The notes under the pieces were generated by a model. The model searched no databases, had not been told where the DNA came from, and saw only the letters and a program-made list of their open reading frames with translations. Shown here piece by piece: positions 1-64,000 of a stretch of DNA of 64,000 nt. This DNA is from Nocardia vinacea (GTDB taxonomy: Bacteria > Actinomycetota > Actinomycetes > Mycobacteriales > Mycobacteriaceae): positions 372,001 to 436,000 of the forward strand of contig NZ_CP109149.1 of NCBI RefSeq assembly GCF_035920345.1, read 5' to 3'. A program made the translations under genes and the position numbers. Every line of letters begins with the position of its first letter. Positions within the stretch are counted from its first letter, which is position 1.

Positions 1-1
1 G

Positions 2-136
2 CCCCAACGCAAGACCGGACAGCCCCAAGACATCGCCGAGGCCGCCGCCTACCTGTGCTCACCGGCCGCCGGATACGTCAGCGGAGTAGTACTCGACGTC
101 GACGGAGGCTTGGGTATCGGCTCATCGATCCGGTAG
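2..136 (+). CDS. Short-chain dehydrogenase/reductase, C-terminal end only (partial)
   Basis: Frame 2 is open from the window edge and encodes 44 residues ending in TAG at 134-136. It contains the classical SDR C-terminal pattern: a helix with [17 protein letters not shown], then LDVDGG, the strand and loop that close the Rossmann-fold enzyme near the tetramer interface. The start, cofactor-binding glycines and catalytic Tyr-Lys lie outside the window, so the substrate cannot be inferred. The gene ends 45 bases before a nitroreductase-like remnant. The SDR assignment is fairly sure; anything further is not. Confidence 0.8.
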
Positions 137-181
137 CGGAAACCGACCGCAGCGGCGGTTCACACTCCGATGGCCTAGCCG

Positions 182-376
182 ATGATGACCTTCACGACCC
201 GGCTGCTGGCAGACCGGTGGAGCTGCCGCGGTTTCCTGCCGGAACCGGTATCACGCGAGACCATCACGCGGGTTCTCGATCTGGCTCGTCGGTCGCCGTC
301 ATGGTGTACGTCGGAGATGAACCGGCGTCAGGGCAGTTTGATTGCCGACATGTACATTTCGAGGGTTGGTCGGTAG
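182..376 (+). pseudogene. Nitroreductase-family N-terminal remnant
   Basis: An ATG at 182 opens a 64-codon frame. Residues about 4-42 read like the N terminus of a flavin nitroreductase: RWSCRGFLPEPVSRETITRV, then LDLARRSPSWC, which in intact enzymes continues into N-T-Q-P-W. Here the similarity stops right after Trp41-Cys42, and the remaining residues look like noise read through the 3' end of the convergent TetR gene, whose stop is at 328-330. Intact nitroreductases are about 190-220 residues, so about four fifths are missing. I infer a deletion that joined this fragment to the TetR gene. It is unlikely to be functional. Confidence 0.6.
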
Positions 377-930
377 AGGTCGACGTCATCGAGTTGGGTT
401 CCCAGCGCGACCGAGTCGGTGGTGGCGATGAGCACGCGGGCGAACGTCAGTGGGGGAATCAGCAGGGTCGCGCCGATTCGATCGAGGCCCTCGACGATGA
501 ATCGTGCCAGGGCTTCGGCGACCTCGACTCGTTTGGTTGCGACTCGTTCCCGGGCCTCGGGGTTGCGCAACAGGTACAGAGTGAATTCGTAGCCCAGCGC
601 GGCGGACTCGGCGCCGCGGTCTTCAGCGAGTTGGCGCCACCGCTGGGCGACTTGGTCGAGTTCGTGCGCTCCCACCTGGCTTGCTGCCGATAGCAGTTCG
701 GTGAATGTATCGAAGTAGCGCTGCCAGTACCGGTCGCTCACCGCTAGGAAGAGTTCTTCCTTCGTGGGGAAGTGCTTGTATATGGCGCCTTTGGTGTAGC
801 CCGCCGCATGAGCGATGTCATCGAGGGTTGCCGCCGTGAACCCTTTTTCGGCAAACACCTCTTGCGCGGCATCCAGCAGGAGCGACCGGGTGCGCTCGAG
901 TCGTCGCTCCCTCGTCCATCGCTCAGCCAT
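328..930 (-). CDS. TetR/AcrR-family transcriptional regulator
   Basis: This 200-residue protein has the size and layout of a TetR repressor. Residues 12-58 form the N-terminal DNA-binding domain, with TLDDIAHAAGYTKGAIYKHF at about 35-54 as the helix-turn-helix. The rest is a helical ligand-binding and dimerisation domain too divergent to suggest a ligand. It is divergent from the small ORF and AveC-like/MoxR/VWA unit starting at 1024. The gap holds a perfect 9-bp inverted repeat (948-979), so autoregulation and control of that unit are likely. Its 3' end abuts the nitroreductase remnant. Confidence 0.92.
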   Translation of the reverse strand: MAERWTRERRLERTRSLLLDAAQEVFAEKGFTAATLDDIAHAAGYTKGAIYKHFPTKEELFLAVSDRYWQRYFDTFTELLSAASQVGAHELDQVAQRWRQLAEDRGAESAALGYEFTLYLLRNPEARERVATKRVEVAEALARFIVEGLDRIGATLLIPPLTFARVLIATTDSVALGTQLDDVDLYRPTLEMYMSAIKLP

Positions 931-947
931 GTCAGCGAGTATGCCAT

Positions 948-979
948 GAATCTAAGAAACTATTCCGACGCTTAGATTC
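948..979. promoter_or_regulatory. Inverted repeat, probable TetR operator
   Basis: GAATCTAAG (948-956) and CTTAGATTC (971-979) are perfect 9-bp inverted arms separated by 14 bases. The dyad lies 17 bp upstream of the TetR start (930, minus) and 45 bp upstream of the small ORF start (1024, plus). A possible plus-strand -10 element, TATATT, is at 987-992, just downstream. The arrangement is typical of a TetR operator shared by divergent genes; binding is inferred. Confidence 0.65.
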
Positions 980-1023
980 TTACTGGTATATTTTCGGACG
1001 ACAGGCTACTGAAGGAGGGCGAC

Positions 1024-1146
1024 GATGACTGCCTCATCGACGACAGACAGCTACGCCGACACCGAGGTGACAGCTGAAAGGTGTCCGCTCTTCGAGCGGA
1101 TCCGTGTGGGTTGGACCACGACGATCCCGAAGCAGGCGGCGCGATG
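1024..1146 (+). CDS. Small ORF (40 aa) coupled to the AveC-like gene
   Basis: An ATG at 1024 preceded by a good ribosome-binding site (GGAGG at about 1014-1018) opens a 40-codon frame. Its TGA (1144-1146) overlaps the ATG of the AveC-like gene as ATGA. Residues include the stretch CPLFERIRVGWTTTIPKQAA. There is no membrane segment or recognisable domain. The strong RBS and exact stop-start overlap favour a real small protein or a leader cistron whose translation carries ribosomes onto the next gene. I do not recognise a family. Confidence 0.5.
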
Positions 1147-2316
1147 AGCGGGCCACTGGACAGGAAGAAGGCGGCCACCGTCACCGAGGAGATCGGCGGA
1201 GTCGCCTCATTGGGTGCCAAAGCTCAGTCCACGAGCAAGCCCGTCCGGATCTGGGCGATCGTCGGGGGCTTGATCCTGGCGTTCCAGGTGTACGTGTGGA
1301 TCCGCTGGGTGTCGGGACCATTTTTCGTGCGGGTGCCCACAGGGCCCAGTGACCCGCCGACGTGGATGAAGACGATCCTCATCACGTGGACGGCCGTGAT
1401 CCTGGTCGGCTGGCCGATCGGCGTCTACTACTTCATCATCAGGCCCTGGCGGCGTGAGCGGCGGATCACGCTCGACGGCATGCTCCTGGTCGCCTGCGGC
1501 CTGCTGTTCTTCCAGGATCCGCTCCTGAACTACTTCAACACGTGGAGTACCTACAACACCTGGATGTTCAATCGGGGATCATGGGTGGCCCACATTCCGG
1601 GTTGGCGCTCGTATGCCGAACCGGGCCAGATGATGGCCGAACCGTTGTTGATGAATGCGGCGGGTTATTCCTACGGAGTTCTGCTGTGCACGATCCTCGG
1701 ATGTTGGATCATGCGCCGTGCGAAGTTGAAGTGGCCGAATATCAGCAACCTCGGATTGATCGGCGTTCTCATCGTGTGGACGTTCTTCTTCGATCTAGTC
1801 ATCGAGGGCTTCTTCCTGATGCCGACGGGACTTTTCACTTACCCCGGCGCAATTCAATCCCTGTCGGTCAATGCCGGCACCTACTACCAATGGCCGATCT
1901 ATGAAGGACTCATGTGGGGAGGTGTCCAGGCAGGTCTGTGCGCCCTGCGTTATTTCACCGACGATCGTGGCCGGAGCTTCGTCGAACGAGGACTGGAACG
2001 GATCCAGGGCGGGGCCGTGAAGCAGCAGGCTACGCGTTTCCTGGCCATTTTCGCGGCATGCAGTCTGTTCTTCTTCGTGTTCTACAACCTTCCCGCGCAG
2101 TGGTTCGCCATGCACGCCGATCCCTGGCCCGAGGACATCCAGAAGCGTTCGTACTTCGACATGGGCATCTGCGGTGAAGGGACAGGGCGCCTCTGTCCTG
2201 ACCCTGTTCTGCCGATCCCCGGCAAGAACACCGGCTACATCAATCCGGAAGGCCGGCTCGTTCTCCCTGAGGGTGCAGAGCTTCCGGAAGTCGTTCCATT
2301 CGAGCGAGGAAATTAG
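1144..2316 (+). CDS. AveC-like (spirocyclase-family) polytopic membrane protein
   Basis: The ATG at 1144 overlaps the stop of the 40-codon ORF and gives 390 residues. About seven hydrophobic segments are visible, near residues 36-57, 76-99, 110-125, 172-190, 203-226, 252-270 and 297-316. The sequence, with conserved-looking blocks such as DPLLNYFNTWSTYNTW and EGFFLMPTGLFTYPGA, fits the AveC-like family named after the Streptomyces avermectin spirocyclase. Most actinobacterial members lie outside spiroketal pathways and have no known reaction. It is followed after one base by a MoxR ATPase and a VWA gene, so it may be a client or partner of that chaperone-like pair. Family call fairly confident; function open. 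Confidence 0.7.
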   Translation: MSGPLDRKKAATVTEEIGGVASLGAKAQSTSKPVRIWAIVGGLILAFQVYVWIRWVSGPFFVRVPTGPSDPPTWMKTILITWTAVILVGWPIGVYYFIIRPWRRERRITLDGMLLVACGLLFFQDPLLNYFNTWSTYNTWMFNRGSWVAHIPGWRSYAEPGQMMAEPLLMNAAGYSYGVLLCTILGCWIMRRAKLKWPNISNLGLIGVLIVWTFFFDLVIEGFFLMPTGLFTYPGAIQSLSVNAGTYYQWPIYEGLMWGGVQAGLCALRYFTDDRGRSFVERGLERIQGGAVKQQATRFLAIFAACSLFFFVFYNLPAQWFAMHADPWPEDIQKRSYFDMGICGEGTGRLCPDPVLPIPGKNTGYINPEGRLVLPEGAELPEVVPFERGN

Positions 2317-2317
2317 T

Positions 2318-3136
2318 ATGTCGACCAGTCAATCCACCGCTGTACTCCCGGTTTTGGAAGCACCGTTCTACCGGCCGGTCGGCGACGAGGTAGCAGTCTT
2401 TCGGGCCGCGGCCCGACGCGGTTCGCCAGTACTGTTGAAGGGCCCAACAGGATGCGGGAAGACACGCTTCGTGGAGGCCATGGCCCACGAACTCGGGCGC
2501 GAGCTGATTACCGCCGCGGGCCACGAGGACATGACCTCGGCGGACCTGGTTGGCCGTTTCCTGCTAAAGGGTGGGGAAACGGTCTGGGTGGACGGCCCGT
2601 TGACCCGGGCCGTGCGCGAGGGCGCCATCTTCTATCTGGACGAGGTGGTCGAGGCGCGCCAGGACACCACCGTGGTCATTCATCCGCTCGCCGATCACCG
2701 CCGTGAACTGCCGATCGATCGACTCGGCACGACACTGCGGGCGGCCCCCGACTTCCAGCTGGTCATCTCCTACAATCCCGGCTACCAGAGCGTCCTGAAG
2801 AGCCTCAAAGAGTCGACCCGCCAGCGTTTCGTTGCCATCGAACTCGACTTCCCGCCCGCCGAGGTCGAGACCGAAGTTGTCGCCGTCGAAGCCGGGATCG
2901 GATCGGAGACCGCGACAGCGCTGGTCGAACTCGGTCACGCCATTCGAAACTTGGATGGCTCACCGCTGCGTGAAGTGGCCTCCACCCGGTTGTTGATCCT
3001 CGCGGGCGGTCTGGTCGCTGAAGGGCTGAGCCTGCGCAGTGCGGTGCGGTCGGCCGTTGTCCAAGTGCTCTCGGACGATCAGGATGTCGTCCGTGCCCTC
3101 GGCGAACTCATCGACGCCGTCCTGCCGCGACCATGA
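2318..3136 (+). CDS. MoxR/NorQ/CbbQ-type AAA+ ATPase
   Basis: This 272-residue AAA+ protein starts at the ATG at 2318, one base after the AveC-like stop and preceded by GAGCGAGGA. Walker A is GPTGCGKT at residues 42-49 and Walker B is AIFYLDEV at 103-110. STRQRF near 162-167 resembles the sensor/arginine-finger region. Length and motifs match the CbbQ/NorQ branch, whose members work with a VWA partner to remodel or insert metal into a target enzyme. The VWA gene follows with an ATGA overlap, the classic pair. The target enzyme is not obvious here; the AveC-like membrane protein is the closest candidate. Confidence 0.92.
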   Translation: MSTSQSTAVLPVLEAPFYRPVGDEVAVFRAAARRGSPVLLKGPTGCGKTRFVEAMAHELGRELITAAGHEDMTSADLVGRFLLKGGETVWVDGPLTRAVREGAIFYLDEVVEARQDTTVVIHPLADHRRELPIDRLGTTLRAAPDFQLVISYNPGYQSVLKSLKESTRQRFVAIELDFPPAEVETEVVAVEAGIGSETATALVELGHAIRNLDGSPLREVASTRLLILAGGLVAEGLSLRSAVRSAVVQVLSDDQDVVRALGELIDAVLPRP

Positions 3137-4818
3137 ACGTTTCCAATCCGAACCGCCACGACCGGTTTCGCCTCCTTGCCACCTTCATCGCCGGCCGCGC
3201 TGTCGAAGTTGCGGAGGCACCGGCTGGTCAGCCTGCTTACACCAACGGCCAGATCATCTTCGTCTCAGCGGGCCGCTCGGTCGCCGAGCAGCGCCGCGAG
3301 ATGCTGCTCCAGACCGCGCTGCTCGGTGCGGGGAGTCTGGATCAGCGATTGGTGAATGCGCTTCGGGCCCGTCCGGCGGTGGCGCGGCGCTACCTGGCGC
3401 TGGAAGGTCGGCGAGTGATCGTCGACCTCGCCGAGCGGATTCCACTCGCAGCTGGGCTCGGTCCGCACGAGCCTCCGGCCACCTCGAGCGCCGAGGAGTC
3501 GCTCGAGGTGGCCGGAGGCCGAGTACCGGTGGCCGACCCACCGGAGTGGTTCGGTGCCATCAAGCCCTCCCGATTGCTGGCACGCCGTGCCGCACCGGGC
3601 GCGCGGGCCACGAACAAAGAGCTGCGCTTGGAATTCGATCCGATCGACTTACCCGAGGCCGACGACGATGGCAGTGAGCAGTCCGGGAGGAGCAAGATTC
3701 TCGCATTGTTCGAAAATCCGCTGTTCAACTCGCGGGCGCTGTCGGACAAACTCCGCAAGCTGTTCGGCAACTCCCGGGCACCCGGGGATGGCTCCGCTGG
3801 TGCGGAGATGCAGGTTCGTGCCGTTCGACGGGTGCACCAGGTGGGAGTCGATGCCCGGCCGCTGCCAACACGGATCCAGTTCACCGATGACGGCAAGCCC
3901 GGCGCCACGCTGGGCGTAGGTGGAGCGCTTTATCCGGAGTGGGATGTCCACAACCATCGGTATCGGCCCGAGTGGTGCCGGGTCATCGACTTCCCGCTGA
4001 CAGTCGCCGCCGATATCTCCGCGGCCGGTGTTCCGCTCGACGACGTGCTCCGGCGACGCTTGTCGCGAATCGGCCTGGGCCCCAAGGTTCTGCGCGGCCG
4101 TCCCGATGGCGACGAGCTCGATATCGAGGCGCTCATCGATATGTTCGTCGATCTGCGTTCGGGCTACTCGTCGCCGGAAAACATCTATCTGGAACGCCGC
4201 AAACTCGGGCGTAATCTCGGCGTCCTCATTCTGCTCGATGCCTCCGGGTCGGCCACCGATACCGATACCGAAGGCCTTGCTGTACACGACCACCAGCGGC
4301 GGGCAGCCGCGACATTGGCCGTTACGCTCGAAGAGCTCGGCGACCGCGTCGCGGTCTACGCGTTTCGCTCACAGGGGCGCCACGCTGTTCATCTACCGGC
4401 GATCAAGACGTTCGGACAGCGTTTCGGCGCGGTCGGGCGAGCCCGGCTCAACCAGCTCCAACCATCGAACTACACGCGCCTGGGTGCAGGCATCCGCGGT
4501 GCGGGCGAAATCCTCAAAACTGAAGCAGGCACTGAAAACCGGCTGCTGGTGGTCCTTTCGGACGGCTTTCCCTATGACGATGGCTACGAGGGCCGCTACG
4601 CCGAAGCCGATGCCCACAAGGCACTCGAAGAACTCCGCGCCGACGGTGTCGCCTGCCTCTGCCTTTCGATCGGCGCCACCACCGGTACCGATGCCCTCGA
4701 ACGCGTCTTCGGTTCCGTCAGCTATGCCAGCGCCGCGACCCTGAGCGATTTGAGCCCGCGGATGGATGAGTTCTTTTTGTCTTCCCTCAGGGAACTCGCC
4801 GCACCGAAACCGCGGTAG
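3133..4818 (+). CDS. VWA-domain protein, NorD/CbbO-like partner of the MoxR ATPase
   Basis: A 561-residue protein whose ATG overlaps the stop of the MoxR gene. The C-terminal third is a von Willebrand factor A domain with the metal-ion-dependent adhesion site D369-A-S-G-S373 (DxSxS), preceded by the hydrophobic strand LGVLILL. The N-terminal two thirds, alpha-helical and charged, resemble the NorD/CobT-like region. NorD/CbbO proteins bind their AAA+ partner and present it to a substrate enzyme. No cofactor-containing oxidoreductase is in this operon, so the substrate is unknown. The gene ends 89 bp before the convergent TetR gene. Confidence 0.88.
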   Translation: MNVSNPNRHDRFRLLATFIAGRAVEVAEAPAGQPAYTNGQIIFVSAGRSVAEQRREMLLQTALLGAGSLDQRLVNALRARPAVARRYLALEGRRVIVDLAERIPLAAGLGPHEPPATSSAEESLEVAGGRVPVADPPEWFGAIKPSRLLARRAAPGARATNKELRLEFDPIDLPEADDDGSEQSGRSKILALFENPLFNSRALSDKLRKLFGNSRAPGDGSAGAEMQVRAVRRVHQVGVDARPLPTRIQFTDDGKPGATLGVGGALYPEWDVHNHRYRPEWCRVIDFPLTVAADISAAGVPLDDVLRRRLSRIGLGPKVLRGRPDGDELDIEALIDMFVDLRSGYSSPENIYLERRKLGRNLGVLILLDASGSATDTDTEGLAVHDHQRRAAATLAVTLEELGDRVAVYAFRSQGRHAVHLPAIKTFGQRFGAVGRARLNQLQPSNYTRLGAGIRGAGEILKTEAGTENRLLVVLSDGFPYDDGYEGRYAEADAHKALEELRADGVACLCLSIGATTGTDALERVFGSVSYASAATLSDLSPRMDEFFLSSLRELAAPKPR

Positions 4819-4907
4819 CGATGAGAGGAGTTCGAGTGCGGTAGCGGGTGCGGCTCTTGCCTCCGATGCGATGCGGCGTGGACTCAGCGCCGTGACGGTT
4901 GGCGGCC

Positions 4908-5510
4908 CTACGGCGATGTGGGTTGGCGTCGTTCGCCTTCGACATCACGCAGGAAGGATTCGATCAGCTCGATTGCCTCGTCGTGTGCGGTATCGACGTC
5001 GAACGCTTCTTCCATACGCAGGAAACGCGACACGCTGGACATGAGTAGGACCAGTGCTCCCGGGGTGTAGGTTTCGGCGGCGGGGCCGTAGTCGCCGAGA
5101 ACCTTGGTGACGGCGTCGAGTTGCATGGCGCGGAAGCGTCGGGAGGAGTTGGCGATCTCGGTGCGGATGGCCTTGCGGTGGTTGGCCAGCGCGACGAATT
5201 CCATGGTCAACGCGGTGTGGGATTGGTCGTGGATGGCTTCCCACAAGGCCCACAGTGGCTGAGGTGAGGCCAGTGCCTCGAGTTGGCGTTGGTAGCTGCG
5301 GTCGGCTCCGCGGCGGAACAGTTCGATGAACAGATTGTCCATATTGCCGAAGTAGTAGTGATACAGGGCGGAATTCGCTTCCGCGCGTGCGGCCACGCGC
5401 CGGGTGCTGACCGCCGCGTAGCCCTCTTCCCGCATGATTTGCTCGGCGGCGTCGAGCAGGGCGCTTCGTGTCGGTGAGTCCTCGGCGTCGGATGCGCGAG
5501 CGGGCTTCAT
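4908..5510 (-). CDS. TetR-family transcriptional regulator
   Basis: A 200-residue TetR-type regulator. The DNA-binding helix-turn-helix lies around residues 36-54 (STRRVAARAEANSALYHYYF), followed by the usual FGNMDNLFIEL helix. The C-terminal domain gives no ligand clue. It is transcribed away from the long catabolic operon that starts at 6117, across a 606-bp gap that holds a sigma-70-like promoter overlapped by a 35-bp dyad (5702-5736). The simplest reading is that this protein represses that operon and itself. Confidence 0.92.
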   Translation of the reverse strand: MKPARASDAEDSPTRSALLDAAEQIMREEGYAAVSTRRVAARAEANSALYHYYFGNMDNLFIELFRRGADRSYQRQLEALASPQPLWALWEAIHDQSHTALTMEFVALANHRKAIRTEIANSSRRFRAMQLDAVTKVLGDYGPAAETYTPGALVLLMSSVSRFLRMEEAFDVDTAHDEAIELIESFLRDVEGERRQPTSP

Positions 5511-5672
5511 GGTGTTGGCCTCCCAGGTGTGTGAGGCACGAAGCCTGTGGTGTCGTCGCGATCGTGTGGTTCGTGGTTGCGCAAATAGAAGGTAACGCGC
5601 GCTCTTGCCCGTTCGGTCTCCGGCCGCGATCGAGGCGGCCGATGGGTCGGCGACCGTGCTTTCGCAAGTCGC

Positions 5673-5702
5673 TTGACAGCGGTGAACCAGGTCACGTATA
5701 TC
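5673..5702 (+). promoter_or_regulatory. Sigma-70-like promoter ahead of the 6.1-14.9 kb catabolic operon
   Basis: TTGACA at 5673-5678 and TATATC at 5697-5702 are spaced by 18 bp, close to a vegetative promoter consensus. Transcription would start near 5709, inside the adjacent dyad, giving a leader of about 400 nt before the SDR start at 6117. Confidence 0.5.
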
Positions 5703-5736
5703 TTAATCACCTGATTGAATTAATCAGTCGCTTAAG
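5702..5736. promoter_or_regulatory. Nested dyad, probable operator
   Basis: Two pairs of arms share one centre at 5719: CTGATT (5711-5716) with AATCAG (5722-5727), and CTTAA (5702-5706) with TTAAG (5732-5736). The dyad covers the -10 edge and the predicted start site of the plus-strand promoter, an ideal position for repression. The divergent TetR gene at 4908-5510 is the natural candidate to bind here. Confidence 0.65.
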
Positions 5737-6116
5737 GCCTCTGATGTGGGTCTTCGCGGTCATTCGATGTCCCCGGCGCAACCTCGATCGCTGTCGGGCC
5801 GAACGAAGAATGTGGTGTCGCGCGTGGCATATCTCCCTACTCTCATCTCGGCGGTACGACGGCCTCCGCTGTGGATCCGCACCGCCCGCGCTGGCGCGGG
5901 AGATGTTCGTGGCGTGCCAGCCGGAGGACTCGAGTACCACAACTTGATCGGCGAGAGGTGTGAACGAGGCACTGGCGAGACCCGCCTTTCGAGCGCGGTC
6001 GTTGCCTGCACCGAGCTGAGGTGTATCGCGCAGGAAAATGAAAGTCGTTGTGTTGCAGTAATCGACCGCCGTGATGCTGGCGTTCTCGCTGATCCTCGTA
6101 TCCACGGTGATCCCCG
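5737..6116. other. Untranslated leader or degenerate stretch, no gene recognised
   Basis: Between the dyad and the SDR start there are open frames on both strands (minus 5707-6105, plus 5746-6120). Neither has a convincing ribosome-binding site, family motif or normal residue composition. It may be a long 5' leader or decayed sequence. Confidence 0.4.
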
Positions 6117-6917
6117 ATGACGGGCACCGTCGCGGTTACCGACCGCGAGGGTGTCGACCGGCGTCCGGCGAAGCGCCCGCGGGTCGCGGTGGTGACCGGC
6201 GGAGCCTCGGGGATGGGGTTATCGATCTGTGCGGCGTTCGCTGCCGGCGGGTACCGGGTCGCGGTTCTCGACATCGATGGTGGCGCCGCTCAGCGGGCCG
6301 CCGAACAGTTGCGTGCCGCCGACGGCGCGGCGATCGCCTGTGCGGTCGATGTCACCGATCGCGAGGCGGTCGGTGCGGCGATGCGCAAGGTGCGCGCCGA
6401 ATTCGGTGCGATCGAAATCCTGGTCACCAGTGCGGGGTTGGTCGGTTTCTCGCCGTTCACCGAGATTTCGCCCGAGGCGTGGAACCGGGTCGTCGACGTG
6501 AATCTCAACGGCGTCTTCCACTGCACGCAAGCCGTCATTCCGGATATGGTCGCCGCGGGGTGGGGCAGGATCGTGACCATTTCCTCGTCGAGTGCGCAAC
6601 GCGGATCGCCGGGGATGGTGCACTACACCGCAGCCAAAGGTGCTGTGGTGGCGATGACCAAGGGCCTTGCGCGCGAGTACGCCGCGAGTGGGATCACTGT
6701 CAACACCATCCCGCCGTCGGGAATCGACACGCCCATGCAACGGCAGTCGCAGGCAGCCGGAAACCTGCCGGATAACTCCGTGATGGCAAAAGCAATCCCG
6801 GTCGGACATCTGGGCACCGGAGACGATATCGCCGCTGCCTGCCTGTTCTTGTGCTCCGACCAGGCCGGCTACATCACCGGCCAGATACTCGGCGTGAACG
6901 GCGGGTCGGTGATATGA
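6117..6917 (+). CDS. Classical short-chain dehydrogenase/reductase
   Basis: A 266-residue classical SDR. The nucleotide-binding motif TGGASGMG is at residues 27-34, the catalytic Tyr170 and Lys174 are in YTAAK, and a serine lies near 157. The usual NAG after strand 4 reads TSAG. D52 at the end of strand 2 (VAVLDID) suggests NAD preference. It is the first gene of a run to 14852 with overlapping or very short junctions; the next start overlaps its stop. It probably oxidises an alcohol or dihydrodiol in the pathway served by the Rieske oxygenases. The substrate is not visible from sequence. Confidence 0.9.
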   Translation: MTGTVAVTDREGVDRRPAKRPRVAVVTGGASGMGLSICAAFAAGGYRVAVLDIDGGAAQRAAEQLRAADGAAIACAVDVTDREAVGAAMRKVRAEFGAIEILVTSAGLVGFSPFTEISPEAWNRVVDVNLNGVFHCTQAVIPDMVAAGWGRIVTISSSSAQRGSPGMVHYTAAKGAVVAMTKGLAREYAASGITVNTIPPSGIDTPMQRQSQAAGNLPDNSVMAKAIPVGHLGTGDDIAAACLFLCSDQAGYITGQILGVNGGSVI

Positions 6918-7534
6918 CCGAAGCCACGGCCCCGCGTCTGGTGCCGCTACCGGTGCACGAATGGGACGAACGCACGATCGCGATGCTGTGCGGGCATGTC
7001 GGAGCGGCGGACCGGTATCTGTCGGGCGAACCGGACGCGCCACGGATGCCCAATATTCTGGGGGTTTTCGCACATCACACCGAATTGGCTTCGGCGTGGC
7101 TGGCCTTCAACGGTCTGCTGCTCGAGCGTCCCGCGCTGGATCCGTTGGACCGGGAACTGGTGATCCTGCGTGTGGCGTGGCGCAGCGGCTCGGACTACGA
7201 GTGGAGCCAGCACGCTCGGATGGCCGCCGGTCTGGGGCTCGACGAGCACCAGATCAGGGCAGTGCGTCACGGCCCGGCCGCACCGGGGTGGTCACCCGTG
7301 CAACGGCTGCTGCTGACCACGACCGACGAGCTGTTGGAACGCCACTGCGTCACCGACCGCACCTGGACCGAGCTGGCGCGCCATTTCGATGAACGTCAGC
7401 TGATCGAATTGCTGTTCGTCGCCGGCTCGTACCTGTGCCTGGCGATGGTGTTCAACAGCGTTGCCCTGCAACCGGACCCGGAAATCGACCGGCCACGACC
7501 GTCCGAACTCCCGGAAATGGAGGAACAACCGTGA
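6914..7534 (+). CDS. Carboxymuconolactone decarboxylase-family (AhpD-like) protein
   Basis: A 206-residue all-helical protein whose ATG overlaps the SDR stop. The central helix carries DYEWSQHARMA, the pattern E-x3-H typical of the carboxymuconolactone decarboxylase fold. The cysteine pair used by AhpD peroxidase-type members is absent (S-Q-H where C-x-x-H would stand), so a thiol-peroxidase role is unlikely. Relatives in catabolic clusters are annotated as 4-carboxymuconolactone decarboxylase-like without proof. Its stop overlaps the GTG of the 84-bp mini-ORF. It is likely part of the aromatic or lactone-handling chemistry of this operon. Confidence 0.85.
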   Translation: MTEATAPRLVPLPVHEWDERTIAMLCGHVGAADRYLSGEPDAPRMPNILGVFAHHTELASAWLAFNGLLLERPALDPLDRELVILRVAWRSGSDYEWSQHARMAAGLGLDEHQIRAVRHGPAAPGWSPVQRLLLTTTDELLERHCVTDRTWTELARHFDERQLIELLFVAGSYLCLAMVFNSVALQPDPEIDRPRPSELPEMEEQP

Positions 7535-7614
7535 GCGAGCGTCAGCGAGTGAACCATCAACACAGTGTGCTTTCGCGCACGACGGAGCCGAGCGCCAGCG
7601 AGGTGCAGTCGTGA
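7531..7614 (+). repeat. 84-bp MIRU-like mini-ORF inserted between two coupled genes
   Basis: A GTG at 7531 overlaps the decarboxylase stop (GTGA) and opens a 27-codon frame. Its TGA (7612-7614) in turn overlaps the GTG of the Rieske gene at 7611. The encoded peptide begins MSERQRVNHQHSVLS and is rich in Ser, Arg and Glu. The DNA holds two related GAGCG..CAGCGAG blocks near its ends (7533-7549 and 7586-7602). Mycobacterial interspersed repetitive units have exactly this design: a short in-frame element whose ends overlap the stop and start of flanking operon genes. I call it MIRU-like by architecture. Its copy number elsewhere in the genome cannot be seen. Confidence 0.6.
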
Positions 7615-8918
7615 GTGAACTCGTCAGCGAACCGGCGCCCCAGCGCCTTTGGCCCAAGCCTGCCGAAGGCAGCTGGACTCAGCACTATCCGGAGCTGGGG
7701 ACCGGCATGATGTCGTTCGAGGACTCGGTCTCGCCCGAATTCTTCGAACTCGAGCGCGAGGCGATCTTCAAACGTGCCTGGCTCAATGTCGGCCGGATCG
7801 AGCAGTTGCCCCGTACCGGTAGCTATTTCACCAAGGAACTCGATGTTGCCCGCACGTCGATCATCGTTGTGCGTGACCGCGACGGGAGTATCCGTGCGCA
7901 GCACAATGTGTGCCGCCATCGCGGCAACAAACTCGTGTGGAACGAATTCCCCTGGGAAGAAACGTCGGGCACGTGTCGGCAGTTCACCTGTAAATACCAC
8001 GGTTGGCGCTACGGACTCGACGGGTCGCTCGCCTTCGTGCAGCAGGAGGGTGAGTTCTTCGACCTGGACAAGAAGGATCTCGGGCTCGCGGCGGTGCATT
8101 GCGAGGTGTGGGCGGGGTTCATCTTCGTCAACCTCGATGCCGAACCGCGACAGACGCTGCGGGAATTCCTCGGCCCGATGATCACCGATCTGGATGGTTA
8201 CCCGTTCGACAAGATGACCGAATGGTACGAATTCAAGGCGGACAATCAGAGTAACTGGAAACTGTTCGCCGACGCGTTCCAGGAGTACTACCACGTTCCC
8301 GGCCTGCATTCCCAGCAGGTGCCCAGTGCGGTGCGGACCCCGGGAAAGGGTTTCGAGTGCGCGCATTTCCAGGTCGACGGCCCGCACCGGATGGTGTCGA
8401 CCGGCGGCGCGCGGCGCTGGACGATGCCCGCGGAGTTCATGTATCCGATCGAGCGGGTCACTCGAAGCGGCCTGGTGGGGCCGTGGGAATCCCCCGATCT
8501 GGGTCCGATGCCGAAGGGATTGAATCCCGGCCGGATCGATCCGTGGGGTATCGACAACTTCCAGATCTTCCCCAATATCGAGATTCTCATCTACCGCGGC
8601 TGGTATCTGCTGTACCGGTATTGGCCGACCTCCTACAACAGCCACCGCTTCGAGGGCGTGCTCTGCTTCCAGCCTGCACGCACGGTTCGCGAGCGGGTCG
8701 AGCACGAGGTCGCCTCGGTGGTGTTCAAGGAATTCGCGCTCCAGGACGCGGGCATGCTCACCGGCACGCAGACAGCTTTGGAATCGGCCTACCGAACCGT
8801 GGGGATGACGCATTTCCCCGTCAACGACCAGGAGATTCTCGTGCGCCATTTCCACAAGGCCGTCGCGGACTGGGTCGACGAATACCGCACCGACCTGGCG
8901 CAGGTGAGTGCGCGATGA
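7611..8918 (+). CDS. Rieske non-heme iron oxygenase, alpha subunit (copy 1)
   Basis: GTG at 7611 gives 435 residues. The Rieske [2Fe-2S] ligands are C101-x-H103 and C127-x2-H130, with an unusually long 23-residue gap between them. The catalytic domain has the mononuclear iron motif E225-Y-Y-H228-x4-H233 after NWKLFADAF. These proteins activate O2 to hydroxylate or dealkylate rings. No beta subunit, ferredoxin or reductase lies in the operon, so electrons must come from elsewhere. The next gene, a 111-aa protein, overlaps its stop. The same pair is repeated at 10186-11789 with high identity, most visibly over the first 180 residues. Confidence 0.93.
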   Translation: MSELVSEPAPQRLWPKPAEGSWTQHYPELGTGMMSFEDSVSPEFFELEREAIFKRAWLNVGRIEQLPRTGSYFTKELDVARTSIIVVRDRDGSIRAQHNVCRHRGNKLVWNEFPWEETSGTCRQFTCKYHGWRYGLDGSLAFVQQEGEFFDLDKKDLGLAAVHCEVWAGFIFVNLDAEPRQTLREFLGPMITDLDGYPFDKMTEWYEFKADNQSNWKLFADAFQEYYHVPGLHSQQVPSAVRTPGKGFECAHFQVDGPHRMVSTGGARRWTMPAEFMYPIERVTRSGLVGPWESPDLGPMPKGLNPGRIDPWGIDNFQIFPNIEILIYRGWYLLYRYWPTSYNSHRFEGVLCFQPARTVRERVEHEVASVVFKEFALQDAGMLTGTQTALESAYRTVGMTHFPVNDQEILVRHFHKAVADWVDEYRTDLAQVSAR

Positions 8919-9250
8919 CAACCACACTGCTGCCACCGGCCTTCGCCGAACTCGAGCCCTTCGCGCGAATCTGGTGTCTGCCCGTCGAATCCGAACGATA
9001 CAAGCAGCGTCTGAACAAGTCGATGGCCGAGATGCAGGCTTTCTACGACGCGTGTTTTCCCCGCGTGGACGACGCGATCACCTACTGCGACAAATTTCCG
9101 CTCGACGACCTGCCCGACGACGCGATCCAACTACTGCGGATGGTGTATTCGCTGGTGACCGTCGCGATGGCGATCGAGATCTTCAAGCAGCCCAAACCCG
9201 TCGACAGCGCAGACGCCCAACTCGAACGCGTCGCCGAACCCTGGCCCTGA
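8915..9250 (+). CDS. Conserved 111-aa partner of the Rieske oxygenase (copy 1)
   Basis: The ATG overlaps the Rieske stop (ATGA). The product is 111 residues, acidic and predicted helical. Its blocks are shared with the protein at 11454-11789: LEPFARIWCLPVESERY, then MAEMQAFYDACFPRVDDAI, then TYCDKF and a hydrophobic helix LLRMVYSLVTVAMAIEI. There is no metal-binding cluster, signal peptide or known domain. It is too short for the usual ring-hydroxylating beta subunit (about 160-190 residues). Strict pairing with the alpha subunit in both copies suggests a dedicated accessory or structural subunit. The function is unknown. Confidence 0.8.
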   Translation: MTTTLLPPAFAELEPFARIWCLPVESERYKQRLNKSMAEMQAFYDACFPRVDDAITYCDKFPLDDLPDDAIQLLRMVYSLVTVAMAIEIFKQPKPVDSADAQLERVAEPWP

Positions 9251-9312
9251 CTTGTTTCTCCAACTCGGCCACACCGCCGCGAGCGGGCAATGGCCGGAAG
9301 GACCACACCCTC

Positions 9313-10152
9313 ATGACGATCACTATCGACGAACTCAGCCACGATGTCGGCGCCGAAGTCCACGGCGTCGATCCCCGGACGTTACTCACCGACCCGTCGC
9401 TGCCTGACACAATCCTCGATATCCTGGAGCAGCACGGTGTCCTGGTATTCCGCGACCTGCATCTGGATCCCGAGACGCAGGTGGCGTTCTGCCGCAAACT
9501 GGGCGAGGTCGATACCTCACCCGGGCATCATCCGGTCGAGGGCATATACCGGGTCAGCCTCGACACGACAAAGAATTCCTCGGCGAGCTATCTGCGTGCG
9601 ACCTTCGACTGGCATATCGACGGCTGCACTCCAGAGGACGATGCCTACCCCCAGATGGCGACTATGCTCACCGCCAAGGCCGTCGCGGCGATCGGCGGAG
9701 AAACCGAATTCGCCAGCACCTATAAGGCTTTCGACAATCTGAGTGCCGCGGAACAGAAGTTTCTCGCGCCGTTGCGGGTTGTGCATTCGCTCGAGGCGTC
9801 GCAGCGGGGTGTGACCGCGGATCCGACACCGGAACAACTCGCCGTGTGGCGACGCCGACCGACCAAGCAACACCCGTTGATCTGGACCCACAAATCCGGA
9901 CGTCGCTCACTGGTACTCGGGGCGTCGACCGACCACGTCATAGGCTTGCCCCAGAGCGAGAGTCGCGCGTTGCTGGACGATCTGCTGCGTCGCTGTACCG
10001 CACCCGAGCGCGTCTATCGGCACGAGTGGTCGGTCGGTGACACCGTGATCTGGGACAACCGGGGCGTCATCCACCGTGCGGCCCCGTATCCGCAGGACTC
10101 ACCGCGAGAGATGCTGCGCACCACCGTACTTGGTGAAGAACCGATCGAATAA
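9313..10152 (+). CDS. TauD/TfdA-family 2-oxoglutarate-dependent dioxygenase
   Basis: A 279-residue Fe(II)/2-oxoglutarate dioxygenase. The metal triad is visible as H101-x-D103 (DWHIDG) and H254 in WDNRGVIHRA, with a downstream arginine (SPREMLRT) for the 2-oxoglutarate carboxylate. The length fits TauD/TfdA enzymes, which hydroxylate next to sulfonates, ethers, phenoxy acids or similar groups. The ATG at 9313 is preceded by GGAAGGA. It lies between the two Rieske/partner pairs, so the operon carries two unrelated oxygenase chemistries. The substrate is unassigned. Confidence 0.92.
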   Translation: MTITIDELSHDVGAEVHGVDPRTLLTDPSLPDTILDILEQHGVLVFRDLHLDPETQVAFCRKLGEVDTSPGHHPVEGIYRVSLDTTKNSSASYLRATFDWHIDGCTPEDDAYPQMATMLTAKAVAAIGGETEFASTYKAFDNLSAAEQKFLAPLRVVHSLEASQRGVTADPTPEQLAVWRRRPTKQHPLIWTHKSGRRSLVLGASTDHVIGLPQSESRALLDDLLRRCTAPERVYRHEWSVGDTVIWDNRGVIHRAAPYPQDSPREMLRTTVLGEEPIE

Positions 10153-10185
10153 CCCCTTCCGCAGACCATTTCAGGAGTCAAACCA

Positions 10186-11457
10186 ATGCCTCGTTGGCCC
10201 AAGCCCGCCGAGGGCAGCTGGACGCAGCACTATCCCGAGCTCGGCATCGAACCGATGTCGTACGAGGACTCGATCTCGCCGGAGTTCTTCGAACTCGAAC
10301 GCGAAGCGATCTTCAAACGCGCCTGGCTCAACGTCGGCCGCATAGAACAACTTCCGCGCACTGGAAGCTACTTCACCAAGGAGATCCACGCCGCGCACAC
10401 CTCGGTGATCATCGTGCGCGACCGTGACGGCGGAATCAACGCCTTCCACAACATCTGCCGCCACCGCGGCAACAAACTCGTGTGGAACGAAATCCCGCGC
10501 GAGGAAACCTCCGGTACCTGTCGCCAGTTCACCTGCAAATACCACGGCTGGCGCTACGGACTCGACGGTGCACTGGCCTTCGTGCAGCAGGAAGAGGAGT
10601 TCTTCGACCTCGACAAGGCAAATCTGGGCCTAGCGAAAGTGCACTGCGAGGTCTGGTCGGGATTCATCTTCGTCAACCTCGCCGCCGAGCCGCGTCAGAG
10701 TTTGCGAGAATTCCTGGGCCCGATGGTGACCGGTCTGGAGGGCTACCCGTTCGATCGACTCACCGAGCGCTATTCGTACCGGTCCGAGGTCGGAGCGAAC
10801 TGGAAGCTGTACATGGACGCTTTCCAGGAGTTTTATCACGCACCCGTTCTGCACGGAAAGCAGACTCCGGACAACTTCTCCGTCGCCGCGCAGCAGGCCG
10901 GTTTCGAGGCGCCGCACTACCAACTCGACGGACCGCACCGGCTCGTCAGCACCTCCGGCGTCGTCACCTGGGAACTCGATCCCACCATGCGTAAACCCAT
11001 GGAGGACATCACCCGCAGCGGTCTGTTCGGGCCGTGGGACGTCCCCGATCTGGGCCCGATGCCCGAAGGGCTCAATCCGGCGGGCTGCGACCCGTGGGGC
11101 CTGGACTCCTTCCAGCTGTGGCCGAACTTCGTCATTCTCATCTGGTCCGGCGGCTGGTATCTGACCTATCACTACTGGCCGACCTCCTACAACGCCCACA
11201 TTTTCGAAGGCAACCTGTACTTCCCGCCCGCCCGCACCCCACGCGATCGGGTCGCGCACGAAATGGCAGCGGTCACCTTCAAAGAGTATGGGCTGCAAGA
11301 CTCTTCGACGCTGGAGGCGACGCAGCTCATGCTCGAATCCCGTGCGGTCACGACATTCCAACTCAACGATCAGGAGATCCTATTGCGGCACCTGCACAAG
11401 GTCGCCGCCGACTGGGTCGGCGATTACGAACGCGAGCGTGCGGAGGCCCGGCGATGA
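10186..11457 (+). CDS. Rieske non-heme iron oxygenase, alpha subunit (copy 2)
   Basis: A 423-residue paralogue of the oxygenase at 7611. Rieske ligands are C91-x-H93 and C117-x2-H120, again with a 23-residue gap. The catalytic motif is E215-F-Y-H218-x4-H223. A ribosome-binding site AGGAG lies upstream of the ATG at 10186. It differs from copy 1 mainly in the substrate-facing C-terminal half and in a shorter C terminus, which suggests divergence in substrate range or formation of a mixed oligomer. Its own 111-aa partner follows with an ATGA overlap. No electron-transfer genes are nearby. Confidence 0.93.
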   Translation: MPRWPKPAEGSWTQHYPELGIEPMSYEDSISPEFFELEREAIFKRAWLNVGRIEQLPRTGSYFTKEIHAAHTSVIIVRDRDGGINAFHNICRHRGNKLVWNEIPREETSGTCRQFTCKYHGWRYGLDGALAFVQQEEEFFDLDKANLGLAKVHCEVWSGFIFVNLAAEPRQSLREFLGPMVTGLEGYPFDRLTERYSYRSEVGANWKLYMDAFQEFYHAPVLHGKQTPDNFSVAAQQAGFEAPHYQLDGPHRLVSTSGVVTWELDPTMRKPMEDITRSGLFGPWDVPDLGPMPEGLNPAGCDPWGLDSFQLWPNFVILIWSGGWYLTYHYWPTSYNAHIFEGNLYFPPARTPRDRVAHEMAAVTFKEYGLQDSSTLEATQLMLESRAVTTFQLNDQEILLRHLHKVAADWVGDYERERAEARR

Positions 11458-11789
11458 GCGAAACACTGTTGCCCGGCGAATTCGCCGACCTGGAACCGTA
11501 TGCGGCACTGTGGTGCCTGCCCACCGAAACCGAACGCTACCACCGCCGCCTGGACAGTTCGATGGACGATATGCAGCGGTTCTACGACGCCATCACCCCG
11601 CGCGCCGAGGACGCGCTCGCCTACTGCGACAAATTCACGATCGACGAGATACCCGAAGACGCCAAAAACCTGATGTGCCTGCTGTATTCGATGATCCAGG
11701 TGTCCTTCCCGGTCGAAGTGTGGAGTCAACCACGCATACCCGACACCGGGTCGGCATCGCTGACCTGCGTGATCGAGCCCGGCCTGTGA
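11454..11789 (+). CDS. Conserved 111-aa partner of the Rieske oxygenase (copy 2)
   Basis: Exactly as long as the protein at 8915 and clearly homologous: LEPYAALWCLPTETERYHRR, then a MDDMQRFYDAITPRAEDAL helix, AYCDKF, and a hydrophobic helix LMCLLYSMIQVSFPVEV. The ATG overlaps the Rieske stop and its TGA overlaps the GTG of the amidohydrolase. It has no recognised domain. Conservation of Trp/Cys-Leu-Pro and Tyr-Cys-Asp-Lys-Phe between copies marks likely functional positions. I infer an oxygenase-associated small subunit or chaperone. Confidence 0.8.
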   Translation: MSETLLPGEFADLEPYAALWCLPTETERYHRRLDSSMDDMQRFYDAITPRAEDALAYCDKFTIDEIPEDAKNLMCLLYSMIQVSFPVEVWSQPRIPDTGSASLTCVIEPGL

Positions 11790-13030
11790 ACGATCAGGTG
11801 ATCGTGCTGCGGGCCGCGGCCTGGGTCGACGTCGAGACCGGGCAGCGGCATACCTCGGCGGCGATCGTCGTCGAGGGCAACCGCATCGCCGCGATCGACC
11901 CGCCCGAGCTGCCCGCCCGTGCGCAGGTCATCGACCTGGGTGAGCTCACGCTGCTGCCCGGGTTGATGGATATGGAGGTCAACCTGCTCATCGGCGGCCC
12001 GGACAACCCCTCGGGGCTGCCGAACCCGATGCACGGCGTGCAGGACGATCCGGTGTATCGCACCTTGCGGGCCACGGTGAACGCAGGCACCACCTTGCAC
12101 GCCGGATTCACCACGGTCCGCAACCTCGGTCTGATGGTCAAGACCGGTGGCTACCTGCTCGATGTGGACCTCGGCCGCGCCATCGAACAGGGCTGGGTCG
12201 AGGGGCCGCGCATCGTCGCCGCAGGACACGCGATCACCCCCACCGGAGGTCATCTCGACCCGACCATGTTCCAACGCCTCGCACCGCACATCATGCCGCT
12301 CAGTGTCGAGGAGGGTCGCGCCAACGGGGTTCCGCAGGTCCGCGAATCGGTCCGGTACCAGATCAAATACGGCGCAGAGGTCATCAAGATCTCCGCATCC
12401 GGCGGGGTGATGTCACACGGCACAGTGGCCGGGGCTCAGCAGTATTCGGATGAGGAACTGGTCGCGATCGTCGACGAAGCCCACCGTGCCGGGGTTCGGG
12501 TCGCCGCGCACGCGCACGGTGATGCCGGAATTCGTGCCTGCATCCGCGCCGGAGTCGACTGCATCGAACACGGCTCACTGGCCACCGACGACACCATCGC
12601 CATGATGGTCGAACACGGTACCTTCCTCGTACCGACGAGCTACCTGTCCGAAGGCCTCGATATCTCCAAAGCCGCACCGGCACTGCAGAAGAAAGCCGCC
12701 GAGGTCTTCCCCCGCGCTCGCGAAACCCTACGCAGGGCTATCCACGCCGGGGTCAAGATCGCCTGCGGCACGGACGCACCCGCTGTCCCGCACGGCCACA
12801 ACGCCAAAGAACTGTGGGCGCTGGTCGACCGCGGCATGACACCGGCGCAGGCATTGCGCGCGGCGACGGTCACCAGCGCCGAACTCATCGGCGTCGAGGA
12901 CCGTGGGCGTCTGGCACCGGGGCTGCTGGCCGACATCATCGCGGTACCCGGCGACCCCACCGCCGACATCTCCGTCATCGAAGACGTGCGGTTCGTCATG
13001 AAGGACGGCCACATCCACAAGAACAGCTGA
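11786..13030 (+). CDS. Amidohydrolase-superfamily protein with altered metal-binding motif
   Basis: GTG at 11786 overlaps the previous stop and gives 414 residues. The fold is that of imidazolonepropionase/dipeptidase-like amidohydrolases. K201 is in VIKISASGG, H242/H244 in AAHAHGD, H262 in CIEHGS and D330 in ACGTDAP, all at expected places. The N-terminal HxH that normally follows PGLxDM is replaced by E64-V-N66 (PGLMDMEVNLL). That should change or abolish the alpha metal site. The enzyme may use one metal or act differently from typical amidases. It is inside the Rieske operon, probably cleaving an amide, lactone or cyclic intermediate. Confidence 0.87.
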   Translation: MNDQVIVLRAAAWVDVETGQRHTSAAIVVEGNRIAAIDPPELPARAQVIDLGELTLLPGLMDMEVNLLIGGPDNPSGLPNPMHGVQDDPVYRTLRATVNAGTTLHAGFTTVRNLGLMVKTGGYLLDVDLGRAIEQGWVEGPRIVAAGHAITPTGGHLDPTMFQRLAPHIMPLSVEEGRANGVPQVRESVRYQIKYGAEVIKISASGGVMSHGTVAGAQQYSDEELVAIVDEAHRAGVRVAAHAHGDAGIRACIRAGVDCIEHGSLATDDTIAMMVEHGTFLVPTSYLSEGLDISKAAPALQKKAAEVFPRARETLRRAIHAGVKIACGTDAPAVPHGHNAKELWALVDRGMTPAQALRAATVTSAELIGVEDRGRLAPGLLADIIAVPGDPTADISVIEDVRFVMKDGHIHKNS

Positions 13031-13056
13031 GCGCTACACCTACCAGGAGGCAACAC

Positions 13057-13374
13057 ATGGTCAAGGGAATCCTCTACGTCGAATCCCGGCCCAACTCGCC
13101 CGAAGACGCTGCGGCATTCAACAGTTGGTACGACGAGATCCATATGAAGGAAATGCTGGGACTCGATGGGATCGTCTCCGCTCGACGGTTCGCCCCCGTC
13201 ACCGAGGGCGCGTTCGTAGCGGTCTACGAGATCGAAGCCGACGACATCGCGGCCGTGCAGGAACGACTTGCCGAGACCACTAAAGCAGGAGGGTTCTCGC
13301 CGCCCGTTGGTTTGTGTGTCGACCCGCCCCCGATTGTCCGCTTCTACCGCGACATCACCGCACCCACACTGTGA
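13057..13374 (+). CDS. Small dimeric alpha/beta-barrel protein (EthD/DUF4286-like)
   Basis: A 105-residue protein starting at an ATG preceded by AGGAGG. The pattern FNSWYDEIHMKEMLGLDG, followed by a strand containing RRFAPV and a YEIEADD strand, matches ferredoxin-like dimeric barrel proteins of the EthD/DUF4286 type. The Y-x3-H with a following Glu is typical. These proteins are common in aromatic and terpenoid clusters, where some bind or isomerise intermediates, but a reaction cannot be assigned. Its stop overlaps the aldehyde dehydrogenase GTG. Confidence 0.75.
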   Translation: MVKGILYVESRPNSPEDAAAFNSWYDEIHMKEMLGLDGIVSARRFAPVTEGAFVAVYEIEADDIAAVQERLAETTKAGGFSPPVGLCVDPPPIVRFYRDITAPTL

Positions 13375-14852
13375 GTAGCCGAGACGATCCAGCACGAGGC
13401 ATACGCGTGGACACACACGAGCATTTGTTCATCGGCGGGCGGTGGGTGACGCCGGCCACCGCCGACAGAATAGACGTGATCTCACCGCATTCGGAGCGGG
13501 TGGTCGCCCGTGTCCCCGCCGCGACGCCGACGGATGTCGATCGGGCGGTGTCCGCGGCCCGCACGGCCTTCGACGAGGGCCCCTGGCCGCGCACCGATTC
13601 GAGCGAGCGGATCGCGCTGGTTCGGCGGCTGGCCGAGCGCTACACCACCCGTGAAGATGAACTCGCCCAGCTGATCACCACCGAAATGGGTGCGCCGATC
13701 ACCTTCGCCCGATCGGCGCACGCCCGGCTTCCCGGCGTCATGATGCGCGCGTTCGCGGATATCGCCGAGAACTACCCGTGGCAGCAGACGCGATCCGGAT
13801 TCCTCGGTGGCGATGTCCTCGTCGTCCACGAACCCGTCGGTGTGGTGGCCGCGATCATCCCCTGGAATATGCCGATGTTCCTCATCGTCGCCAAGTTGAT
13901 CCCCGCCCTGCTCGCAGGCTGCACGATCGTGCTCAAACCTTCGCCGGAGACACCGCTGGACGCCTACCACATGGCCGAATTACTCGACGAACTCGGCCTG
14001 CCACCGGGTGTCGTCAGCATTCTGCCCGGCGACCAGGACACCGGCCGTCACCTCGTCGCGCACCCGGGTGTGGACAAGGTGTCCTTCACCGGCTCCACCG
14101 CCGCCGGACGACAGGTGGCCGAAACGTGCGGGGCCGCGCTGCGCCGGGTCAGCCTCGAACTCGGTGGCAAATCCGCCGCCGTGGTACTCGACGACGCCGA
14201 TCCCGACGATGTCGCCGAAGGCATGCTCGTCGCCGGACTGATGAACAGCGGCCAGGCATGCGTGGCCCAGACCCGGGTACTGCTGCCACGGCACCGCAGC
14301 TCCGCATTTCTCGAAGCCCTGGTCGACAAGGTCGAAAACCTCACCGTCGGTGACCCTTTCGATCCCGCGACCCGGGTGGGCCCGATGGTCTCGCAACGGC
14401 AGCAACACCGTGTCCGCGGCTATATCGAAAACGCACAGCACCAGGGCGCGCGCCTGCTCACCGGCGGCACCGCGCTGCCGGATACGGTCGATCGCGGCTG
14501 GTATATCCGGCCGACCGTCTTCGCCGATGTCGACAGTTCGATGCGGATCGCCAGGGAGGAAGTCTTCGGACCGGTTCTGAGTGTGCTGACCTACACCGAC
14601 GACGACCACGCCGTGGAGATCGCCGATGCCACCGAGTATGGGCTGTCCGGCTCCGTGTGGACCGCCGATATCGATCGCGGTTCGGCCGTCGCCCTGCGCA
14701 TCCGTTCCGGTACCTTCGGCATCAACCAGCCCTACACCATGGACCCTGCCGCGCCCTTCGGCGGTGTCAAGAACAGCGGCATCGGCCGCGAATTCGGGCC
14801 GGAGGGTATCGGCGCCTACCTCGATACGAAGTCCATTTCCGTGCGGGCCTGA
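13371..14852 (+). CDS. Aldehyde dehydrogenase (NAD(P)+-dependent)
   Basis: GTG at 13371, overlapping the previous stop, gives 493 residues, the normal family size. A GTG at 13407 is a possible later start. The motifs are complete: FTGSTAAG in the cofactor-binding domain, general base E263 in ELGGKS, and nucleophile C297 in NSGQACVAQ. The C terminus has PFGGVKNSGIGRE. It is the last gene of the 6.1-14.9 kb operon and probably oxidises an aldehyde produced by the upstream oxygenases or SDR to an acid. A 261-bp gap without a recognisable gene separates it from the convergent hydrolase. Confidence 0.95.
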   Translation: MSSRDDPARGIRVDTHEHLFIGGRWVTPATADRIDVISPHSERVVARVPAATPTDVDRAVSAARTAFDEGPWPRTDSSERIALVRRLAERYTTREDELAQLITTEMGAPITFARSAHARLPGVMMRAFADIAENYPWQQTRSGFLGGDVLVVHEPVGVVAAIIPWNMPMFLIVAKLIPALLAGCTIVLKPSPETPLDAYHMAELLDELGLPPGVVSILPGDQDTGRHLVAHPGVDKVSFTGSTAAGRQVAETCGAALRRVSLELGGKSAAVVLDDADPDDVAEGMLVAGLMNSGQACVAQTRVLLPRHRSSAFLEALVDKVENLTVGDPFDPATRVGPMVSQRQQHRVRGYIENAQHQGARLLTGGTALPDTVDRGWYIRPTVFADVDSSMRIAREEVFGPVLSVLTYTDDDHAVEIADATEYGLSGSVWTADIDRGSAVALRIRSGTFGINQPYTMDPAAPFGGVKNSGIGREFGPEGIGAYLDTKSISVRA

Positions 14853-15113
14853 ACCACAGACCGAAGCCTACTCTCCATTTTCATCCGAATCCGCCCGAGA
14901 CCCACAGAATGCTAACGTATCCGGCGTCTTGTGGCTGACAGATATTCGTGCTGATAGACGTATGAAAATGTAGATACCCGAACCTGATCGAAGGCACTTG
15001 CCAGCCGTAGACTGCGAATCCATTGGTCGCGGGTTCGGGGATCGGCTCTTGTCGCCAGGTGACGTCGAACATCGGGCCAGTCCGCCCGGTCTTCCAGACT
15101 AGTCTAAGAGAAT

Positions 15114-15950
15114 TCAGGACTCGAGGAAATTCAGCACCTCAACGACGAACTTGTCGTGGTATTGGAATATGCCACCGTGTCCGGCGTCGGAATAGATTCT
15201 GAGTTTGGCATTCGGCAGACGTTGAGCCAGGTCGAAGGAGTTACGGGTGGGTACCATCCTGTCGTCCTCGCCGTTGGCCACCAGGACTGGCTGTCGGATA
15301 CCGGACAAGTTGGCAGGTTCCTGCTTCCCCCAAGAATTGATGGCCTTCAGTTGGGTGCGGAAGGCGCTGAGGGAAATCGCTTTGTCGCGATCATAGCTGC
15401 GTTCCTTCAGCCGTTTCACGAATTGTCGAGCTGCCGCCTTGCCGTTCGCGGTTCTGGTGAAGAAGAGATATTCTTTCGGATCTTTGAAGGTCAGCGTGGC
15501 CCTTGTCATGTCGCGGATTGTGATCGAAGTGACCTTGTCGATGCCTTCCCCGCCGGCTGGACCGGTGCCCGCGAGCACGATCTTTCGAACGAGCTGTGGT
15601 TGTTGTTGCACAATCACCTGCGAAACGAATCCGCCCAAAGAGAATCCGAGGAGATCGACCTGATCGAAGCGCAGTGCCCGGATAAAGGCAATGGCATCTT
15701 GCGCCATCGCGGCTATCGAATTCGGAGTCTTGCCTTCTGATGCGCCGACGCCGCGGTTGTCGAAGGTGATCACCGGATGTTCGGCGGCGATGCCATCGAC
15801 GACGCGGGGATCCCAATTGTCCAATACCGCGCCTAAGTGATTGAGGAAGATCACTGGCACGCCGTTATTCGTACCGAGCTGCCGGTATGCGAATCTCGTT
15901 CCGCCGACATCGATAGTTTTGGTGGGCGCGTCCTTATATGTCGTGCTCAT
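15114..15950 (-). CDS. Alpha/beta hydrolase
   Basis: A 278-residue alpha/beta hydrolase. The nucleophile is S104 in GFSLGG, the acid is in GEDDRM near residue 230, and the histidine is H258 in DAGHGG. The oxyanion-hole turn reads FLNHLG where many relatives have HG. It is strikingly similar to the hydrolase at 43877-44776, with shared blocks such as NWDPRVVDGIAA and FDNRGVGASEG, and more distantly to those at 60491 and 63115. A truncated SDR ORF lies just upstream in the same direction. Likely an esterase or C-C hydrolase of the haloperoxidase-like group; the substrate is unknown. Confidence 0.9.
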   Translation of the reverse strand: MSTTYKDAPTKTIDVGGTRFAYRQLGTNNGVPVIFLNHLGAVLDNWDPRVVDGIAAEHPVITFDNRGVGASEGKTPNSIAAMAQDAIAFIRALRFDQVDLLGFSLGGFVSQVIVQQQPQLVRKIVLAGTGPAGGEGIDKVTSITIRDMTRATLTFKDPKEYLFFTRTANGKAAARQFVKRLKERSYDRDKAISLSAFRTQLKAINSWGKQEPANLSGIRQPVLVANGEDDRMVPTRNSFDLAQRLPNAKLRIYSDAGHGGIFQYHDKFVVEVLNFLES

Positions 15951-16027
15951 CGTCGCGGTCTCTCTTCACTGGTTGGCTACGGGATGAACTTTCGCGGCGT
16001 CATCTCGGCTTCGCGCTGATCAGGGCG

Positions 16028-16216
16028 TCAAGCGGTCCTGGCAGTGTCCGGTGTCAGCTCGCCAGCTGTGGATATTGCGCGGCGATGATTGCGCGGGTTG
16101 CGGGCCGTGGCATAAACCTTGCGGGCGCCGCGGGCGTACAACTGCTCGACCATCGCCTTGCCGATGCCACGGCTACCGCCGGTGACAAGGACGACGGCGT
16201 CTTTGATCGCAGTCAT
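16028..16216 (-). pseudogene. Truncated short-chain dehydrogenase (N-terminal 62 residues)
   Basis: With its own ribosome-binding site (AGGAG on the minus strand), an ATG at 16216 begins a typical SDR Rossmann start: LVTGGSRGIGKAMVEQLY, then ARKVYATARNP. The similarity ends at about residue 42 and the frame stops after 62 codons. The rest of the enzyme, including the catalytic Tyr-x3-Lys, is missing. The intact SDR at 58379 starts in nearly the same way, so an internal deletion in a similar SDR-hydrolase pair is likely. The remnant may still be translated but cannot be active. Confidence 0.7.
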
Positions 16217-16248
16217 CGCGGACTCCTAACTTTTGTCGGTGTGTCGAC

Positions 16249-17493
<1,245 letters not shown>

Positions 17494-17620
17494 TGAGGTG
17501 TTCCTTTCGGGTTGGTCGGCCTCGAGCCGGATTCCTTTGCGCGGTCTCGCTGACGGCCCCCGCGGGGTTTCGGGTCGAACCTGCTGAGCGCTGCCGGCCC
17601 GGCTATCGCCGACCGGGACC

Positions 17621-17646
17621 TATCCGGATAGAATTATGATCATAAT
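17621..17646. promoter_or_regulatory. Adjacent palindromes, probable TetR operator
   Basis: TATCCGGATA (17621-17630) and ATTATGATCATAAT (17633-17646) are two perfect palindromes separated by two bases. A -10-like TATAAT (plus strand) starts at 17646. The element sits between the divergent OYE (start 17493) and TetR (start 17706) genes. Confidence 0.6.
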
Positions 17647-17705
17647 ATAATCGAGCGGGAGCGGCTAGAGGCAAAATGGCTGTGCTGGCGTCGAAGGAGT
17701 GTGGG

Positions 17706-18284
17706 ATGCGTTACGGAAGTGAGCACAAGGAAGCGACGAGGCGTCGGATCATCGAGGCGGCCGGTCGTAGGTTCAAGCGCAGCGGCATCGATGGCTCGGG
17801 GGTCGCCACATTGATGAAGGATGCGGGGCTCACCAACGGCGCGTTCTATGCCCACTTCGCGTCCAAGGAGGATCTGGTCGCGAACGCGGTCGCCGATCAG
17901 CTGCGTGAGCAGAGTGTCGGTATCGGTGCACAGGTGCGAGACCGTGTCGGACTGGAACAATTCGTGCGTTGGTATCTTTCGGCGGAGCATCGTGACAGCC
18001 GCGAAGGCGGCTGTCCCTCGGCGGCGCTGCTCGACGAGATCGGGCGTTGTTCGGATGCGACCCGGCGGGTGTACACCGACGGTGTGTTGGCTGTCATCGA
18101 TGACATCGCCGCCCTGCTGTCGCCGGATGATCCGCAATCGGTGCGCGTCCAGGTGCTCAGTGTTTTCGCCATGATGGCCGGGACCTTGCAGCTTTCCCGT
18201 GCGCTCGCCGACCGACAGCTCGCTGACGACGTGCTGGCGGAGGGCATCAGGAATGTCCTCACGCTGTTGGACATCGCACATTGA
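17706..18284 (+). CDS. TetR-family transcriptional regulator
   Basis: I place the start at the ATG at 17706, preceded by AAGGAG, giving 192 residues. An upstream in-frame ATG at 17676 would add ten residues. The DNA-binding helix-turn-helix covers about residues 33-51 (ATLMKDAGLTNGAFYAHF). A cysteine within REGGCPSAAL is a pattern seen in a TetR subgroup that includes regulators of reductases and alkylating-agent responses. It probably controls the divergent OYE-type reductase through the palindromes at 17621-17646. It is convergent with the CoA ligase gene across a strong hairpin. Confidence 0.92.
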   Translation: MRYGSEHKEATRRRIIEAAGRRFKRSGIDGSGVATLMKDAGLTNGAFYAHFASKEDLVANAVADQLREQSVGIGAQVRDRVGLEQFVRWYLSAEHRDSREGGCPSAALLDEIGRCSDATRRVYTDGVLAVIDDIAALLSPDDPQSVRVQVLSVFAMMAGTLQLSRALADRQLADDVLAEGIRNVLTLLDIAH

Positions 18285-18292
18285 AAATGTCC

Positions 18293-18312
18293 CGCCGCAG
18301 GATCCTGCGGCG
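18293..18312. terminator. Perfect 20-bp palindrome between convergent genes
   Basis: Arms CGCCGCAGGA and TCCTGCGGCG form an uninterrupted palindrome eight bases after the TetR stop (18284) and 24 bases before the CoA-ligase stop (18337). The strong GC stem could end transcription from both sides, although there is no T-tract. Confidence 0.6.
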
Positions 18313-18336
18313 CGGCACCCCGTGAGCGTGACGACG

Positions 18337-19854
18337 TCACGACCCAGCGGCTCGAGCGTGGGCTGTCCGTAGTGAGACCTTGTCGATCTTGCCGACCGCG
18401 TTCTTGGGGATGGCATCGACCACCAGGAACGTGGTCGGGCGTTTGTAGTGGGTGAGTTGCCGGGCGCACAGCTCTTTCAGAGCGGCGGGATCGATCGTCG
18501 AGCCCGGGCGAGGTTGGACGTAGGCGATGACGATCTCGCCCCATTTTTCGTCCGGTGCGCCGATCACGGCCGCCTCGAGGACCGAGTGGTCGCCGACCAG
18601 GACGTCCTCGATCTCCTTGGGGTAGATATTCTCGCCGCCGCGAATGATCATGTCTTTCGATCGCCCGACCAGTGTCAGATAGCCCTCCGCGTCGACATGG
18701 CCGATGTCACCGGTGTGCAACCAGCCATCGGCGATGACGCGCGCGGTGTCGTCCGGACGGCCGAGATAGCCGCGCATGACGTTGGGCCCGCGCACGACGA
18801 GCTCGCCATCCACTCCCGGCGCGACCTCGGTGCCCGAGTCGTCGACGATCCGAATCTCCTGTCCCGGGAACGGAAGTCCCACTGTCCCGGCGCGGCGTGG
18901 ACCCGCGAGCGGGTTGATCGTTGTGCCGCATGTTCCTTCGGACAGCCCGTAGCCCTCGATGAGGGGAAATCCGTATCGGGCCTCGAATCGGGTCAGTAGC
19001 TCGGCCGAGGCTGGTGCCGCGCCACAGACGGCGAAACGCAATGACGAGGTATCGGGCCGGACACCGTCCGGGAGCGCGGCAAGAATGCTGTAGATCGTCG
19101 GCACCCCGCTGAAGAAGGTGGGACGCTCGGATTCGACGAGATCGAAGAAGGTTCGGGGATCGAACCGGCCCGCGATGACAACACTCGCACCGGCGAGCAG
19201 CGGCGTGAGGATACTGACCACGATCCCATTGACATGGAACAGTGGCAGGATCAACAAGCACCGGTCGGTCGGTCCCACCTCCAGTGCCTCGACTCCCATG
19301 AGCGCCATGGCATCGATGTTGGCGTGGTCGAGCATCACGTTCTTCGGAACGCCAGTGGTGCCGCTCGTGTAGATGAGCAGGGCCAGCGCGGACGAGTCGA
19401 CCTGCGGCTGCTGTACCCACTCCAGCGCCGTTCGATGCAGGAGATCCAGTGCCGACGTCGACTCAGGGATGTCCGCCACCTCGGTGTGCAGGTCACCCAC
19501 CGCGAGTGTGGTGATGCCGCCGACCGGGGTTATGTCGTCCTCCAACACCAACAGGCGGGCATCGGAGTCGTCGAGCTGTCGAACGACCTCGTTATCGGTC
19601 AGGCTCGGATTGACCGGGGTGATAGTGGCGCCGAGCCGCCAGGCCGCGAACAGCAGCAGCACGAACTCGAGGCGGTTGCGCAACTGAAGGGCCACGACAT
19701 CACCGGGGCCGATCCCGAGCTCTCGAAGGTGATGAGATGCCGCTTGAACGCGGTCCAGCAACTCGGCATTGGTGAGCGACTGGGACCCGTCGGCGACCGC
19801 GGGCCCATGCGGGTCCAGCTCGGCGCGGCGGTCGGGCAGAGAAGCAAAATTCAT
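18337..19854 (-). CDS. AMP-dependent acyl-CoA synthetase/ligase (left arm)
   Basis: A 505-residue ANL-superfamily ligase. The ATP-binding loop IYTSGTTGVPK is at residues 161-171, GYGLSEG is the A5 region, the hinge is GRSKDMIIRGGENIYP, and the catalytic lysine is in NAVGKIDK near the C terminus. It activates a carboxylic acid to its CoA thioester through an adenylate. It starts 11 bp after the stop of the alpha/beta hydrolase gene in the same direction, and with the enoyl-CoA hydratase forms the left-arm operon. A ligase of the same superfamily sits at the end of the right-arm operon (39281). Confidence 0.95.
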   Translation of the reverse strand: MNFASLPDRRAELDPHGPAVADGSQSLTNAELLDRVQAASHHLRELGIGPGDVVALQLRNRLEFVLLLFAAWRLGATITPVNPSLTDNEVVRQLDDSDARLLVLEDDITPVGGITTLAVGDLHTEVADIPESTSALDLLHRTALEWVQQPQVDSSALALLIYTSGTTGVPKNVMLDHANIDAMALMGVEALEVGPTDRCLLILPLFHVNGIVVSILTPLLAGASVVIAGRFDPRTFFDLVESERPTFFSGVPTIYSILAALPDGVRPDTSSLRFAVCGAAPASAELLTRFEARYGFPLIEGYGLSEGTCGTTINPLAGPRRAGTVGLPFPGQEIRIVDDSGTEVAPGVDGELVVRGPNVMRGYLGRPDDTARVIADGWLHTGDIGHVDAEGYLTLVGRSKDMIIRGGENIYPKEIEDVLVGDHSVLEAAVIGAPDEKWGEIVIAYVQPRPGSTIDPAALKELCARQLTHYKRPTTFLVVDAIPKNAVGKIDKVSLRTAHARAAGS

Positions 19855-19865
19855 CGCGAGCGTAC

Positions 19866-20825
19866 CTACCTTGATGTGACGCGATCCGGTTCGGGAATCG
19901 AAGGGGCGGGCGCCGGGGCGAACTGGCGGGTCAGGAACTCGACCTGGTCACGCACCAACGCCTCGAAGGCATCGCCGAGGTAGAAGTCGAAATGGCCCGC
20001 GTCATAGGTCTTGATCTCCCCTCGGGGCGCCGTGCGCGCGTATCGGAGGGTCTGCGCGGGCGGCGTGACACTGTCGGTGTTGCTGACGCAGAACAGGATC
20101 GGGATGGTTATGTTCTTTGCCGCACGTCCGGGTCGGTAGGCGGCGATGGTCGGAATGACCCGCGCGGCAGCCTCGTTCACGAACGTCGTCCCGTTGGGGA
20201 TCAGCGCCTGGTAGCCGGGTAGCGCGTCCGGGGCGTTCATCAGGGCCGGGGAACCGGGGGGTGCGGCCAGGGGAATCGTCACCGGTGCGCGGCCGAGGAC
20301 CATGGCCGTCAGATCTCGGAACAGCACCGGAGCAAGTTTGAGCGAGGCGACCGGGCCCAGCGCGAGCGCGGAGGCCAAACCGTCGGTGAACGGGCATTGG
20401 GCCACGGCCGCCCGCAGTTCGGGATGGCGGGACGCGACGGTGATGGCGTGGCCACCGCCGAAGGAGCTGCCCCAGACCGCAATTCGTGCGCCGTCGACGT
20501 CCCGGCGATTCCGAACGTAGTCGATGGCGGCATCCCAGTCGTCGAGCTGCCGCTGGATCGACAGCAGCTGGCGAGGTTGGCCGCCGCTGTCACCGAAGTG
20601 CCGATAGGTGAAGGCCAGGCAGGCGATCCCGGCCTTGGCGAAACGCTCGGCGAAGGCGTCCAGCCGCATCTCGCGGGTCGCGCCGAGGCCGTGACCGAGG
20701 ACGACGACGGGTGGCGCGGTGACGCCGGTCGGCAGGTAGAGCCACGCGCTACAGGTGCTGGTACCGGAGGAGAAGTAGACGTCCTGACGAGTGAAGGGCT
20801 TTTTGGCGGCCATGGGTGGTCTCAT
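19866..20825 (-). CDS. Alpha/beta hydrolase, dienelactone-hydrolase-like (left arm)
   Basis: A 319-residue alpha/beta hydrolase. The start at 20825 is chosen because its ATG overlaps the hydratase stop (ATGA); an ATG four codons later is possible. The nucleophile is S121 in WGSSFGGG, the oxyanion region is LGHGLG (43-48) and the histidine is in YDAGHFDFY. It is a clear paralogue of 25640-26587, with identical blocks such as VAQCPFTDGLAS and LMNAPDALPG. Both follow an enoyl-CoA hydratase with an overlapping start, so hydrolase and hydratase probably act in succession, for example in thioester or C-C bond hydrolysis. Confidence 0.9.
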   Translation of the reverse strand: MRPPMAAKKPFTRQDVYFSSGTSTCSAWLYLPTGVTAPPVVVLGHGLGATREMRLDAFAERFAKAGIACLAFTYRHFGDSGGQPRQLLSIQRQLDDWDAAIDYVRNRRDVDGARIAVWGSSFGGGHAITVASRHPELRAAVAQCPFTDGLASALALGPVASLKLAPVLFRDLTAMVLGRAPVTIPLAAPPGSPALMNAPDALPGYQALIPNGTTFVNEAAARVIPTIAAYRPGRAAKNITIPILFCVSNTDSVTPPAQTLRYARTAPRGEIKTYDAGHFDFYLGDAFEALVRDQVEFLTRQFAPAPAPSIPEPDRVTSR

Positions 20826-21787
20826 CGTCCGTTCGTCGAGCGACGGCCGGGCACAGTGCCCAGTTCGAGCGCTTGCTTGTAGATGTCCGGGTTGTAGAGG
20901 GGGAGTTCACCGTTGGATTCAGTGCTCTGCATGTAGTCGAGCATCAGTTCTTGACCGTCTTTCGACAGCGCGGTGCCCAGGAACTCGGTGCGCTCGACGT
21001 GCAGGCCGTCCGTCAGCGACATCGACCCGCCGAAATACACCGCTCGCTTGATGGCTTCGACCGATCCCTTTGTCCGCGAGCCGAAGTGGGCTGCGAGTTC
21101 GACCGCCCGCGCGAGGACCTGGTCCTGTGGGACCACGTCGTCGACGGCCCCGTTGGCGAGTGCTTGCGCGGGCGTGAACGGCCTACCTTCGAGGATCGCG
21201 ACCAAGGACTTGTGAGTGCCGATCAGGCGAGTCAGGCGCTGGCTGCCACCGCCGCCCGGCATGATGCCGAGGAGGACCTCCGGTTGGCCGATGAAGAAGT
21301 CGCCGTCGGCCATCACCCGAAGGTCGTTCGCCCAGGCGAACTCCGCCCCGAGGCCGAGAGCCGAACCGTTGAGAGCGGCGATGAAGATGACGCCGCTGCG
21401 GTTCATCCGCAGGAACGTCGTGTGCAGGCGCTCGAGTTCGACCGCGGGCCCCATCGGGGTGCGGTTCACCAAGGGGCCCAGGCGGGCCCGGTCCACATTC
21501 TTGGCGGTACGAGCGAGGACGGAGGCCCCGAGTCGGTTGACCGGGGGCACCGCAGCGCCTCCCTCCTGCAGCCAGCGGACATCGGCATGGCTGACGAACC
21601 GCTCGGGATGCGCCCCGGTGAAGACGACCGCGTGCACGCTCGGGTCGCCGTCGACGCGGTCCACCAACGCTTCCAGCTGGTTGGCGATCTCGAGGCCGAA
21701 CAACCCGTGCGGGCCACCATCGACGCGCGCGATCAAAACGGAGCCGCGGTCCTCGATATCGAGGTGCCCCTTGCTGTGTTGTCTCAT
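20822..21787 (-). CDS. Enoyl-CoA hydratase/isomerase (crotonase) family protein (left arm)
   Basis: I use the ATG at 21787, which has GGAGG upstream, giving 321 residues. The open frame extends 23 codons further without a better start. Crotonase features are the first oxyanion segment FTGAHPERFVSHAD and the second, NGSALGLGAEFAWANDLRVM. The PEVLLGIMPGGGGSQRL block keeps the glutamate used by hydratases. It is longer than the usual 260 residues because of an insertion between the two oxyanion segments, an insertion shared with its paralogue at 24669. Upstream is the tandem AACGAAGTT operator, shared with a divergent TetR gene. Confidence 0.92.
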   Translation of the reverse strand: MRQHSKGHLDIEDRGSVLIARVDGGPHGLFGLEIANQLEALVDRVDGDPSVHAVVFTGAHPERFVSHADVRWLQEGGAAVPPVNRLGASVLARTAKNVDRARLGPLVNRTPMGPAVELERLHTTFLRMNRSGVIFIAALNGSALGLGAEFAWANDLRVMADGDFFIGQPEVLLGIMPGGGGSQRLTRLIGTHKSLVAILEGRPFTPAQALANGAVDDVVPQDQVLARAVELAAHFGSRTKGSVEAIKRAVYFGGSMSLTDGLHVERTEFLGTALSKDGQELMLDYMQSTESNGELPLYNPDIYKQALELGTVPGRRSTNGR

Positions 21788-21856
21788 CGACTCTGCCTCC
21801 GTGGTGCAAGTTGATTGGGATCGGCTAGCCGAGCGGGTGCCTGGCCACGCTGCCAA

Positions 21857-21889
21857 TAACGAAGTTACAAGGCTAATATAACGAAGTTA
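21857..21889. promoter_or_regulatory. Tandem AACGAAGTT operator (left arm)
   Basis: TAACGAAGTTA occurs twice, at 21857-21867 and 21879-21889, in direct orientation and 22 bp apart (two helical turns). Each copy is palindromic outside the central GAA. It lies between the divergent hydratase (start 21787) and TetR (start 21953) genes. The same core recurs at 23631, 24575-24607 and 42826. Confidence 0.75.
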
Positions 21890-21952
21890 CAGGATGCGTG
21901 GCAATAGTCGCACCGTCGCGGGGCGAGGCGGGCTGTGGAGTCAGGTGGAAAT

Positions 21953-22657
21953 ATGAGGAACGTGTCAGAAGATTCGTCCAGCGACAGCGTGCCGGAGCGG
22001 CTCGTCAAGGCGACCATCGGTCTGCTGGCCGAGCAGGGCCCTTCGGCCATCAAGGCGCGGACGGTGGCGTCGGCGACGGGGCTGTCGACGATGGTTGTCT
22101 ACAGCCACTTCGGTGGGATTCCCGAACTTGTTCGAGCCGTCGTGGACCGGGGATTCAAGGACCTCGACCTGGCATTTTCCCGGATGCCGGTGACCGCGGA
22201 TCCGATCGCGGATCTCTTCACGATGGCGTTGACATGCCGGCGGGTCGCCCGGGAGAACCCACACCTCTATGACCTGATGTTCGGTCTGTCCACGCGCGCG
22301 ACATATCGGCCGATGGGGGATTCCGACATACGTTTCAGCGGGCGGTCGCCAGCCTTCCGGGACGCCTACGCGCACATGGTCGAAGCGTGCCAGCGGCTCC
22401 TGGACTCCGGCAGAATCGAGCAGCAGGAACCCGAAGTCGTCGCCGCCCAGTTGTGGAGCTTCGTGCACGGCTATATCACCCTCGAGCTGGCTGAGCACTT
22501 CGCCGATTTCAGCGATGCGGTTGTGCAGGTGATGCTGCCGATGGGCGTGAACCTTTCGGTCGGACTCGGCGATGAGCGGGAACGGGCACAGGCCTCGCAT
22601 GCGGCGGCACTGCACTCTTACGACGCGCTCAATCCTCGGCCGATACATCCTCGATGA
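21953..22657 (+). CDS. TetR-family regulator (left arm)
   Basis: The ATG at 21953, with AGGTGG six bases upstream, gives 234 residues; a GTG at 21935 would add six. The helix-turn-helix is in IKARTVASATGLSTMVVYSHF. The C-terminal domain, with NPHLYDLMFGLSTRA and LWSFVHGYITLEL, matches the TetR_C_33-like group often found beside fatty-acid or sterol catabolic genes. The regulator at 23733 is a paralogue with the same blocks. It is divergent from the left-arm hydratase operon and adjacent to the tandem operator, so it probably binds the AACGAAGTT palindrome. Confidence 0.92.
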   Translation: MRNVSEDSSSDSVPERLVKATIGLLAEQGPSAIKARTVASATGLSTMVVYSHFGGIPELVRAVVDRGFKDLDLAFSRMPVTADPIADLFTMALTCRRVARENPHLYDLMFGLSTRATYRPMGDSDIRFSGRSPAFRDAYAHMVEACQRLLDSGRIEQQEPEVVAAQLWSFVHGYITLELAEHFADFSDAVVQVMLPMGVNLSVGLGDERERAQASHAAALHSYDALNPRPIHPR

Positions 22658-22727
22658 GCAAGGGCCGCCGGCGTGGCCTCGATCGCATAGTCCGTAGCCA
22701 GGCGGCAAGGGCGTCACTTTCTGATGG

Positions 22728-23621
22728 TTACGGGTGTTGTGCCGGACGGGTTTTGTCGGCTCCCGGCGTGAGTTGGTCATGACGCCCCAGTGCCGCGACC
22801 TCACGCTCCATGGTCGGAACCAGTTCGGCCGCGAAGCGCCTCGCCCAACGCCAGGTCAGCGGTGAGTTCACGGCGCCTTTCGCCCAGTTGGCCACAGCGA
22901 CCGCGCGCGGTACGTAGACGCGGGCACGCCGGCGCGCGAGTCCATCGACGATCGCGGTGGCTGCCTCGTCGACGCTCGTGGTGACATTGCCCGGATAGGG
23001 CAGCTTTTCGCGTATTCCCTGGAAAGAGGGGAGGTCCGCTTCCGCACCTCGGACGAGATCGGTGTCGATCCACGAGGGGTGGACCACGCCGACCGTGATA
23101 CCGAGGTGCGCCACCTCTTGGCGGTACGTCAGGGTGAGTATTTCGACTCCGGCTTTGCTCGCAGCGTAGGAGGCCATTCCTGCCAGGGGCATGAAGGACA
23201 GTGCGGACGCGATGACCAGCACGTGACCTCGGGTGCGCTCGAGATGCGGTGTCGCGTGCTTGAGGGTGCGGAAGACGCCGTTGAGGTTGATGTCCAGAAC
23301 TCGATCGAACGACGCCTCGTCCATCTGCCGCACGGTCCCGTAGGCCGCTACTCCGGCATTGGCGACAAGGAAGTCGATGCCACCCATGATCTCCGCGCAG
23401 TCATCGATTGCTGATCGCAGCGCGGTGCCATCGCGCACGTCGGCCTCCCGCCAACATGCGGTGGGACCAAGGTCGGCAGCTAGTGCGCGCAATTTTTCGG
23501 GCTCGAGTCCGATCAAGGCCACGCGCGCGCCGCGGGCGGCGGCAAGACGTGCCACCTTTTCCCCGATGCCGCGTGCTGCTCCGGTAACTACCAGTCGTCG
23601 ACCTGCCAAGCTTCGTTGCAT
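22728..23621 (-). CDS. Short-chain dehydrogenase/reductase at the centre of the mirror
   Basis: A 297-residue SDR. The cofactor loop TGAARGIG is at 13-20, NAG at 88-90, a serine near 139, and catalytic Y152 and K156 in YAASK. The C-terminal extension of about 40 residues, rich in Arg and Trp, is longer than in classical SDRs and may help with a membrane or a hydrophobic substrate. A single palindrome of the AACGAAGTT family lies ten bases upstream of its start. It lies between the two TetR genes and is not duplicated. Confidence 0.92.
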   Translation of the reverse strand: MQRSLAGRRLVVTGAARGIGEKVARLAAARGARVALIGLEPEKLRALAADLGPTACWREADVRDGTALRSAIDDCAEIMGGIDFLVANAGVAAYGTVRQMDEASFDRVLDINLNGVFRTLKHATPHLERTRGHVLVIASALSFMPLAGMASYAASKAGVEILTLTYRQEVAHLGITVGVVHPSWIDTDLVRGAEADLPSFQGIREKLPYPGNVTTSVDEAATAIVDGLARRRARVYVPRAVAVANWAKGAVNSPLTWRWARRFAAELVPTMEREVAALGRHDQLTPGADKTRPAQHP

Positions 23622-23630
23622 CAGCCGAGA

Positions 23631-23643
23631 ATAACTTCGTTAT
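23631..23643. promoter_or_regulatory. AACTTCGTT palindrome upstream of the central SDR
   Basis: ATAACTTCGTTAT is the reverse complement of the regulon palindrome. It ends ten bases upstream of the SDR start codon (23621, minus), where a bound repressor would block transcription or ribosome access. Confidence 0.7.
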
Positions 23644-23685
23644 AGATCGAAGGCAATAGCGCCGCCGATTGCGGTGCCATGGTTC

Positions 23686-23715
23686 GATGCCGATGCCGAT
23701 GCCGATGCCGATGCC
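23686..23715. repeat. Hexanucleotide tandem repeat (GATGCC) x5
   Basis: Five perfect copies of GATGCC run from 23686 to 23715 in the 111-bp gap between the SDR start and the TetR stop. They are not in a recognised gene. Such a tract could change length by slippage and shift promoter spacing for the SDR gene; this is inference. Confidence 0.85.
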
Positions 23716-23732
23716 GTTCGGTGGCTGTCCGC

Positions 23733-24434
23733 CTAGTTCGAGTCGATGCTCAGCGAGCGCGACGCGGTGGTCTCGGAGGCGTTCGCAGACGCGGCGGTGT
23801 CGCCCAACCCGACCAGCAGGTTCACTGTCATCGGTTGCAGTATCAAGCGGACGGGGTCGGGGACGTGGGTGAAGGAACCGCCCAATTCCAGCGTGATGAA
23901 TCCGTGAACGCAACTCCAGAGTTGGGTGGCGATGGCGTCGGGGTCCTCGTCGCTGCGAACGCGGCCGCTGCGTACGAGTCGAGCGCATGTCTCGACCAGA
24001 TGTGCGTAGTCCGACTGGAATTCCTTGGAGCGTCTGATGGCGCCGGAGTTCAAGGTTTCCAGTGCTCGATAGCTTCCACGTGTCGAGAGGCCGAACATCG
24101 CGTCGTAGAGGTGCGGATTGTCTTGGGCGAACCCGCGATAGGCCAGCGCCATCGCGAACAGATCGGTGACCGGATCTTCGCTCGGTGGAACTGCGACGAG
24201 GGTTCGGCCGAGGTCTCGGAATCCTTGCTCGACGACGGCTCGGAGTAGCTCGGGCACGCCACCGAGGTGGTAGTACACCGCCATTGTCGATACCTGCGCG
24301 GCCTCGGCCACCGACCGTGCCTTGATCTGCGACGGCCCCTTCTCGGCGAGCAGTCTCGTGGCCGCCTCGACCAGCCGTTCGACGATCTGATCTGGCGTCA
24401 ATCGAGTGGCGGCTTCCTTGCTTGGTTTCGGCAT
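23733..24434 (-). CDS. TetR-family regulator (right arm)
   Basis: I choose the ATG at 24434, which has GGAGG upstream and gives 233 residues. The open frame continues 34 codons upstream with little support. The helix-turn-helix lies in IKARSVAEAAQVSTMAVYYHL. The ligand-binding domain blocks NPHLYDAMFGLSTRG and LWSCVHGFITLEL mirror those of the regulator at 21953. It is divergent from the right-arm operon across the triple operator at 24575-24607. Two regulators with near-identical recognition helices may share operators or form heterodimers. Confidence 0.92.
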   Translation of the reverse strand: MPKPSKEAATRLTPDQIVERLVEAATRLLAEKGPSQIKARSVAEAAQVSTMAVYYHLGGVPELLRAVVEQGFRDLGRTLVAVPPSEDPVTDLFAMALAYRGFAQDNPHLYDAMFGLSTRGSYRALETLNSGAIRRSKEFQSDYAHLVETCARLVRSGRVRSDEDPDAIATQLWSCVHGFITLELGGSFTHVPDPVRLILQPMTVNLLVGLGDTAASANASETTASRSLSIDSN

Positions 24435-24574
24435 CGGAGCCGCGCACCTCCCTGTTCGGACTGCCGTGGGTTTGTGAAACGAGGCTACCGGGCGTCCGTG
24501 CGGCTCGAATCGGCGAAGGATCGAGACGGCGAACACGGCGCTTGCCCAATGTGACCCAGTCCACTATCTTCCAT

Positions 24575-24607
24575 AACCAAGTTCATAACGAAGTTCCAAA
24601 CTTCGTT
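24575..24607. promoter_or_regulatory. Triple AACGAAGTT operator (right-arm operon)
   Basis: Three 9-bp cores start 12 bp apart: AACCAAGTT (24575-24583, one mismatch), AACGAAGTT (24587-24595) and its inverse AACTTCGTT (24599-24607). They lie 62-94 bp upstream of the hydratase start (24669), where the promoter of the long mce-containing operon should be. Confidence 0.75.
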
Positions 24608-24668
24608 CTTGCGCCCGTTTCCCGGTGCGGTTTCCCCACATCGGAGTAGGTAAGGAGGAATCAGCGCT

Positions 24669-25643
24669 ATGTCGCAGACACGCCCCGGGGCGCAACGCAT
24701 CCAGATCGAGGAACTCGACGGCGGGGTTATCCTTGCGCGGTTCGTCGGCAATCAGCTGGGCCTGTTCGGCCGCGCTGATGCTCCCGAATTGTTCGAGCTC
24801 GTCGAGCGCGCCGACCGCGATCCCGACGTACGCGTGGTGGTGTTCACCGGGTCGCATCCGGGGCGGTTCATCAGCCATGCCGATCTGGCGTGGCTGCAGG
24901 AAGACGGTTCGGTCATACCGCCGGTGGGCCGCGGCATCACAAATGTGGTGGCGCGGATCGCCCATCTGTTCGGCCGCAACAAGCTCACCCGATGGGTGGC
25001 GCGGAAGACGCCGTTGACCGGGGCGGTCCAGCTCGATCTCATGCACGAGACCTTGCTCCGTATGGGCACCAGCTCCACGATCTTCGTGGCGGCCCTCAAC
25101 GGATCGGTGCTCGGTGTCGGCGCCGAGATCTCGTGGGCCTGTGACCTGCGATTGATGGCCGACGGCGACTATTTCATCGGACATCCGGAAGTGCTGCTCG
25201 GTTTTGCGCCCGGCGCCGGTGGCACCCAGCGCCTGCCTCGGCTCATCGGTTCACACCGGGCGCTGGTCGCGATCTTGGAGGGCAAGCCTTTCCCGGCCGA
25301 GGAAGCACTGGCGATCGGAGCGATCGACGAGATCGTCCCCGCCGACCGGCTCATTTCCCGGGCCGTAGAACGAGGCACACATCTCGCGGCCCGGCCGACC
25401 GAGGCGATCGCCGCCATCAAGCGGGCGGTGAATGTCGGTGGATCGCTGTCGATGGCGCAGGGCCTGCACCTCGAACGCACCGAATTCCTGGCATCGCTGC
25501 CGCAGCGGCAGCCGCAGGAGATCATGCTGCGCTACCTGCGCGAGACCGCGGACAGCGGTGAGTTGCCGCTGTATCGGCCCGGCGGATACGACGCGGCCCT
25601 TCGGCATGGCAGTGCCGCGCTCGGCACCACAACCAGGAAGTGA
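24669..25643 (+). CDS. Enoyl-CoA hydratase/isomerase (crotonase) family protein (right arm)
   Basis: The ATG at 24669, preceded by AAGGAGG, gives 324 residues. It is a paralogue of the left-arm hydratase: FTGSHPGRFISHADLAWLQE, NGSVLGVGAEISWACDLRLM, and HPEVLLGFAPGAGGTQRL with the conserved Glu. The same insertion separates the two oxyanion segments. It is the first gene of a plus-strand series that runs with small gaps to 41271, and its promoter region carries the triple operator. It likely hydrates or isomerises an unsaturated acyl-CoA made by one of the CoA ligases. Confidence 0.93.
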   Translation: MSQTRPGAQRIQIEELDGGVILARFVGNQLGLFGRADAPELFELVERADRDPDVRVVVFTGSHPGRFISHADLAWLQEDGSVIPPVGRGITNVVARIAHLFGRNKLTRWVARKTPLTGAVQLDLMHETLLRMGTSSTIFVAALNGSVLGVGAEISWACDLRLMADGDYFIGHPEVLLGFAPGAGGTQRLPRLIGSHRALVAILEGKPFPAEEALAIGAIDEIVPADRLISRAVERGTHLAARPTEAIAAIKRAVNVGGSLSMAQGLHLERTEFLASLPQRQPQEIMLRYLRETADSGELPLYRPGGYDAALRHGSAALGTTTRK

Positions 25644-26587
25644 AGAAAATGGCCCGAAAAGCAATACACAAATTCCGTCGCCGGACCGTGGATTTCCCCT
25701 CCGGCGACACCTTTTGCTCGGCCTGGCTGTATCTGCCGGACGTCGCCGTCGATAAGCCGGTGCCCGTGGTCGTGATGGGGCACGGTCTCGGTGCCACTCG
25801 GGAGATGGGACTGGCACCCTACGCCGAGCGATTCGCCGCGGCCGGGCTGGCGGTACTGGTGTTCACCTACCGCAATCTCGGCGACAGCGGCGGCGCGCCA
25901 CGTCAGGTGCTGTCGATGCCCCAGCAGTTGGCCGACTGGGACGCCGCGCTCGAATACGCGGTCGGCCTGCCGGAAATCGACCGTGCCCGGGTCGCGGTGT
26001 GGGGCAGCTCCCTCGGTGGCGGACATGCCATTTCGGTCGCCGCCCGGCATCCGGAACTTCGCGCGGCGGTCGCCCAATGTCCATTCACCGACGGACTTGC
26101 TTCGGCGGGTGGGCTGGGGCTGCGGGAGACGCTGGTGCTGTTGCGCGTCGTGGCCCGCGACCTGCTGGCGGCGGCACGGGGTGAGGATCCAATCTCGGTT
26201 CCGGTCGCGGCGGCACCCGGCCAGATGGCCCTGATGAACGCACCCGATGCACTGCCCGGCATGCAGGCACTGCTGCCTCCCGGATACCAGTGGATCAACC
26301 ATGCCGCGGCCCGCAGCGTCGCGAGCCTGATCCGGTATCGGCCGGGCCGATCGGCCAAGCGCATCGCCGCGCCGATCCTGATCTGTATCAGCGCAACCGA
26401 TTCGGTCGCCCCGCCCAAGCAGACCGAGCGCTACGCGCGCCAGGCACCGCGCGGCGATGTTCGGCTCTACGACGCCGGACATTTCGGCTTCTACCTCGGG
26501 GAGGCGTTCGAGCAACTGGTCGCCGATCAAACGGAGTTCCTGGTCCGCCACCTGCAGCCGGCGTCGGTCATCGGGACGGTGCGGTAG
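25640..26587 (+). CDS. Alpha/beta hydrolase, dienelactone-hydrolase-like (right arm)
   Basis: GTG at 25640 overlaps the hydratase stop (GTGA) and gives 315 residues; an ATG at 25649 is an alternative. The nucleophile is S124 in WGSSLGGG, the oxyanion turn is MGHGLG (46-51), and the C-terminal histidine is in YDAGHFGFY. It is highly similar to the left-arm hydrolase at 19866. A more distant relative lies at 45787. The conserved hydratase-hydrolase pairing suggests a linked reaction on an acyl-CoA or lactone intermediate. Confidence 0.9.
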   Translation: MKKMARKAIHKFRRRTVDFPSGDTFCSAWLYLPDVAVDKPVPVVVMGHGLGATREMGLAPYAERFAAAGLAVLVFTYRNLGDSGGAPRQVLSMPQQLADWDAALEYAVGLPEIDRARVAVWGSSLGGGHAISVAARHPELRAAVAQCPFTDGLASAGGLGLRETLVLLRVVARDLLAAARGEDPISVPVAAAPGQMALMNAPDALPGMQALLPPGYQWINHAAARSVASLIRYRPGRSAKRIAAPILICISATDSVAPPKQTERYARQAPRGDVRLYDAGHFGFYLGEAFEQLVADQTEFLVRHLQPASVIGTVR

Positions 26588-26590
26588 CCG

Positions 26591-27157
26591 ATGTCGAACG
26601 CGGCCATGCGCCTGTTGCTGTGGTTCCTCGGGCAGTGCATCGCCTGGGGATCCCGGTTCATGCCGTCTGTGCGGTCGCAGATAACCCGCACGCTGACCTT
26701 CGAGATGTCCGCTGGCGACAGGGTCGCCCGGCACTGGGTCTTCGATGGGCAATTGCGCCGCGCGACAACATATTCCGGGCATGCCGCCGTCGCGGACTGC
26801 GCGGTGCGTATCGGCTCGAGTGGTCAAGCGCTGCGCATCCTCAGCTCCCCGAAGGCGGTCGACAAGCTCGTCGACGCCCATCACCAGGGCACGGTCGATA
26901 TTCACGGCAGTGCCTTCGTGCTGCTGTGGTTCTTCGGCCTGACCCGCAAGTTCATCAAGATCGGGCGCGCGAGTGGACCCCGCCACCGGATACCCGATGC
27001 CTACCTCGCCCATGACCCTGCCGCCAGTGGGGCCGAGACCATCGTCATCGAGCCCGCTGTCCTGCGCCTGGATCCCGCATGGCGGGCCGCATGGAACGCG
27101 CGCTCCAAGTTGTCGATGATCCGCGCCGCCACCGACGAACCCATGCCGGAGCCATGA
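26591..27157 (+). CDS. Hypothetical protein, possible SCP2-like lipid-binding domain
   Basis: This 188-residue protein starts three bases after the hydrolase stop. An N-terminal hydrophobic helix (about 5-22) is followed by an alpha/beta segment, residues 33-115. The order of strands (FEMSAGD, RHWVFDG, CAVRIGSS), helix (ALRILSSPKAVDKLV) and the GTVDIHGS strand resembles SCP2/sterol-carrier folds. The resemblance is structural rather than by signature, so I keep it tentative. Its place beside an LDI-like enzyme and the mce importer would suit a carrier for a hydrophobic substrate. Confidence 0.5.
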   Translation: MSNAAMRLLLWFLGQCIAWGSRFMPSVRSQITRTLTFEMSAGDRVARHWVFDGQLRRATTYSGHAAVADCAVRIGSSGQALRILSSPKAVDKLVDAHHQGTVDIHGSAFVLLWFFGLTRKFIKIGRASGPRHRIPDAYLAHDPAASGAETIVIEPAVLRLDPAWRAAWNARSKLSMIRAATDEPMPEP

Positions 27158-27158
27158 C

Positions 27159-28724
27159 ATGACAGACACGACGATGCAGCATTCGATTCCGGCCGATGGC
27201 ACGACAACCTCGGTGGCAGGGCTGAACGACCGATCACTGGGCTGGCTGCGGTTCATGTGGGACAAGGCCACCACCGAGGACGATTGGTCCGATCAGGGGG
27301 AGCCGCATCCGTGGTGGGACCGCTACAGCGAGCCCCCGATGTGCGCGTTCCCGCGCTTCGACCTGGCCGAGATGGGTTATGTGCTGCCCATGATGGTGGA
27401 GGCGACTCCGGCATGGCGCGAGGGCTACACCCGCATTCTCGACGAACTGGCCCGCCGCTACGTCACCTTCTGGGGCGGTATCGACTGGAACACCCTGATC
27501 GGACCTGACCCGAATGTCGACAGATATCCGCCCGAATGGCTGATGGTGGTGCCCGAGCACCTGCGTGGCCGGTACGCCCTTCCGGGCTGGACCGGCAACG
27601 GCATCGAGCCGTGGGGGCTGCAACCGGACCCGGTCGGCTGCGACGGCAATCTTTTCTACCGCGGGTGGCTGAACCTGCTGCTCGGCATGCGTCACTATGT
27701 GTCGGGGCAGCCGACTCAAACCACGCCGTTCGAGGTCTCCGGATACCAGAACCGCAGGTTCACCTGGACACATCAGCGGATGGCGCAGTTCATCTCCGAT
27801 CAGATGGCTGCGCGCCCGCAGGGCCCGCACTGCGAGAACACCAAGATCTGGCCGTTCTGTGTGACCGCGGCCGGTCTCGGTCTCAAGATGTACGACTCAC
27901 TGCTGCACACCTCGCTCAACGAACCGTTCCTGGATTGGATCGCCTTCGCCAAGAAGCACTACATGGGACGGGACCGGCAAGGCCGCATCGATTGGGTCGC
28001 GTTTTTCTACGACCCGATCGAAAACGCGACGATGACGTTCCCCGGGCCGGTGAACGGCTACAGTGCGCTCACCCTCGTGCACTACATCTATCCGCAGGAC
28101 CCCCAACTCGGGATCGACCTCTACGAATCGGCGATGCGGCAGCTGGGCTGGAACAACCCGAAGGTGCCGGTCGTTCAGTTGGCCGACGACCCGCAGATGT
28201 TGTCCATCGGCCTGTGGATGGCTCGCGAAATCGGCGACACCACCACCTGGGACCGCCTGCGCACGGTGTCCGAAAGTCGGTTCGAGCCAAGGTATTTCGG
28301 CGAAGACGACAGCCGCTTCGCGTTCTGGCTCGGGCTGGACGAACAATGGCCGCGCGGCCAGATCAACGCCACCATGATGATGATCGAATGCGCCGAACCC
28401 GGTGCCTGGTCGCGGGTTTTCAACTCCCCGAACAACACGATGTACGACGAGCCGACAGTGCGCGGCCTCGACTATCCATCGATCGGTATCCGGCGCACCC
28501 ACAACGATATTCGGCGCCGAGTGCTCGAGATCGACACTTTCGCCGCGACACCGTCACGTCGGGGGACCCCGACTTCTTTCACGGTCGACAACCTGCCGTA
28601 CGACGCGATGATCTCGCTGGAAGTCGACGGCCGCCCCAGCGGCACCTGGCGCCGGTCACAACCCGGTGCGGTGGCGATCGACCTCGACATCGATACCCAC
28701 CGGATCCGCCTCACCTACACGTGA
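27159..28724 (+). CDS. Linalool dehydratase/isomerase-like enzyme
   Basis: A 521-residue protein. It contains H-Q-R-M in FTWTHQRMAQFISDQM, then HCENTKIWPFC, where C225 and C234 are nine residues apart, as are the two active-site cysteines of the Castellaniella linalool dehydratase/isomerase. The helical (alpha/alpha)6-barrel-like composition and the aromatic-rich N terminus (WWDRYSEPPMCAFPRFD) also fit. That enzyme isomerises linalool to geraniol and dehydrates it to myrcene. The N-terminal 40 residues show no clear signal peptide. I infer action on a tertiary or allylic alcohol, possibly a terpenoid or sterol side chain. It is in the operon upstream of the mce importer. Confidence 0.72.
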   Translation: MTDTTMQHSIPADGTTTSVAGLNDRSLGWLRFMWDKATTEDDWSDQGEPHPWWDRYSEPPMCAFPRFDLAEMGYVLPMMVEATPAWREGYTRILDELARRYVTFWGGIDWNTLIGPDPNVDRYPPEWLMVVPEHLRGRYALPGWTGNGIEPWGLQPDPVGCDGNLFYRGWLNLLLGMRHYVSGQPTQTTPFEVSGYQNRRFTWTHQRMAQFISDQMAARPQGPHCENTKIWPFCVTAAGLGLKMYDSLLHTSLNEPFLDWIAFAKKHYMGRDRQGRIDWVAFFYDPIENATMTFPGPVNGYSALTLVHYIYPQDPQLGIDLYESAMRQLGWNNPKVPVVQLADDPQMLSIGLWMAREIGDTTTWDRLRTVSESRFEPRYFGEDDSRFAFWLGLDEQWPRGQINATMMMIECAEPGAWSRVFNSPNNTMYDEPTVRGLDYPSIGIRRTHNDIRRRVLEIDTFAATPSRRGTPTSFTVDNLPYDAMISLEVDGRPSGTWRRSQPGAVAIDLDIDTHRIRLTYT

Positions 28725-28757
28725 CCACTTTCCTGTCACCCCTGAAAGGCCTTACCC

Positions 28758-29435
28758 ATGAGCACGTTTGCTGTATCGGCCCGTCGATTGTCCGAGCTTC
28801 TCGGGCTTGCCGAAACACCTGTTGCGGTGAGCTTCGACGTCACCACGAACGCGCCTGGTCCGGTGCCGGCCCAACCGGCCGGATGCTGCTTCTGGACACC
28901 GGCGCAGCAGCAACGCCTCGACACCGTCGCGGCCGATCACGCGCATTGCAGCGTCGGCAGCTACACGCACGGACTGATCCCGCTGGAACAGGCCGCCGCG
29001 GGCGCGGACACCGCCGCCCTGGTCGGTAGCGGCTGGGTCGGTGAGGCCGATCTGATGACCGCCGCGGCACTGCCCTTCCGCCCGTCCTCGATCACCTATC
29101 AACCGCTGGCCGAGGCCGAAAACCCAGCTGTGGTCCTGGTAAAACTCTCGCCGACCGCCCTGATGACTTTGCTCGGCGCCGTCCCAGATCTCACCCTGGC
29201 ACGCAAGCCGCAGTGCGTGATCGTCCCCCTCGCCCACGCCGGCCAGGTCGCGGTGAGTCCCGGTTGCGCGGTCAGCCGGACCCGAACCAACCTCCCCGAG
29301 GATGAGTTGACCTGCGCGCTTCCGGCCGGTGAGCTCGCGTCGATCCTCGACCGGCTGGAAGCCTCCACTGCTGCGGACCGGGCCGTGAGCGAGTTCGCGG
29401 CCGCTGACATGGCCAGCAATTTCTCCCCGGCGTGA
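28758..29435 (+). CDS. DUF169-family protein
   Basis: A 225-residue protein with the layout of DUF169: an N-terminal helix LSELLGLAETPVAVSF, a Cys-rich turn AGCCFWTP (C43, C44), and AHCSVGSYTHGL with C64. The three cysteines are conserved positions in this family and may bind a metal or cluster. The biochemical role of DUF169 proteins is unknown; several lie beside reductases or catabolic operons. It is placed 33 bp after the LDI-like gene and 49 bp before yrbEA, so it is probably co-transcribed. Confidence 0.75.
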   Translation: MSTFAVSARRLSELLGLAETPVAVSFDVTTNAPGPVPAQPAGCCFWTPAQQQRLDTVAADHAHCSVGSYTHGLIPLEQAAAGADTAALVGSGWVGEADLMTAAALPFRPSSITYQPLAEAENPAVVLVKLSPTALMTLLGAVPDLTLARKPQCVIVPLAHAGQVAVSPGCAVSRTRTNLPEDELTCALPAGELASILDRLEASTAADRAVSEFAAADMASNFSPA

Positions 29436-29484
29436 CCGTCGGATTTCCCGGTCAGTGATTTTCGAATAATCGGAAGGTTCGACG

Positions 29485-30285
29485 ATGGTGGACACCGGCA
29501 GCGAGATTTCCTCGCGCGGGCGATGGGACGGGATGCTGTCTGCGGCAGCGGTCGCCCCGCGCGCGGTGGGGGAGTTCTTCGCAACCGTCTTGGATACCGG
29601 GCGGATGCTGCCGCGGCGGCCCTTCCAATTCCGGGAGTACGTGCACCAGGCATGGTTCATCGCCAGTGTCTCGATCTTGCCGACCTTGCTGATCGCGATC
29701 CCGTTCTGCGTGATGGTGATCTTCCAGATCAACGTGCTGCTCAACGAGATCGGCGCCATCGATCTATCCGGCGCCGGCGCCGGTATCGCGGTGATCCGCG
29801 AGATCGGACCGGTCGCAACGGTTTTGGTTGTCGCCGGGGCCGGAGCCACCGCGATCTGCGCCGATCTCGGCGCCCGCACCATCCGCGAGGAGATCGACGC
29901 CATGCGGGTGCTCGGGATCGATCCGATTCAACGGCTGGTCGTGCCGCGGGTACTCGCCTCCACGACGGTCGCGCTATTTCTCAACGGGCTCGTGACGGCA
30001 GTCGGCTTGACCGGTGGCTACCTCTACGCGGTGTATCTGCAGGGCGCGACTCCCGGCCAGTTCATCACCGCAATTCCCTTGTTGACCGGGATACCGGATC
30101 TGTTGGTCAGTGAGCTCAAGGCTGGGGTGTTCGGGTTGCTGGCCGCGCTGGTCGCCTGCCATCTGGGTCTGCACGCCAAAGGCGGGCCGAAGGGAGTCGG
30201 TGACGCCGTCAATCAGACCGTCGTCTTCAGCTTCGTCCTGCTCTTCCTGGCCAACTCCATCATCACCACGCTGTGGCTGCAATGA
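29485..30285 (+). CDS. yrbEA: YrbEA/MlaE-like permease of the Mce system
   Basis: A 266-residue integral membrane protein with the MlaE permease pattern. Hydrophobic segments are near residues 55-80, 95-118, 150-180 and 195-260. The conserved coupling-helix stretch IREEIDAMRVLGIDPIQRLVVPRVLA follows the third segment (only part is quoted here as IREEIDAMRVLG). It forms the inner-membrane channel with YrbEB and is powered by an MceG ATPase that is not encoded in this window. It is the first of eight importer genes (yrbEA-mceF). Confidence 0.96.
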   Translation: MVDTGSEISSRGRWDGMLSAAAVAPRAVGEFFATVLDTGRMLPRRPFQFREYVHQAWFIASVSILPTLLIAIPFCVMVIFQINVLLNEIGAIDLSGAGAGIAVIREIGPVATVLVVAGAGATAICADLGARTIREEIDAMRVLGIDPIQRLVVPRVLASTTVALFLNGLVTAVGLTGGYLYAVYLQGATPGQFITAIPLLTGIPDLLVSELKAGVFGLLAALVACHLGLHAKGGPKGVGDAVNQTVVFSFVLLFLANSIITTLWLQ

Positions 30286-30295
30286 ACGGATCGAT

Positions 30296-31183
30296 ATGAC
30301 CACCACCAGCAAAGAGCCGGGGGCGATCGAGCTGCTCCGGCAGAAGTCGTGGGGACGCCGGCTCACCGCGACCGCGACGCGTCCGGTCGACGCGGTAGGC
30401 GGCCTCGGCCACCAGCTGTCGTTCCATCTGCACGGAATCGGTTGGATTCCGCGCACGCTGCGCCGCTACCGCGGTGAGGTCGTCCGCCTCATCGCCGAGG
30501 TGAGCCTCGGTACCGGTGCGTTGGCGGTGATCGGCGGAACCGTCGTCATCGTCGGATTCCTCACCGCCGCAGCCGGTTACGAGGTGGGCCAGCAGGGCAG
30601 TAACTCGCTGGGGCGGGTCGGTGTCGAGGCGATGTCGGGGTTCATTTCCGCGTTCTTCAATACGCGCGAGGCGATTCCGGTGGTCGCGGGAGTCGCGTTG
30701 ACCGCGACCGTCGGTGCCGGATTCACCGCGCAACTCGGTGCGATGCGGGTGAGCGAGGAGATCGACGCACTCGAGGTGATGTCGATTCCCGCGGTCCCCT
30801 ATCTGGTCACGACCCGCATCCTGGCCGGACTGATCGCGATCATGCCGCTGTACGGCATCGCGCTGTTCATGGGTTACGCGTCGACGCAGTTCGTCAGCAT
30901 TGTGCTGTCCGGGCAGTCGCCGGGCACCTACGAGCACTACTTCAACGTCTTTCTCGTACCGAGCGATGTGGTGTGGTCGCTGGTGAAAGTCATTGTGTTC
31001 TCAGTTGTCATCATGTCGGTGCACTGCTATCACGGCTACCACGCCTCCGGCGGCCCCGCCGGGGTGGGGGTGGCGGTCGGCCGGGCGGTGCGCACCTCGT
31101 TGATCGCGATCATGATCGTCGACCTGATCATCGGCGTCGCGGTCTACGGTGGTGTCCACTCGACGGTGCGGGTGTCCGGATGA
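30296..31183 (+). CDS. yrbEB: YrbEB/MlaE-like permease of the Mce system
   Basis: The ATG at 30296 gives 295 residues; the frame extends upstream inside yrbEA, but with no suitable start. The MlaE-family signature is VSEEIDALEVMSIPAVPYL, again a coupling helix for the ATPase. Four to five membrane segments follow an amphipathic N terminus (residues 1-60). It pairs with YrbEA as the heterodimeric permease. Its stop overlaps the mceA ATG. Confidence 0.96.
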   Translation: MTTTSKEPGAIELLRQKSWGRRLTATATRPVDAVGGLGHQLSFHLHGIGWIPRTLRRYRGEVVRLIAEVSLGTGALAVIGGTVVIVGFLTAAAGYEVGQQGSNSLGRVGVEAMSGFISAFFNTREAIPVVAGVALTATVGAGFTAQLGAMRVSEEIDALEVMSIPAVPYLVTTRILAGLIAIMPLYGIALFMGYASTQFVSIVLSGQSPGTYEHYFNVFLVPSDVVWSLVKVIVFSVVIMSVHCYHGYHASGGPAGVGVAVGRAVRTSLIAIMIVDLIIGVAVYGGVHSTVRVSG

Positions 31184-32346
31184 ACATCGAAGTCTCGCGT
31201 CGGCGCGCCTTGCTGCTCGGAATCAGTGCTCTTGTCGCATTCGCCCTCGCCTGGACCGGTGCCATCGCTTCCTGCAGTGGCGAATTCATCGCGAGCACAC
31301 GCGTCTACCTGGTCGCGGATCGGGCCGGGTTGCTGATGGGTCCCGGATCCGACGTGAAGGTGCGCGGCGTCGTCATCGGGCGGGTGAGCGCCGTCGACTT
31401 CGACAACGACCGGGCGAAGCTGACGCTGGACCTGAATCCCGGCCAAGCGCACCGGATTCCAGCCAACGTCGGCGCCGAGATTGCGCCGACCACCTTGTTC
31501 GGACGCAAGTTCGTCACGCTGGTTTGGCCGGATCAACCGGCGAAGACGACCCTGACCGCAGGGTCGGTGATCGACGGCTCGAAGGTGCCCGTCGAGGTGA
31601 ACGACGTCTTCGACGCATTGCTGACCATTCTGAAAACGGTTGAGCCGCAAAAGGTGAACGCCACGCTTACCGCGCTCGGGACGGCGCTGGGCGGGCACGG
31701 CACACGGTTCGGCGATCTGCTGGTGTCCACGGATCGCTATCTCGGGCAGTTCAATGAGGCCATTCCGACATTGCGGCGCGATGTCCCGTTGCTCGCCGAC
31801 AATCTCGACACCTTTGCCGCCGCCACACCGGATTTCATGACCACCCTGCAGAACCTCTCGACCACCGGTAACACCATTGTCGAGAAACAGGCGAGCCTGA
31901 GTGCCTTCCTGCTGTCGTTCACCGAATTCGGCAATACCGGCAAGGCATTTATCGACGCGACGGCGACACCGCTGATCGGCGCCGTCGAGGCACTGGAACC
32001 GAGCGTTCGAGTGCTCGCCGAGCAGTCGCCGTCGTTTCCGTGTCTGCTCTCGGCTCTCAACCAGGACCGCAAGCTCCTCGAACGGGCGCTCGGCGGTGGT
32101 CGGCCGGGCCTGAACATCCTGAGCACCCTGCTCCTGGGCGACGCGCCCTACCGCTACGACAAGGATCTGCCTGTGAACGGTGCCGATAACGCACCCTCGT
32201 GCTACGGATACCCGTACACCCCCGACGGCCCGGCCGCCGGGCACGCCGACTTCAATACCGGCACAACGGTTTACGGCCCCATTCAGGGGCCGGAGGATCT
32301 GCTCGGCAACCCGTTCGCGTCCTTGATCTATGGACTGACCCGATGA
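31180..32346 (+). CDS. mceA: MceA-like substrate-binding protein
   Basis: A 388-residue MCE/MlaD protein. An Arg-rich N terminus and hydrophobic segment (residues about 7-30) are followed by the MCE domain (about 40-118: RAGLLMGPGSDVKVRGVVIGRV) and a long helical region that builds the periplasmic tunnel. The N terminus ends in I-A-S-C32, which fits the minimal lipobox, unusual for MceA. The ATG overlaps the yrbEB stop. MceA-F form a hetero-hexameric tube that carries lipids or sterols across the cell envelope. The late Cys and Tyr-rich C terminus (SCYGYPYTPDG) is typical. Confidence 0.95.
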   Translation: MNIEVSRRRALLLGISALVAFALAWTGAIASCSGEFIASTRVYLVADRAGLLMGPGSDVKVRGVVIGRVSAVDFDNDRAKLTLDLNPGQAHRIPANVGAEIAPTTLFGRKFVTLVWPDQPAKTTLTAGSVIDGSKVPVEVNDVFDALLTILKTVEPQKVNATLTALGTALGGHGTRFGDLLVSTDRYLGQFNEAIPTLRRDVPLLADNLDTFAAATPDFMTTLQNLSTTGNTIVEKQASLSAFLLSFTEFGNTGKAFIDATATPLIGAVEALEPSVRVLAEQSPSFPCLLSALNQDRKLLERALGGGRPGLNILSTLLLGDAPYRYDKDLPVNGADNAPSCYGYPYTPDGPAAGHADFNTGTTVYGPIQGPEDLLGNPFASLIYGLTR

Positions 32347-33362
32347 TCGCCCGCCACGCAGGTCTCAAATTGGTGGTCTTCCTGGCGATCACCTCGATCA
32401 TTTCGGCCATGCTGGTCGTGCTCGTCGGCGAGCTGCGCTTCGTGCCGACCCGCACCTACCGCGCGCTGTTCACCTCCGTCTCCGGCATGAAAGCCGGTGA
32501 CGACGTGAAGGTCGCCGGTGTTCCGGTGGGCAAGGTGAAGTCGGTCGAATTCGCCCGCGATCACCTCGTCGAGGTGGCCTTCACCGTCGACCGCGACATC
32601 GAGGTGCTGACCAGCTCCACCGCCGCGGTCCGATACAAGAATTTGGTCGGCGACCGGTATCTCGAGGTGGCCGTCAAACCCGACCGCTCCGGATTGCGCT
32701 CCGAAGACAACCCGATCCCGGTCACCCAGACCACACCGGCACTCGACATCGACAGCTTGGTCAACGGATTCAAGCCACTGTTGCAGGGGCTGGATCCGGA
32801 CCAGACGAACAAGCTGTCGGCCTCGTTGATCGCGGTGCTCAACGGTCAGGAACAGAACATCGCCACCCTGGTGGAGCAGATCGGCGAGCTCGGCAACACG
32901 CTGGCCGACCGCGACCAGGTCATCGGCGATACAATCGACAGCCTTGCCGCCGCGCTCGGGGTAATCCAGCAGCGCGGTACGCAATTCGACCAGTTGGTGG
33001 TCGACCTGCAACAGATCGTCAGCGGTCTGGATGCGGACCGCACCACATTGACCACCGGCTTGGAGCGCATCGACGCCGGGACCGCCGAGCTCGCGCGAAC
33101 CTTGCAGGACAACCGGCCCGCCATCGCCGCCGAAATCACCGAGCTGCAACGCTTGGCAGGCAACCTCAACACCGACTCCGACACGCTGTCGCTGCTTTTG
33201 GCGAAGCTGCCCACCACCTACAACCTGGTGGGGCGAGCCAGCAGTTACGGCAGCTTCGTCAACTTCTTCGTCTGCGGTCTCGCCATCCGATACCCGGCGA
33301 TCGGCGGCACCGGTCACCAGGACACCGCCATGTTCACCGCTCCCGCCGAAAGGTGCAGGTGA
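32343..33362 (+). CDS. mceB: MceB-like substrate-binding protein
   Basis: A 339-residue MCE-family protein starting with an ATG overlapping the mceA stop. One N-terminal membrane anchor (residues 7-27) precedes the MCE domain (about 38-115, SVSGMKAGDDVKVAGVPVGK) and a helical tail with heptad-like spacing from about 150 to 300. The C-terminal FFVCGLAIRYP is a recurring MceB feature. It is one of six non-identical subunits. Confidence 0.95.
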   Translation: MIARHAGLKLVVFLAITSIISAMLVVLVGELRFVPTRTYRALFTSVSGMKAGDDVKVAGVPVGKVKSVEFARDHLVEVAFTVDRDIEVLTSSTAAVRYKNLVGDRYLEVAVKPDRSGLRSEDNPIPVTQTTPALDIDSLVNGFKPLLQGLDPDQTNKLSASLIAVLNGQEQNIATLVEQIGELGNTLADRDQVIGDTIDSLAAALGVIQQRGTQFDQLVVDLQQIVSGLDADRTTLTTGLERIDAGTAELARTLQDNRPAIAAEITELQRLAGNLNTDSDTLSLLLAKLPTTYNLVGRASSYGSFVNFFVCGLAIRYPAIGGTGHQDTAMFTAPAERCR

Positions 33363-33369
33363 TTCCGCC

Positions 33370-34359
33370 ATGAAATCGTTCGCCGAACGCAACCCCCTCC
33401 GCATGGGACTGGTCGGCACCGGCATCGTCGTCGCCTTGCTGGTCGGCCTGTTCAACTACGAGCGCATCCCCGGATGGCCGGGGCACCGGACGATCGTGGC
33501 CGAGTTCGCCGACGCCAGCGGACTGAACACCGGTGACGCCGTGCAGATTTCGGGCATCGAGGTGGGCAACGTCGATAGCGTCACACTCAGCGGCGACCAC
33601 GTCGATATCGCGCTGCGGGTCGACACCCACGGACAGCGACTCGGCACCCGCACCACCGCGGCGATCAAGGTCGAAACGGCTCTCGGCCGCCGCTACGTCG
33701 AGCTGCGGCCCGACGGTGACGGCGTCATTGGTGACCGAATTCCCGTGGACCACACCACTTCCGGTTTCGACATCACCGAATCGCTGAACCAACTCACGAC
33801 GCGGTTGGCAGGCACCGACAAAAAGCAACTGGCGGACGCCGTCGACAGCGTATCGAAGGTGCTCACCTCGTTACCGGACAATCTGCGCCCGTCGCTGGAC
33901 GGTGTGTCGCGACTGTCGGAGACCATCGCCTCCCGCGACGGCGCTGTGCGAGATCTGCTGGACCGCACCCAATCGGTGACCGGCATTCTCGCGCAACGCA
34001 ATCAGAATCTGACCGCACTGATGACCGACGGCGGTTCGCTGTTCGCCGCGCTCAACGACCGGGCCGCCACAATTCGCGCGCTGCTGGTCAATGTTCGGGC
34101 TGTCAGCACCGAGCTACACGGATTGGTCCAGGACAACAAGCAGACGCTGGCACCGATGCTGGCCGAACTCGACCGGGTTGTCGGCCTGCTCAACAGCAAC
34201 TACGACAACATCAACGCCGCGATCACCGGCTTGAAACCATTCGTGACCCAGCTCGGTGAGGTCGTCGGCAGTGGACCGTTCTTCGGTGTACTGCTGCACA
34301 ACATCGCCCCTGCCAACCTCAACGGGCAGCAGCCCGGCAGCCCCGGAGGAGGACGTTGA
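33370..34359 (+). CDS. mceC: MceC-like substrate-binding protein
   Basis: A 329-residue MCE-family protein beginning seven bases after mceB. The anchor is at residues 11-28, the MCE domain at about 40-115 (ADASGLNTGDAVQISGIEVG), and a long helical region follows with repeated Asn/Leu/Asp patterns (for example NSNYDNINAAITGLKPF). The C terminus is short and rich in Gly and Pro. The stop overlaps the mceD start. Confidence 0.95.
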   Translation: MKSFAERNPLRMGLVGTGIVVALLVGLFNYERIPGWPGHRTIVAEFADASGLNTGDAVQISGIEVGNVDSVTLSGDHVDIALRVDTHGQRLGTRTTAAIKVETALGRRYVELRPDGDGVIGDRIPVDHTTSGFDITESLNQLTTRLAGTDKKQLADAVDSVSKVLTSLPDNLRPSLDGVSRLSETIASRDGAVRDLLDRTQSVTGILAQRNQNLTALMTDGGSLFAALNDRAATIRALLVNVRAVSTELHGLVQDNKQTLAPMLAELDRVVGLLNSNYDNINAAITGLKPFVTQLGEVVGSGPFFGVLLHNIAPANLNGQQPGSPGGGR

Positions 34360-35564
34360 TGGCATCGCCGCGCGCGGGCTGGTCCCGCATCCCTATCCCA
34401 GGACGGATTCTCGCCGCCCTGCTCGTCGCGGCGATCATCGTCACCGGTGCCACCTGGTGGATGACGCGCGATGCGACCGTCCGGGTCACCGCTTACTTCA
34501 CCAATTCGGTCGGCCTGTATCGCGGCGACCGCGTCACGCTGCGCGGCGTGCCGATCGGCGACGTCGACGAGGTCACACCGGTCGGCGATCGCGTCCGCGT
34601 CACAATGCATTTCGATGCGTCGCATCCGGTCAGCGCCGACACCCACGCCGTGATCGTGGCGCCTACGTTGGTGTCGGGCCGCTACATCCAGCTCATCCCG
34701 AAACGAGGAGCGGAACCGGAACTGCGCGACGGGGCCGTCATCCCGCTCGAACGCACCGCCGTCCCGGTGGAGTACGACCAGATCAAGCAGCAGGTCACCG
34801 ATCTCGCCACCCAGCTCGCGCCCAAGCCTGGCGATGATACGGGCACCCTGGCCCGATTCACCGACGCCACCGCGAAAGCACTCGGCGGCAACGGCGCAAC
34901 ACTGAACGACACGCTGGTCAACCTGTCCAAGGCGATGCGGACACTGGCCGATGGCGGACCCGACCTGTTCGCCACCGTGCGGAACCTGCAGACGGTGATC
35001 TCCGCGCTTGCGGCGAACGACGCTCAGGTCCGGAATTTCGTCGACCAGCTGGCCGGGGTGTCGAATCTGCTGAACGACAACCGGACTCAGCTCGACGCGG
35101 CCTTGAACGCGGTCCAGGCGATGCTGCCCGAGATCCGCGGCCTGGTCGCCGACAACCGAGATGCGCTGAAAGCCGATGTCACTTCACTGATTCGGATCAC
35201 CTCGCTGCTGGTGAACCGGGAGGACGACCTTGCCCAGATCCTGCATATCGCGCCGACCGCGCTGGACGATCTCTACAACATCATTGATCCGTCGTCGAAG
35301 TCGGTGACCGCGAATCTGGTCATCCCGGATTTTCCGGATCCGATGTCGCTTATCTGTGCACTGCTCACCACCGTCGACGCACCGCAGGCCGAATGCTCCC
35401 GCGCCAGTACACAATTCGGTGACCTCTTCGGCGCAGCGGCGCGTGCCGCGACGGGTGCCGGCTCGGTACCGCAGCCGAAGCCCGTCGCGGGCGACCCCGG
35501 GTTGTCCGGCTTACCGCCCATCCCAGGACTGACCGACCTTCTCATCCCCGGAGCCCGACGATGA
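34359..35564 (+). CDS. mceD: MceD-like substrate-binding protein
   Basis: The ATG at 34359 (preceded by GGAGGAGG) overlaps the mceC stop and gives 401 residues; a TTG just before it is less likely. The anchor is at about residues 16-37, followed by the MCE domain (FTNSVGLYRGDRVTLRGVPIG) and the helical tail. MceD proteins are typically among the longer subunits, with a Pro-rich C-terminal tail, here PQPKPVAGDPGLSGLPPIPG. It is part of the tunnel complex. Confidence 0.95.
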   Translation: MASPRAGWSRIPIPGRILAALLVAAIIVTGATWWMTRDATVRVTAYFTNSVGLYRGDRVTLRGVPIGDVDEVTPVGDRVRVTMHFDASHPVSADTHAVIVAPTLVSGRYIQLIPKRGAEPELRDGAVIPLERTAVPVEYDQIKQQVTDLATQLAPKPGDDTGTLARFTDATAKALGGNGATLNDTLVNLSKAMRTLADGGPDLFATVRNLQTVISALAANDAQVRNFVDQLAGVSNLLNDNRTQLDAALNAVQAMLPEIRGLVADNRDALKADVTSLIRITSLLVNREDDLAQILHIAPTALDDLYNIIDPSSKSVTANLVIPDFPDPMSLICALLTTVDAPQAECSRASTQFGDLFGAAARAATGAGSVPQPKPVAGDPGLSGLPPIPGLTDLLIPGARR

Positions 35565-36685
35565 AACCCTCGATCCGACGGCAGACCGGTAGCGTGCTAC
35601 TGCTGGGCGCGCTGCTCAGCGCTGGTTGCCGATTCGACGGAGCCAATTCGATCCCGCTGCCGGGCAACGCGATTCACCACGGTGCCTACACCGTACGGGT
35701 GCAGCTGCGCGACACCCAGAATCTGATCGCCAACTCGCTGGTCAAGGCCGACAACGTCACTGTCGGCACCATCACCGCGATCACCGTCCGCGACTACATC
35801 GGGGATATCACCGTCGAAATCGACAAGAGCGTCCAGGTTCCCGCGAACAGTACCGCCCGTCTCGCGCAGACCAGCGTGCTCGGTGCCCAGTATCTGGAGC
35901 TGATCACCCCCAAGGACGGCAAGACCGACCGGCCGCTGCGCGACGGCGACGTGATCCCGATCTCGGCGACCACCGAATACCCCGCGACCGAGGACGTGCT
36001 CGCCGCGCTATCGCTGGTTCTCAACGGCGGTGGTCTGGAACAGATCCGGACCATCATGACCGAACTGAACGACGCGTTCGGTGGCCGCGAGGACGCGATA
36101 AACCGATCCTTCGCCCGACTGGTCGCCTTCGTCGACGGCTTGGACACCCAACGCGACAACATTGTGCGTGCCATCGACAGCCTCGACGGATTCTCGAAAG
36201 AGCTTGCCGCACAGAAGGACACACTCGGCGTCGGAATCGAGCAGATACAACCGGCATTGGCCGTGCTCAACGACCAGAAGACCCAACTGACGACCATGCT
36301 CGACCGGGTCGGTGCCTTCGGCGCGCAAGCCGCGCAGGTGTTGCACAGCAGCCGCGACGACCTCACCGCCGACCTGCACAACCTGCAGCCCACGCTGACC
36401 CAGCTCGCCGCGGCGGGCTCCGATCTCGCCGGGTCGCTGCTCGTCGCCCTGAGTTTCCCGTTCCCGGTCACGGTCGCCGAACGCGCCGTCAAGGGCGACT
36501 ACGTCAATTTGTTCCTCACTCTCGACCTCACCGTCGAAGGCATCCAGAACAAGGTCATCGGCAGCATCCCGTTCAACCGCCTCGTCCCGATGTCCAACCG
36601 CGCCGTCAACCCGCTCATCGCACCGACCCAACCGGCGTCCGGCGACCTGCCGGCGACCGCCGACCCGAACGGGGGACCCCGATGA
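35561..36685 (+). CDS. mceE: MceE-like lipoprotein
   Basis: A 374-residue MCE protein with a lipoprotein signal: basic start MKPSIRR, a hydrophobic stretch and lipobox LSAGC with C23. The MCE domain covers about 44-122 (DTQNLIANSLVKADNVTVG), followed by helices to about 300. MceE (LprK-type) is the canonical lipid-anchored subunit of actinobacterial Mce systems, which confirms the gene order. The ATG overlaps the mceD stop and its TGA overlaps the mceF start. Confidence 0.95.
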   Translation: MKPSIRRQTGSVLLLGALLSAGCRFDGANSIPLPGNAIHHGAYTVRVQLRDTQNLIANSLVKADNVTVGTITAITVRDYIGDITVEIDKSVQVPANSTARLAQTSVLGAQYLELITPKDGKTDRPLRDGDVIPISATTEYPATEDVLAALSLVLNGGGLEQIRTIMTELNDAFGGREDAINRSFARLVAFVDGLDTQRDNIVRAIDSLDGFSKELAAQKDTLGVGIEQIQPALAVLNDQKTQLTTMLDRVGAFGAQAAQVLHSSRDDLTADLHNLQPTLTQLAAAGSDLAGSLLVALSFPFPVTVAERAVKGDYVNLFLTLDLTVEGIQNKVIGSIPFNRLVPMSNRAVNPLIAPTQPASGDLPATADPNGGPR

Positions 36686-38148
36686 AAACTCGTCTGGTCA
36701 AGGGCCAACTCGTCGTCTTCGCGATCCTGGCGGTGGTCAGCCTCGGCTACGGTTCGGTCCACTACATCGGTGCCGAGCGTCTCACGGGCCTTGGAACCTA
36801 CACGGTTACAGCCGATTTCAGCGACTCCGGTGGTCTGTACGAATCCGCGTCGGTCACCTACCGCGGCGTCGAGGTCGGCCGCGTCACCGGCATCGATCTC
36901 AACGGTGAGACCATCCGGGTGCGCATGCAATTGCGCGACGACCACGACATCCCGGCGTCGGCCGGCGCCACGGTCAAGAGCATGTCCGCGATCGGCGAAC
37001 AGTACGTGGACCTGATTCCATCGGATGACAAAGCGCCCTATCTGCGCGATGGCAGCTCGATTCCGCTGTTGAAGACGACCGTGCCGATCCCGACCGGCGA
37101 CGTGCTCGACAAGACGCAGATGCTGCTGAAGAGCGTGTCCACCGACTCGCTGCGGACCGCGATCGACGAGACTTTCCACGCCGTCAATGGCACCGGCCCC
37201 GCCCTGGCGACGCTCATCGAATCCTCCGCCAAGCTACTCGACCTCGCCCAAGCCGATATCGGCCCCACCCTCACCTTGCTCGACGACGCCGAACCACTAT
37301 TGCGCACCGGAAATTCGGTTCGCACCGAAATTCGTTCCGCGACAAACGATCTAGCATCGTTCACAACGCAGCTCACGTTGAACGACGCGCAACTGCGCGA
37401 TGCGCTGGATCAGGGGCCGGCCGCAGCCGACACCGTGTCCGGCACCCTCGCCGATCTCACGACACCACTTCCGGTGCTGCTGGCCGATCTGCAAACCGTG
37501 GGACAGGTGCTCCGGGTCAACGTCGCGGGATTACGCCAGATCCTGGTCGTGTATCCAGCGCTTGCGACCGGCTTGAACTACACCGGGGTCGCCGCGGGCC
37601 TGCAGACCACCGACGACACCACGGGCCCGCAGCTGCCGCTGGACGTGAAATTCGGAAACACCGAAAACCCGCCACCGTGCACCGAGGGATACCAGAGCAC
37701 ACAGCGCCGCGACCCATCCGACACGGGACCGGCCGTGACGTCGACAGGCAACTACTGCCAGGTCGCACCGGACAACCCGAAGGTCATCCGCGGTGCCCGG
37801 AACATCCCCTGCGCCTCCGATCCCTCGCTGCGCACCGCCGACATCGCGAACTGCCCGGGTGGCCTGCCATCGACCTGGCCGGAAATGCTTGCGCACCCAG
37901 ATGATCCCGGCCCAGCCGCGAACTCGCAAAGCTCGGAGCCCACCCCGGCCGCGCCGACCGGACGCGCACCCATCCCCAGCCCGACCTCGTCCCCGCCGGT
38001 CGTGCCCGCCGCCGTGACAGCTCCGTACGCCGAGCACGACGGGACCTTCCGGGGACCCGACGGTCTCACCTATGTCCTCGGGCAGCGAGCCCAAATGGCC
38101 GCCCAAGCAAAGGAGTACCAGGGATGGCAATCGCTACTGATCAAATAA
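36682..38148 (+). CDS. mceF: MceF-like substrate-binding protein
   Basis: A 488-residue MCE protein with an N-terminal anchor (7-25) and MCE domain (about 40-115, DSGGLYESASVTYRGVEVG). A helical region follows to about 320, then a Cys-containing segment and a Pro/Ser-rich linker (PTPAAPTGRAPIPSPTSSPP). The C-terminal block FRGPDGLTYVLGQ is typical of MceF. The last 25 nucleotides overlap the next gene. Confidence 0.95.
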   Translation: MKTRLVKGQLVVFAILAVVSLGYGSVHYIGAERLTGLGTYTVTADFSDSGGLYESASVTYRGVEVGRVTGIDLNGETIRVRMQLRDDHDIPASAGATVKSMSAIGEQYVDLIPSDDKAPYLRDGSSIPLLKTTVPIPTGDVLDKTQMLLKSVSTDSLRTAIDETFHAVNGTGPALATLIESSAKLLDLAQADIGPTLTLLDDAEPLLRTGNSVRTEIRSATNDLASFTTQLTLNDAQLRDALDQGPAAADTVSGTLADLTTPLPVLLADLQTVGQVLRVNVAGLRQILVVYPALATGLNYTGVAAGLQTTDDTTGPQLPLDVKFGNTENPPPCTEGYQSTQRRDPSDTGPAVTSTGNYCQVAPDNPKVIRGARNIPCASDPSLRTADIANCPGGLPSTWPEMLAHPDDPGPAANSQSSEPTPAAPTGRAPIPSPTSSPPVVPAAVTAPYAEHDGTFRGPDGLTYVLGQRAQMAAQAKEYQGWQSLLIK

Positions 38149-38690
38149 ATGCCGACGAGGCCTCATCCGAGGTCGACTCCACTTCTGACTCGGCGCACCG
38201 TCCAGGTTCACCATGGCGGGTGTGGGCGATCGCCATCGCCACCGGAGTCGTGGTGACGCTCGTCGGCGTGAGCTCGCAGCTCTGGCTCAATGTCCACCAC
38301 AACCACCAAGACGACAGCCGCGATCGCGCCGTGCTCGATACCGCGCGCCGGATCGCCGTCCAATTGGTCACCCTCAATCATGATTCGGCCAAACAGAATC
38401 TCGACGCGATCGCCGCCGATTCGACCGGATCATTCCGTGACCAATGGGACAAGATCTCCGGCAACTTCGTCGCGGTGCTGCAGAACGGCAAGGTCGAATC
38501 CACCGGTGAGGTCAAAGAAGCCGGCATCGTCGCCGTCGACGACGCGCACGCCACCGTGCTGACCGCGGTCACCTCCACGGTCAAGAACACCGAAGCCCCC
38601 GAGGGGCAGCAGCGGGTCTACCGCATGAAGATGACCCTCGATCACACCGACGGCCGATGGCTCGTCTCGAACGTGGAGTTCGTCGCATGA
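38124..38690 (+). CDS. Mce-associated membrane protein (Mas/Mam-like), first
   Basis: A 188-residue protein starting inside the end of mceF. After a charged cytoplasmic tail it has one membrane helix (about 34-54, WAIAIATGVVVTLVGVSSQL). The periplasmic NTF2-like region includes ARRIAVQLVTLNHDSAKQNL, the F-R-D-Q-W helix, and the final RWLVSNVEFV strand. Mce-associated proteins stabilise Mce complexes in mycobacteria. It is followed by a second copy with an overlapping start. Confidence 0.88.
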   Translation: MAIATDQINADEASSEVDSTSDSAHRPGSPWRVWAIAIATGVVVTLVGVSSQLWLNVHHNHQDDSRDRAVLDTARRIAVQLVTLNHDSAKQNLDAIAADSTGSFRDQWDKISGNFVAVLQNGKVESTGEVKEAGIVAVDDAHATVLTAVTSTVKNTEAPEGQQRVYRMKMTLDHTDGRWLVSNVEFVA

Positions 38691-39217
38691 AACTCCTTCC
38701 ACGCCAATGGTTCCGGCATGTGTCCGCGCTCGGCAGACGGGCCACCATCGCCATATTCGTCGTGCTCGCGCTCATGCTGTGCGCGGCGACCACAACGACC
38801 GTCCTGTTCGGACACAGCACTTCGCAGCACAGCGCGGCCGAGGCCGCCGCGCGGGCAGCGCGGGATTCGGCGCAATCACGAATCCCCACCGTGCTGTCCT
38901 ACGACTTCAACACCATCGACACTGAATTCCCCAAGGTCACCGACAATCTGACCGGCACCTTCCGGGACGACTTCAGCAAACTCAGCTCGACGGTGATCAT
39001 CCCTGCGGCACATCGCGATTCGATCGTCACCACTGCGAAGGTCGTCGAAACCTCTGTAGTCACAGCAACAGTCGACAAAGTCGCAGTCCTGCTGTTCCTC
39101 GACCAGGAAACCACGAGCAGCAAATATCAGGGACCGCGGCTGGACGGCAGCCGCATCCGAGTGACCATGACTCATGCCGACGACCGATGGCTCATCTCCG
39201 ACATCACACCCGTCTGA
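38687..39217 (+). CDS. Mce-associated membrane protein (Mas/Mam-like), second
   Basis: The ATG overlaps the preceding stop, giving 176 residues. A membrane helix spans about 19-40, and the soluble domain resembles the first Mas protein, ending in RWLISDITPV. The FNTIDTEFPKVTDNLTGTFR stretch is typical of the family. Two Mas genes after mceF is the normal layout in Nocardia/Mycobacterium-type clusters. The soluble domain is expected outside the membrane, beside the Mce tunnel. Confidence 0.88.
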   Translation: MKLLPRQWFRHVSALGRRATIAIFVVLALMLCAATTTTVLFGHSTSQHSAAEAAARAARDSAQSRIPTVLSYDFNTIDTEFPKVTDNLTGTFRDDFSKLSSTVIIPAAHRDSIVTTAKVVETSVVTATVDKVAVLLFLDQETTSSKYQGPRLDGSRIRVTMTHADDRWLISDITPV

Positions 39218-39280
39218 TATCGCCGAAACCACAACACAATTCGCCGGTCCTTACCGCTGCACCGAAGAAAGCAACAGATA

Positions 39281-40792
39281 ATGAATCTCGCCGAAAACCT
39301 CGTGATCTCTGCCCGCGACCATCCCCACAGCGTCGCGATTCGGCTCGACGAGACAGCCGTCTCCTACGCGCAATTGGACACGCTCAGTCAGCGCATCGCC
39401 GGTCTACTGGCCGCATATGGTGTGACGCCCGGTGACCGAGTCGCGATCATGCTCCCGAATGTCCCGCATTTCGCTGCTCTCTACTACGCCATCCTGCGGG
39501 TGGGAGCAGTCGTAGTGCCGATGAACCCCTTGCTCAAGGAACGTGAAGTCGCCTACTACCTGCGTGACTCCGGTGCCAAGCTGATCTTCGTCTGGCACGA
39601 CTTCGCCGCCGCGGCCGTGGCCGGTGCCGAGCAGGTTGGTAGTACTGCGGTTCCGGTTGTTCCGGGCGAATTCCTCGACTGGGTGATGGCGGTCGACCCG
39701 CGCGCCGATGTGATCGATCGCCGACCCGATGACACCGCCGTGATCCTGTACACCTCCGGCACCACCGGCCTGCCGAAAGGTGCCGAGCTGACCCACGCCA
39801 ACCTCTGCGGCAACGTCGACGTGGTCGCGCAGACCCTCCTGCACCTCAGCGCCGAGGATGTGATCTTCGGCGGGCTACCACTGTTCCATGTCTTCGGACA
39901 GACATGCGCACTCAACGCCGCCGTGCGCGTCGGCGCGACGCTGACGCTCCTGCCGCGATTCGACCCGGCCAAGGCCTTGGAGATCCTGGTCCGGGACCAA
40001 GTGACAATCTTCGAAGGGGTGCCGACGATGTACTCGGCGCTGCTGAATCATCCGGGTGCCGTCGACGCGGATCTCGGCGCGCTGCGGATCTGCGTCAGTG
40101 GTGGATCCGCCATGCCGGTCGAGGTGTTGCACGCGTTCGAGAAGCAATTCGGATGCGTGGTGCTCGAGGGGTACGGGCTGTCGGAGACCTCGCCCGCCGC
40201 CTGCTTCAATCACCCCGATCGGACCCGCGTGGCCGGTTCCATCGGTACCCCTGTCCGCGGCGTCGAGTTGCTGGTGGTCGACGACGAGGGCGGCGCGGTC
40301 TCCGACGGTGTCGTCGGTGAGATCGTGATTCGCGGCGACAACATCATGAAGGGCTACTGGAACAAGCCCGAGGAAACCGCCGAGGCCATCAGAGCGGGCT
40401 GGTTTCACACCGGCGATCTGGGCCGGATCGACGACAACGGCAACTACTTCATCGTCGACCGCAAGAAGGACATGATCATTCGCGGTGGCTACAATGTATA
40501 TCCCCGCGAGATCGAAGAAGTGCTCTACGAATACCCAGATATCACCGAAGCGGCGGTCCTTGGTGTGGCGCATGACGAACTCGGCGAGGAAGTCGCCGCC
40601 GCCGTCGCCCTAAAACCCGGTGCCACGGCTACTTCCGATGAAATACGCGATTTCGTCAAGGAACGCGTCGCTGCCTACAAGTACCCACGGCATGTGCACA
40701 TCTTCGACGCGTTGCCCAAGGGACCGACCGGGAAGATCCTCAAGCGCGAAATCGCCCTTCCGGTCGATCGAAGCCGATCGACCATTTTCTGA
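39281..40792 (+). CDS. Long-chain-type acyl-CoA synthetase (FadD-like, right arm)
   Basis: A 503-residue ANL ligase. The P-loop LYTSGTTGLPKG lies at 156-167, GYGLSETSP is the A5 motif, GDLGRIDDNGNYFIVDR carries the conserved Asp, the hinge is RKKDMIIRGGYNVYP, and the lysine is in PTGKILKREI. It starts 63 bp after the second Mas gene and probably converts the imported acid to its CoA ester, so that the hydratase at 24669 can act on it. It is the counterpart of the ligase at 18337 in the left arm, although the two are not close copies. Confidence 0.95.
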   Translation: MNLAENLVISARDHPHSVAIRLDETAVSYAQLDTLSQRIAGLLAAYGVTPGDRVAIMLPNVPHFAALYYAILRVGAVVVPMNPLLKEREVAYYLRDSGAKLIFVWHDFAAAAVAGAEQVGSTAVPVVPGEFLDWVMAVDPRADVIDRRPDDTAVILYTSGTTGLPKGAELTHANLCGNVDVVAQTLLHLSAEDVIFGGLPLFHVFGQTCALNAAVRVGATLTLLPRFDPAKALEILVRDQVTIFEGVPTMYSALLNHPGAVDADLGALRICVSGGSAMPVEVLHAFEKQFGCVVLEGYGLSETSPAACFNHPDRTRVAGSIGTPVRGVELLVVDDEGGAVSDGVVGEIVIRGDNIMKGYWNKPEETAEAIRAGWFHTGDLGRIDDNGNYFIVDRKKDMIIRGGYNVYPREIEEVLYEYPDITEAAVLGVAHDELGEEVAAAVALKPGATATSDEIRDFVKERVAAYKYPRHVHIFDALPKGPTGKILKREIALPVDRSRSTIF

Positions 40793-40842
40793 CGGTCTTG
40801 CGAAATCCGCTCGGCCGCTTGTCGATTCGAAAGGAAAGCCCC

Positions 40843-41271
40843 ATGCCGCTCTATCAATGTCTGGTCCCAGCCGGGTCACTCGATGCGGATCACCGCGCCG
40901 ACCTGGCGGAGGCTATCACCGCCATTCATACCTCGGTCACCGGTGCGCCCCGCGGATTCGTCAACGTTGTTTTTGTCGAATACGAGCCGTCGGCATTCTT
41001 CACTGCCGGAAAGCCCAACACAGTGTCGGTGATCAGTGGGAATATCCGGGCTGGGCGGGATCGTGCATCGCGGGCCGAACTGCTGACGCGACTGTCGGAG
41101 GCGTGGGTCGCCATCACCGGCCAGGACACCCGCAGTCTGCTGCTCGGGCTTACCGAGCTCGATCCCACCTCCATCATGGAGGCCGGGCTGATCATGCCCG
41201 CTCCCGGAGAGGAAGCGGCGTGGTTGGAACGTCACAAGCAGGAACTCGGCGAACTGCTTTCGAGCCAATAG
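40843..41271 (+). CDS. Tautomerase-superfamily protein, cis-CaaD-like
   Basis: The ATG at 40843, with AAGGAAAG upstream, gives 142 residues beginning Met-Pro. After Met removal Pro would be the N-terminal catalytic base of the tautomerase superfamily. An in-frame ATG at 40798 would bury this proline, so I reject it. The length and MPLYQCLVPAGSLDADHR resemble cis-3-chloroacrylic acid dehalogenase (about 149 residues) rather than the 62-residue 4-OT type. It may isomerise or hydrate an unsaturated acid. It is the last gene of the right-arm operon. Confidence 0.82.
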   Translation: MPLYQCLVPAGSLDADHRADLAEAITAIHTSVTGAPRGFVNVVFVEYEPSAFFTAGKPNTVSVISGNIRAGRDRASRAELLTRLSEAWVAITGQDTRSLLLGLTELDPTSIMEAGLIMPAPGEEAAWLERHKQELGELLSSQ

Positions 41272-41285
41272 CCCTGCCTGCGTGG

Positions 41286-41388
41286 ATCGCTCTGCACCGC
41301 AACTCGGTGCTCTATCGCGTGCGCCGAGCCGAAGACAAATTGTGCCGCCCACTCGAACCGCATCGACTGGACGTCGAAATCGCACTCG
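41286..41388 (+). pseudogene. PucR-type regulator, C-terminal helix-turn-helix remnant
   Basis: The frame reads LHRNSVLYRVRRAEDKL, then CRPLEPHRLDVEIAL, which is the PucR/CdaR C-terminal HTH (compare HRNTVLYRLRKIRDL in the gene at 53110). No upstream regulator body exists: the frame before it is inside the tautomerase gene in another phase. This is a fragment left by a deletion. Confidence 0.7.
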
Positions 41389-41589
41389 GTCCGGGCTATC
41401 GAACTGCTGGCACCGGTGCTGTCGGTTTGCGCGAAATTGGGACTGGTCAGGCTCGTCGCGGATAGTGGTCGTCAACTACAGCCGGTCCTCGAAGGACTCG
41501 CCAGCGCACCGACGGCAGCCGGGCTGCCGCGCTCGTTCATGCTGCAGGTGCTGGCCCAGTACGACGCACGTAGGTTTATTTCACCTTGA
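41386..41589 (+). pseudogene. MalT/LuxR-type regulator remnant
   Basis: In a second frame the DNA reads RAIELLAPVLSVCAKLGLVR, then LVADSGRQLQPVLEGLASAP and AAGLPRSFMLQVLAQYDAR, stopping at 41589. The GLVRLVADSG..LQPVL pattern resembles the helical repeat region of MalT-like ATP-dependent LuxR regulators. It directly continues from the PucR remnant in another frame, so two broken genes have been joined. The family call is tentative. Confidence 0.45.
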
Positions 41590-41671
41590 CGACGACCTTG
41601 CCTTTCGCGCGTCCTTTTTCGACATATGCCATCGCCTCGTTGGTCGATTCGAAGGGAAAGACCCGGTCCAT
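41576..41671 (-). pseudogene. 3' fragment of a quinone-oxidoreductase-like gene
   Basis: The minus strand encodes 31 residues, MDRVFPFESTNEAMAYVEKG then RAKGKVVVKVK, followed by TAA. This is the C terminus of an MDR-family oxidoreductase and closely matches the end of the intact neighbour at 41693 (LDRTFPFDQTLEAMTYVEQG). It is a partial duplicate or the remains of a second copy. Confidence 0.8.
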
Positions 41672-41692
41672 AAAGCTATCTCAGGCATTCAC

Positions 41693-42676
41693 TCATCGCG
41701 TGACGACTATCTTGCCGTTGGCGCGGCCCTGTTCGACGTACGTCATGGCCTCGAGGGTTTGATCGAAGGGGAAGGTGCGGTCGAGCATCGGCCGCAGGGT
41801 GCCGTTGTCGTATAGCGTGGCCAGTTGGTTGAGTTGTGCGCCGTTGGCCTTCATGAAGAAGAACGAGTACCGCACTCCCTGCTTCTTCGCCTGCTTGCGG
41901 ATCTTGCGGCTCAACAGCGCCATGACCGGCGCGAGGAGCGGTTGACCGACTTGTGCGGCGAAGGAGGGGTCGGGCGGGCCGACTACGCTGATGGCGAGCC
42001 CGCCCCGCCTGAGCACGGTCAAGGACTTCTCCAGATTGGGGCCCCCGAGTGAGTCCAGCGCGAGGTCGTATCCGGTGAGTACCTCGGAGAAGTCCTGCTT
42101 GGTGTAGTCGATAACTTCGTCGGCGCCCAAGGCGCGGACCTTCTCGACGTCTTTGGTGTGCGCTGTGGTGGCGACGTAGGCGCCCAGATGCTTGGCGACC
42201 TGGATGACGGTCGAGCCGAGGCCGCCCGCACCGGCGTGGATGAGGACCTTCTGGCCTGGCTTGACGTCGACGAGCGTCTGCCAGGCTGCCAGCGCGACGA
42301 GAGGCACGGCAGCGGCCTGGTCGAACGATAAGGACTGCGGCTTGAGTGCGACATCGTCTTCGTCGATCGCGATGGACTCGGCGAAGGTGCCGATCCGAAG
42401 GTCTCGCGGCCTGGCATACACCTCATCGCCGACCTTGAAGGCACGCACGTCCGCGCCGACCTCCGACACGACACCGGAGACGTCGTGGCCGAGAATGAAC
42501 GGGCGCTTGTACTTCAGCAGCTGCTTGAACTCGCCGTTGCGAACCATCTTGTCCAGCGGGTTGATGCTGGCCGCGCGGACCTGGACCAGAACGTCACGAC
42601 GGCCCACGCTGGGCTCGGGCACATCTGCGGCCCGTAGTCCGTCCTTGCCGTAGGACTCGACAATGAATGCCTTCAT
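41693..42676 (-). CDS. Quinone-oxidoreductase-like MDR-family NAD(P)H dehydrogenase
   Basis: A 327-residue medium-chain dehydrogenase/reductase. The GroES-like N-terminal domain has GHDVSGVVSEVGADV, the Rossmann loop is AGAGGLGSTVIQVAK, and there are no zinc-ligand cysteines, as in quinone or enoyl reductases. It converges on the end of the mce-containing operon, and a full AACGAAGTT palindrome lies 150 bp upstream of its start, tying it to the same regulon. It may reduce an enone or enoyl intermediate. Part of its 3' end is duplicated at 41576. Confidence 0.92.
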   Translation of the reverse strand: MKAFIVESYGKDGLRAADVPEPSVGRRDVLVQVRAASINPLDKMVRNGEFKQLLKYKRPFILGHDVSGVVSEVGADVRAFKVGDEVYARPRDLRIGTFAESIAIDEDDVALKPQSLSFDQAAAVPLVALAAWQTLVDVKPGQKVLIHAGAGGLGSTVIQVAKHLGAYVATTAHTKDVEKVRALGADEVIDYTKQDFSEVLTGYDLALDSLGGPNLEKSLTVLRRGGLAISVVGPPDPSFAAQVGQPLLAPVMALLSRKIRKQAKKQGVRYSFFFMKANGAQLNQLATLYDNGTLRPMLDRTFPFDQTLEAMTYVEQGRANGKIVVTR

Positions 42677-42825
42677 GTCACCTACCTTCTCTTCTCTCGG
42701 GTGATGCGCGGTGTGGTGGCCTCGGTTGTGTTTGGCTACTTGCCGATGGAATTGCGCGGAAGTGTGTCCACAACATGGATTGCGACCTGCAATCGGCGCG
42801 CCCCGGCATGGACGATAGACTTAGA

Positions 42826-42838
42826 ATAACGAAGTTAT
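42826..42838. promoter_or_regulatory. AACGAAGTT palindrome upstream of the MDR oxidoreductase
   Basis: ATAACGAAGTTAT, the 13-bp full form of the regulon palindrome, lies 150 bp upstream of the oxidoreductase start (42676, minus). It is about 18 kb from the nearest other copy, so it is not explained by local duplication. Confidence 0.72.
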
Positions 42839-42953
42839 CAGAGTGGGTCAACCGGTGCCGCGTCGAGGCCGTCGACTGGGGAGATCGCCGATCGCGTGAG
42901 TGATGGTGGGCTCGCCGCCCGTTGCGGAGCGGTGGGCCGCCCGCGGCAAGGAT

Positions 42954-43778
42954 TCACTTCACCGTGGTGGCCGCTGACAGGACCGCGTCGTTGACGGCCG
43001 TAGGAGTCATCGCGACAACGAACTTCTGCGCCCGACTGACGTTGTCGCACAGGTATCGACGCTTCGGGCGCTTCGATGTCAGCGCGTGGTCGACGGCCTT
43101 CACGACCTTCTGGGGATCGCCCGCGAGTTTTTGCATGCGGCCCAACAGCTTCCGAGTCCCAGCAAGGTGTGATGCGTACAGTTCGCGATGCTCGTCGGTC
43201 AGTTGCGCGGTCATGCGGTCGTGCTCGTCGAGCATGCCACCCCACATGTCGGTACGGGTGGGCCCGGGCTCGATGAGCGAGACGGGGATCCGCCACGGGC
43301 GCAGCTCGATCCGGAGTGCATCGGCCAAGGACTCGACTGCATACTTCGATGCGCTGTAGGCGCCGGTGCCCGGCGTGGTGATCAACCCGCTGACCGATGA
43401 CATGAACACCACCCGTCCACGTGTTTCACGTATTTTCGGCAGCACCGCCTGCGTCACTCCGATCTGGGCCGTCACGTTGACCTCGAGTTGCCGCGACAAC
43501 TCATCGAGGGACAGCCCCTCCACCGGTCCGTTCACGATGATGCCGGCATTGTTCACAACACCGTTCAGTTCAGCGGGGAGTCGATCGGGAAGCGTAGCGA
43601 TGGCGGACCTGTCGGTGATGTCGAGACCGATCGCGTGCACATTGGGTAAGCGATCGAGACTTTCGAGGGCGGCATCGGATCGAGCCGTGGCATACACGTC
43701 CCAACCTCGTCCGCTCATGTGCTCGGTGATCGCCAGACCGATCCCCCTGCTGGCGCCGGTAATCAATACGGAAGGCAT
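42954..43778 (-). CDS. Short-chain dehydrogenase/reductase
   Basis: A 274-residue SDR. The loop TGASRGIG is at 7-14, NNAG at 76-79, S128, Y141 and K145 in YSASK. The long C-terminal region after residue 190 (HRELYASHLAGTRKLLGRMQ, with KAVDHALTSKRPKRRYL) resembles SDRs that act on retinol, steroid or other hydrophobic alcohols. It follows the alpha/beta hydrolase at 43877 in the same direction with a 98-bp gap, so both probably respond to the TetR operator pair upstream of 44776. Confidence 0.92.
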   Translation of the reverse strand: MPSVLITGASRGIGLAITEHMSGRGWDVYATARSDAALESLDRLPNVHAIGLDITDRSAIATLPDRLPAELNGVVNNAGIIVNGPVEGLSLDELSRQLEVNVTAQIGVTQAVLPKIRETRGRVVFMSSVSGLITTPGTGAYSASKYAVESLADALRIELRPWRIPVSLIEPGPTRTDMWGGMLDEHDRMTAQLTDEHRELYASHLAGTRKLLGRMQKLAGDPQKVVKAVDHALTSKRPKRRYLCDNVSRAQKFVVAMTPTAVNDAVLSAATTVK

Positions 43779-43876
43779 GTGTTCTCTTCTCTTTGTCGTC
43801 GAATGTCAACTGGTCAGGCTGCTCGGGCTCGATGATCGATGCACCATCGATCGCTGATGCGTACCGATTGGGCTCA

Positions 43877-44776
43877 TTACCCCAGGAATTCGAGCGCCTC
43901 TCCGACGAACCTGTCGTGGTATTGGAAGATCCCGCCATGTCCCGCGTCCACGTAGATGCGGAGCTTCGCGTTCGGCAGACGACGTTGCAAGTCGAAGGAA
44001 TTGCTGGTCGGGACCATCCGATCGTTCTCACCGTTCGCTACGAGAACAGGGTGCTGGATACGGCTCAGGTCGGATGGCTCCTGCGCGCCCCACGCGTGGA
44101 TGGCCTTCAGCTGAGTGCGGAATGCGCGCAGTGCGATTGCCTTGTCGCGGTCGACGCTGCGTTCCTTCAGCCGTTTCACGAACGCGCGAGCCTCCGACTT
44201 GCCGTGTGCGGTTTTGGTGAAGAACAGATTCTCTTTCGGATCCTTGAAAGTGGCCACCGCCTTGAATGTGTCGCGGTAGGTCAACGAGGTCACGTTGACG
44301 ATGCCTTCACCGCCCGCTGGACCCGTCCCCGCAAGGATCAGCTTTCGCACGAGCTCCGGCTCTTCGCGGGCGATCACCTGCGCGACGAAGCCTCCCAGTG
44401 AGAATCCCAAAATGTCGACCTGTTCGAAGCCGAGCGCGTGGATGAAGGCGACAGCATCGCGTGCCATCGCCTCGACCGAGTCCGGTGTCTCGCCTTCGGA
44501 CGCGCCGACGCCGCGGTTGTCGAAGGTGATCACGCGATGCTTCGCTGCGATGCCGTCGACCACTCGGGGATCCCAGTTGTCCAGGTTTGCACCCAAGTGA
44601 TTCAAGAAGATCACTGGTACGCCGGTATCGAGGCCCAGCTCGCGATATGCGAACCGCGTTGCGCCGACCTGCACGGATTTCGTTGGCGCATCTGCATACG
44701 ACGTGCCGCCCACACGAACACTCTGCCCCTGCTGATGACGGTCGGGAACAGGTTGAGTGGATCGCTGGTCTGTCAT
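43877..44776 (-). CDS. Alpha/beta hydrolase
   Basis: I take the ATG at 44776, with AGGAGGA directly upstream, giving 299 residues; a longer frame reaches 44833 without support. The nucleophile is S126 in GFSLGG, the acid in GENDRM and the histidine in DAGHGG. It is nearly a copy of 15114-15950 over its whole length, with FLNHLGA in the oxyanion region. It is divergent from the TetR gene at 44869 across two 18-bp palindromes, so it is a likely target of that regulator. Confidence 0.9.
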   Translation of the reverse strand: MTDQRSTQPVPDRHQQGQSVRVGGTSYADAPTKSVQVGATRFAYRELGLDTGVPVIFLNHLGANLDNWDPRVVDGIAAKHRVITFDNRGVGASEGETPDSVEAMARDAVAFIHALGFEQVDILGFSLGGFVAQVIAREEPELVRKLILAGTGPAGGEGIVNVTSLTYRDTFKAVATFKDPKENLFFTKTAHGKSEARAFVKRLKERSVDRDKAIALRAFRTQLKAIHAWGAQEPSDLSRIQHPVLVANGENDRMVPTSNSFDLQRRLPNAKLRIYVDAGHGGIFQYHDRFVGEALEFLG

Positions 44777-44790
44777 GACTTCCTCCTGAT

Positions 44791-44808
44791 GTAAACCGAT
44801 TGGTGTAC
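44791..44808. promoter_or_regulatory. 18-bp palindromic operator, copy 1
   Basis: GTAAACCGATTGGTGTAC is 15 bp upstream of the hydrolase start (44776, minus), overlapping its expected ribosome-binding or promoter region. The half sites GTAnACC and GGTnTAC are symmetric. Confidence 0.75.
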
Positions 44809-44843
44809 CTTTAGGGATGACGGTAGTCGGCATCGCCTCACTT

Positions 44844-44861
44844 GTAAACAGATCGGTATAC
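44844..44861. promoter_or_regulatory. 18-bp palindromic operator, copy 2
   Basis: GTAAACAGATCGGTATAC ends eight bases before the TetR start (44869, plus). Together with copy 1, 53 bp away, it suggests autoregulation and control of the divergent hydrolase-SDR unit. Confidence 0.75.
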
Positions 44862-44868
44862 TTGCTTC

Positions 44869-45462
44869 ATGACTTCGCTCACCGATACTCAGGAACCGAC
44901 CCGTCGGGGAGGGCGTGGCGCGCGTCAACGCATCCTGAACGCAGCTGCGGAGCTGTTCTACAACGAGGGCATCAACGCCACTGGTGTCGAACTGATCGCG
45001 ACCAAAGCATCTGTGTCGAAAAGAACTCTCTACCAACACTTTCCGAGCAAGACCGCGTTGGTGGAGGAGTATCTGCGCATGCTACGGCAAGCGGCGGGTG
45101 ACATCACGCCGTCGCCGGAGTCCGATTCGGATCCGCGTTCGCGGCTGCTCGCGTTGTTCGACAGCCCGGATGCCGCCGATGCGCCGATGCGCGGCTGCCC
45201 GTTTCACAACGCGGCGGTCGAGGCAGCCGAGGCCATGCCTGGTGTTCAAGCCATCGTCCACGCACACAAGCGGAACTACATCGACGGTCTCACCGAGTTG
45301 GCCCGACAAGCTGGCGCGGCAGACCCCCAGCTGCTGGGCGACCAGCTCGCTGTCCTGTACGAGGGTGCAGCCGCATTGTCCACCTCCCTCGACGATCCGG
45401 CGCCCTGGGCAAATGCCCGGGGCGCAGCGGAAGCTCTCATCAGCCAAGCAACAAACCGCTGA
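44869..45462 (+). CDS. TetR-family transcriptional regulator
   Basis: A 197-residue TetR regulator with an Arg-rich start (TRRGGRGARQ) and helix-turn-helix around residues 39-58 (GVELIATKASVSKRTLYQHF). The C-terminal domain has MRGCPFHNAAVEA and ADPQLLGDQLAVLYEGA, a combination seen in TetR regulators beside SDR and alpha/beta hydrolase genes. It probably recognises the GTAAACCG-type palindromes flanking it and the one at 59105. Confidence 0.93.
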   Translation: MTSLTDTQEPTRRGGRGARQRILNAAAELFYNEGINATGVELIATKASVSKRTLYQHFPSKTALVEEYLRMLRQAAGDITPSPESDSDPRSRLLALFDSPDAADAPMRGCPFHNAAVEAAEAMPGVQAIVHAHKRNYIDGLTELARQAGAADPQLLGDQLAVLYEGAAALSTSLDDPAPWANARGAAEALISQATNR

Positions 45463-45786
45463 GCTCACCTGATCCGTTCCGGATCCTGATAGCGCCACGA
45501 TCCGTGTCCGCTGCCCGGAGTCGAGGCATGCTGGGCGGACGCAGCCCGGCCACCTCTCGATGGGCGCACGTCACGTTGTGGATCGCCGCCCACGACGGCG
45601 ACGGCAGCCGCAAGCGCTGCTCGCAGCGTTTGTTGCTGACCTGCGGCCTCAGCAACCAGCCCGAGGATCCGCCCGCCTCCTCCGAAAACCCGGCCCCATT
45701 CGTGCCGACCGCACGAAACGCGCGTGTCGGCAATCACCTACGCCGCCAATCGCCCGCAGCGTAGGTGGCGGGATCGGCGACGTGTG
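45463..45786. other. Intergenic stretch with no recognised gene
   Basis: These 324 bases separate convergent genes. Short frames on both strands have no family motif. A small dyad, GATCC (45471-45475) and GGATC (45481-45485), lies just after the TetR stop and could be a weak terminator. The rest may be decayed coding sequence. Confidence 0.4.
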
Positions 45787-46728
45787 TCAGCGGGGGGCGA
45801 TTGCCTCCACCTGATCGGGGATGCGCCGCAGCTCGCGCGCGATGAAGTCGACCTGGTCGGCGAGCAGGCGCGCCTGCCAGGGGCCGTCGTACACGTCGAA
45901 GTGGTCCACCGGGTAGCGCCGCAATTCAGCACCGCCGCCGGCGCGCGCCGCCACGTCGAGCGCGGGCGCGGCGGGGACCACCGTGTCCTTATCGCCCACC
46001 TGCACCAGCAGTGGTGCCCGCAGGCGGGGTGCGAACCCACGTGGTCGATTCAGCACGAGCTCGAGTGCTACCCGGGCGCAGACTTCGTTGCGCCAGGTCG
46101 GCCCGGCCACACCGGCCATCGCCTCCTGAGCGCCGTCCTTGGCCAGCACCGCGCCGGAACCGGACGGCCCGATCGCCGGCACAAGTCGAGGCGGACGTCG
46201 GGCTGCGGCGGCCATGACATCGCGAAATCCCTGCGCAGTGAGCCGCAGCAGGGGTGCCGGCCCTCCGGTCCGGGCCAGGTGCGCCACTGTGGCCAGGCCA
46301 TCGACCGATGGCGTCATTGCTACGACTGCCGCGATGGCAGGGTCGGTGGCTGCGACATGCAAGACATGACCACCCGAGTACGACGTCCCCCACAGAACGA
46401 TTCGACCGGGGTCCACACCGTCGATACATCGTGCGGCTCGGACCGCGGCGCGGTAGTCGGCGCGTTGCCGACGGTAGGACACAAGCTGACGTGGGTTCCC
46501 TGCCGAGGTACCGAAACCACGGTAGTCGAAGAGCACCACGTCGATGCCTGCGGCGGCGAAGCCCTCCGCGAACCCGAGCAGACCTGCGTCGCGGGTGCCG
46601 CCGAAGCCGTGGGCCATCACAACGCACGGCCGCCCGTTCTTCCCGTGCAAGGTGTCGCCGTCGGCGTGCAGATGCCATGCCGCACACGTAGTTCCAGCGC
46701 TGGGAAAGGTGATCTCTTGCCTTCTCAT
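45787..46728 (-). CDS. Alpha/beta hydrolase, dienelactone-hydrolase-like
   Basis: A 313-residue hydrolase related to those at 19866 and 25640: MAHGFGGTRDAGLLGFAEGF, FDYRGFGTSAGNPRQL, and a C-terminal YPVDHFDVYDG. The nucleophile motif is WGTSYSGG (S116), where the second glycine of GxSxG is serine, a variant I regard as characteristic of this subgroup. It starts six bases after the stop of the monooxygenase gene, suggesting that it opens the ester or lactone made by that enzyme. Confidence 0.88.
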   Translation of the reverse strand: MRRQEITFPSAGTTCAAWHLHADGDTLHGKNGRPCVVMAHGFGGTRDAGLLGFAEGFAAAGIDVVLFDYRGFGTSAGNPRQLVSYRRQRADYRAAVRAARCIDGVDPGRIVLWGTSYSGGHVLHVAATDPAIAAVVAMTPSVDGLATVAHLARTGGPAPLLRLTAQGFRDVMAAAARRPPRLVPAIGPSGSGAVLAKDGAQEAMAGVAGPTWRNEVCARVALELVLNRPRGFAPRLRAPLLVQVGDKDTVVPAAPALDVAARAGGGAELRRYPVDHFDVYDGPWQARLLADQVDFIARELRRIPDQVEAIAPR

Positions 46729-46734
46729 CGTGGT

Positions 46735-48264
46735 TCAGCCGACTCGCAACGCGACGTCGGAATCGGCAGGGATGCGGGAGAATCGCAGTGCGGGATCCGT
46801 CACGGGCCCCCGGACGAGCCGGTGCCGATCTGCGCTGTAGCTCATCTCCATCGACCAGGGGCCATGCGAACCTTGCCGGGGAAGTGTGTCCGCCGCTCGT
46901 TGGACATATCCGGCGTGGAAGTCGACCATCGGCGTGAGTTGAAGCGTGGGGTCGTTGGCGACAGCCACCGCGATGTGCTCGTCGTGGCTGTCCAGGCGAG
47001 CAATGAGGCGGCAGAGATGTTCGCAGACGAGGTCGACCTTCAAGGTCCAAGCCGCATTGGTGTAGCCGAAGGCGAAGGCGAAGTTCGGTACCCCGGAGAG
47101 CATCATGCCCTTGTAAACCACCGTGTCCGATACGTCGATCGGCAGGCCATCGATACTGAAAGTCATCGCCCGAAGCGGAATCATCTGAAGGCCGGTCGCG
47201 GTCACGACGATGTCGGCGTCCACACTGGCGCCGCTGGCAAGCTCGATTCCCCGCTCGGTGAATCGGGCGATCCGGTCGGTGACAACGGAAGCCTTGCCGG
47301 TGCTGATCGCCGTGAACAAGTCGCCGTCGCGGGCGAAGCACATGCGCTCGTGCCATGGGTCGTAGCTCGGCTTGAAGTGCTGGTCGACCGGATAGCCTTT
47401 CGGCAACGCCCGTTTGTTGACCCAGCGGACCAGCCGACGCGTAAACCGGGGATAGCGGCGGCTGACTCCGTAGATGACGGCTAGCCGAGTCCTGTTGATA
47501 GTCCGGCTCATCCGATATGCCATGCGTTCCGGCAGGATCTTGCGGAGGCCGTCGGTGACCGGGTCCCGGCTCGGGATCGGGAGAATGTAGGTGGGCGAGC
47601 GCTGCAGTAGCGTGACGTGAGCGGCGGCCTCCGCCATGGCGGGGACCAGTGTGATCGCAGTGGCACCGCTGCCGATGACCACCACCTTTCGACCGCGATA
47701 GTCCAGATCCTGGGGCCAATGTTGGGGATGGACGATCTCGCCGGTGAAGCGCTCTTCGTCATCGAAGTGGGGGCGGTATCCGCGGTCGTAGCTGTAGTAA
47801 CCCGTGGCCCCGAATAGCCACCGGCATTCCACGGTCGCGCTTTGGCCGGCGACGACGTCGGATAGCTGCACTGCCCAGAGACCTCGCTGGGAGGACCAGT
47901 CGGCCGAGACGACCTTCCAGCCGAGTCGCAGATGGGATGTCAGGTCGTACTCATCCACCGTCTCATGGAGATAGCTCAGGATCTCCCCGCCGTCGGCGAT
48001 CGCGTTGTCGTGCCTCCACGGCTTGAACTCGTAGGAAAACGTCTGCGCGTCGGTGTCGGCACGAATACCCGGGTAGCGGAACAGATCCCAGGTACCGCCG
48101 ATATTCTCGCGGGCGTCCACGATCAGGAACGTCTTCTCCGGCAGCTTGCTCTTCAGATGGCTGCCCGCGCCGATCCCCGAGATCCCCGCCCCCGCGATCA
48201 GGACGTCGACGTACTCCGGCGGCCCATCGCAAGTCTCGCTGTCGACCTTGCCTTTCGTTGCCAC
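46735..48264 (-). CDS. FAD-dependent Baeyer-Villiger-type monooxygenase
   Basis: GTG at 48264 gives 509 residues. The FAD-binding motif GAGISG is at 25-30, the fingerprint FTGEIVHPQHWP at 173-184 matches the Baeyer-Villiger F-x-G-x3-H-x3-W-P, and a second Rossmann motif is GSGATA (198-203). Such enzymes insert oxygen next to a ketone to give an ester or lactone. The length and sequence place it near EthA-like/MymA-type monooxygenases. The downstream hydrolase would finish the cleavage. It is divergent from a PucR gene that may regulate it. Confidence 0.93.
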   Translation of the reverse strand: MATKGKVDSETCDGPPEYVDVLIAGAGISGIGAGSHLKSKLPEKTFLIVDARENIGGTWDLFRYPGIRADTDAQTFSYEFKPWRHDNAIADGGEILSYLHETVDEYDLTSHLRLGWKVVSADWSSQRGLWAVQLSDVVAGQSATVECRWLFGATGYYSYDRGYRPHFDDEERFTGEIVHPQHWPQDLDYRGRKVVVIGSGATAITLVPAMAEAAAHVTLLQRSPTYILPIPSRDPVTDGLRKILPERMAYRMSRTINRTRLAVIYGVSRRYPRFTRRLVRWVNKRALPKGYPVDQHFKPSYDPWHERMCFARDGDLFTAISTGKASVVTDRIARFTERGIELASGASVDADIVVTATGLQMIPLRAMTFSIDGLPIDVSDTVVYKGMMLSGVPNFAFAFGYTNAAWTLKVDLVCEHLCRLIARLDSHDEHIAVAVANDPTLQLTPMVDFHAGYVQRAADTLPRQGSHGPWSMEMSYSADRHRLVRGPVTDPALRFSRIPADSDVALRVG

Positions 48265-48403
48265 GGCCTGGTCCTCTCTCCGGTATCGCTGTGTCGTGCG
48301 TTACAAGTTTCCGATGCAGTGACCTGCCTCTCAAGAGCATTTCGCCCAAGAAGTCTCCGATGAATGGGCATTCTGCCTAGCCAGCGGTGGTTATATTCGA
48401 ACC

Positions 48404-49678
48404 ATGACTACGAGCTCGTCGCCGGATGCCGACGGGGTAATCCAACGCGTCTGCGAACTGCTGCTCGCCGAACCTGCCGAGGTCATGGCCGACTTTCATG
48501 ACGCGGTATTCGACGCGGCAGTCGAACCCTTTCGCACCGAACCTTCGCTAGCTGCCGAGATCACGGCCAGCTCCCGCGCCAATCTGTTGCACTGGGCCGC
48601 ATCCTTGCTGAAGGCTCCGCGGGAACCGGTCACGGCGAACCTGAGCACGGAAGTGGTCGGTGTAGCCCGTGACGCATTCCGCCGAGGCGTCGAACAGATT
48701 CTGGTCCCGGCCTATCACTCGGGACACAATGCGCTGTGGAGGCATTGGATGCGGCTCGCATTCACGGTCTCATCCGACCCGGTCGCACTCCAGGAAGCCC
48801 TCGACGTGGCAGCTCGCTCTCTGGCCGACTTCGTCGATGTCACGCTCGCCGCGCTGGCTGAGCAGCTCGAATCCGAACGTGCCGAACTCACTCGGGACAG
48901 TCACGCGCGGCGGTTCGAGTTGGTGAGCCTCGTCCTCGAAGGGGCGCCGATGGCCAACGATCGCGCCAGCGACCGCCTCGGCTACCGATTCGACTGCCGC
49001 CACACCGCGGTCGTTCTGTGGACGGACCCCGGTGCGCCCGATCGACCCGGCTTGCAGCGCGCGGCGGAGGCTCTGGGGATAGCCACCCATGCGCAGCAGA
49101 CATTGCATGTCATTGCCAGTTCCACCTCGCTGTGGACCTGGTTGGCAAACGCGACGGTCGACGACGCGCAACCCCTCGCCGCGGCGACGTCACATATCGA
49201 GGGCGTCCGCATAGCCATGGGACCAGCCGACACCGGGGTAGAGGGCTTTCGACGCAGCCACCTGGATGCGGTCGAGACACAGCGATTGATGCAACAGTTG
49301 CCGGCCTTGCGTTTCGCCAGGTTCGCCGACGTCCAGCTCGTGACGCTCGCAACCTATAACGAGCAGCGGGCCAACGAGTTCGTCGCCCGCACGCTGGGGA
49401 AGGTGGCGAGTGCGGATCTCGAGCTCCGTGAGACCTTGCGGGTCTATATCCGTGAGCAGTTCAGCACCTCCCGTGCCGCACGAACACTCTTCGCGCATCG
49501 CAACACTGTCCTCAACCGCATCCAGCGCGCGGAGGAACTCCTGCCGATCACTCTCGAGCACAATGGTCTCGAGATCGGGGTCGCCTTGGAGATCACGCAC
49601 TGGCTGGGTCATCGGTCCGCCAACGGCGACAATCCCGCAGAGCTGAGGAACGAGGTTCACCCGACGGGCGCCAGCTGA
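48404..49678 (+). CDS. PucR/CdaR-family transcriptional regulator
   Basis: A 424-residue regulator. The N-terminal half (about 1-170) is a helical sensor region ending in HARRFELVSLVLEGAP. The middle is a GGDEF-like CdaR region, and the C terminus carries the PucR helix-turn-helix TLFAHRNTVLNRIQRAEELL, with a following LEIGVALEI helix. These activators or repressors respond to small metabolites and often control adjacent oxidation genes. It lies 139 bp from the divergent monooxygenase and is convergent with the GMC gene. Confidence 0.9.
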   Translation: MTTSSSPDADGVIQRVCELLLAEPAEVMADFHDAVFDAAVEPFRTEPSLAAEITASSRANLLHWAASLLKAPREPVTANLSTEVVGVARDAFRRGVEQILVPAYHSGHNALWRHWMRLAFTVSSDPVALQEALDVAARSLADFVDVTLAALAEQLESERAELTRDSHARRFELVSLVLEGAPMANDRASDRLGYRFDCRHTAVVLWTDPGAPDRPGLQRAAEALGIATHAQQTLHVIASSTSLWTWLANATVDDAQPLAAATSHIEGVRIAMGPADTGVEGFRRSHLDAVETQRLMQQLPALRFARFADVQLVTLATYNEQRANEFVARTLGKVASADLELRETLRVYIREQFSTSRAARTLFAHRNTVLNRIQRAEELLPITLEHNGLEIGVALEITHWLGHRSANGDNPAELRNEVHPTGAS

Positions 49679-49707
49679 CGGCCAACGCCCGGCGGGATGT
49701 CGCTGCA

Positions 49708-51285
49708 CTATGAGCCGCGGATCAGCTCGGCTGCTTTCTCACCGATCAGCACACTCGGGGCGTGGGTGTGTCCGCGAATGATGCTCGGCATCACCGAGGC
49801 GTCCGCGACGCGCAGACCTTCGACACCTCGAACCCGCAATTCCGGTGTCACCACGCTGGTTTCGTCGCTACCCATCCGGCAGGTGCCCACTGGGTGATAC
49901 AGCGTGTGCGAACAGGTAGTGAGCGCCAGTTCGAGCGTTTCCGGACCGGTATCCGCCGCGCCCGCGGGCCGAGCGACCTTGCCGAGCAGGGCTTTCAAAG
50001 CGGGTGCTTCGGCGATCTCCGCGCACATGCGCAGGCCCGTCAGGATGGCCGCGCGGTCCACTCCGCCACTGTCGGACAGGTAGCGGGGATCGATGACCGG
50101 CTTTGCCAGCGGATCGGCGGAGCGCAGCGAGATCCGGCCTCTGCTCTCGGGTTTGAGCAGGATAGATCCCATTACCACCGCGTGGCCGTATGGTTCGCCG
50201 ATCCCCTCGTCGAAAAACGGTGCTGGTCCGAAGATGAGCTCCAGGTCGGGCAGATCCAGGTCCGGGCGGCTACGCACGAATCCGTATGCCTCACCGACAT
50301 TGGAGGTGAGCATGCCGCGGTGTCTGGCAAGGTAATTGATGAGCTCCAGGGGCTTTTCCGCGGCGAACAAGCTGTCATTGTCGACGTCGAAACCGAGCAT
50401 CGCGACCAGATGGTCCATCAGGTTCTCGCCGACCTCGGGTGCGTGGTGCACGGTGGCGATGCCGTGCTCGGCGAGATGTTCGCGATCGCCGATGCCCGAC
50501 AGCATCAGCAGTTGCGGACTGTTGATCGCGCCGCCGCACAGCACCACCTCACGGCGGGCGCGCACCACCGCACGCTTGCCGCCGGACTCGAATTCGACTG
50601 CCACAGCACGCGTGCCATCGAAGATGATGCGCGTCGCGACGGCCTCGGTGCGTAAGGTCAGGTTCTTTCGGCCGAGCACCGGCCGCAGGTAGGCGTCCGC
50701 CGTGCTCCAGCGAGCGCCGCCCTTCTGCGTCACGACGGTCTCGCAGAACCCCTTCGGCTCGGGCAGATTCGGGCGCTCCACCGTATGCCCGGACTCGACT
50801 GCCGCCGCCAGCCATGCCGCGGTGGCCCGGCGCGGGCTGCGCTGTCGCGATACATGCAGCGGACCGGCGACACCCTCGTCGGGTTCGCATGCCCCCTCGA
50901 CTGCTTCGATCTTGCGGAAGTACCTTACGACCTCGGCGAAGGACCATTTGCTTCCGGCCCGCTCGGCCCATTCGTCGTAGTCCGCTGCGAATCCGCGCAC
51001 CCACATCATCGCGTTGAGGGAGGACGACCCGCCCAGCGTTTTGCCTCGGGGCCAATAGATTTCGCGGCCGCCGAGGCCGAGCTGGGGTTCGGTGCGGTAA
51101 TCCCAATCCACGGCGCTGCGGAACAATTTCGCGAATGCGGCGGGGATATGGATGTACTTGCCTTTGTCCTCCGGCCCGGCCTCCAGCACAAAGACGCTGT
51201 TAGCGGGGTCGGTACTGAGTCGGTTGGCGACGACCGCGCCCGCCGATCCGGAACCGATGACGACGTAATCGGCGTAGGTATCCAC
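49708..51285 (-). CDS. GMC-family FAD oxidoreductase (choline-dehydrogenase-like)
   Basis: GTG at 51285 gives 525 residues. The N-terminal FAD motif is GSGSAG (11-16) followed by NRLS and FVLEAGP. WPRGKTLGGSSSLNAMMWVR is the first GMC signature, GGAINSPQLLMLSGIG the second, and the C-terminal active site is HPVGTCRMG with a catalytic His. The family oxidises primary alcohols (choline, PEG, long-chain alcohols). The aldehyde dehydrogenase gene follows upstream in the same operon, so alcohol to aldehyde to acid is the likely sequence. Confidence 0.94.
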   Translation of the reverse strand: MDTYADYVVIGSGSAGAVVANRLSTDPANSVFVLEAGPEDKGKYIHIPAAFAKLFRSAVDWDYRTEPQLGLGGREIYWPRGKTLGGSSSLNAMMWVRGFAADYDEWAERAGSKWSFAEVVRYFRKIEAVEGACEPDEGVAGPLHVSRQRSPRRATAAWLAAAVESGHTVERPNLPEPKGFCETVVTQKGGARWSTADAYLRPVLGRKNLTLRTEAVATRIIFDGTRAVAVEFESGGKRAVVRARREVVLCGGAINSPQLLMLSGIGDREHLAEHGIATVHHAPEVGENLMDHLVAMLGFDVDNDSLFAAEKPLELINYLARHRGMLTSNVGEAYGFVRSRPDLDLPDLELIFGPAPFFDEGIGEPYGHAVVMGSILLKPESRGRISLRSADPLAKPVIDPRYLSDSGGVDRAAILTGLRMCAEIAEAPALKALLGKVARPAGAADTGPETLELALTTCSHTLYHPVGTCRMGSDETSVVTPELRVRGVEGLRVADASVMPSIIRGHTHAPSVLIGEKAAELIRGS

Positions 51286-51303
51286 GTGTGTGCTCCTGAT
51301 CGG

Positions 51304-53013
51304 TCAGCCGCGCAGCGCGGATGCGAAGATTCCCGGCAGTTTTCCCCACCCGGGTGCTCCGGCGAACGCGGCGAGCCGTCGACCGGTTGTCGCCGCGGTC
51401 GTATTGTTCACAAACCACGGCGGCTTCGGTGTCAGGGACCACTCGCCGTGCAACACCGACCGTGGCGCCGGGCGGAACGGACCGCGCACGATCGTCCGTT
51501 CGGGCCGATCGATCAGGAATGCGTTGTGCACCACACCGATTCCGCTCTGTACATCGTCGATCGTATGGCCTGGATAAGCGCCCCAGGTTGCCGCGGCGGT
51601 GAGGAACCCGGCGCCGGTCCACGCATTGATCGCGATCGTGCCGTAGTGCAACTGCTCGACCAGTTCGTCGAATGCCGCGGCCAGCGCACGGATGGTCGCC
51701 GGATGTGCGATGACGTTCACCCCGAGCGTGCCGACGAATTCATCGTTCGCCGTAGCCGCCGCCGCACGCGCGAAATCGGCTCCGAGGCCGGACAATTCGA
51801 CAACTCCGAGGACGGGTGCGAAATATTCGGTCTGCAACAGTGTTTCGCTGCGGTCGCCGCGCAGGCCGGACAGCAGTAAGCGACCGCCGAAATGTTCGGC
51901 ACTCGGATAGGTCGATTCGGCTGACGCGACGCGATCGTCGCTGCCCGGGTAGTACGCGGGCCGGCTCGGTGCGGCGTCGTAGGCGGTGCGCAACTCTCGA
52001 AGGAAGTCGTCCTTCTGATCCCAGTCGGACGAAATAACAACAGCCTGTGTCGCGACACAATTGTATCCGCCGTTGTGCAAGCGCTGAGTGGCGATGTGTT
52101 CGGCCTGGAACCGCAGATCGGCCTTGCTCCACCGGCCGGGCAGCACGATGGTCGGCGAGACGCCGCCGAGTTCGCTGGTGATCGGCTTGTCGAGTCGAGG
52201 TCGACCGGCGGCCCTGTGCGCCGCGGCATCCTCGCCGCGGCCCCAGACGATCGCGTCGTGTGTCGCTGCGCTGCCCGTCATATGCACGTGTGCGACGTCC
52301 GGATGCTGTACCAGGTATTCGCCGACATCGGCTGCGCCGGTGAGGATCCGGACCGCGCCGATCGCAATGAACGGCTCCAGCACCTTGGTCAACGGCTCCA
52401 ATAGCGGATCGGTGATCGGATTCAGTTTCAAGGCGACGACACGGTTGTGCGCGATCAGTTCATAGAGCACGTCCAACGGGGCGATCGAGGTGATGTTGCC
52501 CGCGCCGAGCACCACGCCTATCCCATGGGTGCGAACCGGGTCGAGTTGTGCCAGCCCCGCCGCTCGGATGGCTTCGGCCCGGCCGATGCCCGGCTGGAGC
52601 CACACCTCGGCACTGAATCCGCTCAACAGCAACGAGTCGAAGACCGACGTGGGCAGCACGCGGACCGTCGTGCGTCCGCCGGTTGTACCGAAGTGTGCCT
52701 TCTCGAGTGGGCTGCGCCCGTCGGCAAGGGTGAGCAGGCTGCGCTCCAGTGCTCCGGCCCCGGCGGCCATCGCATAGGGCCCGGATATCCATTCCTCGCC
52801 GACCAGCGCCGTCTGCGGATCCAGCCGCTTGTAGCTGATCGCCGCATCGACCCACTCTCGGGCGTATTTCGCGGTGAGCTCCCGCACGCGTCCGAGCAGC
52901 TCGGCGCGTGCGGCCAAGGAAATCGCGGCCCAAGCCTTTTCGCCCTCGGCAAGGTCCGACAGCGCGGCGTCGACTGTGCCCCGGAGGTCGGTCGGCGAAT
53001 CGTTGATGGTCAT
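51304..53013 (-). CDS. Aldehyde dehydrogenase-family protein, long variant
   Basis: The ATG at 53013 gives 569 residues; a start at 53034 would add seven. It has ALDH motifs, HMTGSAATHD in the cofactor domain, SELGGVSP with the general-base Glu, and the nucleophile in NCVATQAV, but is about 75 residues longer than usual and diverges outside these. It precedes the GMC oxidoreductase with an 18-bp gap. Expected role: oxidation of the aldehyde formed by the GMC enzyme. It is divergent from a second PucR gene at 53110. Confidence 0.88.
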   Translation of the reverse strand: MTINDSPTDLRGTVDAALSDLAEGEKAWAAISLAARAELLGRVRELTAKYAREWVDAAISYKRLDPQTALVGEEWISGPYAMAAGAGALERSLLTLADGRSPLEKAHFGTTGGRTTVRVLPTSVFDSLLLSGFSAEVWLQPGIGRAEAIRAAGLAQLDPVRTHGIGVVLGAGNITSIAPLDVLYELIAHNRVVALKLNPITDPLLEPLTKVLEPFIAIGAVRILTGAADVGEYLVQHPDVAHVHMTGSAATHDAIVWGRGEDAAAHRAAGRPRLDKPITSELGGVSPTIVLPGRWSKADLRFQAEHIATQRLHNGGYNCVATQAVVISSDWDQKDDFLRELRTAYDAAPSRPAYYPGSDDRVASAESTYPSAEHFGGRLLLSGLRGDRSETLLQTEYFAPVLGVVELSGLGADFARAAAATANDEFVGTLGVNVIAHPATIRALAAAFDELVEQLHYGTIAINAWTGAGFLTAAATWGAYPGHTIDDVQSGIGVVHNAFLIDRPERTIVRGPFRPAPRSVLHGEWSLTPKPPWFVNNTTAATTGRRLAAFAGAPGWGKLPGIFASALRG

Positions 53014-53109
53014 AGCCCGAATTGTCCGCACCAACGCCGCCGCGCACTATGGGCGACGGTCGCGGGAGTGGGTGATCGACTTTGTGCGGCGGCACAATCG
53101 AGGTGTGGC

Positions 53110-54324
53110 GTGGCGCACACTCCTGAGTGGTACGCTGCGCTGGTGGCCAGGCCGTTGCATTCGATCGCGGCCACCGAACTCGCGAGGCAATTGCTGGAAT
53201 CGGTGGATTCGCTGGCCGACGAGCTCGCAGACCGGATCGTCGCATCCGAACGTTCGTACCTGGACTCCCAACTACTGACCCGTGCGCAACTGCGCGGCGC
53301 CTGCCTGGACAACCTGACCGCACTGCTCGGCTACCTCGCGGGCCGCGATCCGGTCCGCCTCGAATCCGCGCGTGCGGCAGGCAGATTGAAGGCCGAGCAG
53401 GGCCTGCCGATAGCGGCGATGCTGCACGCGTATCGGCTCGGTGGTCGGCTGATCTGGGAAGAGTTGCTGGTCCGTGCGGGTGGTGTCGCCGACGGCGAGC
53501 TGCTGAAGATTCCGGCCGAGTTGTGGGCCATCGTCGACCGGTACTCCGACGCCGCGGCCGAGACCTACCGCGAGACCGCAACCCTGCTCGCCCTGGCCGA
53601 TATCGAGTCGCGAGCCCGGGTGATTCGGACCCTGTTCGACGACCATGCGGAGAACCCCGCCGTGGTATTGGACGCGGCGCGCACTCTCGGCCTACCAGAG
53701 ACCGGAGTGTTCGTGGTGGTCGCCGCCGAGGCCGGTCCGACCCGGACGACGATGTCGGCCGCGATCGCGAAGCTCAACGACCGTGGCATCGTCTCGATCT
53801 GGGATAGCTACGCCGATACCCAGAACGGGGTGATCTGCGCACACTCGGCCACCGAAATCGACACTGCCATAGCCTTACTCGGTGCGGTGATCGAAGCTCG
53901 TGCCGGTGTCAGCCGCACATTCATCGGCCCCCAAGGCATCGCTGCCGGGCTCGACGAGGCGCGACTCGCACTGAAGTGCACACCGAGCGGCACGACCGCG
54001 ATTACCCGCTACGAAGCGGCCCCATTGGCACTACTGCTGGTCCGGCTACCCGACGCCGCGCACAGTGCGGCCGCACAAATTCTCGGACCGGTCATACACC
54101 TGCCGGAGGCGGAGCGGACGGCTTTGTTGCAGACCCTGAACGTGTGGTTCGAATGCAAAGGGTCGACCGTGGCGGCCGCGCAGCAGATGCACTACCACCG
54201 CAATACCGTGCTCTACCGGCTGCGCAAGATTCGCGACCTCACCGGCCGCGACTGCGATGACCCGGCACAGGCCGCCGAACTCTATGTTGCGCTGCAGGCG
54301 ATCCGGCTGCTGCGCCCGATGTAA
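53110..54324 (+). CDS. PucR-family transcriptional regulator
   Basis: GTG at 53110, with GAGGTG just upstream, gives 404 residues; a GTG at 53143 is possible. The much longer upstream frame is antisense to the dehydrogenase gene and is rejected. Residues 20-170 form a helical sensor (RsbRD-like: IAAMLHAYRLGGRLIWEELL), followed by a CdaR-type region and the C-terminal HTH MHYHRNTVLYRLRKIRDLTG. It likely controls the divergent dehydrogenase and GMC genes. Confidence 0.9.
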   Translation: MAHTPEWYAALVARPLHSIAATELARQLLESVDSLADELADRIVASERSYLDSQLLTRAQLRGACLDNLTALLGYLAGRDPVRLESARAAGRLKAEQGLPIAAMLHAYRLGGRLIWEELLVRAGGVADGELLKIPAELWAIVDRYSDAAAETYRETATLLALADIESRARVIRTLFDDHAENPAVVLDAARTLGLPETGVFVVVAAEAGPTRTTMSAAIAKLNDRGIVSIWDSYADTQNGVICAHSATEIDTAIALLGAVIEARAGVSRTFIGPQGIAAGLDEARLALKCTPSGTTAITRYEAAPLALLLVRLPDAAHSAAAQILGPVIHLPEAERTALLQTLNVWFECKGSTVAAAQQMHYHRNTVLYRLRKIRDLTGRDCDDPAQAAELYVALQAIRLLRPM

Positions 54325-54342
54325 TGCGCGGCGGCTGTCCGA

Positions 54343-54540
54343 TCAGCGGAGTTCGACGATCACCTTGCCCCTTGGTGCGCCCCTATTCGACGTAAGCCGC
54401 AGCGTCCGCGGTCGTGTGAAAAGAAAGGCGCGATCCACGACGGCATGGATTGCACCGGAAACGATGAAGACCGGCCTGGCCCAATTGCTGTCCAGTTGGT
54501 GGAGCGACACAGCTGAGCCTGCGCGTGCTACATCCAAGCT
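54343..54540 (-). pseudogene. Degenerate 3' end of a quinone-oxidoreductase-like gene
   Basis: The minus strand reads ARPVFIVSGAIHAVVDRAFLF, then, after a frameshift, residues resembling TADAAAYVE, then GKVIVEL at the end. This is the C terminus of an MDR oxidoreductase (compare RPMLDRTFPF..TYVEQGRANGKIVV at 41693) with at least two lesions. It lies convergent to a PucR gene, the same order as the fragments at 41.3-41.7 kb. Confidence 0.6.
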
Positions 54541-54648
54541 GTTCGGTGGATGGTTTTGATGCGATTGCCGCCGCTTTCGCAAGCGGCGATTATTGCTGCG
54601 ACCGGGCGAGAGTTCTGCTGCGTGGAAGGGCTTCGATGATAGTGAGAT

Positions 54649-54948
54649 CTCGTCCGCCAGCAGGTTCAGCTTGCGTTCGTCGTCTACCTCGAAGATATGG
54701 GCCGCGAGGACTCGCAAATTCCGAGCCCGGTGCATTTCTCGGGCCGGTTCGTCGATATCGCGCGGGAGCGACTCCGGGTCGAGGGGTTCGGCGAGTCCGA
54801 AGCCGCGGCTACTGCCACCTCACTGATCTGGATGACCGAGCGCATGTGCTATCAGCAGGTCGTCCGCGGAACAACGGGTCTTGACGACCCGTCGGCCATC
54901 GCCGGAATCACCGAGGTGTGGTGGAGCGTGCTGCGCGCCGCACGTTGA
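54649..54948 (+). pseudogene. C-terminal remnant of a TetR-family regulator
   Basis: The frame reads VQLAFVVYLEDMGREDSQIP, later SLIWMTERMCYQQVVRGTTG, and ends in EVWWSVLRAAR. The W-M-x-E-R-x-x-Y and VWW pattern is typical of the last two helices of TetR regulators. No DNA-binding domain precedes it, so only about the last half of the protein remains. Confidence 0.6.
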
Positions 54949-55261
54949 CGGCGGCATTGCGGTGTGGCAGTCGAGCCACCATTGCGTGTGCCGAGGAATA
55001 GCCAGTGTGTGTCGCCTCGTGACGCGAGGAGTGTCGCGCGGTCAGAGAGCTACTATACATTTCGTATAGTGACCTGTAGCGTGCGTCACATGCAACAGTC
55101 ATCGACGTATCGTCACCACGCATCGCTTGCGGATCGAGTCCTGCTTTCTCGCGCACCGCACCAGACCGGGGATCGACGCGAAAAATGTTGCGAAGAAACA
55201 CCTTTGGCGGCTCCCCTGGCGATGCTGTCCCTTGCGTCGCAAATCATCGAGGAGTGGTGAC
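54949..55261. other. Intergenic region upstream of the SDR-amidase-HxlR unit
   Basis: These 313 bases hold no recognisable gene. The region contains the perfect dyad at 55052-55070 and a ribosome-binding site (GAGGAG, about 55249) for the SDR at 55262. Frames reading into the SDR from further upstream lack start signals. Confidence 0.5.
55052..55070. promoter_or_regulatory. 19-bp dyad, probable operator of the SDR-amidase unit
   Basis: ACTATAC (55052-55058) and GTATAGT (55064-55070) are perfect 7-bp inverted arms with a 5-base spacer. The element is 192 bp upstream of the SDR start. The half site resembles the AGTAT/ATACT dyad at the HxlR gene at 61548, so an HxlR-type regulator, possibly the one at 57676, may bind it. 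Confidence 0.6.
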
Positions 55262-56137
55262 ATGACACGCTATTCACTTTCCGACAAGGTCGTCCTGATT
55301 ACCGGAGCCGGTCGTGGGTTGGGTGCGGCCACCGCCGCCGCCCTGGTTCAGCGTGGAGCACGGGTGTTGCTGGCGGACATCGATCTGTCAGCAGCGCAAC
55401 AAGTTGCGGCCACACTGCCGAAGGGGCAAGCGTTGGCGCTGAAATGCGATGTCACCCAACTCGATTCCGTCCAGGAAGCTGTGCGCCGAGCGCATGAGGA
55501 GTTCGGGCGCATCGACGTCGTGATCGCCAACGCCGGCATTCTGGGGCGTGGTGCCACCTTCCGCGCACTCACACCCGGACAAGTGGGAAATGTTCTGTCG
55601 GTCAACGTCGATGGCGTCGTCAACACTGTGTCGGCCACGCTGGAATCCGTGATCGAGAACCGGGGACAGATCGTCCTGGTGAGTTCGGTATACGCCTACA
55701 TCAACGGCGCGGGCGCCATCCCTTACGCGATGAGCAAGGCTGCCGTCGAGCAACTCGGCCGGGGCCTCGGCGTCGAGTTGGCCAGGCACGGCGCGTCTGC
55801 CATGACGGCCTATTTCTCACTTATCCAGACCGACATGATTCGTCAGGGCGTGGACGCGGATCCGCACGTACTCGCCCTGCTCGCCGCGATGCCCAAGTTC
55901 ATCCTCAAACGAATTCAGCCGCAAACCGCGGCCGCCGCGATCGCCGACGGACTGGAACGTCGGCAACGCGCCATCACTATCCCCGGACGCTGGCGGCCCG
56001 TCGCAGCCCTTCGTGGTCTGGCCGGACCGATCGTCGACGGAAAACTTGCGCGCGATGCCTCCGTGCAGCGAGCCCTTGCCCAACTCGAGAATCTTGCCGC
56101 TGTCGACGAGCTCCCTCGGAGGAACCATGTCGGATGA
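55262..56137 (+). CDS. Short-chain dehydrogenase/reductase
   Basis: The ATG at 55262 gives 291 residues. The loop TGAGRGLG is at 14-21, NAG at 90-92, S142, and catalytic Y155 and K159 in YAMSK. The C-terminal 60 residues are longer than in classical SDRs and resemble SDRs with a helical tail (for example in retinol/steroid groups). Its last 11 bases overlap the amidase start, so both are translated from one message. Confidence 0.9.
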   Translation: MTRYSLSDKVVLITGAGRGLGAATAAALVQRGARVLLADIDLSAAQQVAATLPKGQALALKCDVTQLDSVQEAVRRAHEEFGRIDVVIANAGILGRGATFRALTPGQVGNVLSVNVDGVVNTVSATLESVIENRGQIVLVSSVYAYINGAGAIPYAMSKAAVEQLGRGLGVELARHGASAMTAYFSLIQTDMIRQGVDADPHVLALLAAMPKFILKRIQPQTAAAAIADGLERRQRAITIPGRWRPVAALRGLAGPIVDGKLARDASVQRALAQLENLAAVDELPRRNHVG

Positions 56138-57605
56138 TCTTGCCTTCGCACCCGCCCACGAGCTGCTGGCACATCTGCGCAGCGGTGAGGTGTCCAGTCG
56201 CGAACTCGTCGACCTCTACTTGCAGCGAATCGAGCAGCACGACCGTCGCCTGAACTCGGTGATCACGTTGGATGCCGAGCGTGCGCGCGCCGAGGCCGCC
56301 AAGGCGGACCAAGAGCGGGTCAGCGGTAATGACTCGTTGGGACCTCTGCACGGATTGCCCATCACCGCGAAAGACAGTTACGAGACGGCAGGCATGAGGT
56401 CCGCGTGCGGTCGGCGCGACCTCGTAAACCATGTGCCGACCCGGGACGCGGAACCGATTGCGCGGCTTCGCCGAGCCGGGGCAATCATCATGGGCAAGAC
56501 CAATATGCCGCCCGGAAATCAGGACGTGCAGGCGGACAATCCTGTTTTCGGTCCGACAAACAATCCGTGGGACCTCTCACGCACATCGGGTGGTTCTGCC
56601 GGGGGAGGTGCGGTGGCGACCGCTGCCGGGCTCACCGCTTTCGACTTCGGCTCGGAAATCGGTGGCTCGACTCGGATCCCGTCGCATTTTGTCGGGCTGT
56701 ACGGGCACAAGGCGACTTGGCGGTCGATCCCCTTGGTGGGCCACCTCCCACCAGGACCTGGGACCGGTCGGTGGGCTGAGCCCGACCTCGCCTGCGCCGG
56801 CGCTCAGGTGCGCGACGCACGCGACCTGATTCCTGTCCTGGAGGCGACCACCGGCGCGTTGGCGCGTGACGGCGGCTTTACGTATTCCCTCGCGGACCCC
56901 CGAGCCACCACTCTGAGCGACTTCCGCGTCGCGGTCTGGTTCGACGACCCGGACTGCCCCATCGACTCCGAGGTAAACGCCGCCATGGCCAACGCGATCG
57001 CCGTCTTGGAGCAGGCGGGCGCAAAGGTCGAGATCCAGCCTGCCGCGCTGCCGGTCAGTATCGGCGAGTCGCATCGAGTCTTCGAGCCACTGGTGTACGG
57101 ACAGCTCTCGGGTGATCGCACAGGTATCACCCCAGCCTCTGGTGCCGCAATGGCGATGCGCATGGTGCAGAACCCGCGAGGGGCTGCCACGCACGCTTTT
57201 CGAGGCACGTTCCAGTCGCACTATGCCTGGATGCAGGCAGATGCCAAGCGTCAGGAAATACGGGAGGGGTGGTACGAGTTCTTCCGCCAGTTCGACATCG
57301 TGCTCATGCCGGTTACGCCCACGGCGGCACCTGTGCACCACAACAAGTTGATCGACAGATTCGGTCGGCGATTCGAAGTCGACGGCAAGGCCCGCTCCTA
57401 CTGGGACCAGGTCAAATGGTGTGCCATCGCCAACATCGCCGGAGCACCTGCCACGACGATTCCCAGCGGTCTCGGCAGATCCGGGCTGCCGGTGGGTCTG
57501 CAAGCGATGGGGCCTGCCGGCGGCGATCTCACCACAATCGAGTTCGCGGCATTGTTGGGCAAGCAACTCGGCGGGTATCTCCGCCCTGATGGCTATGGTG
57601 CGTGA
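56127..57605 (+). CDS. Amidase-signature family hydrolase
   Basis: The ATG at 56127, with GGAGGA upstream, gives 492 residues. The catalytic lysine is in PITAKDS, and the Gly/Ser signature is SGGSAGGGAVAT, where the second serine of the usual GGSSGG is Ala. The nucleophile serine is in DFGSEIGGSTRIPS. The Ser-cisSer-Lys triad is therefore kept. It hydrolyses an amide (or sometimes ester) bond; the substrate is unknown. It overlaps the SDR gene and is followed by an HxlR regulator. Confidence 0.93.
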   Translation: MSDDLAFAPAHELLAHLRSGEVSSRELVDLYLQRIEQHDRRLNSVITLDAERARAEAAKADQERVSGNDSLGPLHGLPITAKDSYETAGMRSACGRRDLVNHVPTRDAEPIARLRRAGAIIMGKTNMPPGNQDVQADNPVFGPTNNPWDLSRTSGGSAGGGAVATAAGLTAFDFGSEIGGSTRIPSHFVGLYGHKATWRSIPLVGHLPPGPGTGRWAEPDLACAGAQVRDARDLIPVLEATTGALARDGGFTYSLADPRATTLSDFRVAVWFDDPDCPIDSEVNAAMANAIAVLEQAGAKVEIQPAALPVSIGESHRVFEPLVYGQLSGDRTGITPASGAAMAMRMVQNPRGAATHAFRGTFQSHYAWMQADAKRQEIREGWYEFFRQFDIVLMPVTPTAAPVHHNKLIDRFGRRFEVDGKARSYWDQVKWCAIANIAGAPATTIPSGLGRSGLPVGLQAMGPAGGDLTTIEFAALLGKQLGGYLRPDGYGA

Positions 57606-57675
57606 CTGTGATGTCACCGGCCCGAGCGTCACGGCGGTGCAGAGTCGACTCCTGACCGTCCCTACACTCAGTCCT

Positions 57676-58332
57676 GTGGAGACGGGTCGCCTGTACGGAC
57701 AAGGGTGTCCGCTCGCGACCGCTTTGGACGTGCTGGGCGAACGATGGACCCTGCTGATCATTCGGGAATTGCTCCTCGGACCCAAGCGGTTCAACGAACT
57801 CGGCGCGAAGCTGCCGGCCGCCGGACCGAACCGCTTGACGAGCCGGCTCCGTCGGCTCCAAGGGGTCGGCGTCGTGGCGAAGGCGTCCAGCGGTGCCTAC
57901 GCGTTGACGGAGTTCGGTGAAGGACTGCGGACGCCCGTCATCGGCTTCGGTCTCTGGGGGCTCGGTCTGATGTCAGAAGGAATCGAGCCGGAAACGGCGC
58001 GTCCCGATATGGTGGCGCTCTGTATGACGGGAGCGGTCTCCCCGAATCTGCTGTCGGGCCTGAACTTCGTGTGCGTTGTACACACTCCCGAGGTGTTCAC
58101 GATGAGGGTTCGCGAGTCTGCGCTGTCGGTGGCGTCCGGGGAATCAGAGTCGGAGTCGCCGATCAGGCTCCACTGTTCGTCCGCGACCTTCATCGCGTTG
58201 ACGATGGGCGCGCTCACCTTGGCGGAGGCTCGCCGCGTCGGTGCGGCCCGCGTGCTGGGCAAGGGCACAGGTCTTCCGAAGTTGTTCACGGCGTTCGCGG
58301 CCACCACTCGGGAGTTCCAAGCAGCTCTGTGA
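57676..58332 (+). CDS. HxlR-family transcriptional regulator
   Basis: GTG at 57676 gives 218 residues starting METGRLYGQGCPLATAL, a normal HxlR N terminus. An ATG at 57595 would add 27 residues and overlap the amidase. The winged helix-turn-helix is ALDVLGERWTLLIIRELLLG, then KRFNELGAKLPAAGPNRLTS. The C-terminal half (from about 110) is an extra domain found in long HxlR proteins, possibly SCP2-like ligand binding. A TACACT hexamer at 57662-57667 would suit a leaderless start. It probably controls the SDR-amidase genes. Confidence 0.88.
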   Translation: METGRLYGQGCPLATALDVLGERWTLLIIRELLLGPKRFNELGAKLPAAGPNRLTSRLRRLQGVGVVAKASSGAYALTEFGEGLRTPVIGFGLWGLGLMSEGIEPETARPDMVALCMTGAVSPNLLSGLNFVCVVHTPEVFTMRVRESALSVASGESESESPIRLHCSSATFIALTMGALTLAEARRVGAARVLGKGTGLPKLFTAFAATTREFQAAL

Positions 58333-58378
58333 GCGGATGAGAAATGCTCATCCGCGACACATGCCGCTTCGGCGTCCA

Positions 58379-59086
58379 TCAGCTGCTCATCAGCTGCGCG
58401 ACCCGTTCCTGCACGGGGTCGCTCAACCAGGTGCGCGCCTGGCGGCTGAGCTCGTCGGCCAGTACCTCCGCATCGCCGGACTCGATGCCATCGAGTACCT
58501 GGCGAACCACGTCTGCGGGATCGGACTTCGGCGAATCCGAGAACTTGCCCATGTCGGTGTCGACGAGCCCCATGTAGACGCCCACCACCTGGACTCCGCG
58601 TGGGGCGAGTTCGGTGCGCATCGAGTCCGTGGCGCTCCACATCGCCGCCTTCGATACGCCATAGCTCGCGCCGACGGGAAGCCATGCGAGAACCGACGAG
58701 ACGTTGACGATGGCACCGGAACGCTCGGCGATTCGATCGGCGAACGCGGAAGCCAGCGCAAGTGGACCGAACAGGTTCGTCTCTAGCTCCGCGCGAAGCA
58801 TGGCCGTGGACCGGTCGAGCACCGAGGTCCCGCGGGCGATGCCGGCGTTGTTGATCAGAACGCTGACATCGGTTGCGGTCTCGGCCGCTTCGGCGACCGA
58901 CATCGCATTCGTGACATCGAGCTGCAGCGGAACGATGCGTGGGTCCGCCACGTGGATTGTCTGTGGGTCGCGGGCGGCGGCGTAGACCTTCGCCACCCCA
59001 CGGCCGAGTAGTTGCTCGACGTACTCGCGGCCCATGCCGCGGTTGGCTCCGGTGACGAGCACCGTTTGATCGGCGAGCGAAGTCAT
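58379..59086 (-). CDS. Short-chain dehydrogenase/reductase
   Basis: The ATG at 59086, with GGAGG upstream, gives 235 residues; the upstream extension to 59170 has no support. TGANRGMG at 12-19, NNAG at 79-82, and Y142 with K146 in YGVSK are in place. It is a short SDR without extra tail. The fragment at 16028 begins almost identically. A full 18-bp palindrome, the same as those around the TetR gene at 44869, lies 18 bp upstream of its start, so it is a likely distant target of that regulator. Confidence 0.92.
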   Translation of the reverse strand: MTSLADQTVLVTGANRGMGREYVEQLLGRGVAKVYAAARDPQTIHVADPRIVPLQLDVTNAMSVAEAAETATDVSVLINNAGIARGTSVLDRSTAMLRAELETNLFGPLALASAFADRIAERSGAIVNVSSVLAWLPVGASYGVSKAAMWSATDSMRTELAPRGVQVVGVYMGLVDTDMGKFSDSPKSDPADVVRQVLDGIESGDAEVLADELSRQARTWLSDPVQERVAQLMSS

Positions 59087-59104
59087 GCCATCCTCCTGGA
59101 GTAA

Positions 59105-59122
59105 GTAAACCGTTCGGTGTAC
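59105..59122. promoter_or_regulatory. 18-bp palindromic operator, copy 3
   Basis: GTAAACCGTTCGGTGTAC is the most symmetric of the three copies and lies 18 bp upstream of the SDR start (59086, minus). No TetR gene is adjacent, so a trans-acting regulator such as the one at 44869 is expected. Confidence 0.75.
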
Positions 59123-59328
59123 TTTAGTGAAGCTACCCCAGATGGCGTGTCTCTCGCAATGGGCGTCCATGTGATCGCCCGACTTACGTAAACGTCGCTG
59201 GGCGTTGAAGGATTTGCCACCTGCGGCGTTGCTAAATTAGGTATTAAAGACTATATTTTTTTAAAGTGACGATCAGCTGCAGTGCTGTCGTCGTTCGTCA
59301 TCCCCGCCCCTATCAGGAGGATCACCGC

Positions 59329-60420
59329 ATGTCTGTTGCTTTCAAACCCGTCCGGATCGGACCGTGGGACCTGCCGCAGTCGTTCGTTATGGCGCCACTG
59401 ACTCGTAGCCGCGCGGGGGAAGGCAACGTGCCCACGGCGATGAACGCCGAGTACTACAGCCAGCGCGCCGGAGCCGGGCTCATCGTCACGGAGGGCACTG
59501 CACCCAGTGCCGTCGGCCAGGGCTACCCCACTGTGCCCGGGCTCTACACCGACGAACAGGTCGCCGGATGGTGCCTCGTCGCCGATGGTGTGCACGGCGC
59601 CGGCGGCACGATCGTGGCTCAGTTGATGCACGTCGGGCGGGTCGCTCATGCCAGCAATAAGGACGGTGTCGACACGATCTCGCCCAGCGCTGTCCAGGCT
59701 CCAGGCCAGATGTTCACGCTGGCCGGCATGGTCGATCACGATGTGCCCCGGGCCATCGAGACCGGTGAAATCGCCGGAATCATCGCCGAATTCGTCGAGG
59801 CCGCCCGCAACGCGATCCGTGCTGGTCTCGATGGCGTCGAGATCCACGGTGCGAACGGCTATCTGCTGCACCAGTTCCTCGATCCGACGGTCAACCTCCG
59901 CGACGACGAATTCGGCGGCACGCCGGCGAAGCGGGCTCGTTTCGTCATCGACGTGGTTGGGGCAGTCGCCGACGCTATCGGCGCTGACCGTGTCGGCCTG
60001 CGGCTCTCGCCCGGCCATCAGTTGAACGGCATCGGCGAGGTGCCCGGTGCCGACCTCGACCAGACCTATCAGACGGTCGTGGATGGGATCGCGCCGTTAG
60101 GTCTGGCGTACCTGAGCATTTTGGCCAGTCCGTTCGAGTCTCTCGAACCGCTCGTCCGCGACCTCCGCACGCGATTCGGCGGCTCGGTGCTGTTGAACCT
60201 CGGTGCCACACCCGTGGCGACGTCGCTGGAGACGGTCGAGGAGCTGCTGGACAAGGGGGTGGCTGACGCCGTTGTCGTCGGGCGTGCCTTCCTCGCCAAT
60301 CCCGATCTCGTAGAGCGTTGGCGCACCGGCGCGGAGCTGAACGCGGTGGACTTCACCACCCTGTACGGCGGCGGCTCGCGCGGGTACACCGACTATCCGA
60401 GTCTCGTGGAGATCGCCTGA
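59329..60420 (+). CDS. Old yellow enzyme-family alkene reductase (NemA/OYE-like)
   Basis: The ATG at 59329, preceded by AGGAGG, gives 363 residues. Typical OYE features are MAPLTRSRA near the N terminus, QLMHVGRVAH, and the substrate-binding pair H173 and N176 in HGANGYL followed by HQFLDPTVNLRDDEFGG. Unlike the enzyme at 16249 it has the classical His-Asn pair. It reduces C=C bonds conjugated with a carbonyl or nitro group using NAD(P)H and FMN. An alpha/beta hydrolase follows in the same direction. Confidence 0.95.
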   Translation: MSVAFKPVRIGPWDLPQSFVMAPLTRSRAGEGNVPTAMNAEYYSQRAGAGLIVTEGTAPSAVGQGYPTVPGLYTDEQVAGWCLVADGVHGAGGTIVAQLMHVGRVAHASNKDGVDTISPSAVQAPGQMFTLAGMVDHDVPRAIETGEIAGIIAEFVEAARNAIRAGLDGVEIHGANGYLLHQFLDPTVNLRDDEFGGTPAKRARFVIDVVGAVADAIGADRVGLRLSPGHQLNGIGEVPGADLDQTYQTVVDGIAPLGLAYLSILASPFESLEPLVRDLRTRFGGSVLLNLGATPVATSLETVEELLDKGVADAVVVGRAFLANPDLVERWRTGAELNAVDFTTLYGGGSRGYTDYPSLVEIA

Positions 60421-60490
60421 GCCGCAAGATTTTTCATCTCACAGCTGGTTGTCGCGCAACCGATTACCCGCACCACACCCGAGGAGAACG

Positions 60491-61342
60491 ATGAGTACCT
60501 ACACACCTGTCAACACCGCCGAGAACCTGCATGTCGATGCGGCGTCGGGTCGTTTCACCTACCGCCGCATGGGCCCGCGCGGCGGAGTTCCACTCGTGCT
60601 CGTGCACCGCTTCCGTGCCACCGTCGACTGGTGGGATCCGGAGTTTCTCGACATCCTCGCCGCCGAGCGCGACGTCATCCTGTTCGACAACATCGGTATC
60701 GGATACACCGGCGGTGAAGCCCTCACCACCGTCGAGGGATTCACCGCGGGCACGATCGAATTCATCGAAGCGCTGGGGCTGACCGAGGTCGACCTTCTCG
60801 GGTGGTCCTTCGGTGGTGTCGTCGCGCAGGCGGTCACGCTCACCCGACCCGATCTCGTCCGCAAGTTGATCGTCGCGGGCAGTGGATCGGGCCTCGCCCC
60901 CAACATGCCGACCATGAGCGAGCGGGTCCTTGGAATCATGGCCAAGCCGGATGCCGACCTCGATGACATGTTGTACCTGTTCTATCCCGAAACCGAAGGC
61001 GCTCGGAAGCTGGGGCTCGAACACTTCGACAAGGTCTCGGCCGCGATGCCGGCCGACGCCCCGGTAGTCAGCGAGGCGGCCGCGATGGGGCAGCTCCAAG
61101 CAATCGTCGCGGCGTTGGCGACCCCGTGGGAGCAGGTTGTCGCGGGGCTCGCGACCATCCGGCAACCTGTGCTCTACGCCAACGGTATGCACGACGTCAT
61201 GATCCACGCCTTCGCGTCGTACTCCGCGGTTGAACACCTGCCGTCGGCCAAGTTGGTGCTGTACAGCGACGCCGGCCACGCATTCCTGTTCCAGTACCTC
61301 GAGGAGTTCACGGCCGAAATCAAATCTTTCCTCGCGGACTGA
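60491..61342 (+). CDS. Alpha/beta hydrolase
   Basis: The ATG at 60491, preceded by GAGGAGAA, gives 283 residues. The nucleophile is S106 in GWSFGG, the acid in NGMHDV and the histidine in DAGHAF. The oxyanion region reads VHRFRAT instead of HG, as in the hydrolase at 63115. The fold and size match haloperoxidase-like hydrolases. It follows the OYE gene by 70 bp and probably acts after it. Confidence 0.9.
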   Translation: MSTYTPVNTAENLHVDAASGRFTYRRMGPRGGVPLVLVHRFRATVDWWDPEFLDILAAERDVILFDNIGIGYTGGEALTTVEGFTAGTIEFIEALGLTEVDLLGWSFGGVVAQAVTLTRPDLVRKLIVAGSGSGLAPNMPTMSERVLGIMAKPDADLDDMLYLFYPETEGARKLGLEHFDKVSAAMPADAPVVSEAAAMGQLQAIVAALATPWEQVVAGLATIRQPVLYANGMHDVMIHAFASYSAVEHLPSAKLVLYSDAGHAFLFQYLEEFTAEIKSFLAD

Positions 61343-61428
61343 GCCGCTATTCGGCGTTGCCTGTGAGTCGATCTGCGTGACAACACGTTTCGTCAGCGAC
61401 GGCGGTTCACGACATTCGACCAAAACGT

Positions 61429-61465
61429 CCGCCACTCCCGATTCGGTTTCAGTCGGGAGCGGCGG
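61429..61465 (+). terminator. Strong GC hairpin after the OYE-hydrolase unit
   Basis: CCGCCACTCCCGA (61429-61441) pairs with TCGGGAGCGGCGG (61453-61465) with a single mismatch and an 11-base loop. It lies 87 bp after the hydrolase stop and before the HxlR promoter region. It lacks a T-run, as is usual in actinobacteria. Confidence 0.6.
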
Positions 61466-61532
61466 CCAGGCTTCGTTGGGTGCGGTGCGAACGTTCGGTC
61501 GGCTGCCAAGCAGCCGTAATACATGAAAATGA

Positions 61533-61547
61533 AGTATTTACTATACT
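61533..61547. promoter_or_regulatory. Dyad abutting the HxlR start codon
   Basis: AGTAT (61533-61537) and ATACT (61543-61547) form a dyad with a 5-base spacer that touches the ATG at 61548. Autoregulation at the start codon is likely. Confidence 0.5.
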
Positions 61548-62210
61548 ATGGTTATGCAACCTCGCACGTACGGCCAGAACTGCGGTCTAGCTCGTGCGCT
61601 CGACATCCTGGGTGATCGATGGACTCTTCTCATCCTGCGTGACCTGGGTATGGGGCCACGGAGATACAGGGATCTGGCCGAGGGACTGCCGGGCATCGGC
61701 ACCAACCTGCTGGCCAGTCGTCTCAAGAGCCTCGAAGGGGCGGGCTTGATCGAGCGCACGGTGCTTGCGCCGCCGGCGCCGGTCGCGGCTTATGCCCTCA
61801 CCGGCGTCGGCGAAGAGTTGCGCCCGGCGCTCGGTCAGCTCGCGGCATGGGGGTTCAGACATGGTGCACCATTCGACGCCGCGGATATGACGCGCGCGGA
61901 ATGGGTGGTCCAGGGGATATTGGCGTGTGCCGACCCCGATGCCGTCGATCGGTTCGGTGGCGTCGTGCAGTTCAACGTCGGCGACGAGTCCGCGTGGATA
62001 GGCCCCTCGGCGGATGGAGTCATTTTGCGACCGGGAACGGCGCCGACGTTGCCCAAAGTCTGTCTGAATACCGATATCTCGACACTTATCGCGCTGATGA
62101 ACGATGAGATCGATGCAGCCGACGCCATAGAATCCGGCGCACTCACGGTCGAGGGCGACGACGAGCTGCAATCCTTCCTGCACGCCTACAACCTGATGGG
62201 CTCCCGCTAG
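61548..62210 (+). CDS. HxlR-family transcriptional regulator
   Basis: ATG at 61548 (or 61554) gives 220 residues. The winged helix is NCGLARALDILGDRWTLLIL, then YRDLAEGLPGIGTNLLASRL. The C-terminal half has the same extra domain as the regulator at 57676, which includes an acidic strand and the SCP2-like segment DISTLIALMNDEIDAADAI. There is no clear ribosome-binding site upstream of 61548, in line with a leaderless message. It is likely to regulate the OYE-hydrolase pair upstream. Confidence 0.9.
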   Translation: MVMQPRTYGQNCGLARALDILGDRWTLLILRDLGMGPRRYRDLAEGLPGIGTNLLASRLKSLEGAGLIERTVLAPPAPVAAYALTGVGEELRPALGQLAAWGFRHGAPFDAADMTRAEWVVQGILACADPDAVDRFGGVVQFNVGDESAWIGPSADGVILRPGTAPTLPKVCLNTDISTLIALMNDEIDAADAIESGALTVEGDDELQSFLHAYNLMGSR

Positions 62211-62493
62211 TTCGCCAGGAAATCGCGCACGCGGCACTCGGTGCCGAGCGCACCCGCATGATTTCCACCGCTTGATCGACGCACTCGCGCCTCGCGGTCG
62301 GACTCCAAGACTTCGGCCGCCCCAGCGGGTTCGCAGTCGTGCGCGGGTTTCATCCGCGCGTGAGCGTCTTCGGTATCGAGTCTCCAACCTGCCGTCGGTG
62401 CGCAGGTCAGCGGCCAGTTCAGGTGTGCGGGGGATGAGACGGTGTTGCGTGTTGCCGTCTGCTTTGGGGCCCGCGAGCAGGGGTGGCATAAAC

Positions 62494-62506
62494 TTCCATT
62501 ATGGAA
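62494..62506. promoter_or_regulatory. Palindrome overlapping the second HxlR start
   Basis: TTCCATTATGGAA is palindromic around T62500 and includes the ATG at 62501. The repressor could block its own translation or initiation. Confidence 0.5.
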
Positions 62507-62995
62507 CACAAGAGCTTCGAGGGTATGAGTTGTCCGGTTGCGCTGGCACTGGAGCACGTCGGGGAGTGGTGGAGCATCCTGATCCTCCGTGACGCCACGC
62601 ATGGCCTCACTCGGTTCGAACAGTTTCAGAAGAGCCTCGGTATCTCGCCGAACTCCCTGTCCCGTCGGCTCGGCGCACTCGTCGAGGCGGGTCTCCTGGA
62701 ACGGCGTCGATACAACGAGCGCCCCCCGAGGGACGAGTACGTTCTGACAGAGGCCGGCCACGCGTTCCGTCCGGTGCTGATTGCCCTGTATGCCTGGGGT
62801 AACCACTACTTCCCCCCAGAGGCTCCCAATGTTCGTCTCGTAGACAGTGAGTCCGGACAAGATGTCGATCCGCTGTTGATCGACCGCTTGACGGGGCATC
62901 CGCTCGATGACGAGCACTCGATGTTCTTGCCGGGGCCGGCCGCCGACGATCGGCTCCGTGCGGCCCTCGAGGAACGAAGTCGGCGTGTTTCCTGA
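62501..62995 (+). CDS. HxlR-family transcriptional regulator (short form)
   Basis: A 164-residue HxlR protein. SCPVALALEHVGEWWSILIL, then RFEQFQKSLGISPNSLSRRL, are the winged helix-turn-helix segments, with the usual Cys near the N terminus. It lacks the C-terminal ligand domain of the other two HxlR proteins here. It precedes an alpha/beta hydrolase gene (63115) in the same direction. The 290 bp before it hold no recognised gene. Confidence 0.92.
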   Translation: MEHKSFEGMSCPVALALEHVGEWWSILILRDATHGLTRFEQFQKSLGISPNSLSRRLGALVEAGLLERRRYNERPPRDEYVLTEAGHAFRPVLIALYAWGNHYFPPEAPNVRLVDSESGQDVDPLLIDRLTGHPLDDEHSMFLPGPAADDRLRAALEERSRRVS

Positions 62996-63041
62996 CCCTT
63001 CGCTGAGCTGACAAAGCAACCGTGTCACTCTCATGAGTGTA

Positions 63042-63064
63042 GTCACTTGCATAATGGTAGTGAC
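63042..63064. promoter_or_regulatory. Dyad upstream of the last alpha/beta hydrolase
   Basis: GTCACT (63042-63047) and AGTGAC (63059-63064) are inverted with an 11-base spacer, about 50 bp upstream of the GTG at 63115. A smaller dyad, CACTC and GAGTG (63026-63039), lies just before. Probably the target of the HxlR protein at 62501. Confidence 0.55.
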
Positions 63065-63114
63065 GCGGGTTACATTCTGTGTGCTACCAGCCGTCAAGCG
63101 ATGAGGTGAACACA

Positions 63115-63990
63115 GTGAGCTCTCCGGTAACCGACCGAGCCGTTCAGCAGTACCGCTCCGTGGAGATCGAAACCAAGTATGCCGAGGTCGGCGACGTCCG
63201 CTACGCGTACCGGGAGCTGGGTCCGGACCAGCCGGTGGATGCGACCCCGCTCGTTTTCCTGCACCGCTTCCGGGGAACCCTCGACGACTGGGACCCCGCC
63301 TTCGTCGACGCCGTGGCCGAGCACCGGCATGTGATTCTGTTCAGTGACGCAGCGGTCGGCTCGTCGACCGGATCACCGGCGACCAGCGTGGACGAGAAGG
63401 CCCGCAATGCAGCTTCGTTCGTGCGGGCTCTGGGCCACGACGTAGTGGATGTGTTGGGATTCTCGATGGGGGGCTTCGTCGCGCAGGCCATCGCGATCCA
63501 GGAACCGGTATTGGTGCGCAAGGTTGTCGTGATCGGGACGGGCCCGGGCGGCAATCCGGAGACCGACCCGCACACCGACATCGTCTTCGGCATCGCGCTC
63601 ACTCCCGAGTACTCCTTCGACGACGTCCGCTATCTCTTCTTCGCGGAGGGTCGTGACATCGAGACCCAGGCCTACATCGATCGCAACGCATTGCGGGCCG
63701 ACCGTGAACCAGTCGTCACGCCGGAAGTCATTCAGGTGATGGCTGGTTTGATCATGGAATTCATGGGCGGCAAGACCGGCCACTACGCCAGGCTGGGGGA
63801 GCTTCGCCAGCCGACACTCGTCATCGACGGGGACACCGACCCGTTCTTCCCGGTCAAGAACCAGTGGTTGCTCTATCGGGAGCTGCCCGACGTACAGCTG
63901 GCCGTTTATCCGCAGGCCGGCCACGCGCCGCATCAACAGCACCCGGAAGCCGTGGCCGCCCAGGTCGAGCGGTTCCTCGCCCACTCGTGA
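63115..63990 (+). CDS. Alpha/beta hydrolase
   Basis: GTG at 63115, preceded by GAGGTG, gives 291 residues; a GTG at 63079 would add 12. The nucleophile is S117 in GFSMGG, the acid is in DGDTDPF and the histidine in QAGHAPH. The oxyanion region is FLHRFRG, like the hydrolase at 60491. The loop after strand 4 (LFSDAAVGSS) differs from the FDNRGVG of the other members, which may change specificity. It is the last complete gene of the window. Confidence 0.9.
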   Translation: MSSPVTDRAVQQYRSVEIETKYAEVGDVRYAYRELGPDQPVDATPLVFLHRFRGTLDDWDPAFVDAVAEHRHVILFSDAAVGSSTGSPATSVDEKARNAASFVRALGHDVVDVLGFSMGGFVAQAIAIQEPVLVRKVVVIGTGPGGNPETDPHTDIVFGIALTPEYSFDDVRYLFFAEGRDIETQAYIDRNALRADREPVVTPEVIQVMAGLIMEFMGGKTGHYARLGELRQPTLVIDGDTDPFFPVKNQWLLYRELPDVQLAVYPQAGHAPHQQHPEAVAAQVERFLAHS

Positions 63991-64000
63991 TCTGCCCAGA

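Follow-up and report, generated by a model that had tools for sequence, protein, structure and literature searches.

Mce importers of the Mycobacteriales, such as Mce1 and Mce4, are encoded in the order yrbEAB-mceA-F-mas, with six MCE proteins of the TIGR00996 family; to our knowledge, the substrates of most mce operons have not been established. The locus described here shares this order and these proteins and likewise carries a CoA ligase in the operon, but its importer block, a Nocardia subclade, is embedded in a TetR-LDI regulon unrelated to it. For rubber-degrading Nocardia and relatives, mce-linked uptake of oligo-isoprenoids has been proposed (excerpts of PMC9070631 and PMC8538451), and our locus resembles their lcp-mce system (excerpt of PMC9070631) in that an mce cluster adjoins genes for isoprenoid degradation, putative in our case. 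It differs in that no lcp was recognized among the annotated genes (by annotation rather than a dedicated search), and in that an LDI-like protein, an SCP2-fold protein and two hydratase-hydrolase sets stand behind TetR operators.

The LDI-like protein is 18% identical to linalool dehydratase-isomerase (LDI) of Castellaniella defragrans (PDB 5hlr, 5i3t, 5g1u), from which it differs by some 90 additional residues that form a C-terminal beta domain, by having no obvious signal peptide as judged by eye, and by the company of its gene, which includes CoA enzymes, the SCP2-fold protein and a DUF169 protein. UbiJ (PDB 6h6n-p) is an SCP2-domain protein of ubiquinone synthesis; our SCP2-fold protein belongs to a different pathway, has an N-terminal helix as a further difference, and showed no sequence-profile similarity to SCP2 proteins. 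The preliminary description had called the gene set unfamiliar, and indeed the LDI-mce pairing was not found in the open-access literature searched, nor was there a paper on this cluster among the matches listed. We propose, as the on balance probable reading, a mosaic TetR-controlled import-and-degradation regulon into which an mce block was inserted, most likely serving an isoprenoid-type substrate.

Gene content of the operon

The window is the whole 64-kb stretch analyzed, bases 372001-436000 of a single-contig genome of 10.36 Mb. Families were assigned by Pfam and NCBIfam, and start codons are approximate because open reading frames were called by simple scripts. The operon comprises the following genes, all on the + strand, and is followed by a gene remnant.

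24669..25643, +, enoyl-CoA hydratase 1 (ECH), both glutamates kept in alignment
25640..26587, +, alpha/beta hydrolase 1 (ABH)
26591..27157, +, protein of SCP2 fold bearing an N-terminal helix, candidate carrier of hydrophobic substrates
27159..28724, +, LDI-like protein (PF18566), extra C-terminal beta domain at about residues 430-521
28758..29435, +, DUF169 protein (Pfam), invariant Cys/His positions in an alignment of 7
29485..30285, +, yrbEA permease, start of the putatively inserted block (MlaE, 210.5 bits), 93% to its paralogue in the same genome
30296..31183, +, yrbEB permease (MlaE, 204.5 bits)
31180..32346, +, mceA (Pfam MlaD and Mce4_CUP1; TIGR00996)
32343..33362, +, mceB (TIGR00996)
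33370..34359, +, mceC (TIGR00996)
34356..35564, +, mceD (TIGR00996)
35561..36685, +, mceE (TIGR00996)
36682..38148, +, mceF (TIGR00996, MlaD)
38124..38690, +, mas1, no Pfam or NCBIfam match, 73% in L104
38687..39217, +, mas2, no Pfam or NCBIfam match, 61% in L104
39281..40792, +, mce-block CoA ligase (Pfam AMP-binding), 82% to the L104 CoA ligase
40843..41271, +, Tautomerase_3 protein (Pfam), cis-CaaD-like; Ps01740 (5uif) E 2e-27
41286..41387, +, PucR gene remnant, 34 aa (tblastn 76%, E 3e-14; blastn 79% over 100 bases)

Every gene named in the preliminary description was recovered between 24669 and 41271 on this one strand, and its figure of gaps of at most 63 bp agrees with the spacing of the 17 genes (-25 to +63 bp). 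This spacing supports their predicted transcription as one operon. Scans inside the operon found 2 consensus promoters against 2.6 expected, which is no excess, and 12 terminators against 9.4, which is little; the mas2-CoA ligase gap (63 bp) and the DUF169-yrbEA gap (49 bp) could hold hidden promoters. Two YrbE permeases followed by six MCE-domain proteins, all six matching TIGR00996 at 188-235 bits (cut-off 140.5), identify an Mce importer. None of the 17 genes encodes an MceG ATPase. ECH keeps two glutamates in alignment with 7eum, which we take to be the catalytic pair.

The LDI-like protein and its companions

The LDI-like protein matches the Pfam Ldi profile (PF18566) at 37.7 bits (cut-off 26.1) and shows the LDI barrel fold. 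Its C225 and C234 align with the active-site cysteines 170 and 179 of LDI and are invariant in 43 of 43 sequences, the active-site residues being those listed in an excerpt of PMC12455561. In sequence alignments LDI His128 falls on Trp170 of the LDI-like protein, so linalool-type chemistry cannot be assumed and the reaction may differ from that of LDI. Asp38 and Tyr44 of LDI fall outside the aligned stretch, and the invariant D41 is a candidate counterpart by position only.

The protein is 93% identical to that of Nocardia vinacea NBRC 16497 (G142), the nearest named relative identified, and no second copy was detected in its own genome at E<=0.001. A close gene occurs in 2 of 150 Nocardia genomes, its own included, with only weak matches (20.5-25.2 bits) in 7 others. 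This sparse distribution disfavors simple vertical inheritance of the gene within Nocardia. Again counting its own genome, there were two strong matches and four more weak ones across 397 genomes of the order, and 3 of 394 genomes of the class gave a match at E<=1e-50; a relative at 62% is carried on two large Streptomyces plasmid records. As judged from record titles, the PF18566 branch extends to Actinobacteria, Nitrospira, SAR86, marine Alphaproteobacteria and others.

The gene upstream had been described as SCP2-like. Its SCP2 fold is borne out, but at E<=1 no Pfam profile, SCP2 included, recognized any of the 13 sequences of its family, and hhalign against one SCP2 protein of the same genome gave a probability of 0.4%; membership by sequence profile thus failed. 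For the DUF169 protein there was no convincing solved relative (best E 0.39). The tautomerase had been called cis-CaaD-type, a label that is only approximate: it shares the Tautomerase superfamily with the group of cis-3-chloroacrylic acid dehalogenase (cis-CaaD) and Ps01740, but is closer to Ps01740, the nearest solved structure (E 2e-27), than to cis-CaaD, for which the best E value was 6e-7. Alignments with Ps01740 (5uif), 3n4g, 9ngh and 7ms8 show that equivalents of Pro1, His28, Arg70, Arg73 and Glu114 are kept, while Gly stands where 3n4g has Tyr103; we take these labels to be those of cis-CaaD.

Two parts of different kinship

As judged by gene kinship, the locus consists of two parts: a catabolic and regulatory set common to other actinobacterial genera and, between DUF169 and ADH, a yrbEAB-mceA-F-mas-CoA-ligase block common to Nocardia mce loci, together with the tautomerase. 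The genes of the first part outside the operon, the two regulators apart, are listed here.

18337..19854, -, CoA ligase 2 (CoAL_up; Pfam AMP-binding), 70% in Nocardioides immobilis L010
19866..20825, -, alpha/beta hydrolase 2 (ABH_up; Pfam), 74% in L010
20822..21787, -, enoyl-CoA hydratase 2 (ECH_up; Pfam ECH_1), 77% in L010, start placed at the ATG downstream of the operators
22728..23621, -, short-chain dehydrogenase (SDR; Pfam), 73% in L010
41693..42676, -, MDR-family oxidoreductase (ADH), PIG3/quinone-reductase-like but below that model's cut-off

The best solved relatives of SDR are generic. ADH has relatives in L010 (78%) and Gordonia asplenii L013 (76%) and no close copy on the contig stretches of N. 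vinacea that were read, so it may be dispensable. No aldehyde dehydrogenase or acyl-CoA dehydrogenase is present among the annotated genes of the regulon; an aldehyde dehydrogenase gene lies outside, at 13314-14852.

Nocardioides immobilis carries all 12 catabolic and regulatory genes consecutively (TetR1, ECH, ABH, SCP2-like, LDI-like, DUF169, ADH, SDR, TetR2, ECH_up, ABH_up and CoAL_up; 63-84% identity), and in this 21-kb locus mce genes are absent and ADH directly follows DUF169. A Mycobacterium MAG contig (L011; 12.9 kb, beginning inside CoAL_up) has 10 of the 12 genes, again without mce, and partial catabolic sets occur in Nocardioides pocheonensis (L012) and Gordonia asplenii (L013). When 80 LDI-like loci were searched by tblastn (flanks of at most 10 kb, less on the many shorter contigs, with two loci overlapping on one contig), the SCP2-like gene was found in 25, DUF169 in 11, and mce or yrbE genes in a single locus, that of N. 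vinacea; thus, the pathway works elsewhere without Mce. Clustering of the neighbors in these 80 loci returned a varied range of catabolic genes (CoA ligase, SDR, GST, glyoxalase, CoA transferase and luciferase-like monooxygenase) and pointed to no substrate.

The nearest relatives of the mce block are LDI-less Nocardia mce loci: L104, about 175 kb away in the same genome, L126 (genome G052) and L127 (genome G096). Concatenation of 11 proteins of the yrbE-mce-mas-CoA-ligase block gives 82% identity with L104 and 92% with N. vinacea, and in a midpoint-rooted FastTree phylogeny the block and its N. vinacea counterpart are sister to L104, L126 and L127. By position, 66 of the genome's 68 MlaD matches fall into 11 six-gene mce sets. 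In L104 the next gene after the CoA ligase encodes a PucR-type regulator. Just after the tautomerase, at 41286-41387, 34 residues from the C-terminus of that PucR are left, and N. vinacea retains PucR residues 5-164 (74%) at the corresponding place; we read these remnants as scars of a transplanted segment. On the yrbEA side of the block no scar was found.

The single mce-bearing locus among the 80, together with the complete mce-less set of Nocardioides immobilis, leads us to reject the idea that mce belonged to the LDI pathway ancestrally. By parsimony, the mce-less state would be older and the mce block was probably inserted into the catabolic set, an insertion that places importer and enzymes in one operator-controlled unit. 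The preliminary description had proposed a regulated import-and-degradation system. That outline stands, but mce and tautomerase do not belong to the old, conserved pathway; seen only in two Nocardia, they are by parsimony an addition.

Operators and regulators

We identified two TetR regulators and a set of near-palindromic operators of the type ATAAC-N3-GTTAT.

21856..21890, operator pair at the ECH_up promoter (pattern searches), kept in L009 and L011
21935..22657, +, TetR2 regulator (Pfam TetR_N and TetR_C_33), 52% identical to TetR1
23631..23643, operator at the SDR promoter, perfect 13-bp palindrome
23733..24434, -, TetR1 regulator (Pfam), transcribed away from the LDI-mce operon
24573..24609, triple operator of the LDI-mce operon, three variant sites
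42826..42838, operator 150 bp upstream of ADH, perfect 13-bp palindrome

The triple operator reported earlier is real, with sites at 24573, 24585 and 24599 ahead of the LDI-mce operon. Allowing one mismatch, we counted 8 matches to the half-site pattern in the 64-kb window, against 0.36 expected from shuffles, none of 100 of which reached 8; seven of these matches lie in the cluster and one outside it at 11125. In the whole genome the 13-base form occurs four times, always in this cluster, and a reversed control pattern not at all. The shuffles and the genome-wide count rule out that the operator arose by chance.

Operators front four units, namely ECH_up-ABH_up-CoAL_up (two sites), SDR, ADH and the LDI-mce operon (three variant sites), a layout that supports the placement of importer and catabolic enzymes behind one operator. 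The operon at 24669-41271 holds as described, but the predicted co-regulated unit extends beyond it, over about 18.3-42.7 kb. Because TetR1 and TetR2 are 52% identical, either may bind the operator.

The operators are kept in all four of L010-L013. TetR1 has relatives in L010 (63%), in L011 (69%) and beside the LDI-less mce operon of L127 (77%). Genome G096, which gave no LDI-like match, combines the mce block with the paired operator and TetR (77%), so regulator and importer are linked without LDI as well. Of 148 Nocardia genomes examined, three hold the paired operator with no more than one mismatch: the present genome, N. vinacea and G096. In a census of 154 loci, all loci with a TetR1/TetR2-like gene carry operator sites, six of six when only independent loci are counted (L009-L013 and L127, excluding the pattern-fetched L134-L142 and duplicates of N. 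vinacea and G096). Where no such gene is present, 5 of 138 loci have a site, or 4 of 137 once our own ADH locus, which had been fetched by the operator pattern, is left out; this census is a description and not an independent test, as the pattern was fixed when these six loci were already known and some of the 137 overlap.

Substrate and proposed mechanism

The paralogous mce locus L104 provides a clue to the substrate. Its gene order runs from a membrane desaturase/hydroxylase fused to a ferredoxin-reductase module, through an aldehyde dehydrogenase (ALDH) and a GMC oxidoreductase, to the mce-mas-CoA ligase genes; L126 has the hydroxylase and ALDH (92-94%) and gave no GMC match. The predicted logic of L104 is to hydroxylate a hydrophobic compound, oxidize it twice, import it and activate it with CoA. 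The Nocardioides pocheonensis LDI locus contains relatives of the L104 GMC (60%), ALDH (48%) and CoA ligase (48%), its GMC and ALDH genes not adjoining an operator site, and the Gordonia LDI locus contains a GMC relative (44%). From this sharing, the oxygenase and LDI-like routes appear to feed one alcohol-acid-CoA track. A hydrophobic allylic or tertiary alcohol had been suggested as substrate; the hydrophobic-alcohol theme is upheld by L104 and by these GMC, ALDH and CoA ligase relatives, and its tertiary or allylic nature is conjecture. We consider isoprenoid alcohols or alkenes, from mono- to diterpenoid, or oligo-isoprenoid acids, the most likely substrates.

We propose the following mechanism. 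In the absence of inducer, TetR1, or its paralogue TetR2, would bind the operators and silence the four transcription units, and the hydrophobic substrate or its CoA ester would free the operators from the repressor. The Mce complex, with an ATPase encoded elsewhere, would then carry the substrate across the mycolate envelope, and the SCP2-fold protein would hand it to the cytosolic LDI-like enzyme, which may act on an unactivated or allylic alkene by adding, removing or shifting a hydroxyl group. The alcohol would be oxidized by SDR and ADH, the acid activated by CoA ligase, and the CoA-activated acid shortened by the two hydratase-hydrolase pairs.

A bolder version, which we offer tentatively, is that a portable mce-CoA-ligase cassette was captured by a foreign TetR regulon and given a new substrate, with an SCP2-fold chaperone delivering a membrane-borne isoprenoid to a cytosolic, His-less LDI-fold enzyme whose new variant of alkene/alcohol chemistry would supply CoA-dependent degradation; Nocardia would couple this cassette to different catabolic modules, a hydroxylase/oxidase in one locus and an LDI-like enzyme in another. 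Somewhat less likely, the importer takes up generic fatty acids or wax-type lipids, as Mce1 would, and came to lie behind the LDI operon through a chance capture, simply riding on its promoter, with LDI and mce acting on different compounds. Mce operons with FadD exist, the block with its own CoA ligase stands alone in the same genome and recurs in other Nocardia (the ligase whole or partial in L104 and L127), LDI-like loci of other genera do without mce, and, as judged by eye from the sequence, a WS/DGAT-like gene adjoins the block in L127, with a comparable fragment in L104. Against such a chance capture, the same TetR family and operator accompany the LDI-less block in G096, and the arrangement is kept in two Nocardia, with the block 92% identical, while the adjoining PucR gene decayed.

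It is improbable, in our view, that the LDI-like protein is not a dehydratase and instead another cysteine-dependent (alpha/alpha)6-barrel enzyme acting, for example, on CoA esters or glycosides. Least probable is degradation of a sterol or triterpenoid side chain, with a Mce4-like importer of a sterol-like compound and the LDI-like enzyme acting on a tertiary or allylic side-chain alcohol. The match of mceA to Mce4_CUP1 would fit, but Mce proteins match this profile generally; the SCP2 fold and two unassigned Rieske-type oxygenases upstream (7650-8906 and 10186-11454) would also fit, as would the GMC enzymes of L104, L012 and L013, which presumably resemble cholesterol oxidases (Pfam assigns the L104 protein to GMC only). 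On the other side, no steroid ring-degrading gene was recognized among the annotated genes, by annotation rather than a dedicated search.

The mosaic regulon appears to be a natural case of an importer re-wired to a new oily food source. Its main interest lies in a mosaic origin with scars, a closed regulon and a natural comparison with and without importer. As importer, regulator, operator and enzymes are tied together and an importer-less version exists in Nocardioides, importer substrate and LDI-like reaction can be tested together, and function could follow for the large PF18566 branch.

Outer flanking genes

The neighborhood is kept in N. vinacea outward to the gene at 15.1 kb, and two genes of this outer part were characterized.

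15117..15950, -, alpha/beta hydrolase (ABH15; Pfam)
16252..17493, -, old-yellow-enzyme family flavin oxidoreductase (OYE; Pfam Oxidored_FMN)

The outer genes OYE, TetR17 and ABH15 have relatives at 87-91% in N. vinacea and 55-69% in Gordonia. For ABH15 these are at 87% in N. vinacea (L149) and 58% in Gordonia asplenii L013; for OYE, a possible dienoyl/enone reductase, they are at 91% and 69%, respectively.

We aligned the DUF169 protein encoded by the operon (window 28758-29435) with its relatives and found that C43, H61, C64, C153 and C170 are invariant (n=7 sequences). Because these residues are conserved in all seven aligned sequences, the alignment suggests a metal or redox site in this protein.

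Genes for LDI-like proteins (41-46% identity) were identified in SAR86 and marine alphaproteobacterial loci (L061 and others among L040-L088). A CoA ligase and a gene of neighbour cluster C15 are present in eight SAR86 LDI-like loci, two of which come from one contig. In L061, the gene order is CoA ligase, GST (C15), LDI-like, SDR and glyoxalase. The LDI-family proteins of seven other Nocardia genomes (L091-L098) are all distant (25-29% identity, 20.5-25.2 bits) and perhaps represent a second LDI-fold subfamily; three of these neighbourhoods were compared with the operon genes only. Cys-rich tails containing CC pairs were observed at the C-termini of the LDI-like proteins P0072, P0086, P0096, P0112 and P0115, which fall outside the closest branch, and the window protein has no such tail.

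The paralogous mce locus of the same genome (L104) carries genes for a desaturase fusion, an ALDH and a GMC oxidase immediately 5' of its mce operon (L104:67-5802; genome ~219066-224801). The membrane desaturase bears fused FAD/NAD/2Fe-2S reductase domains. Together, these three genes and the mce operon may constitute a locus for hydrocarbon or terpenoid oxidation and uptake.

The window also encodes two Rieske-type oxygenases, whose alpha genes share 68% identity:

7650-8906, same strand as the second gene, Rieske-type ring-hydroxylating oxygenase alpha gene
10186-11454, same strand as the first gene, Rieske-type ring-hydroxylating oxygenase alpha gene

A second catabolic group lies downstream (45790-51285), where an FMO-like monooxygenase adjoins an alpha/beta hydrolase and a GMC oxidoreductase is found farther along. 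A Pfam SCP2 match (61932-62168), separate from the SCP2-fold gene of the operon, lies inside ORF 61548-62210. Judged by eye, the start of this ORF resembles an HxlR-type regulator, and its product is possibly a regulator bearing a lipid-binding SCP2 domain.
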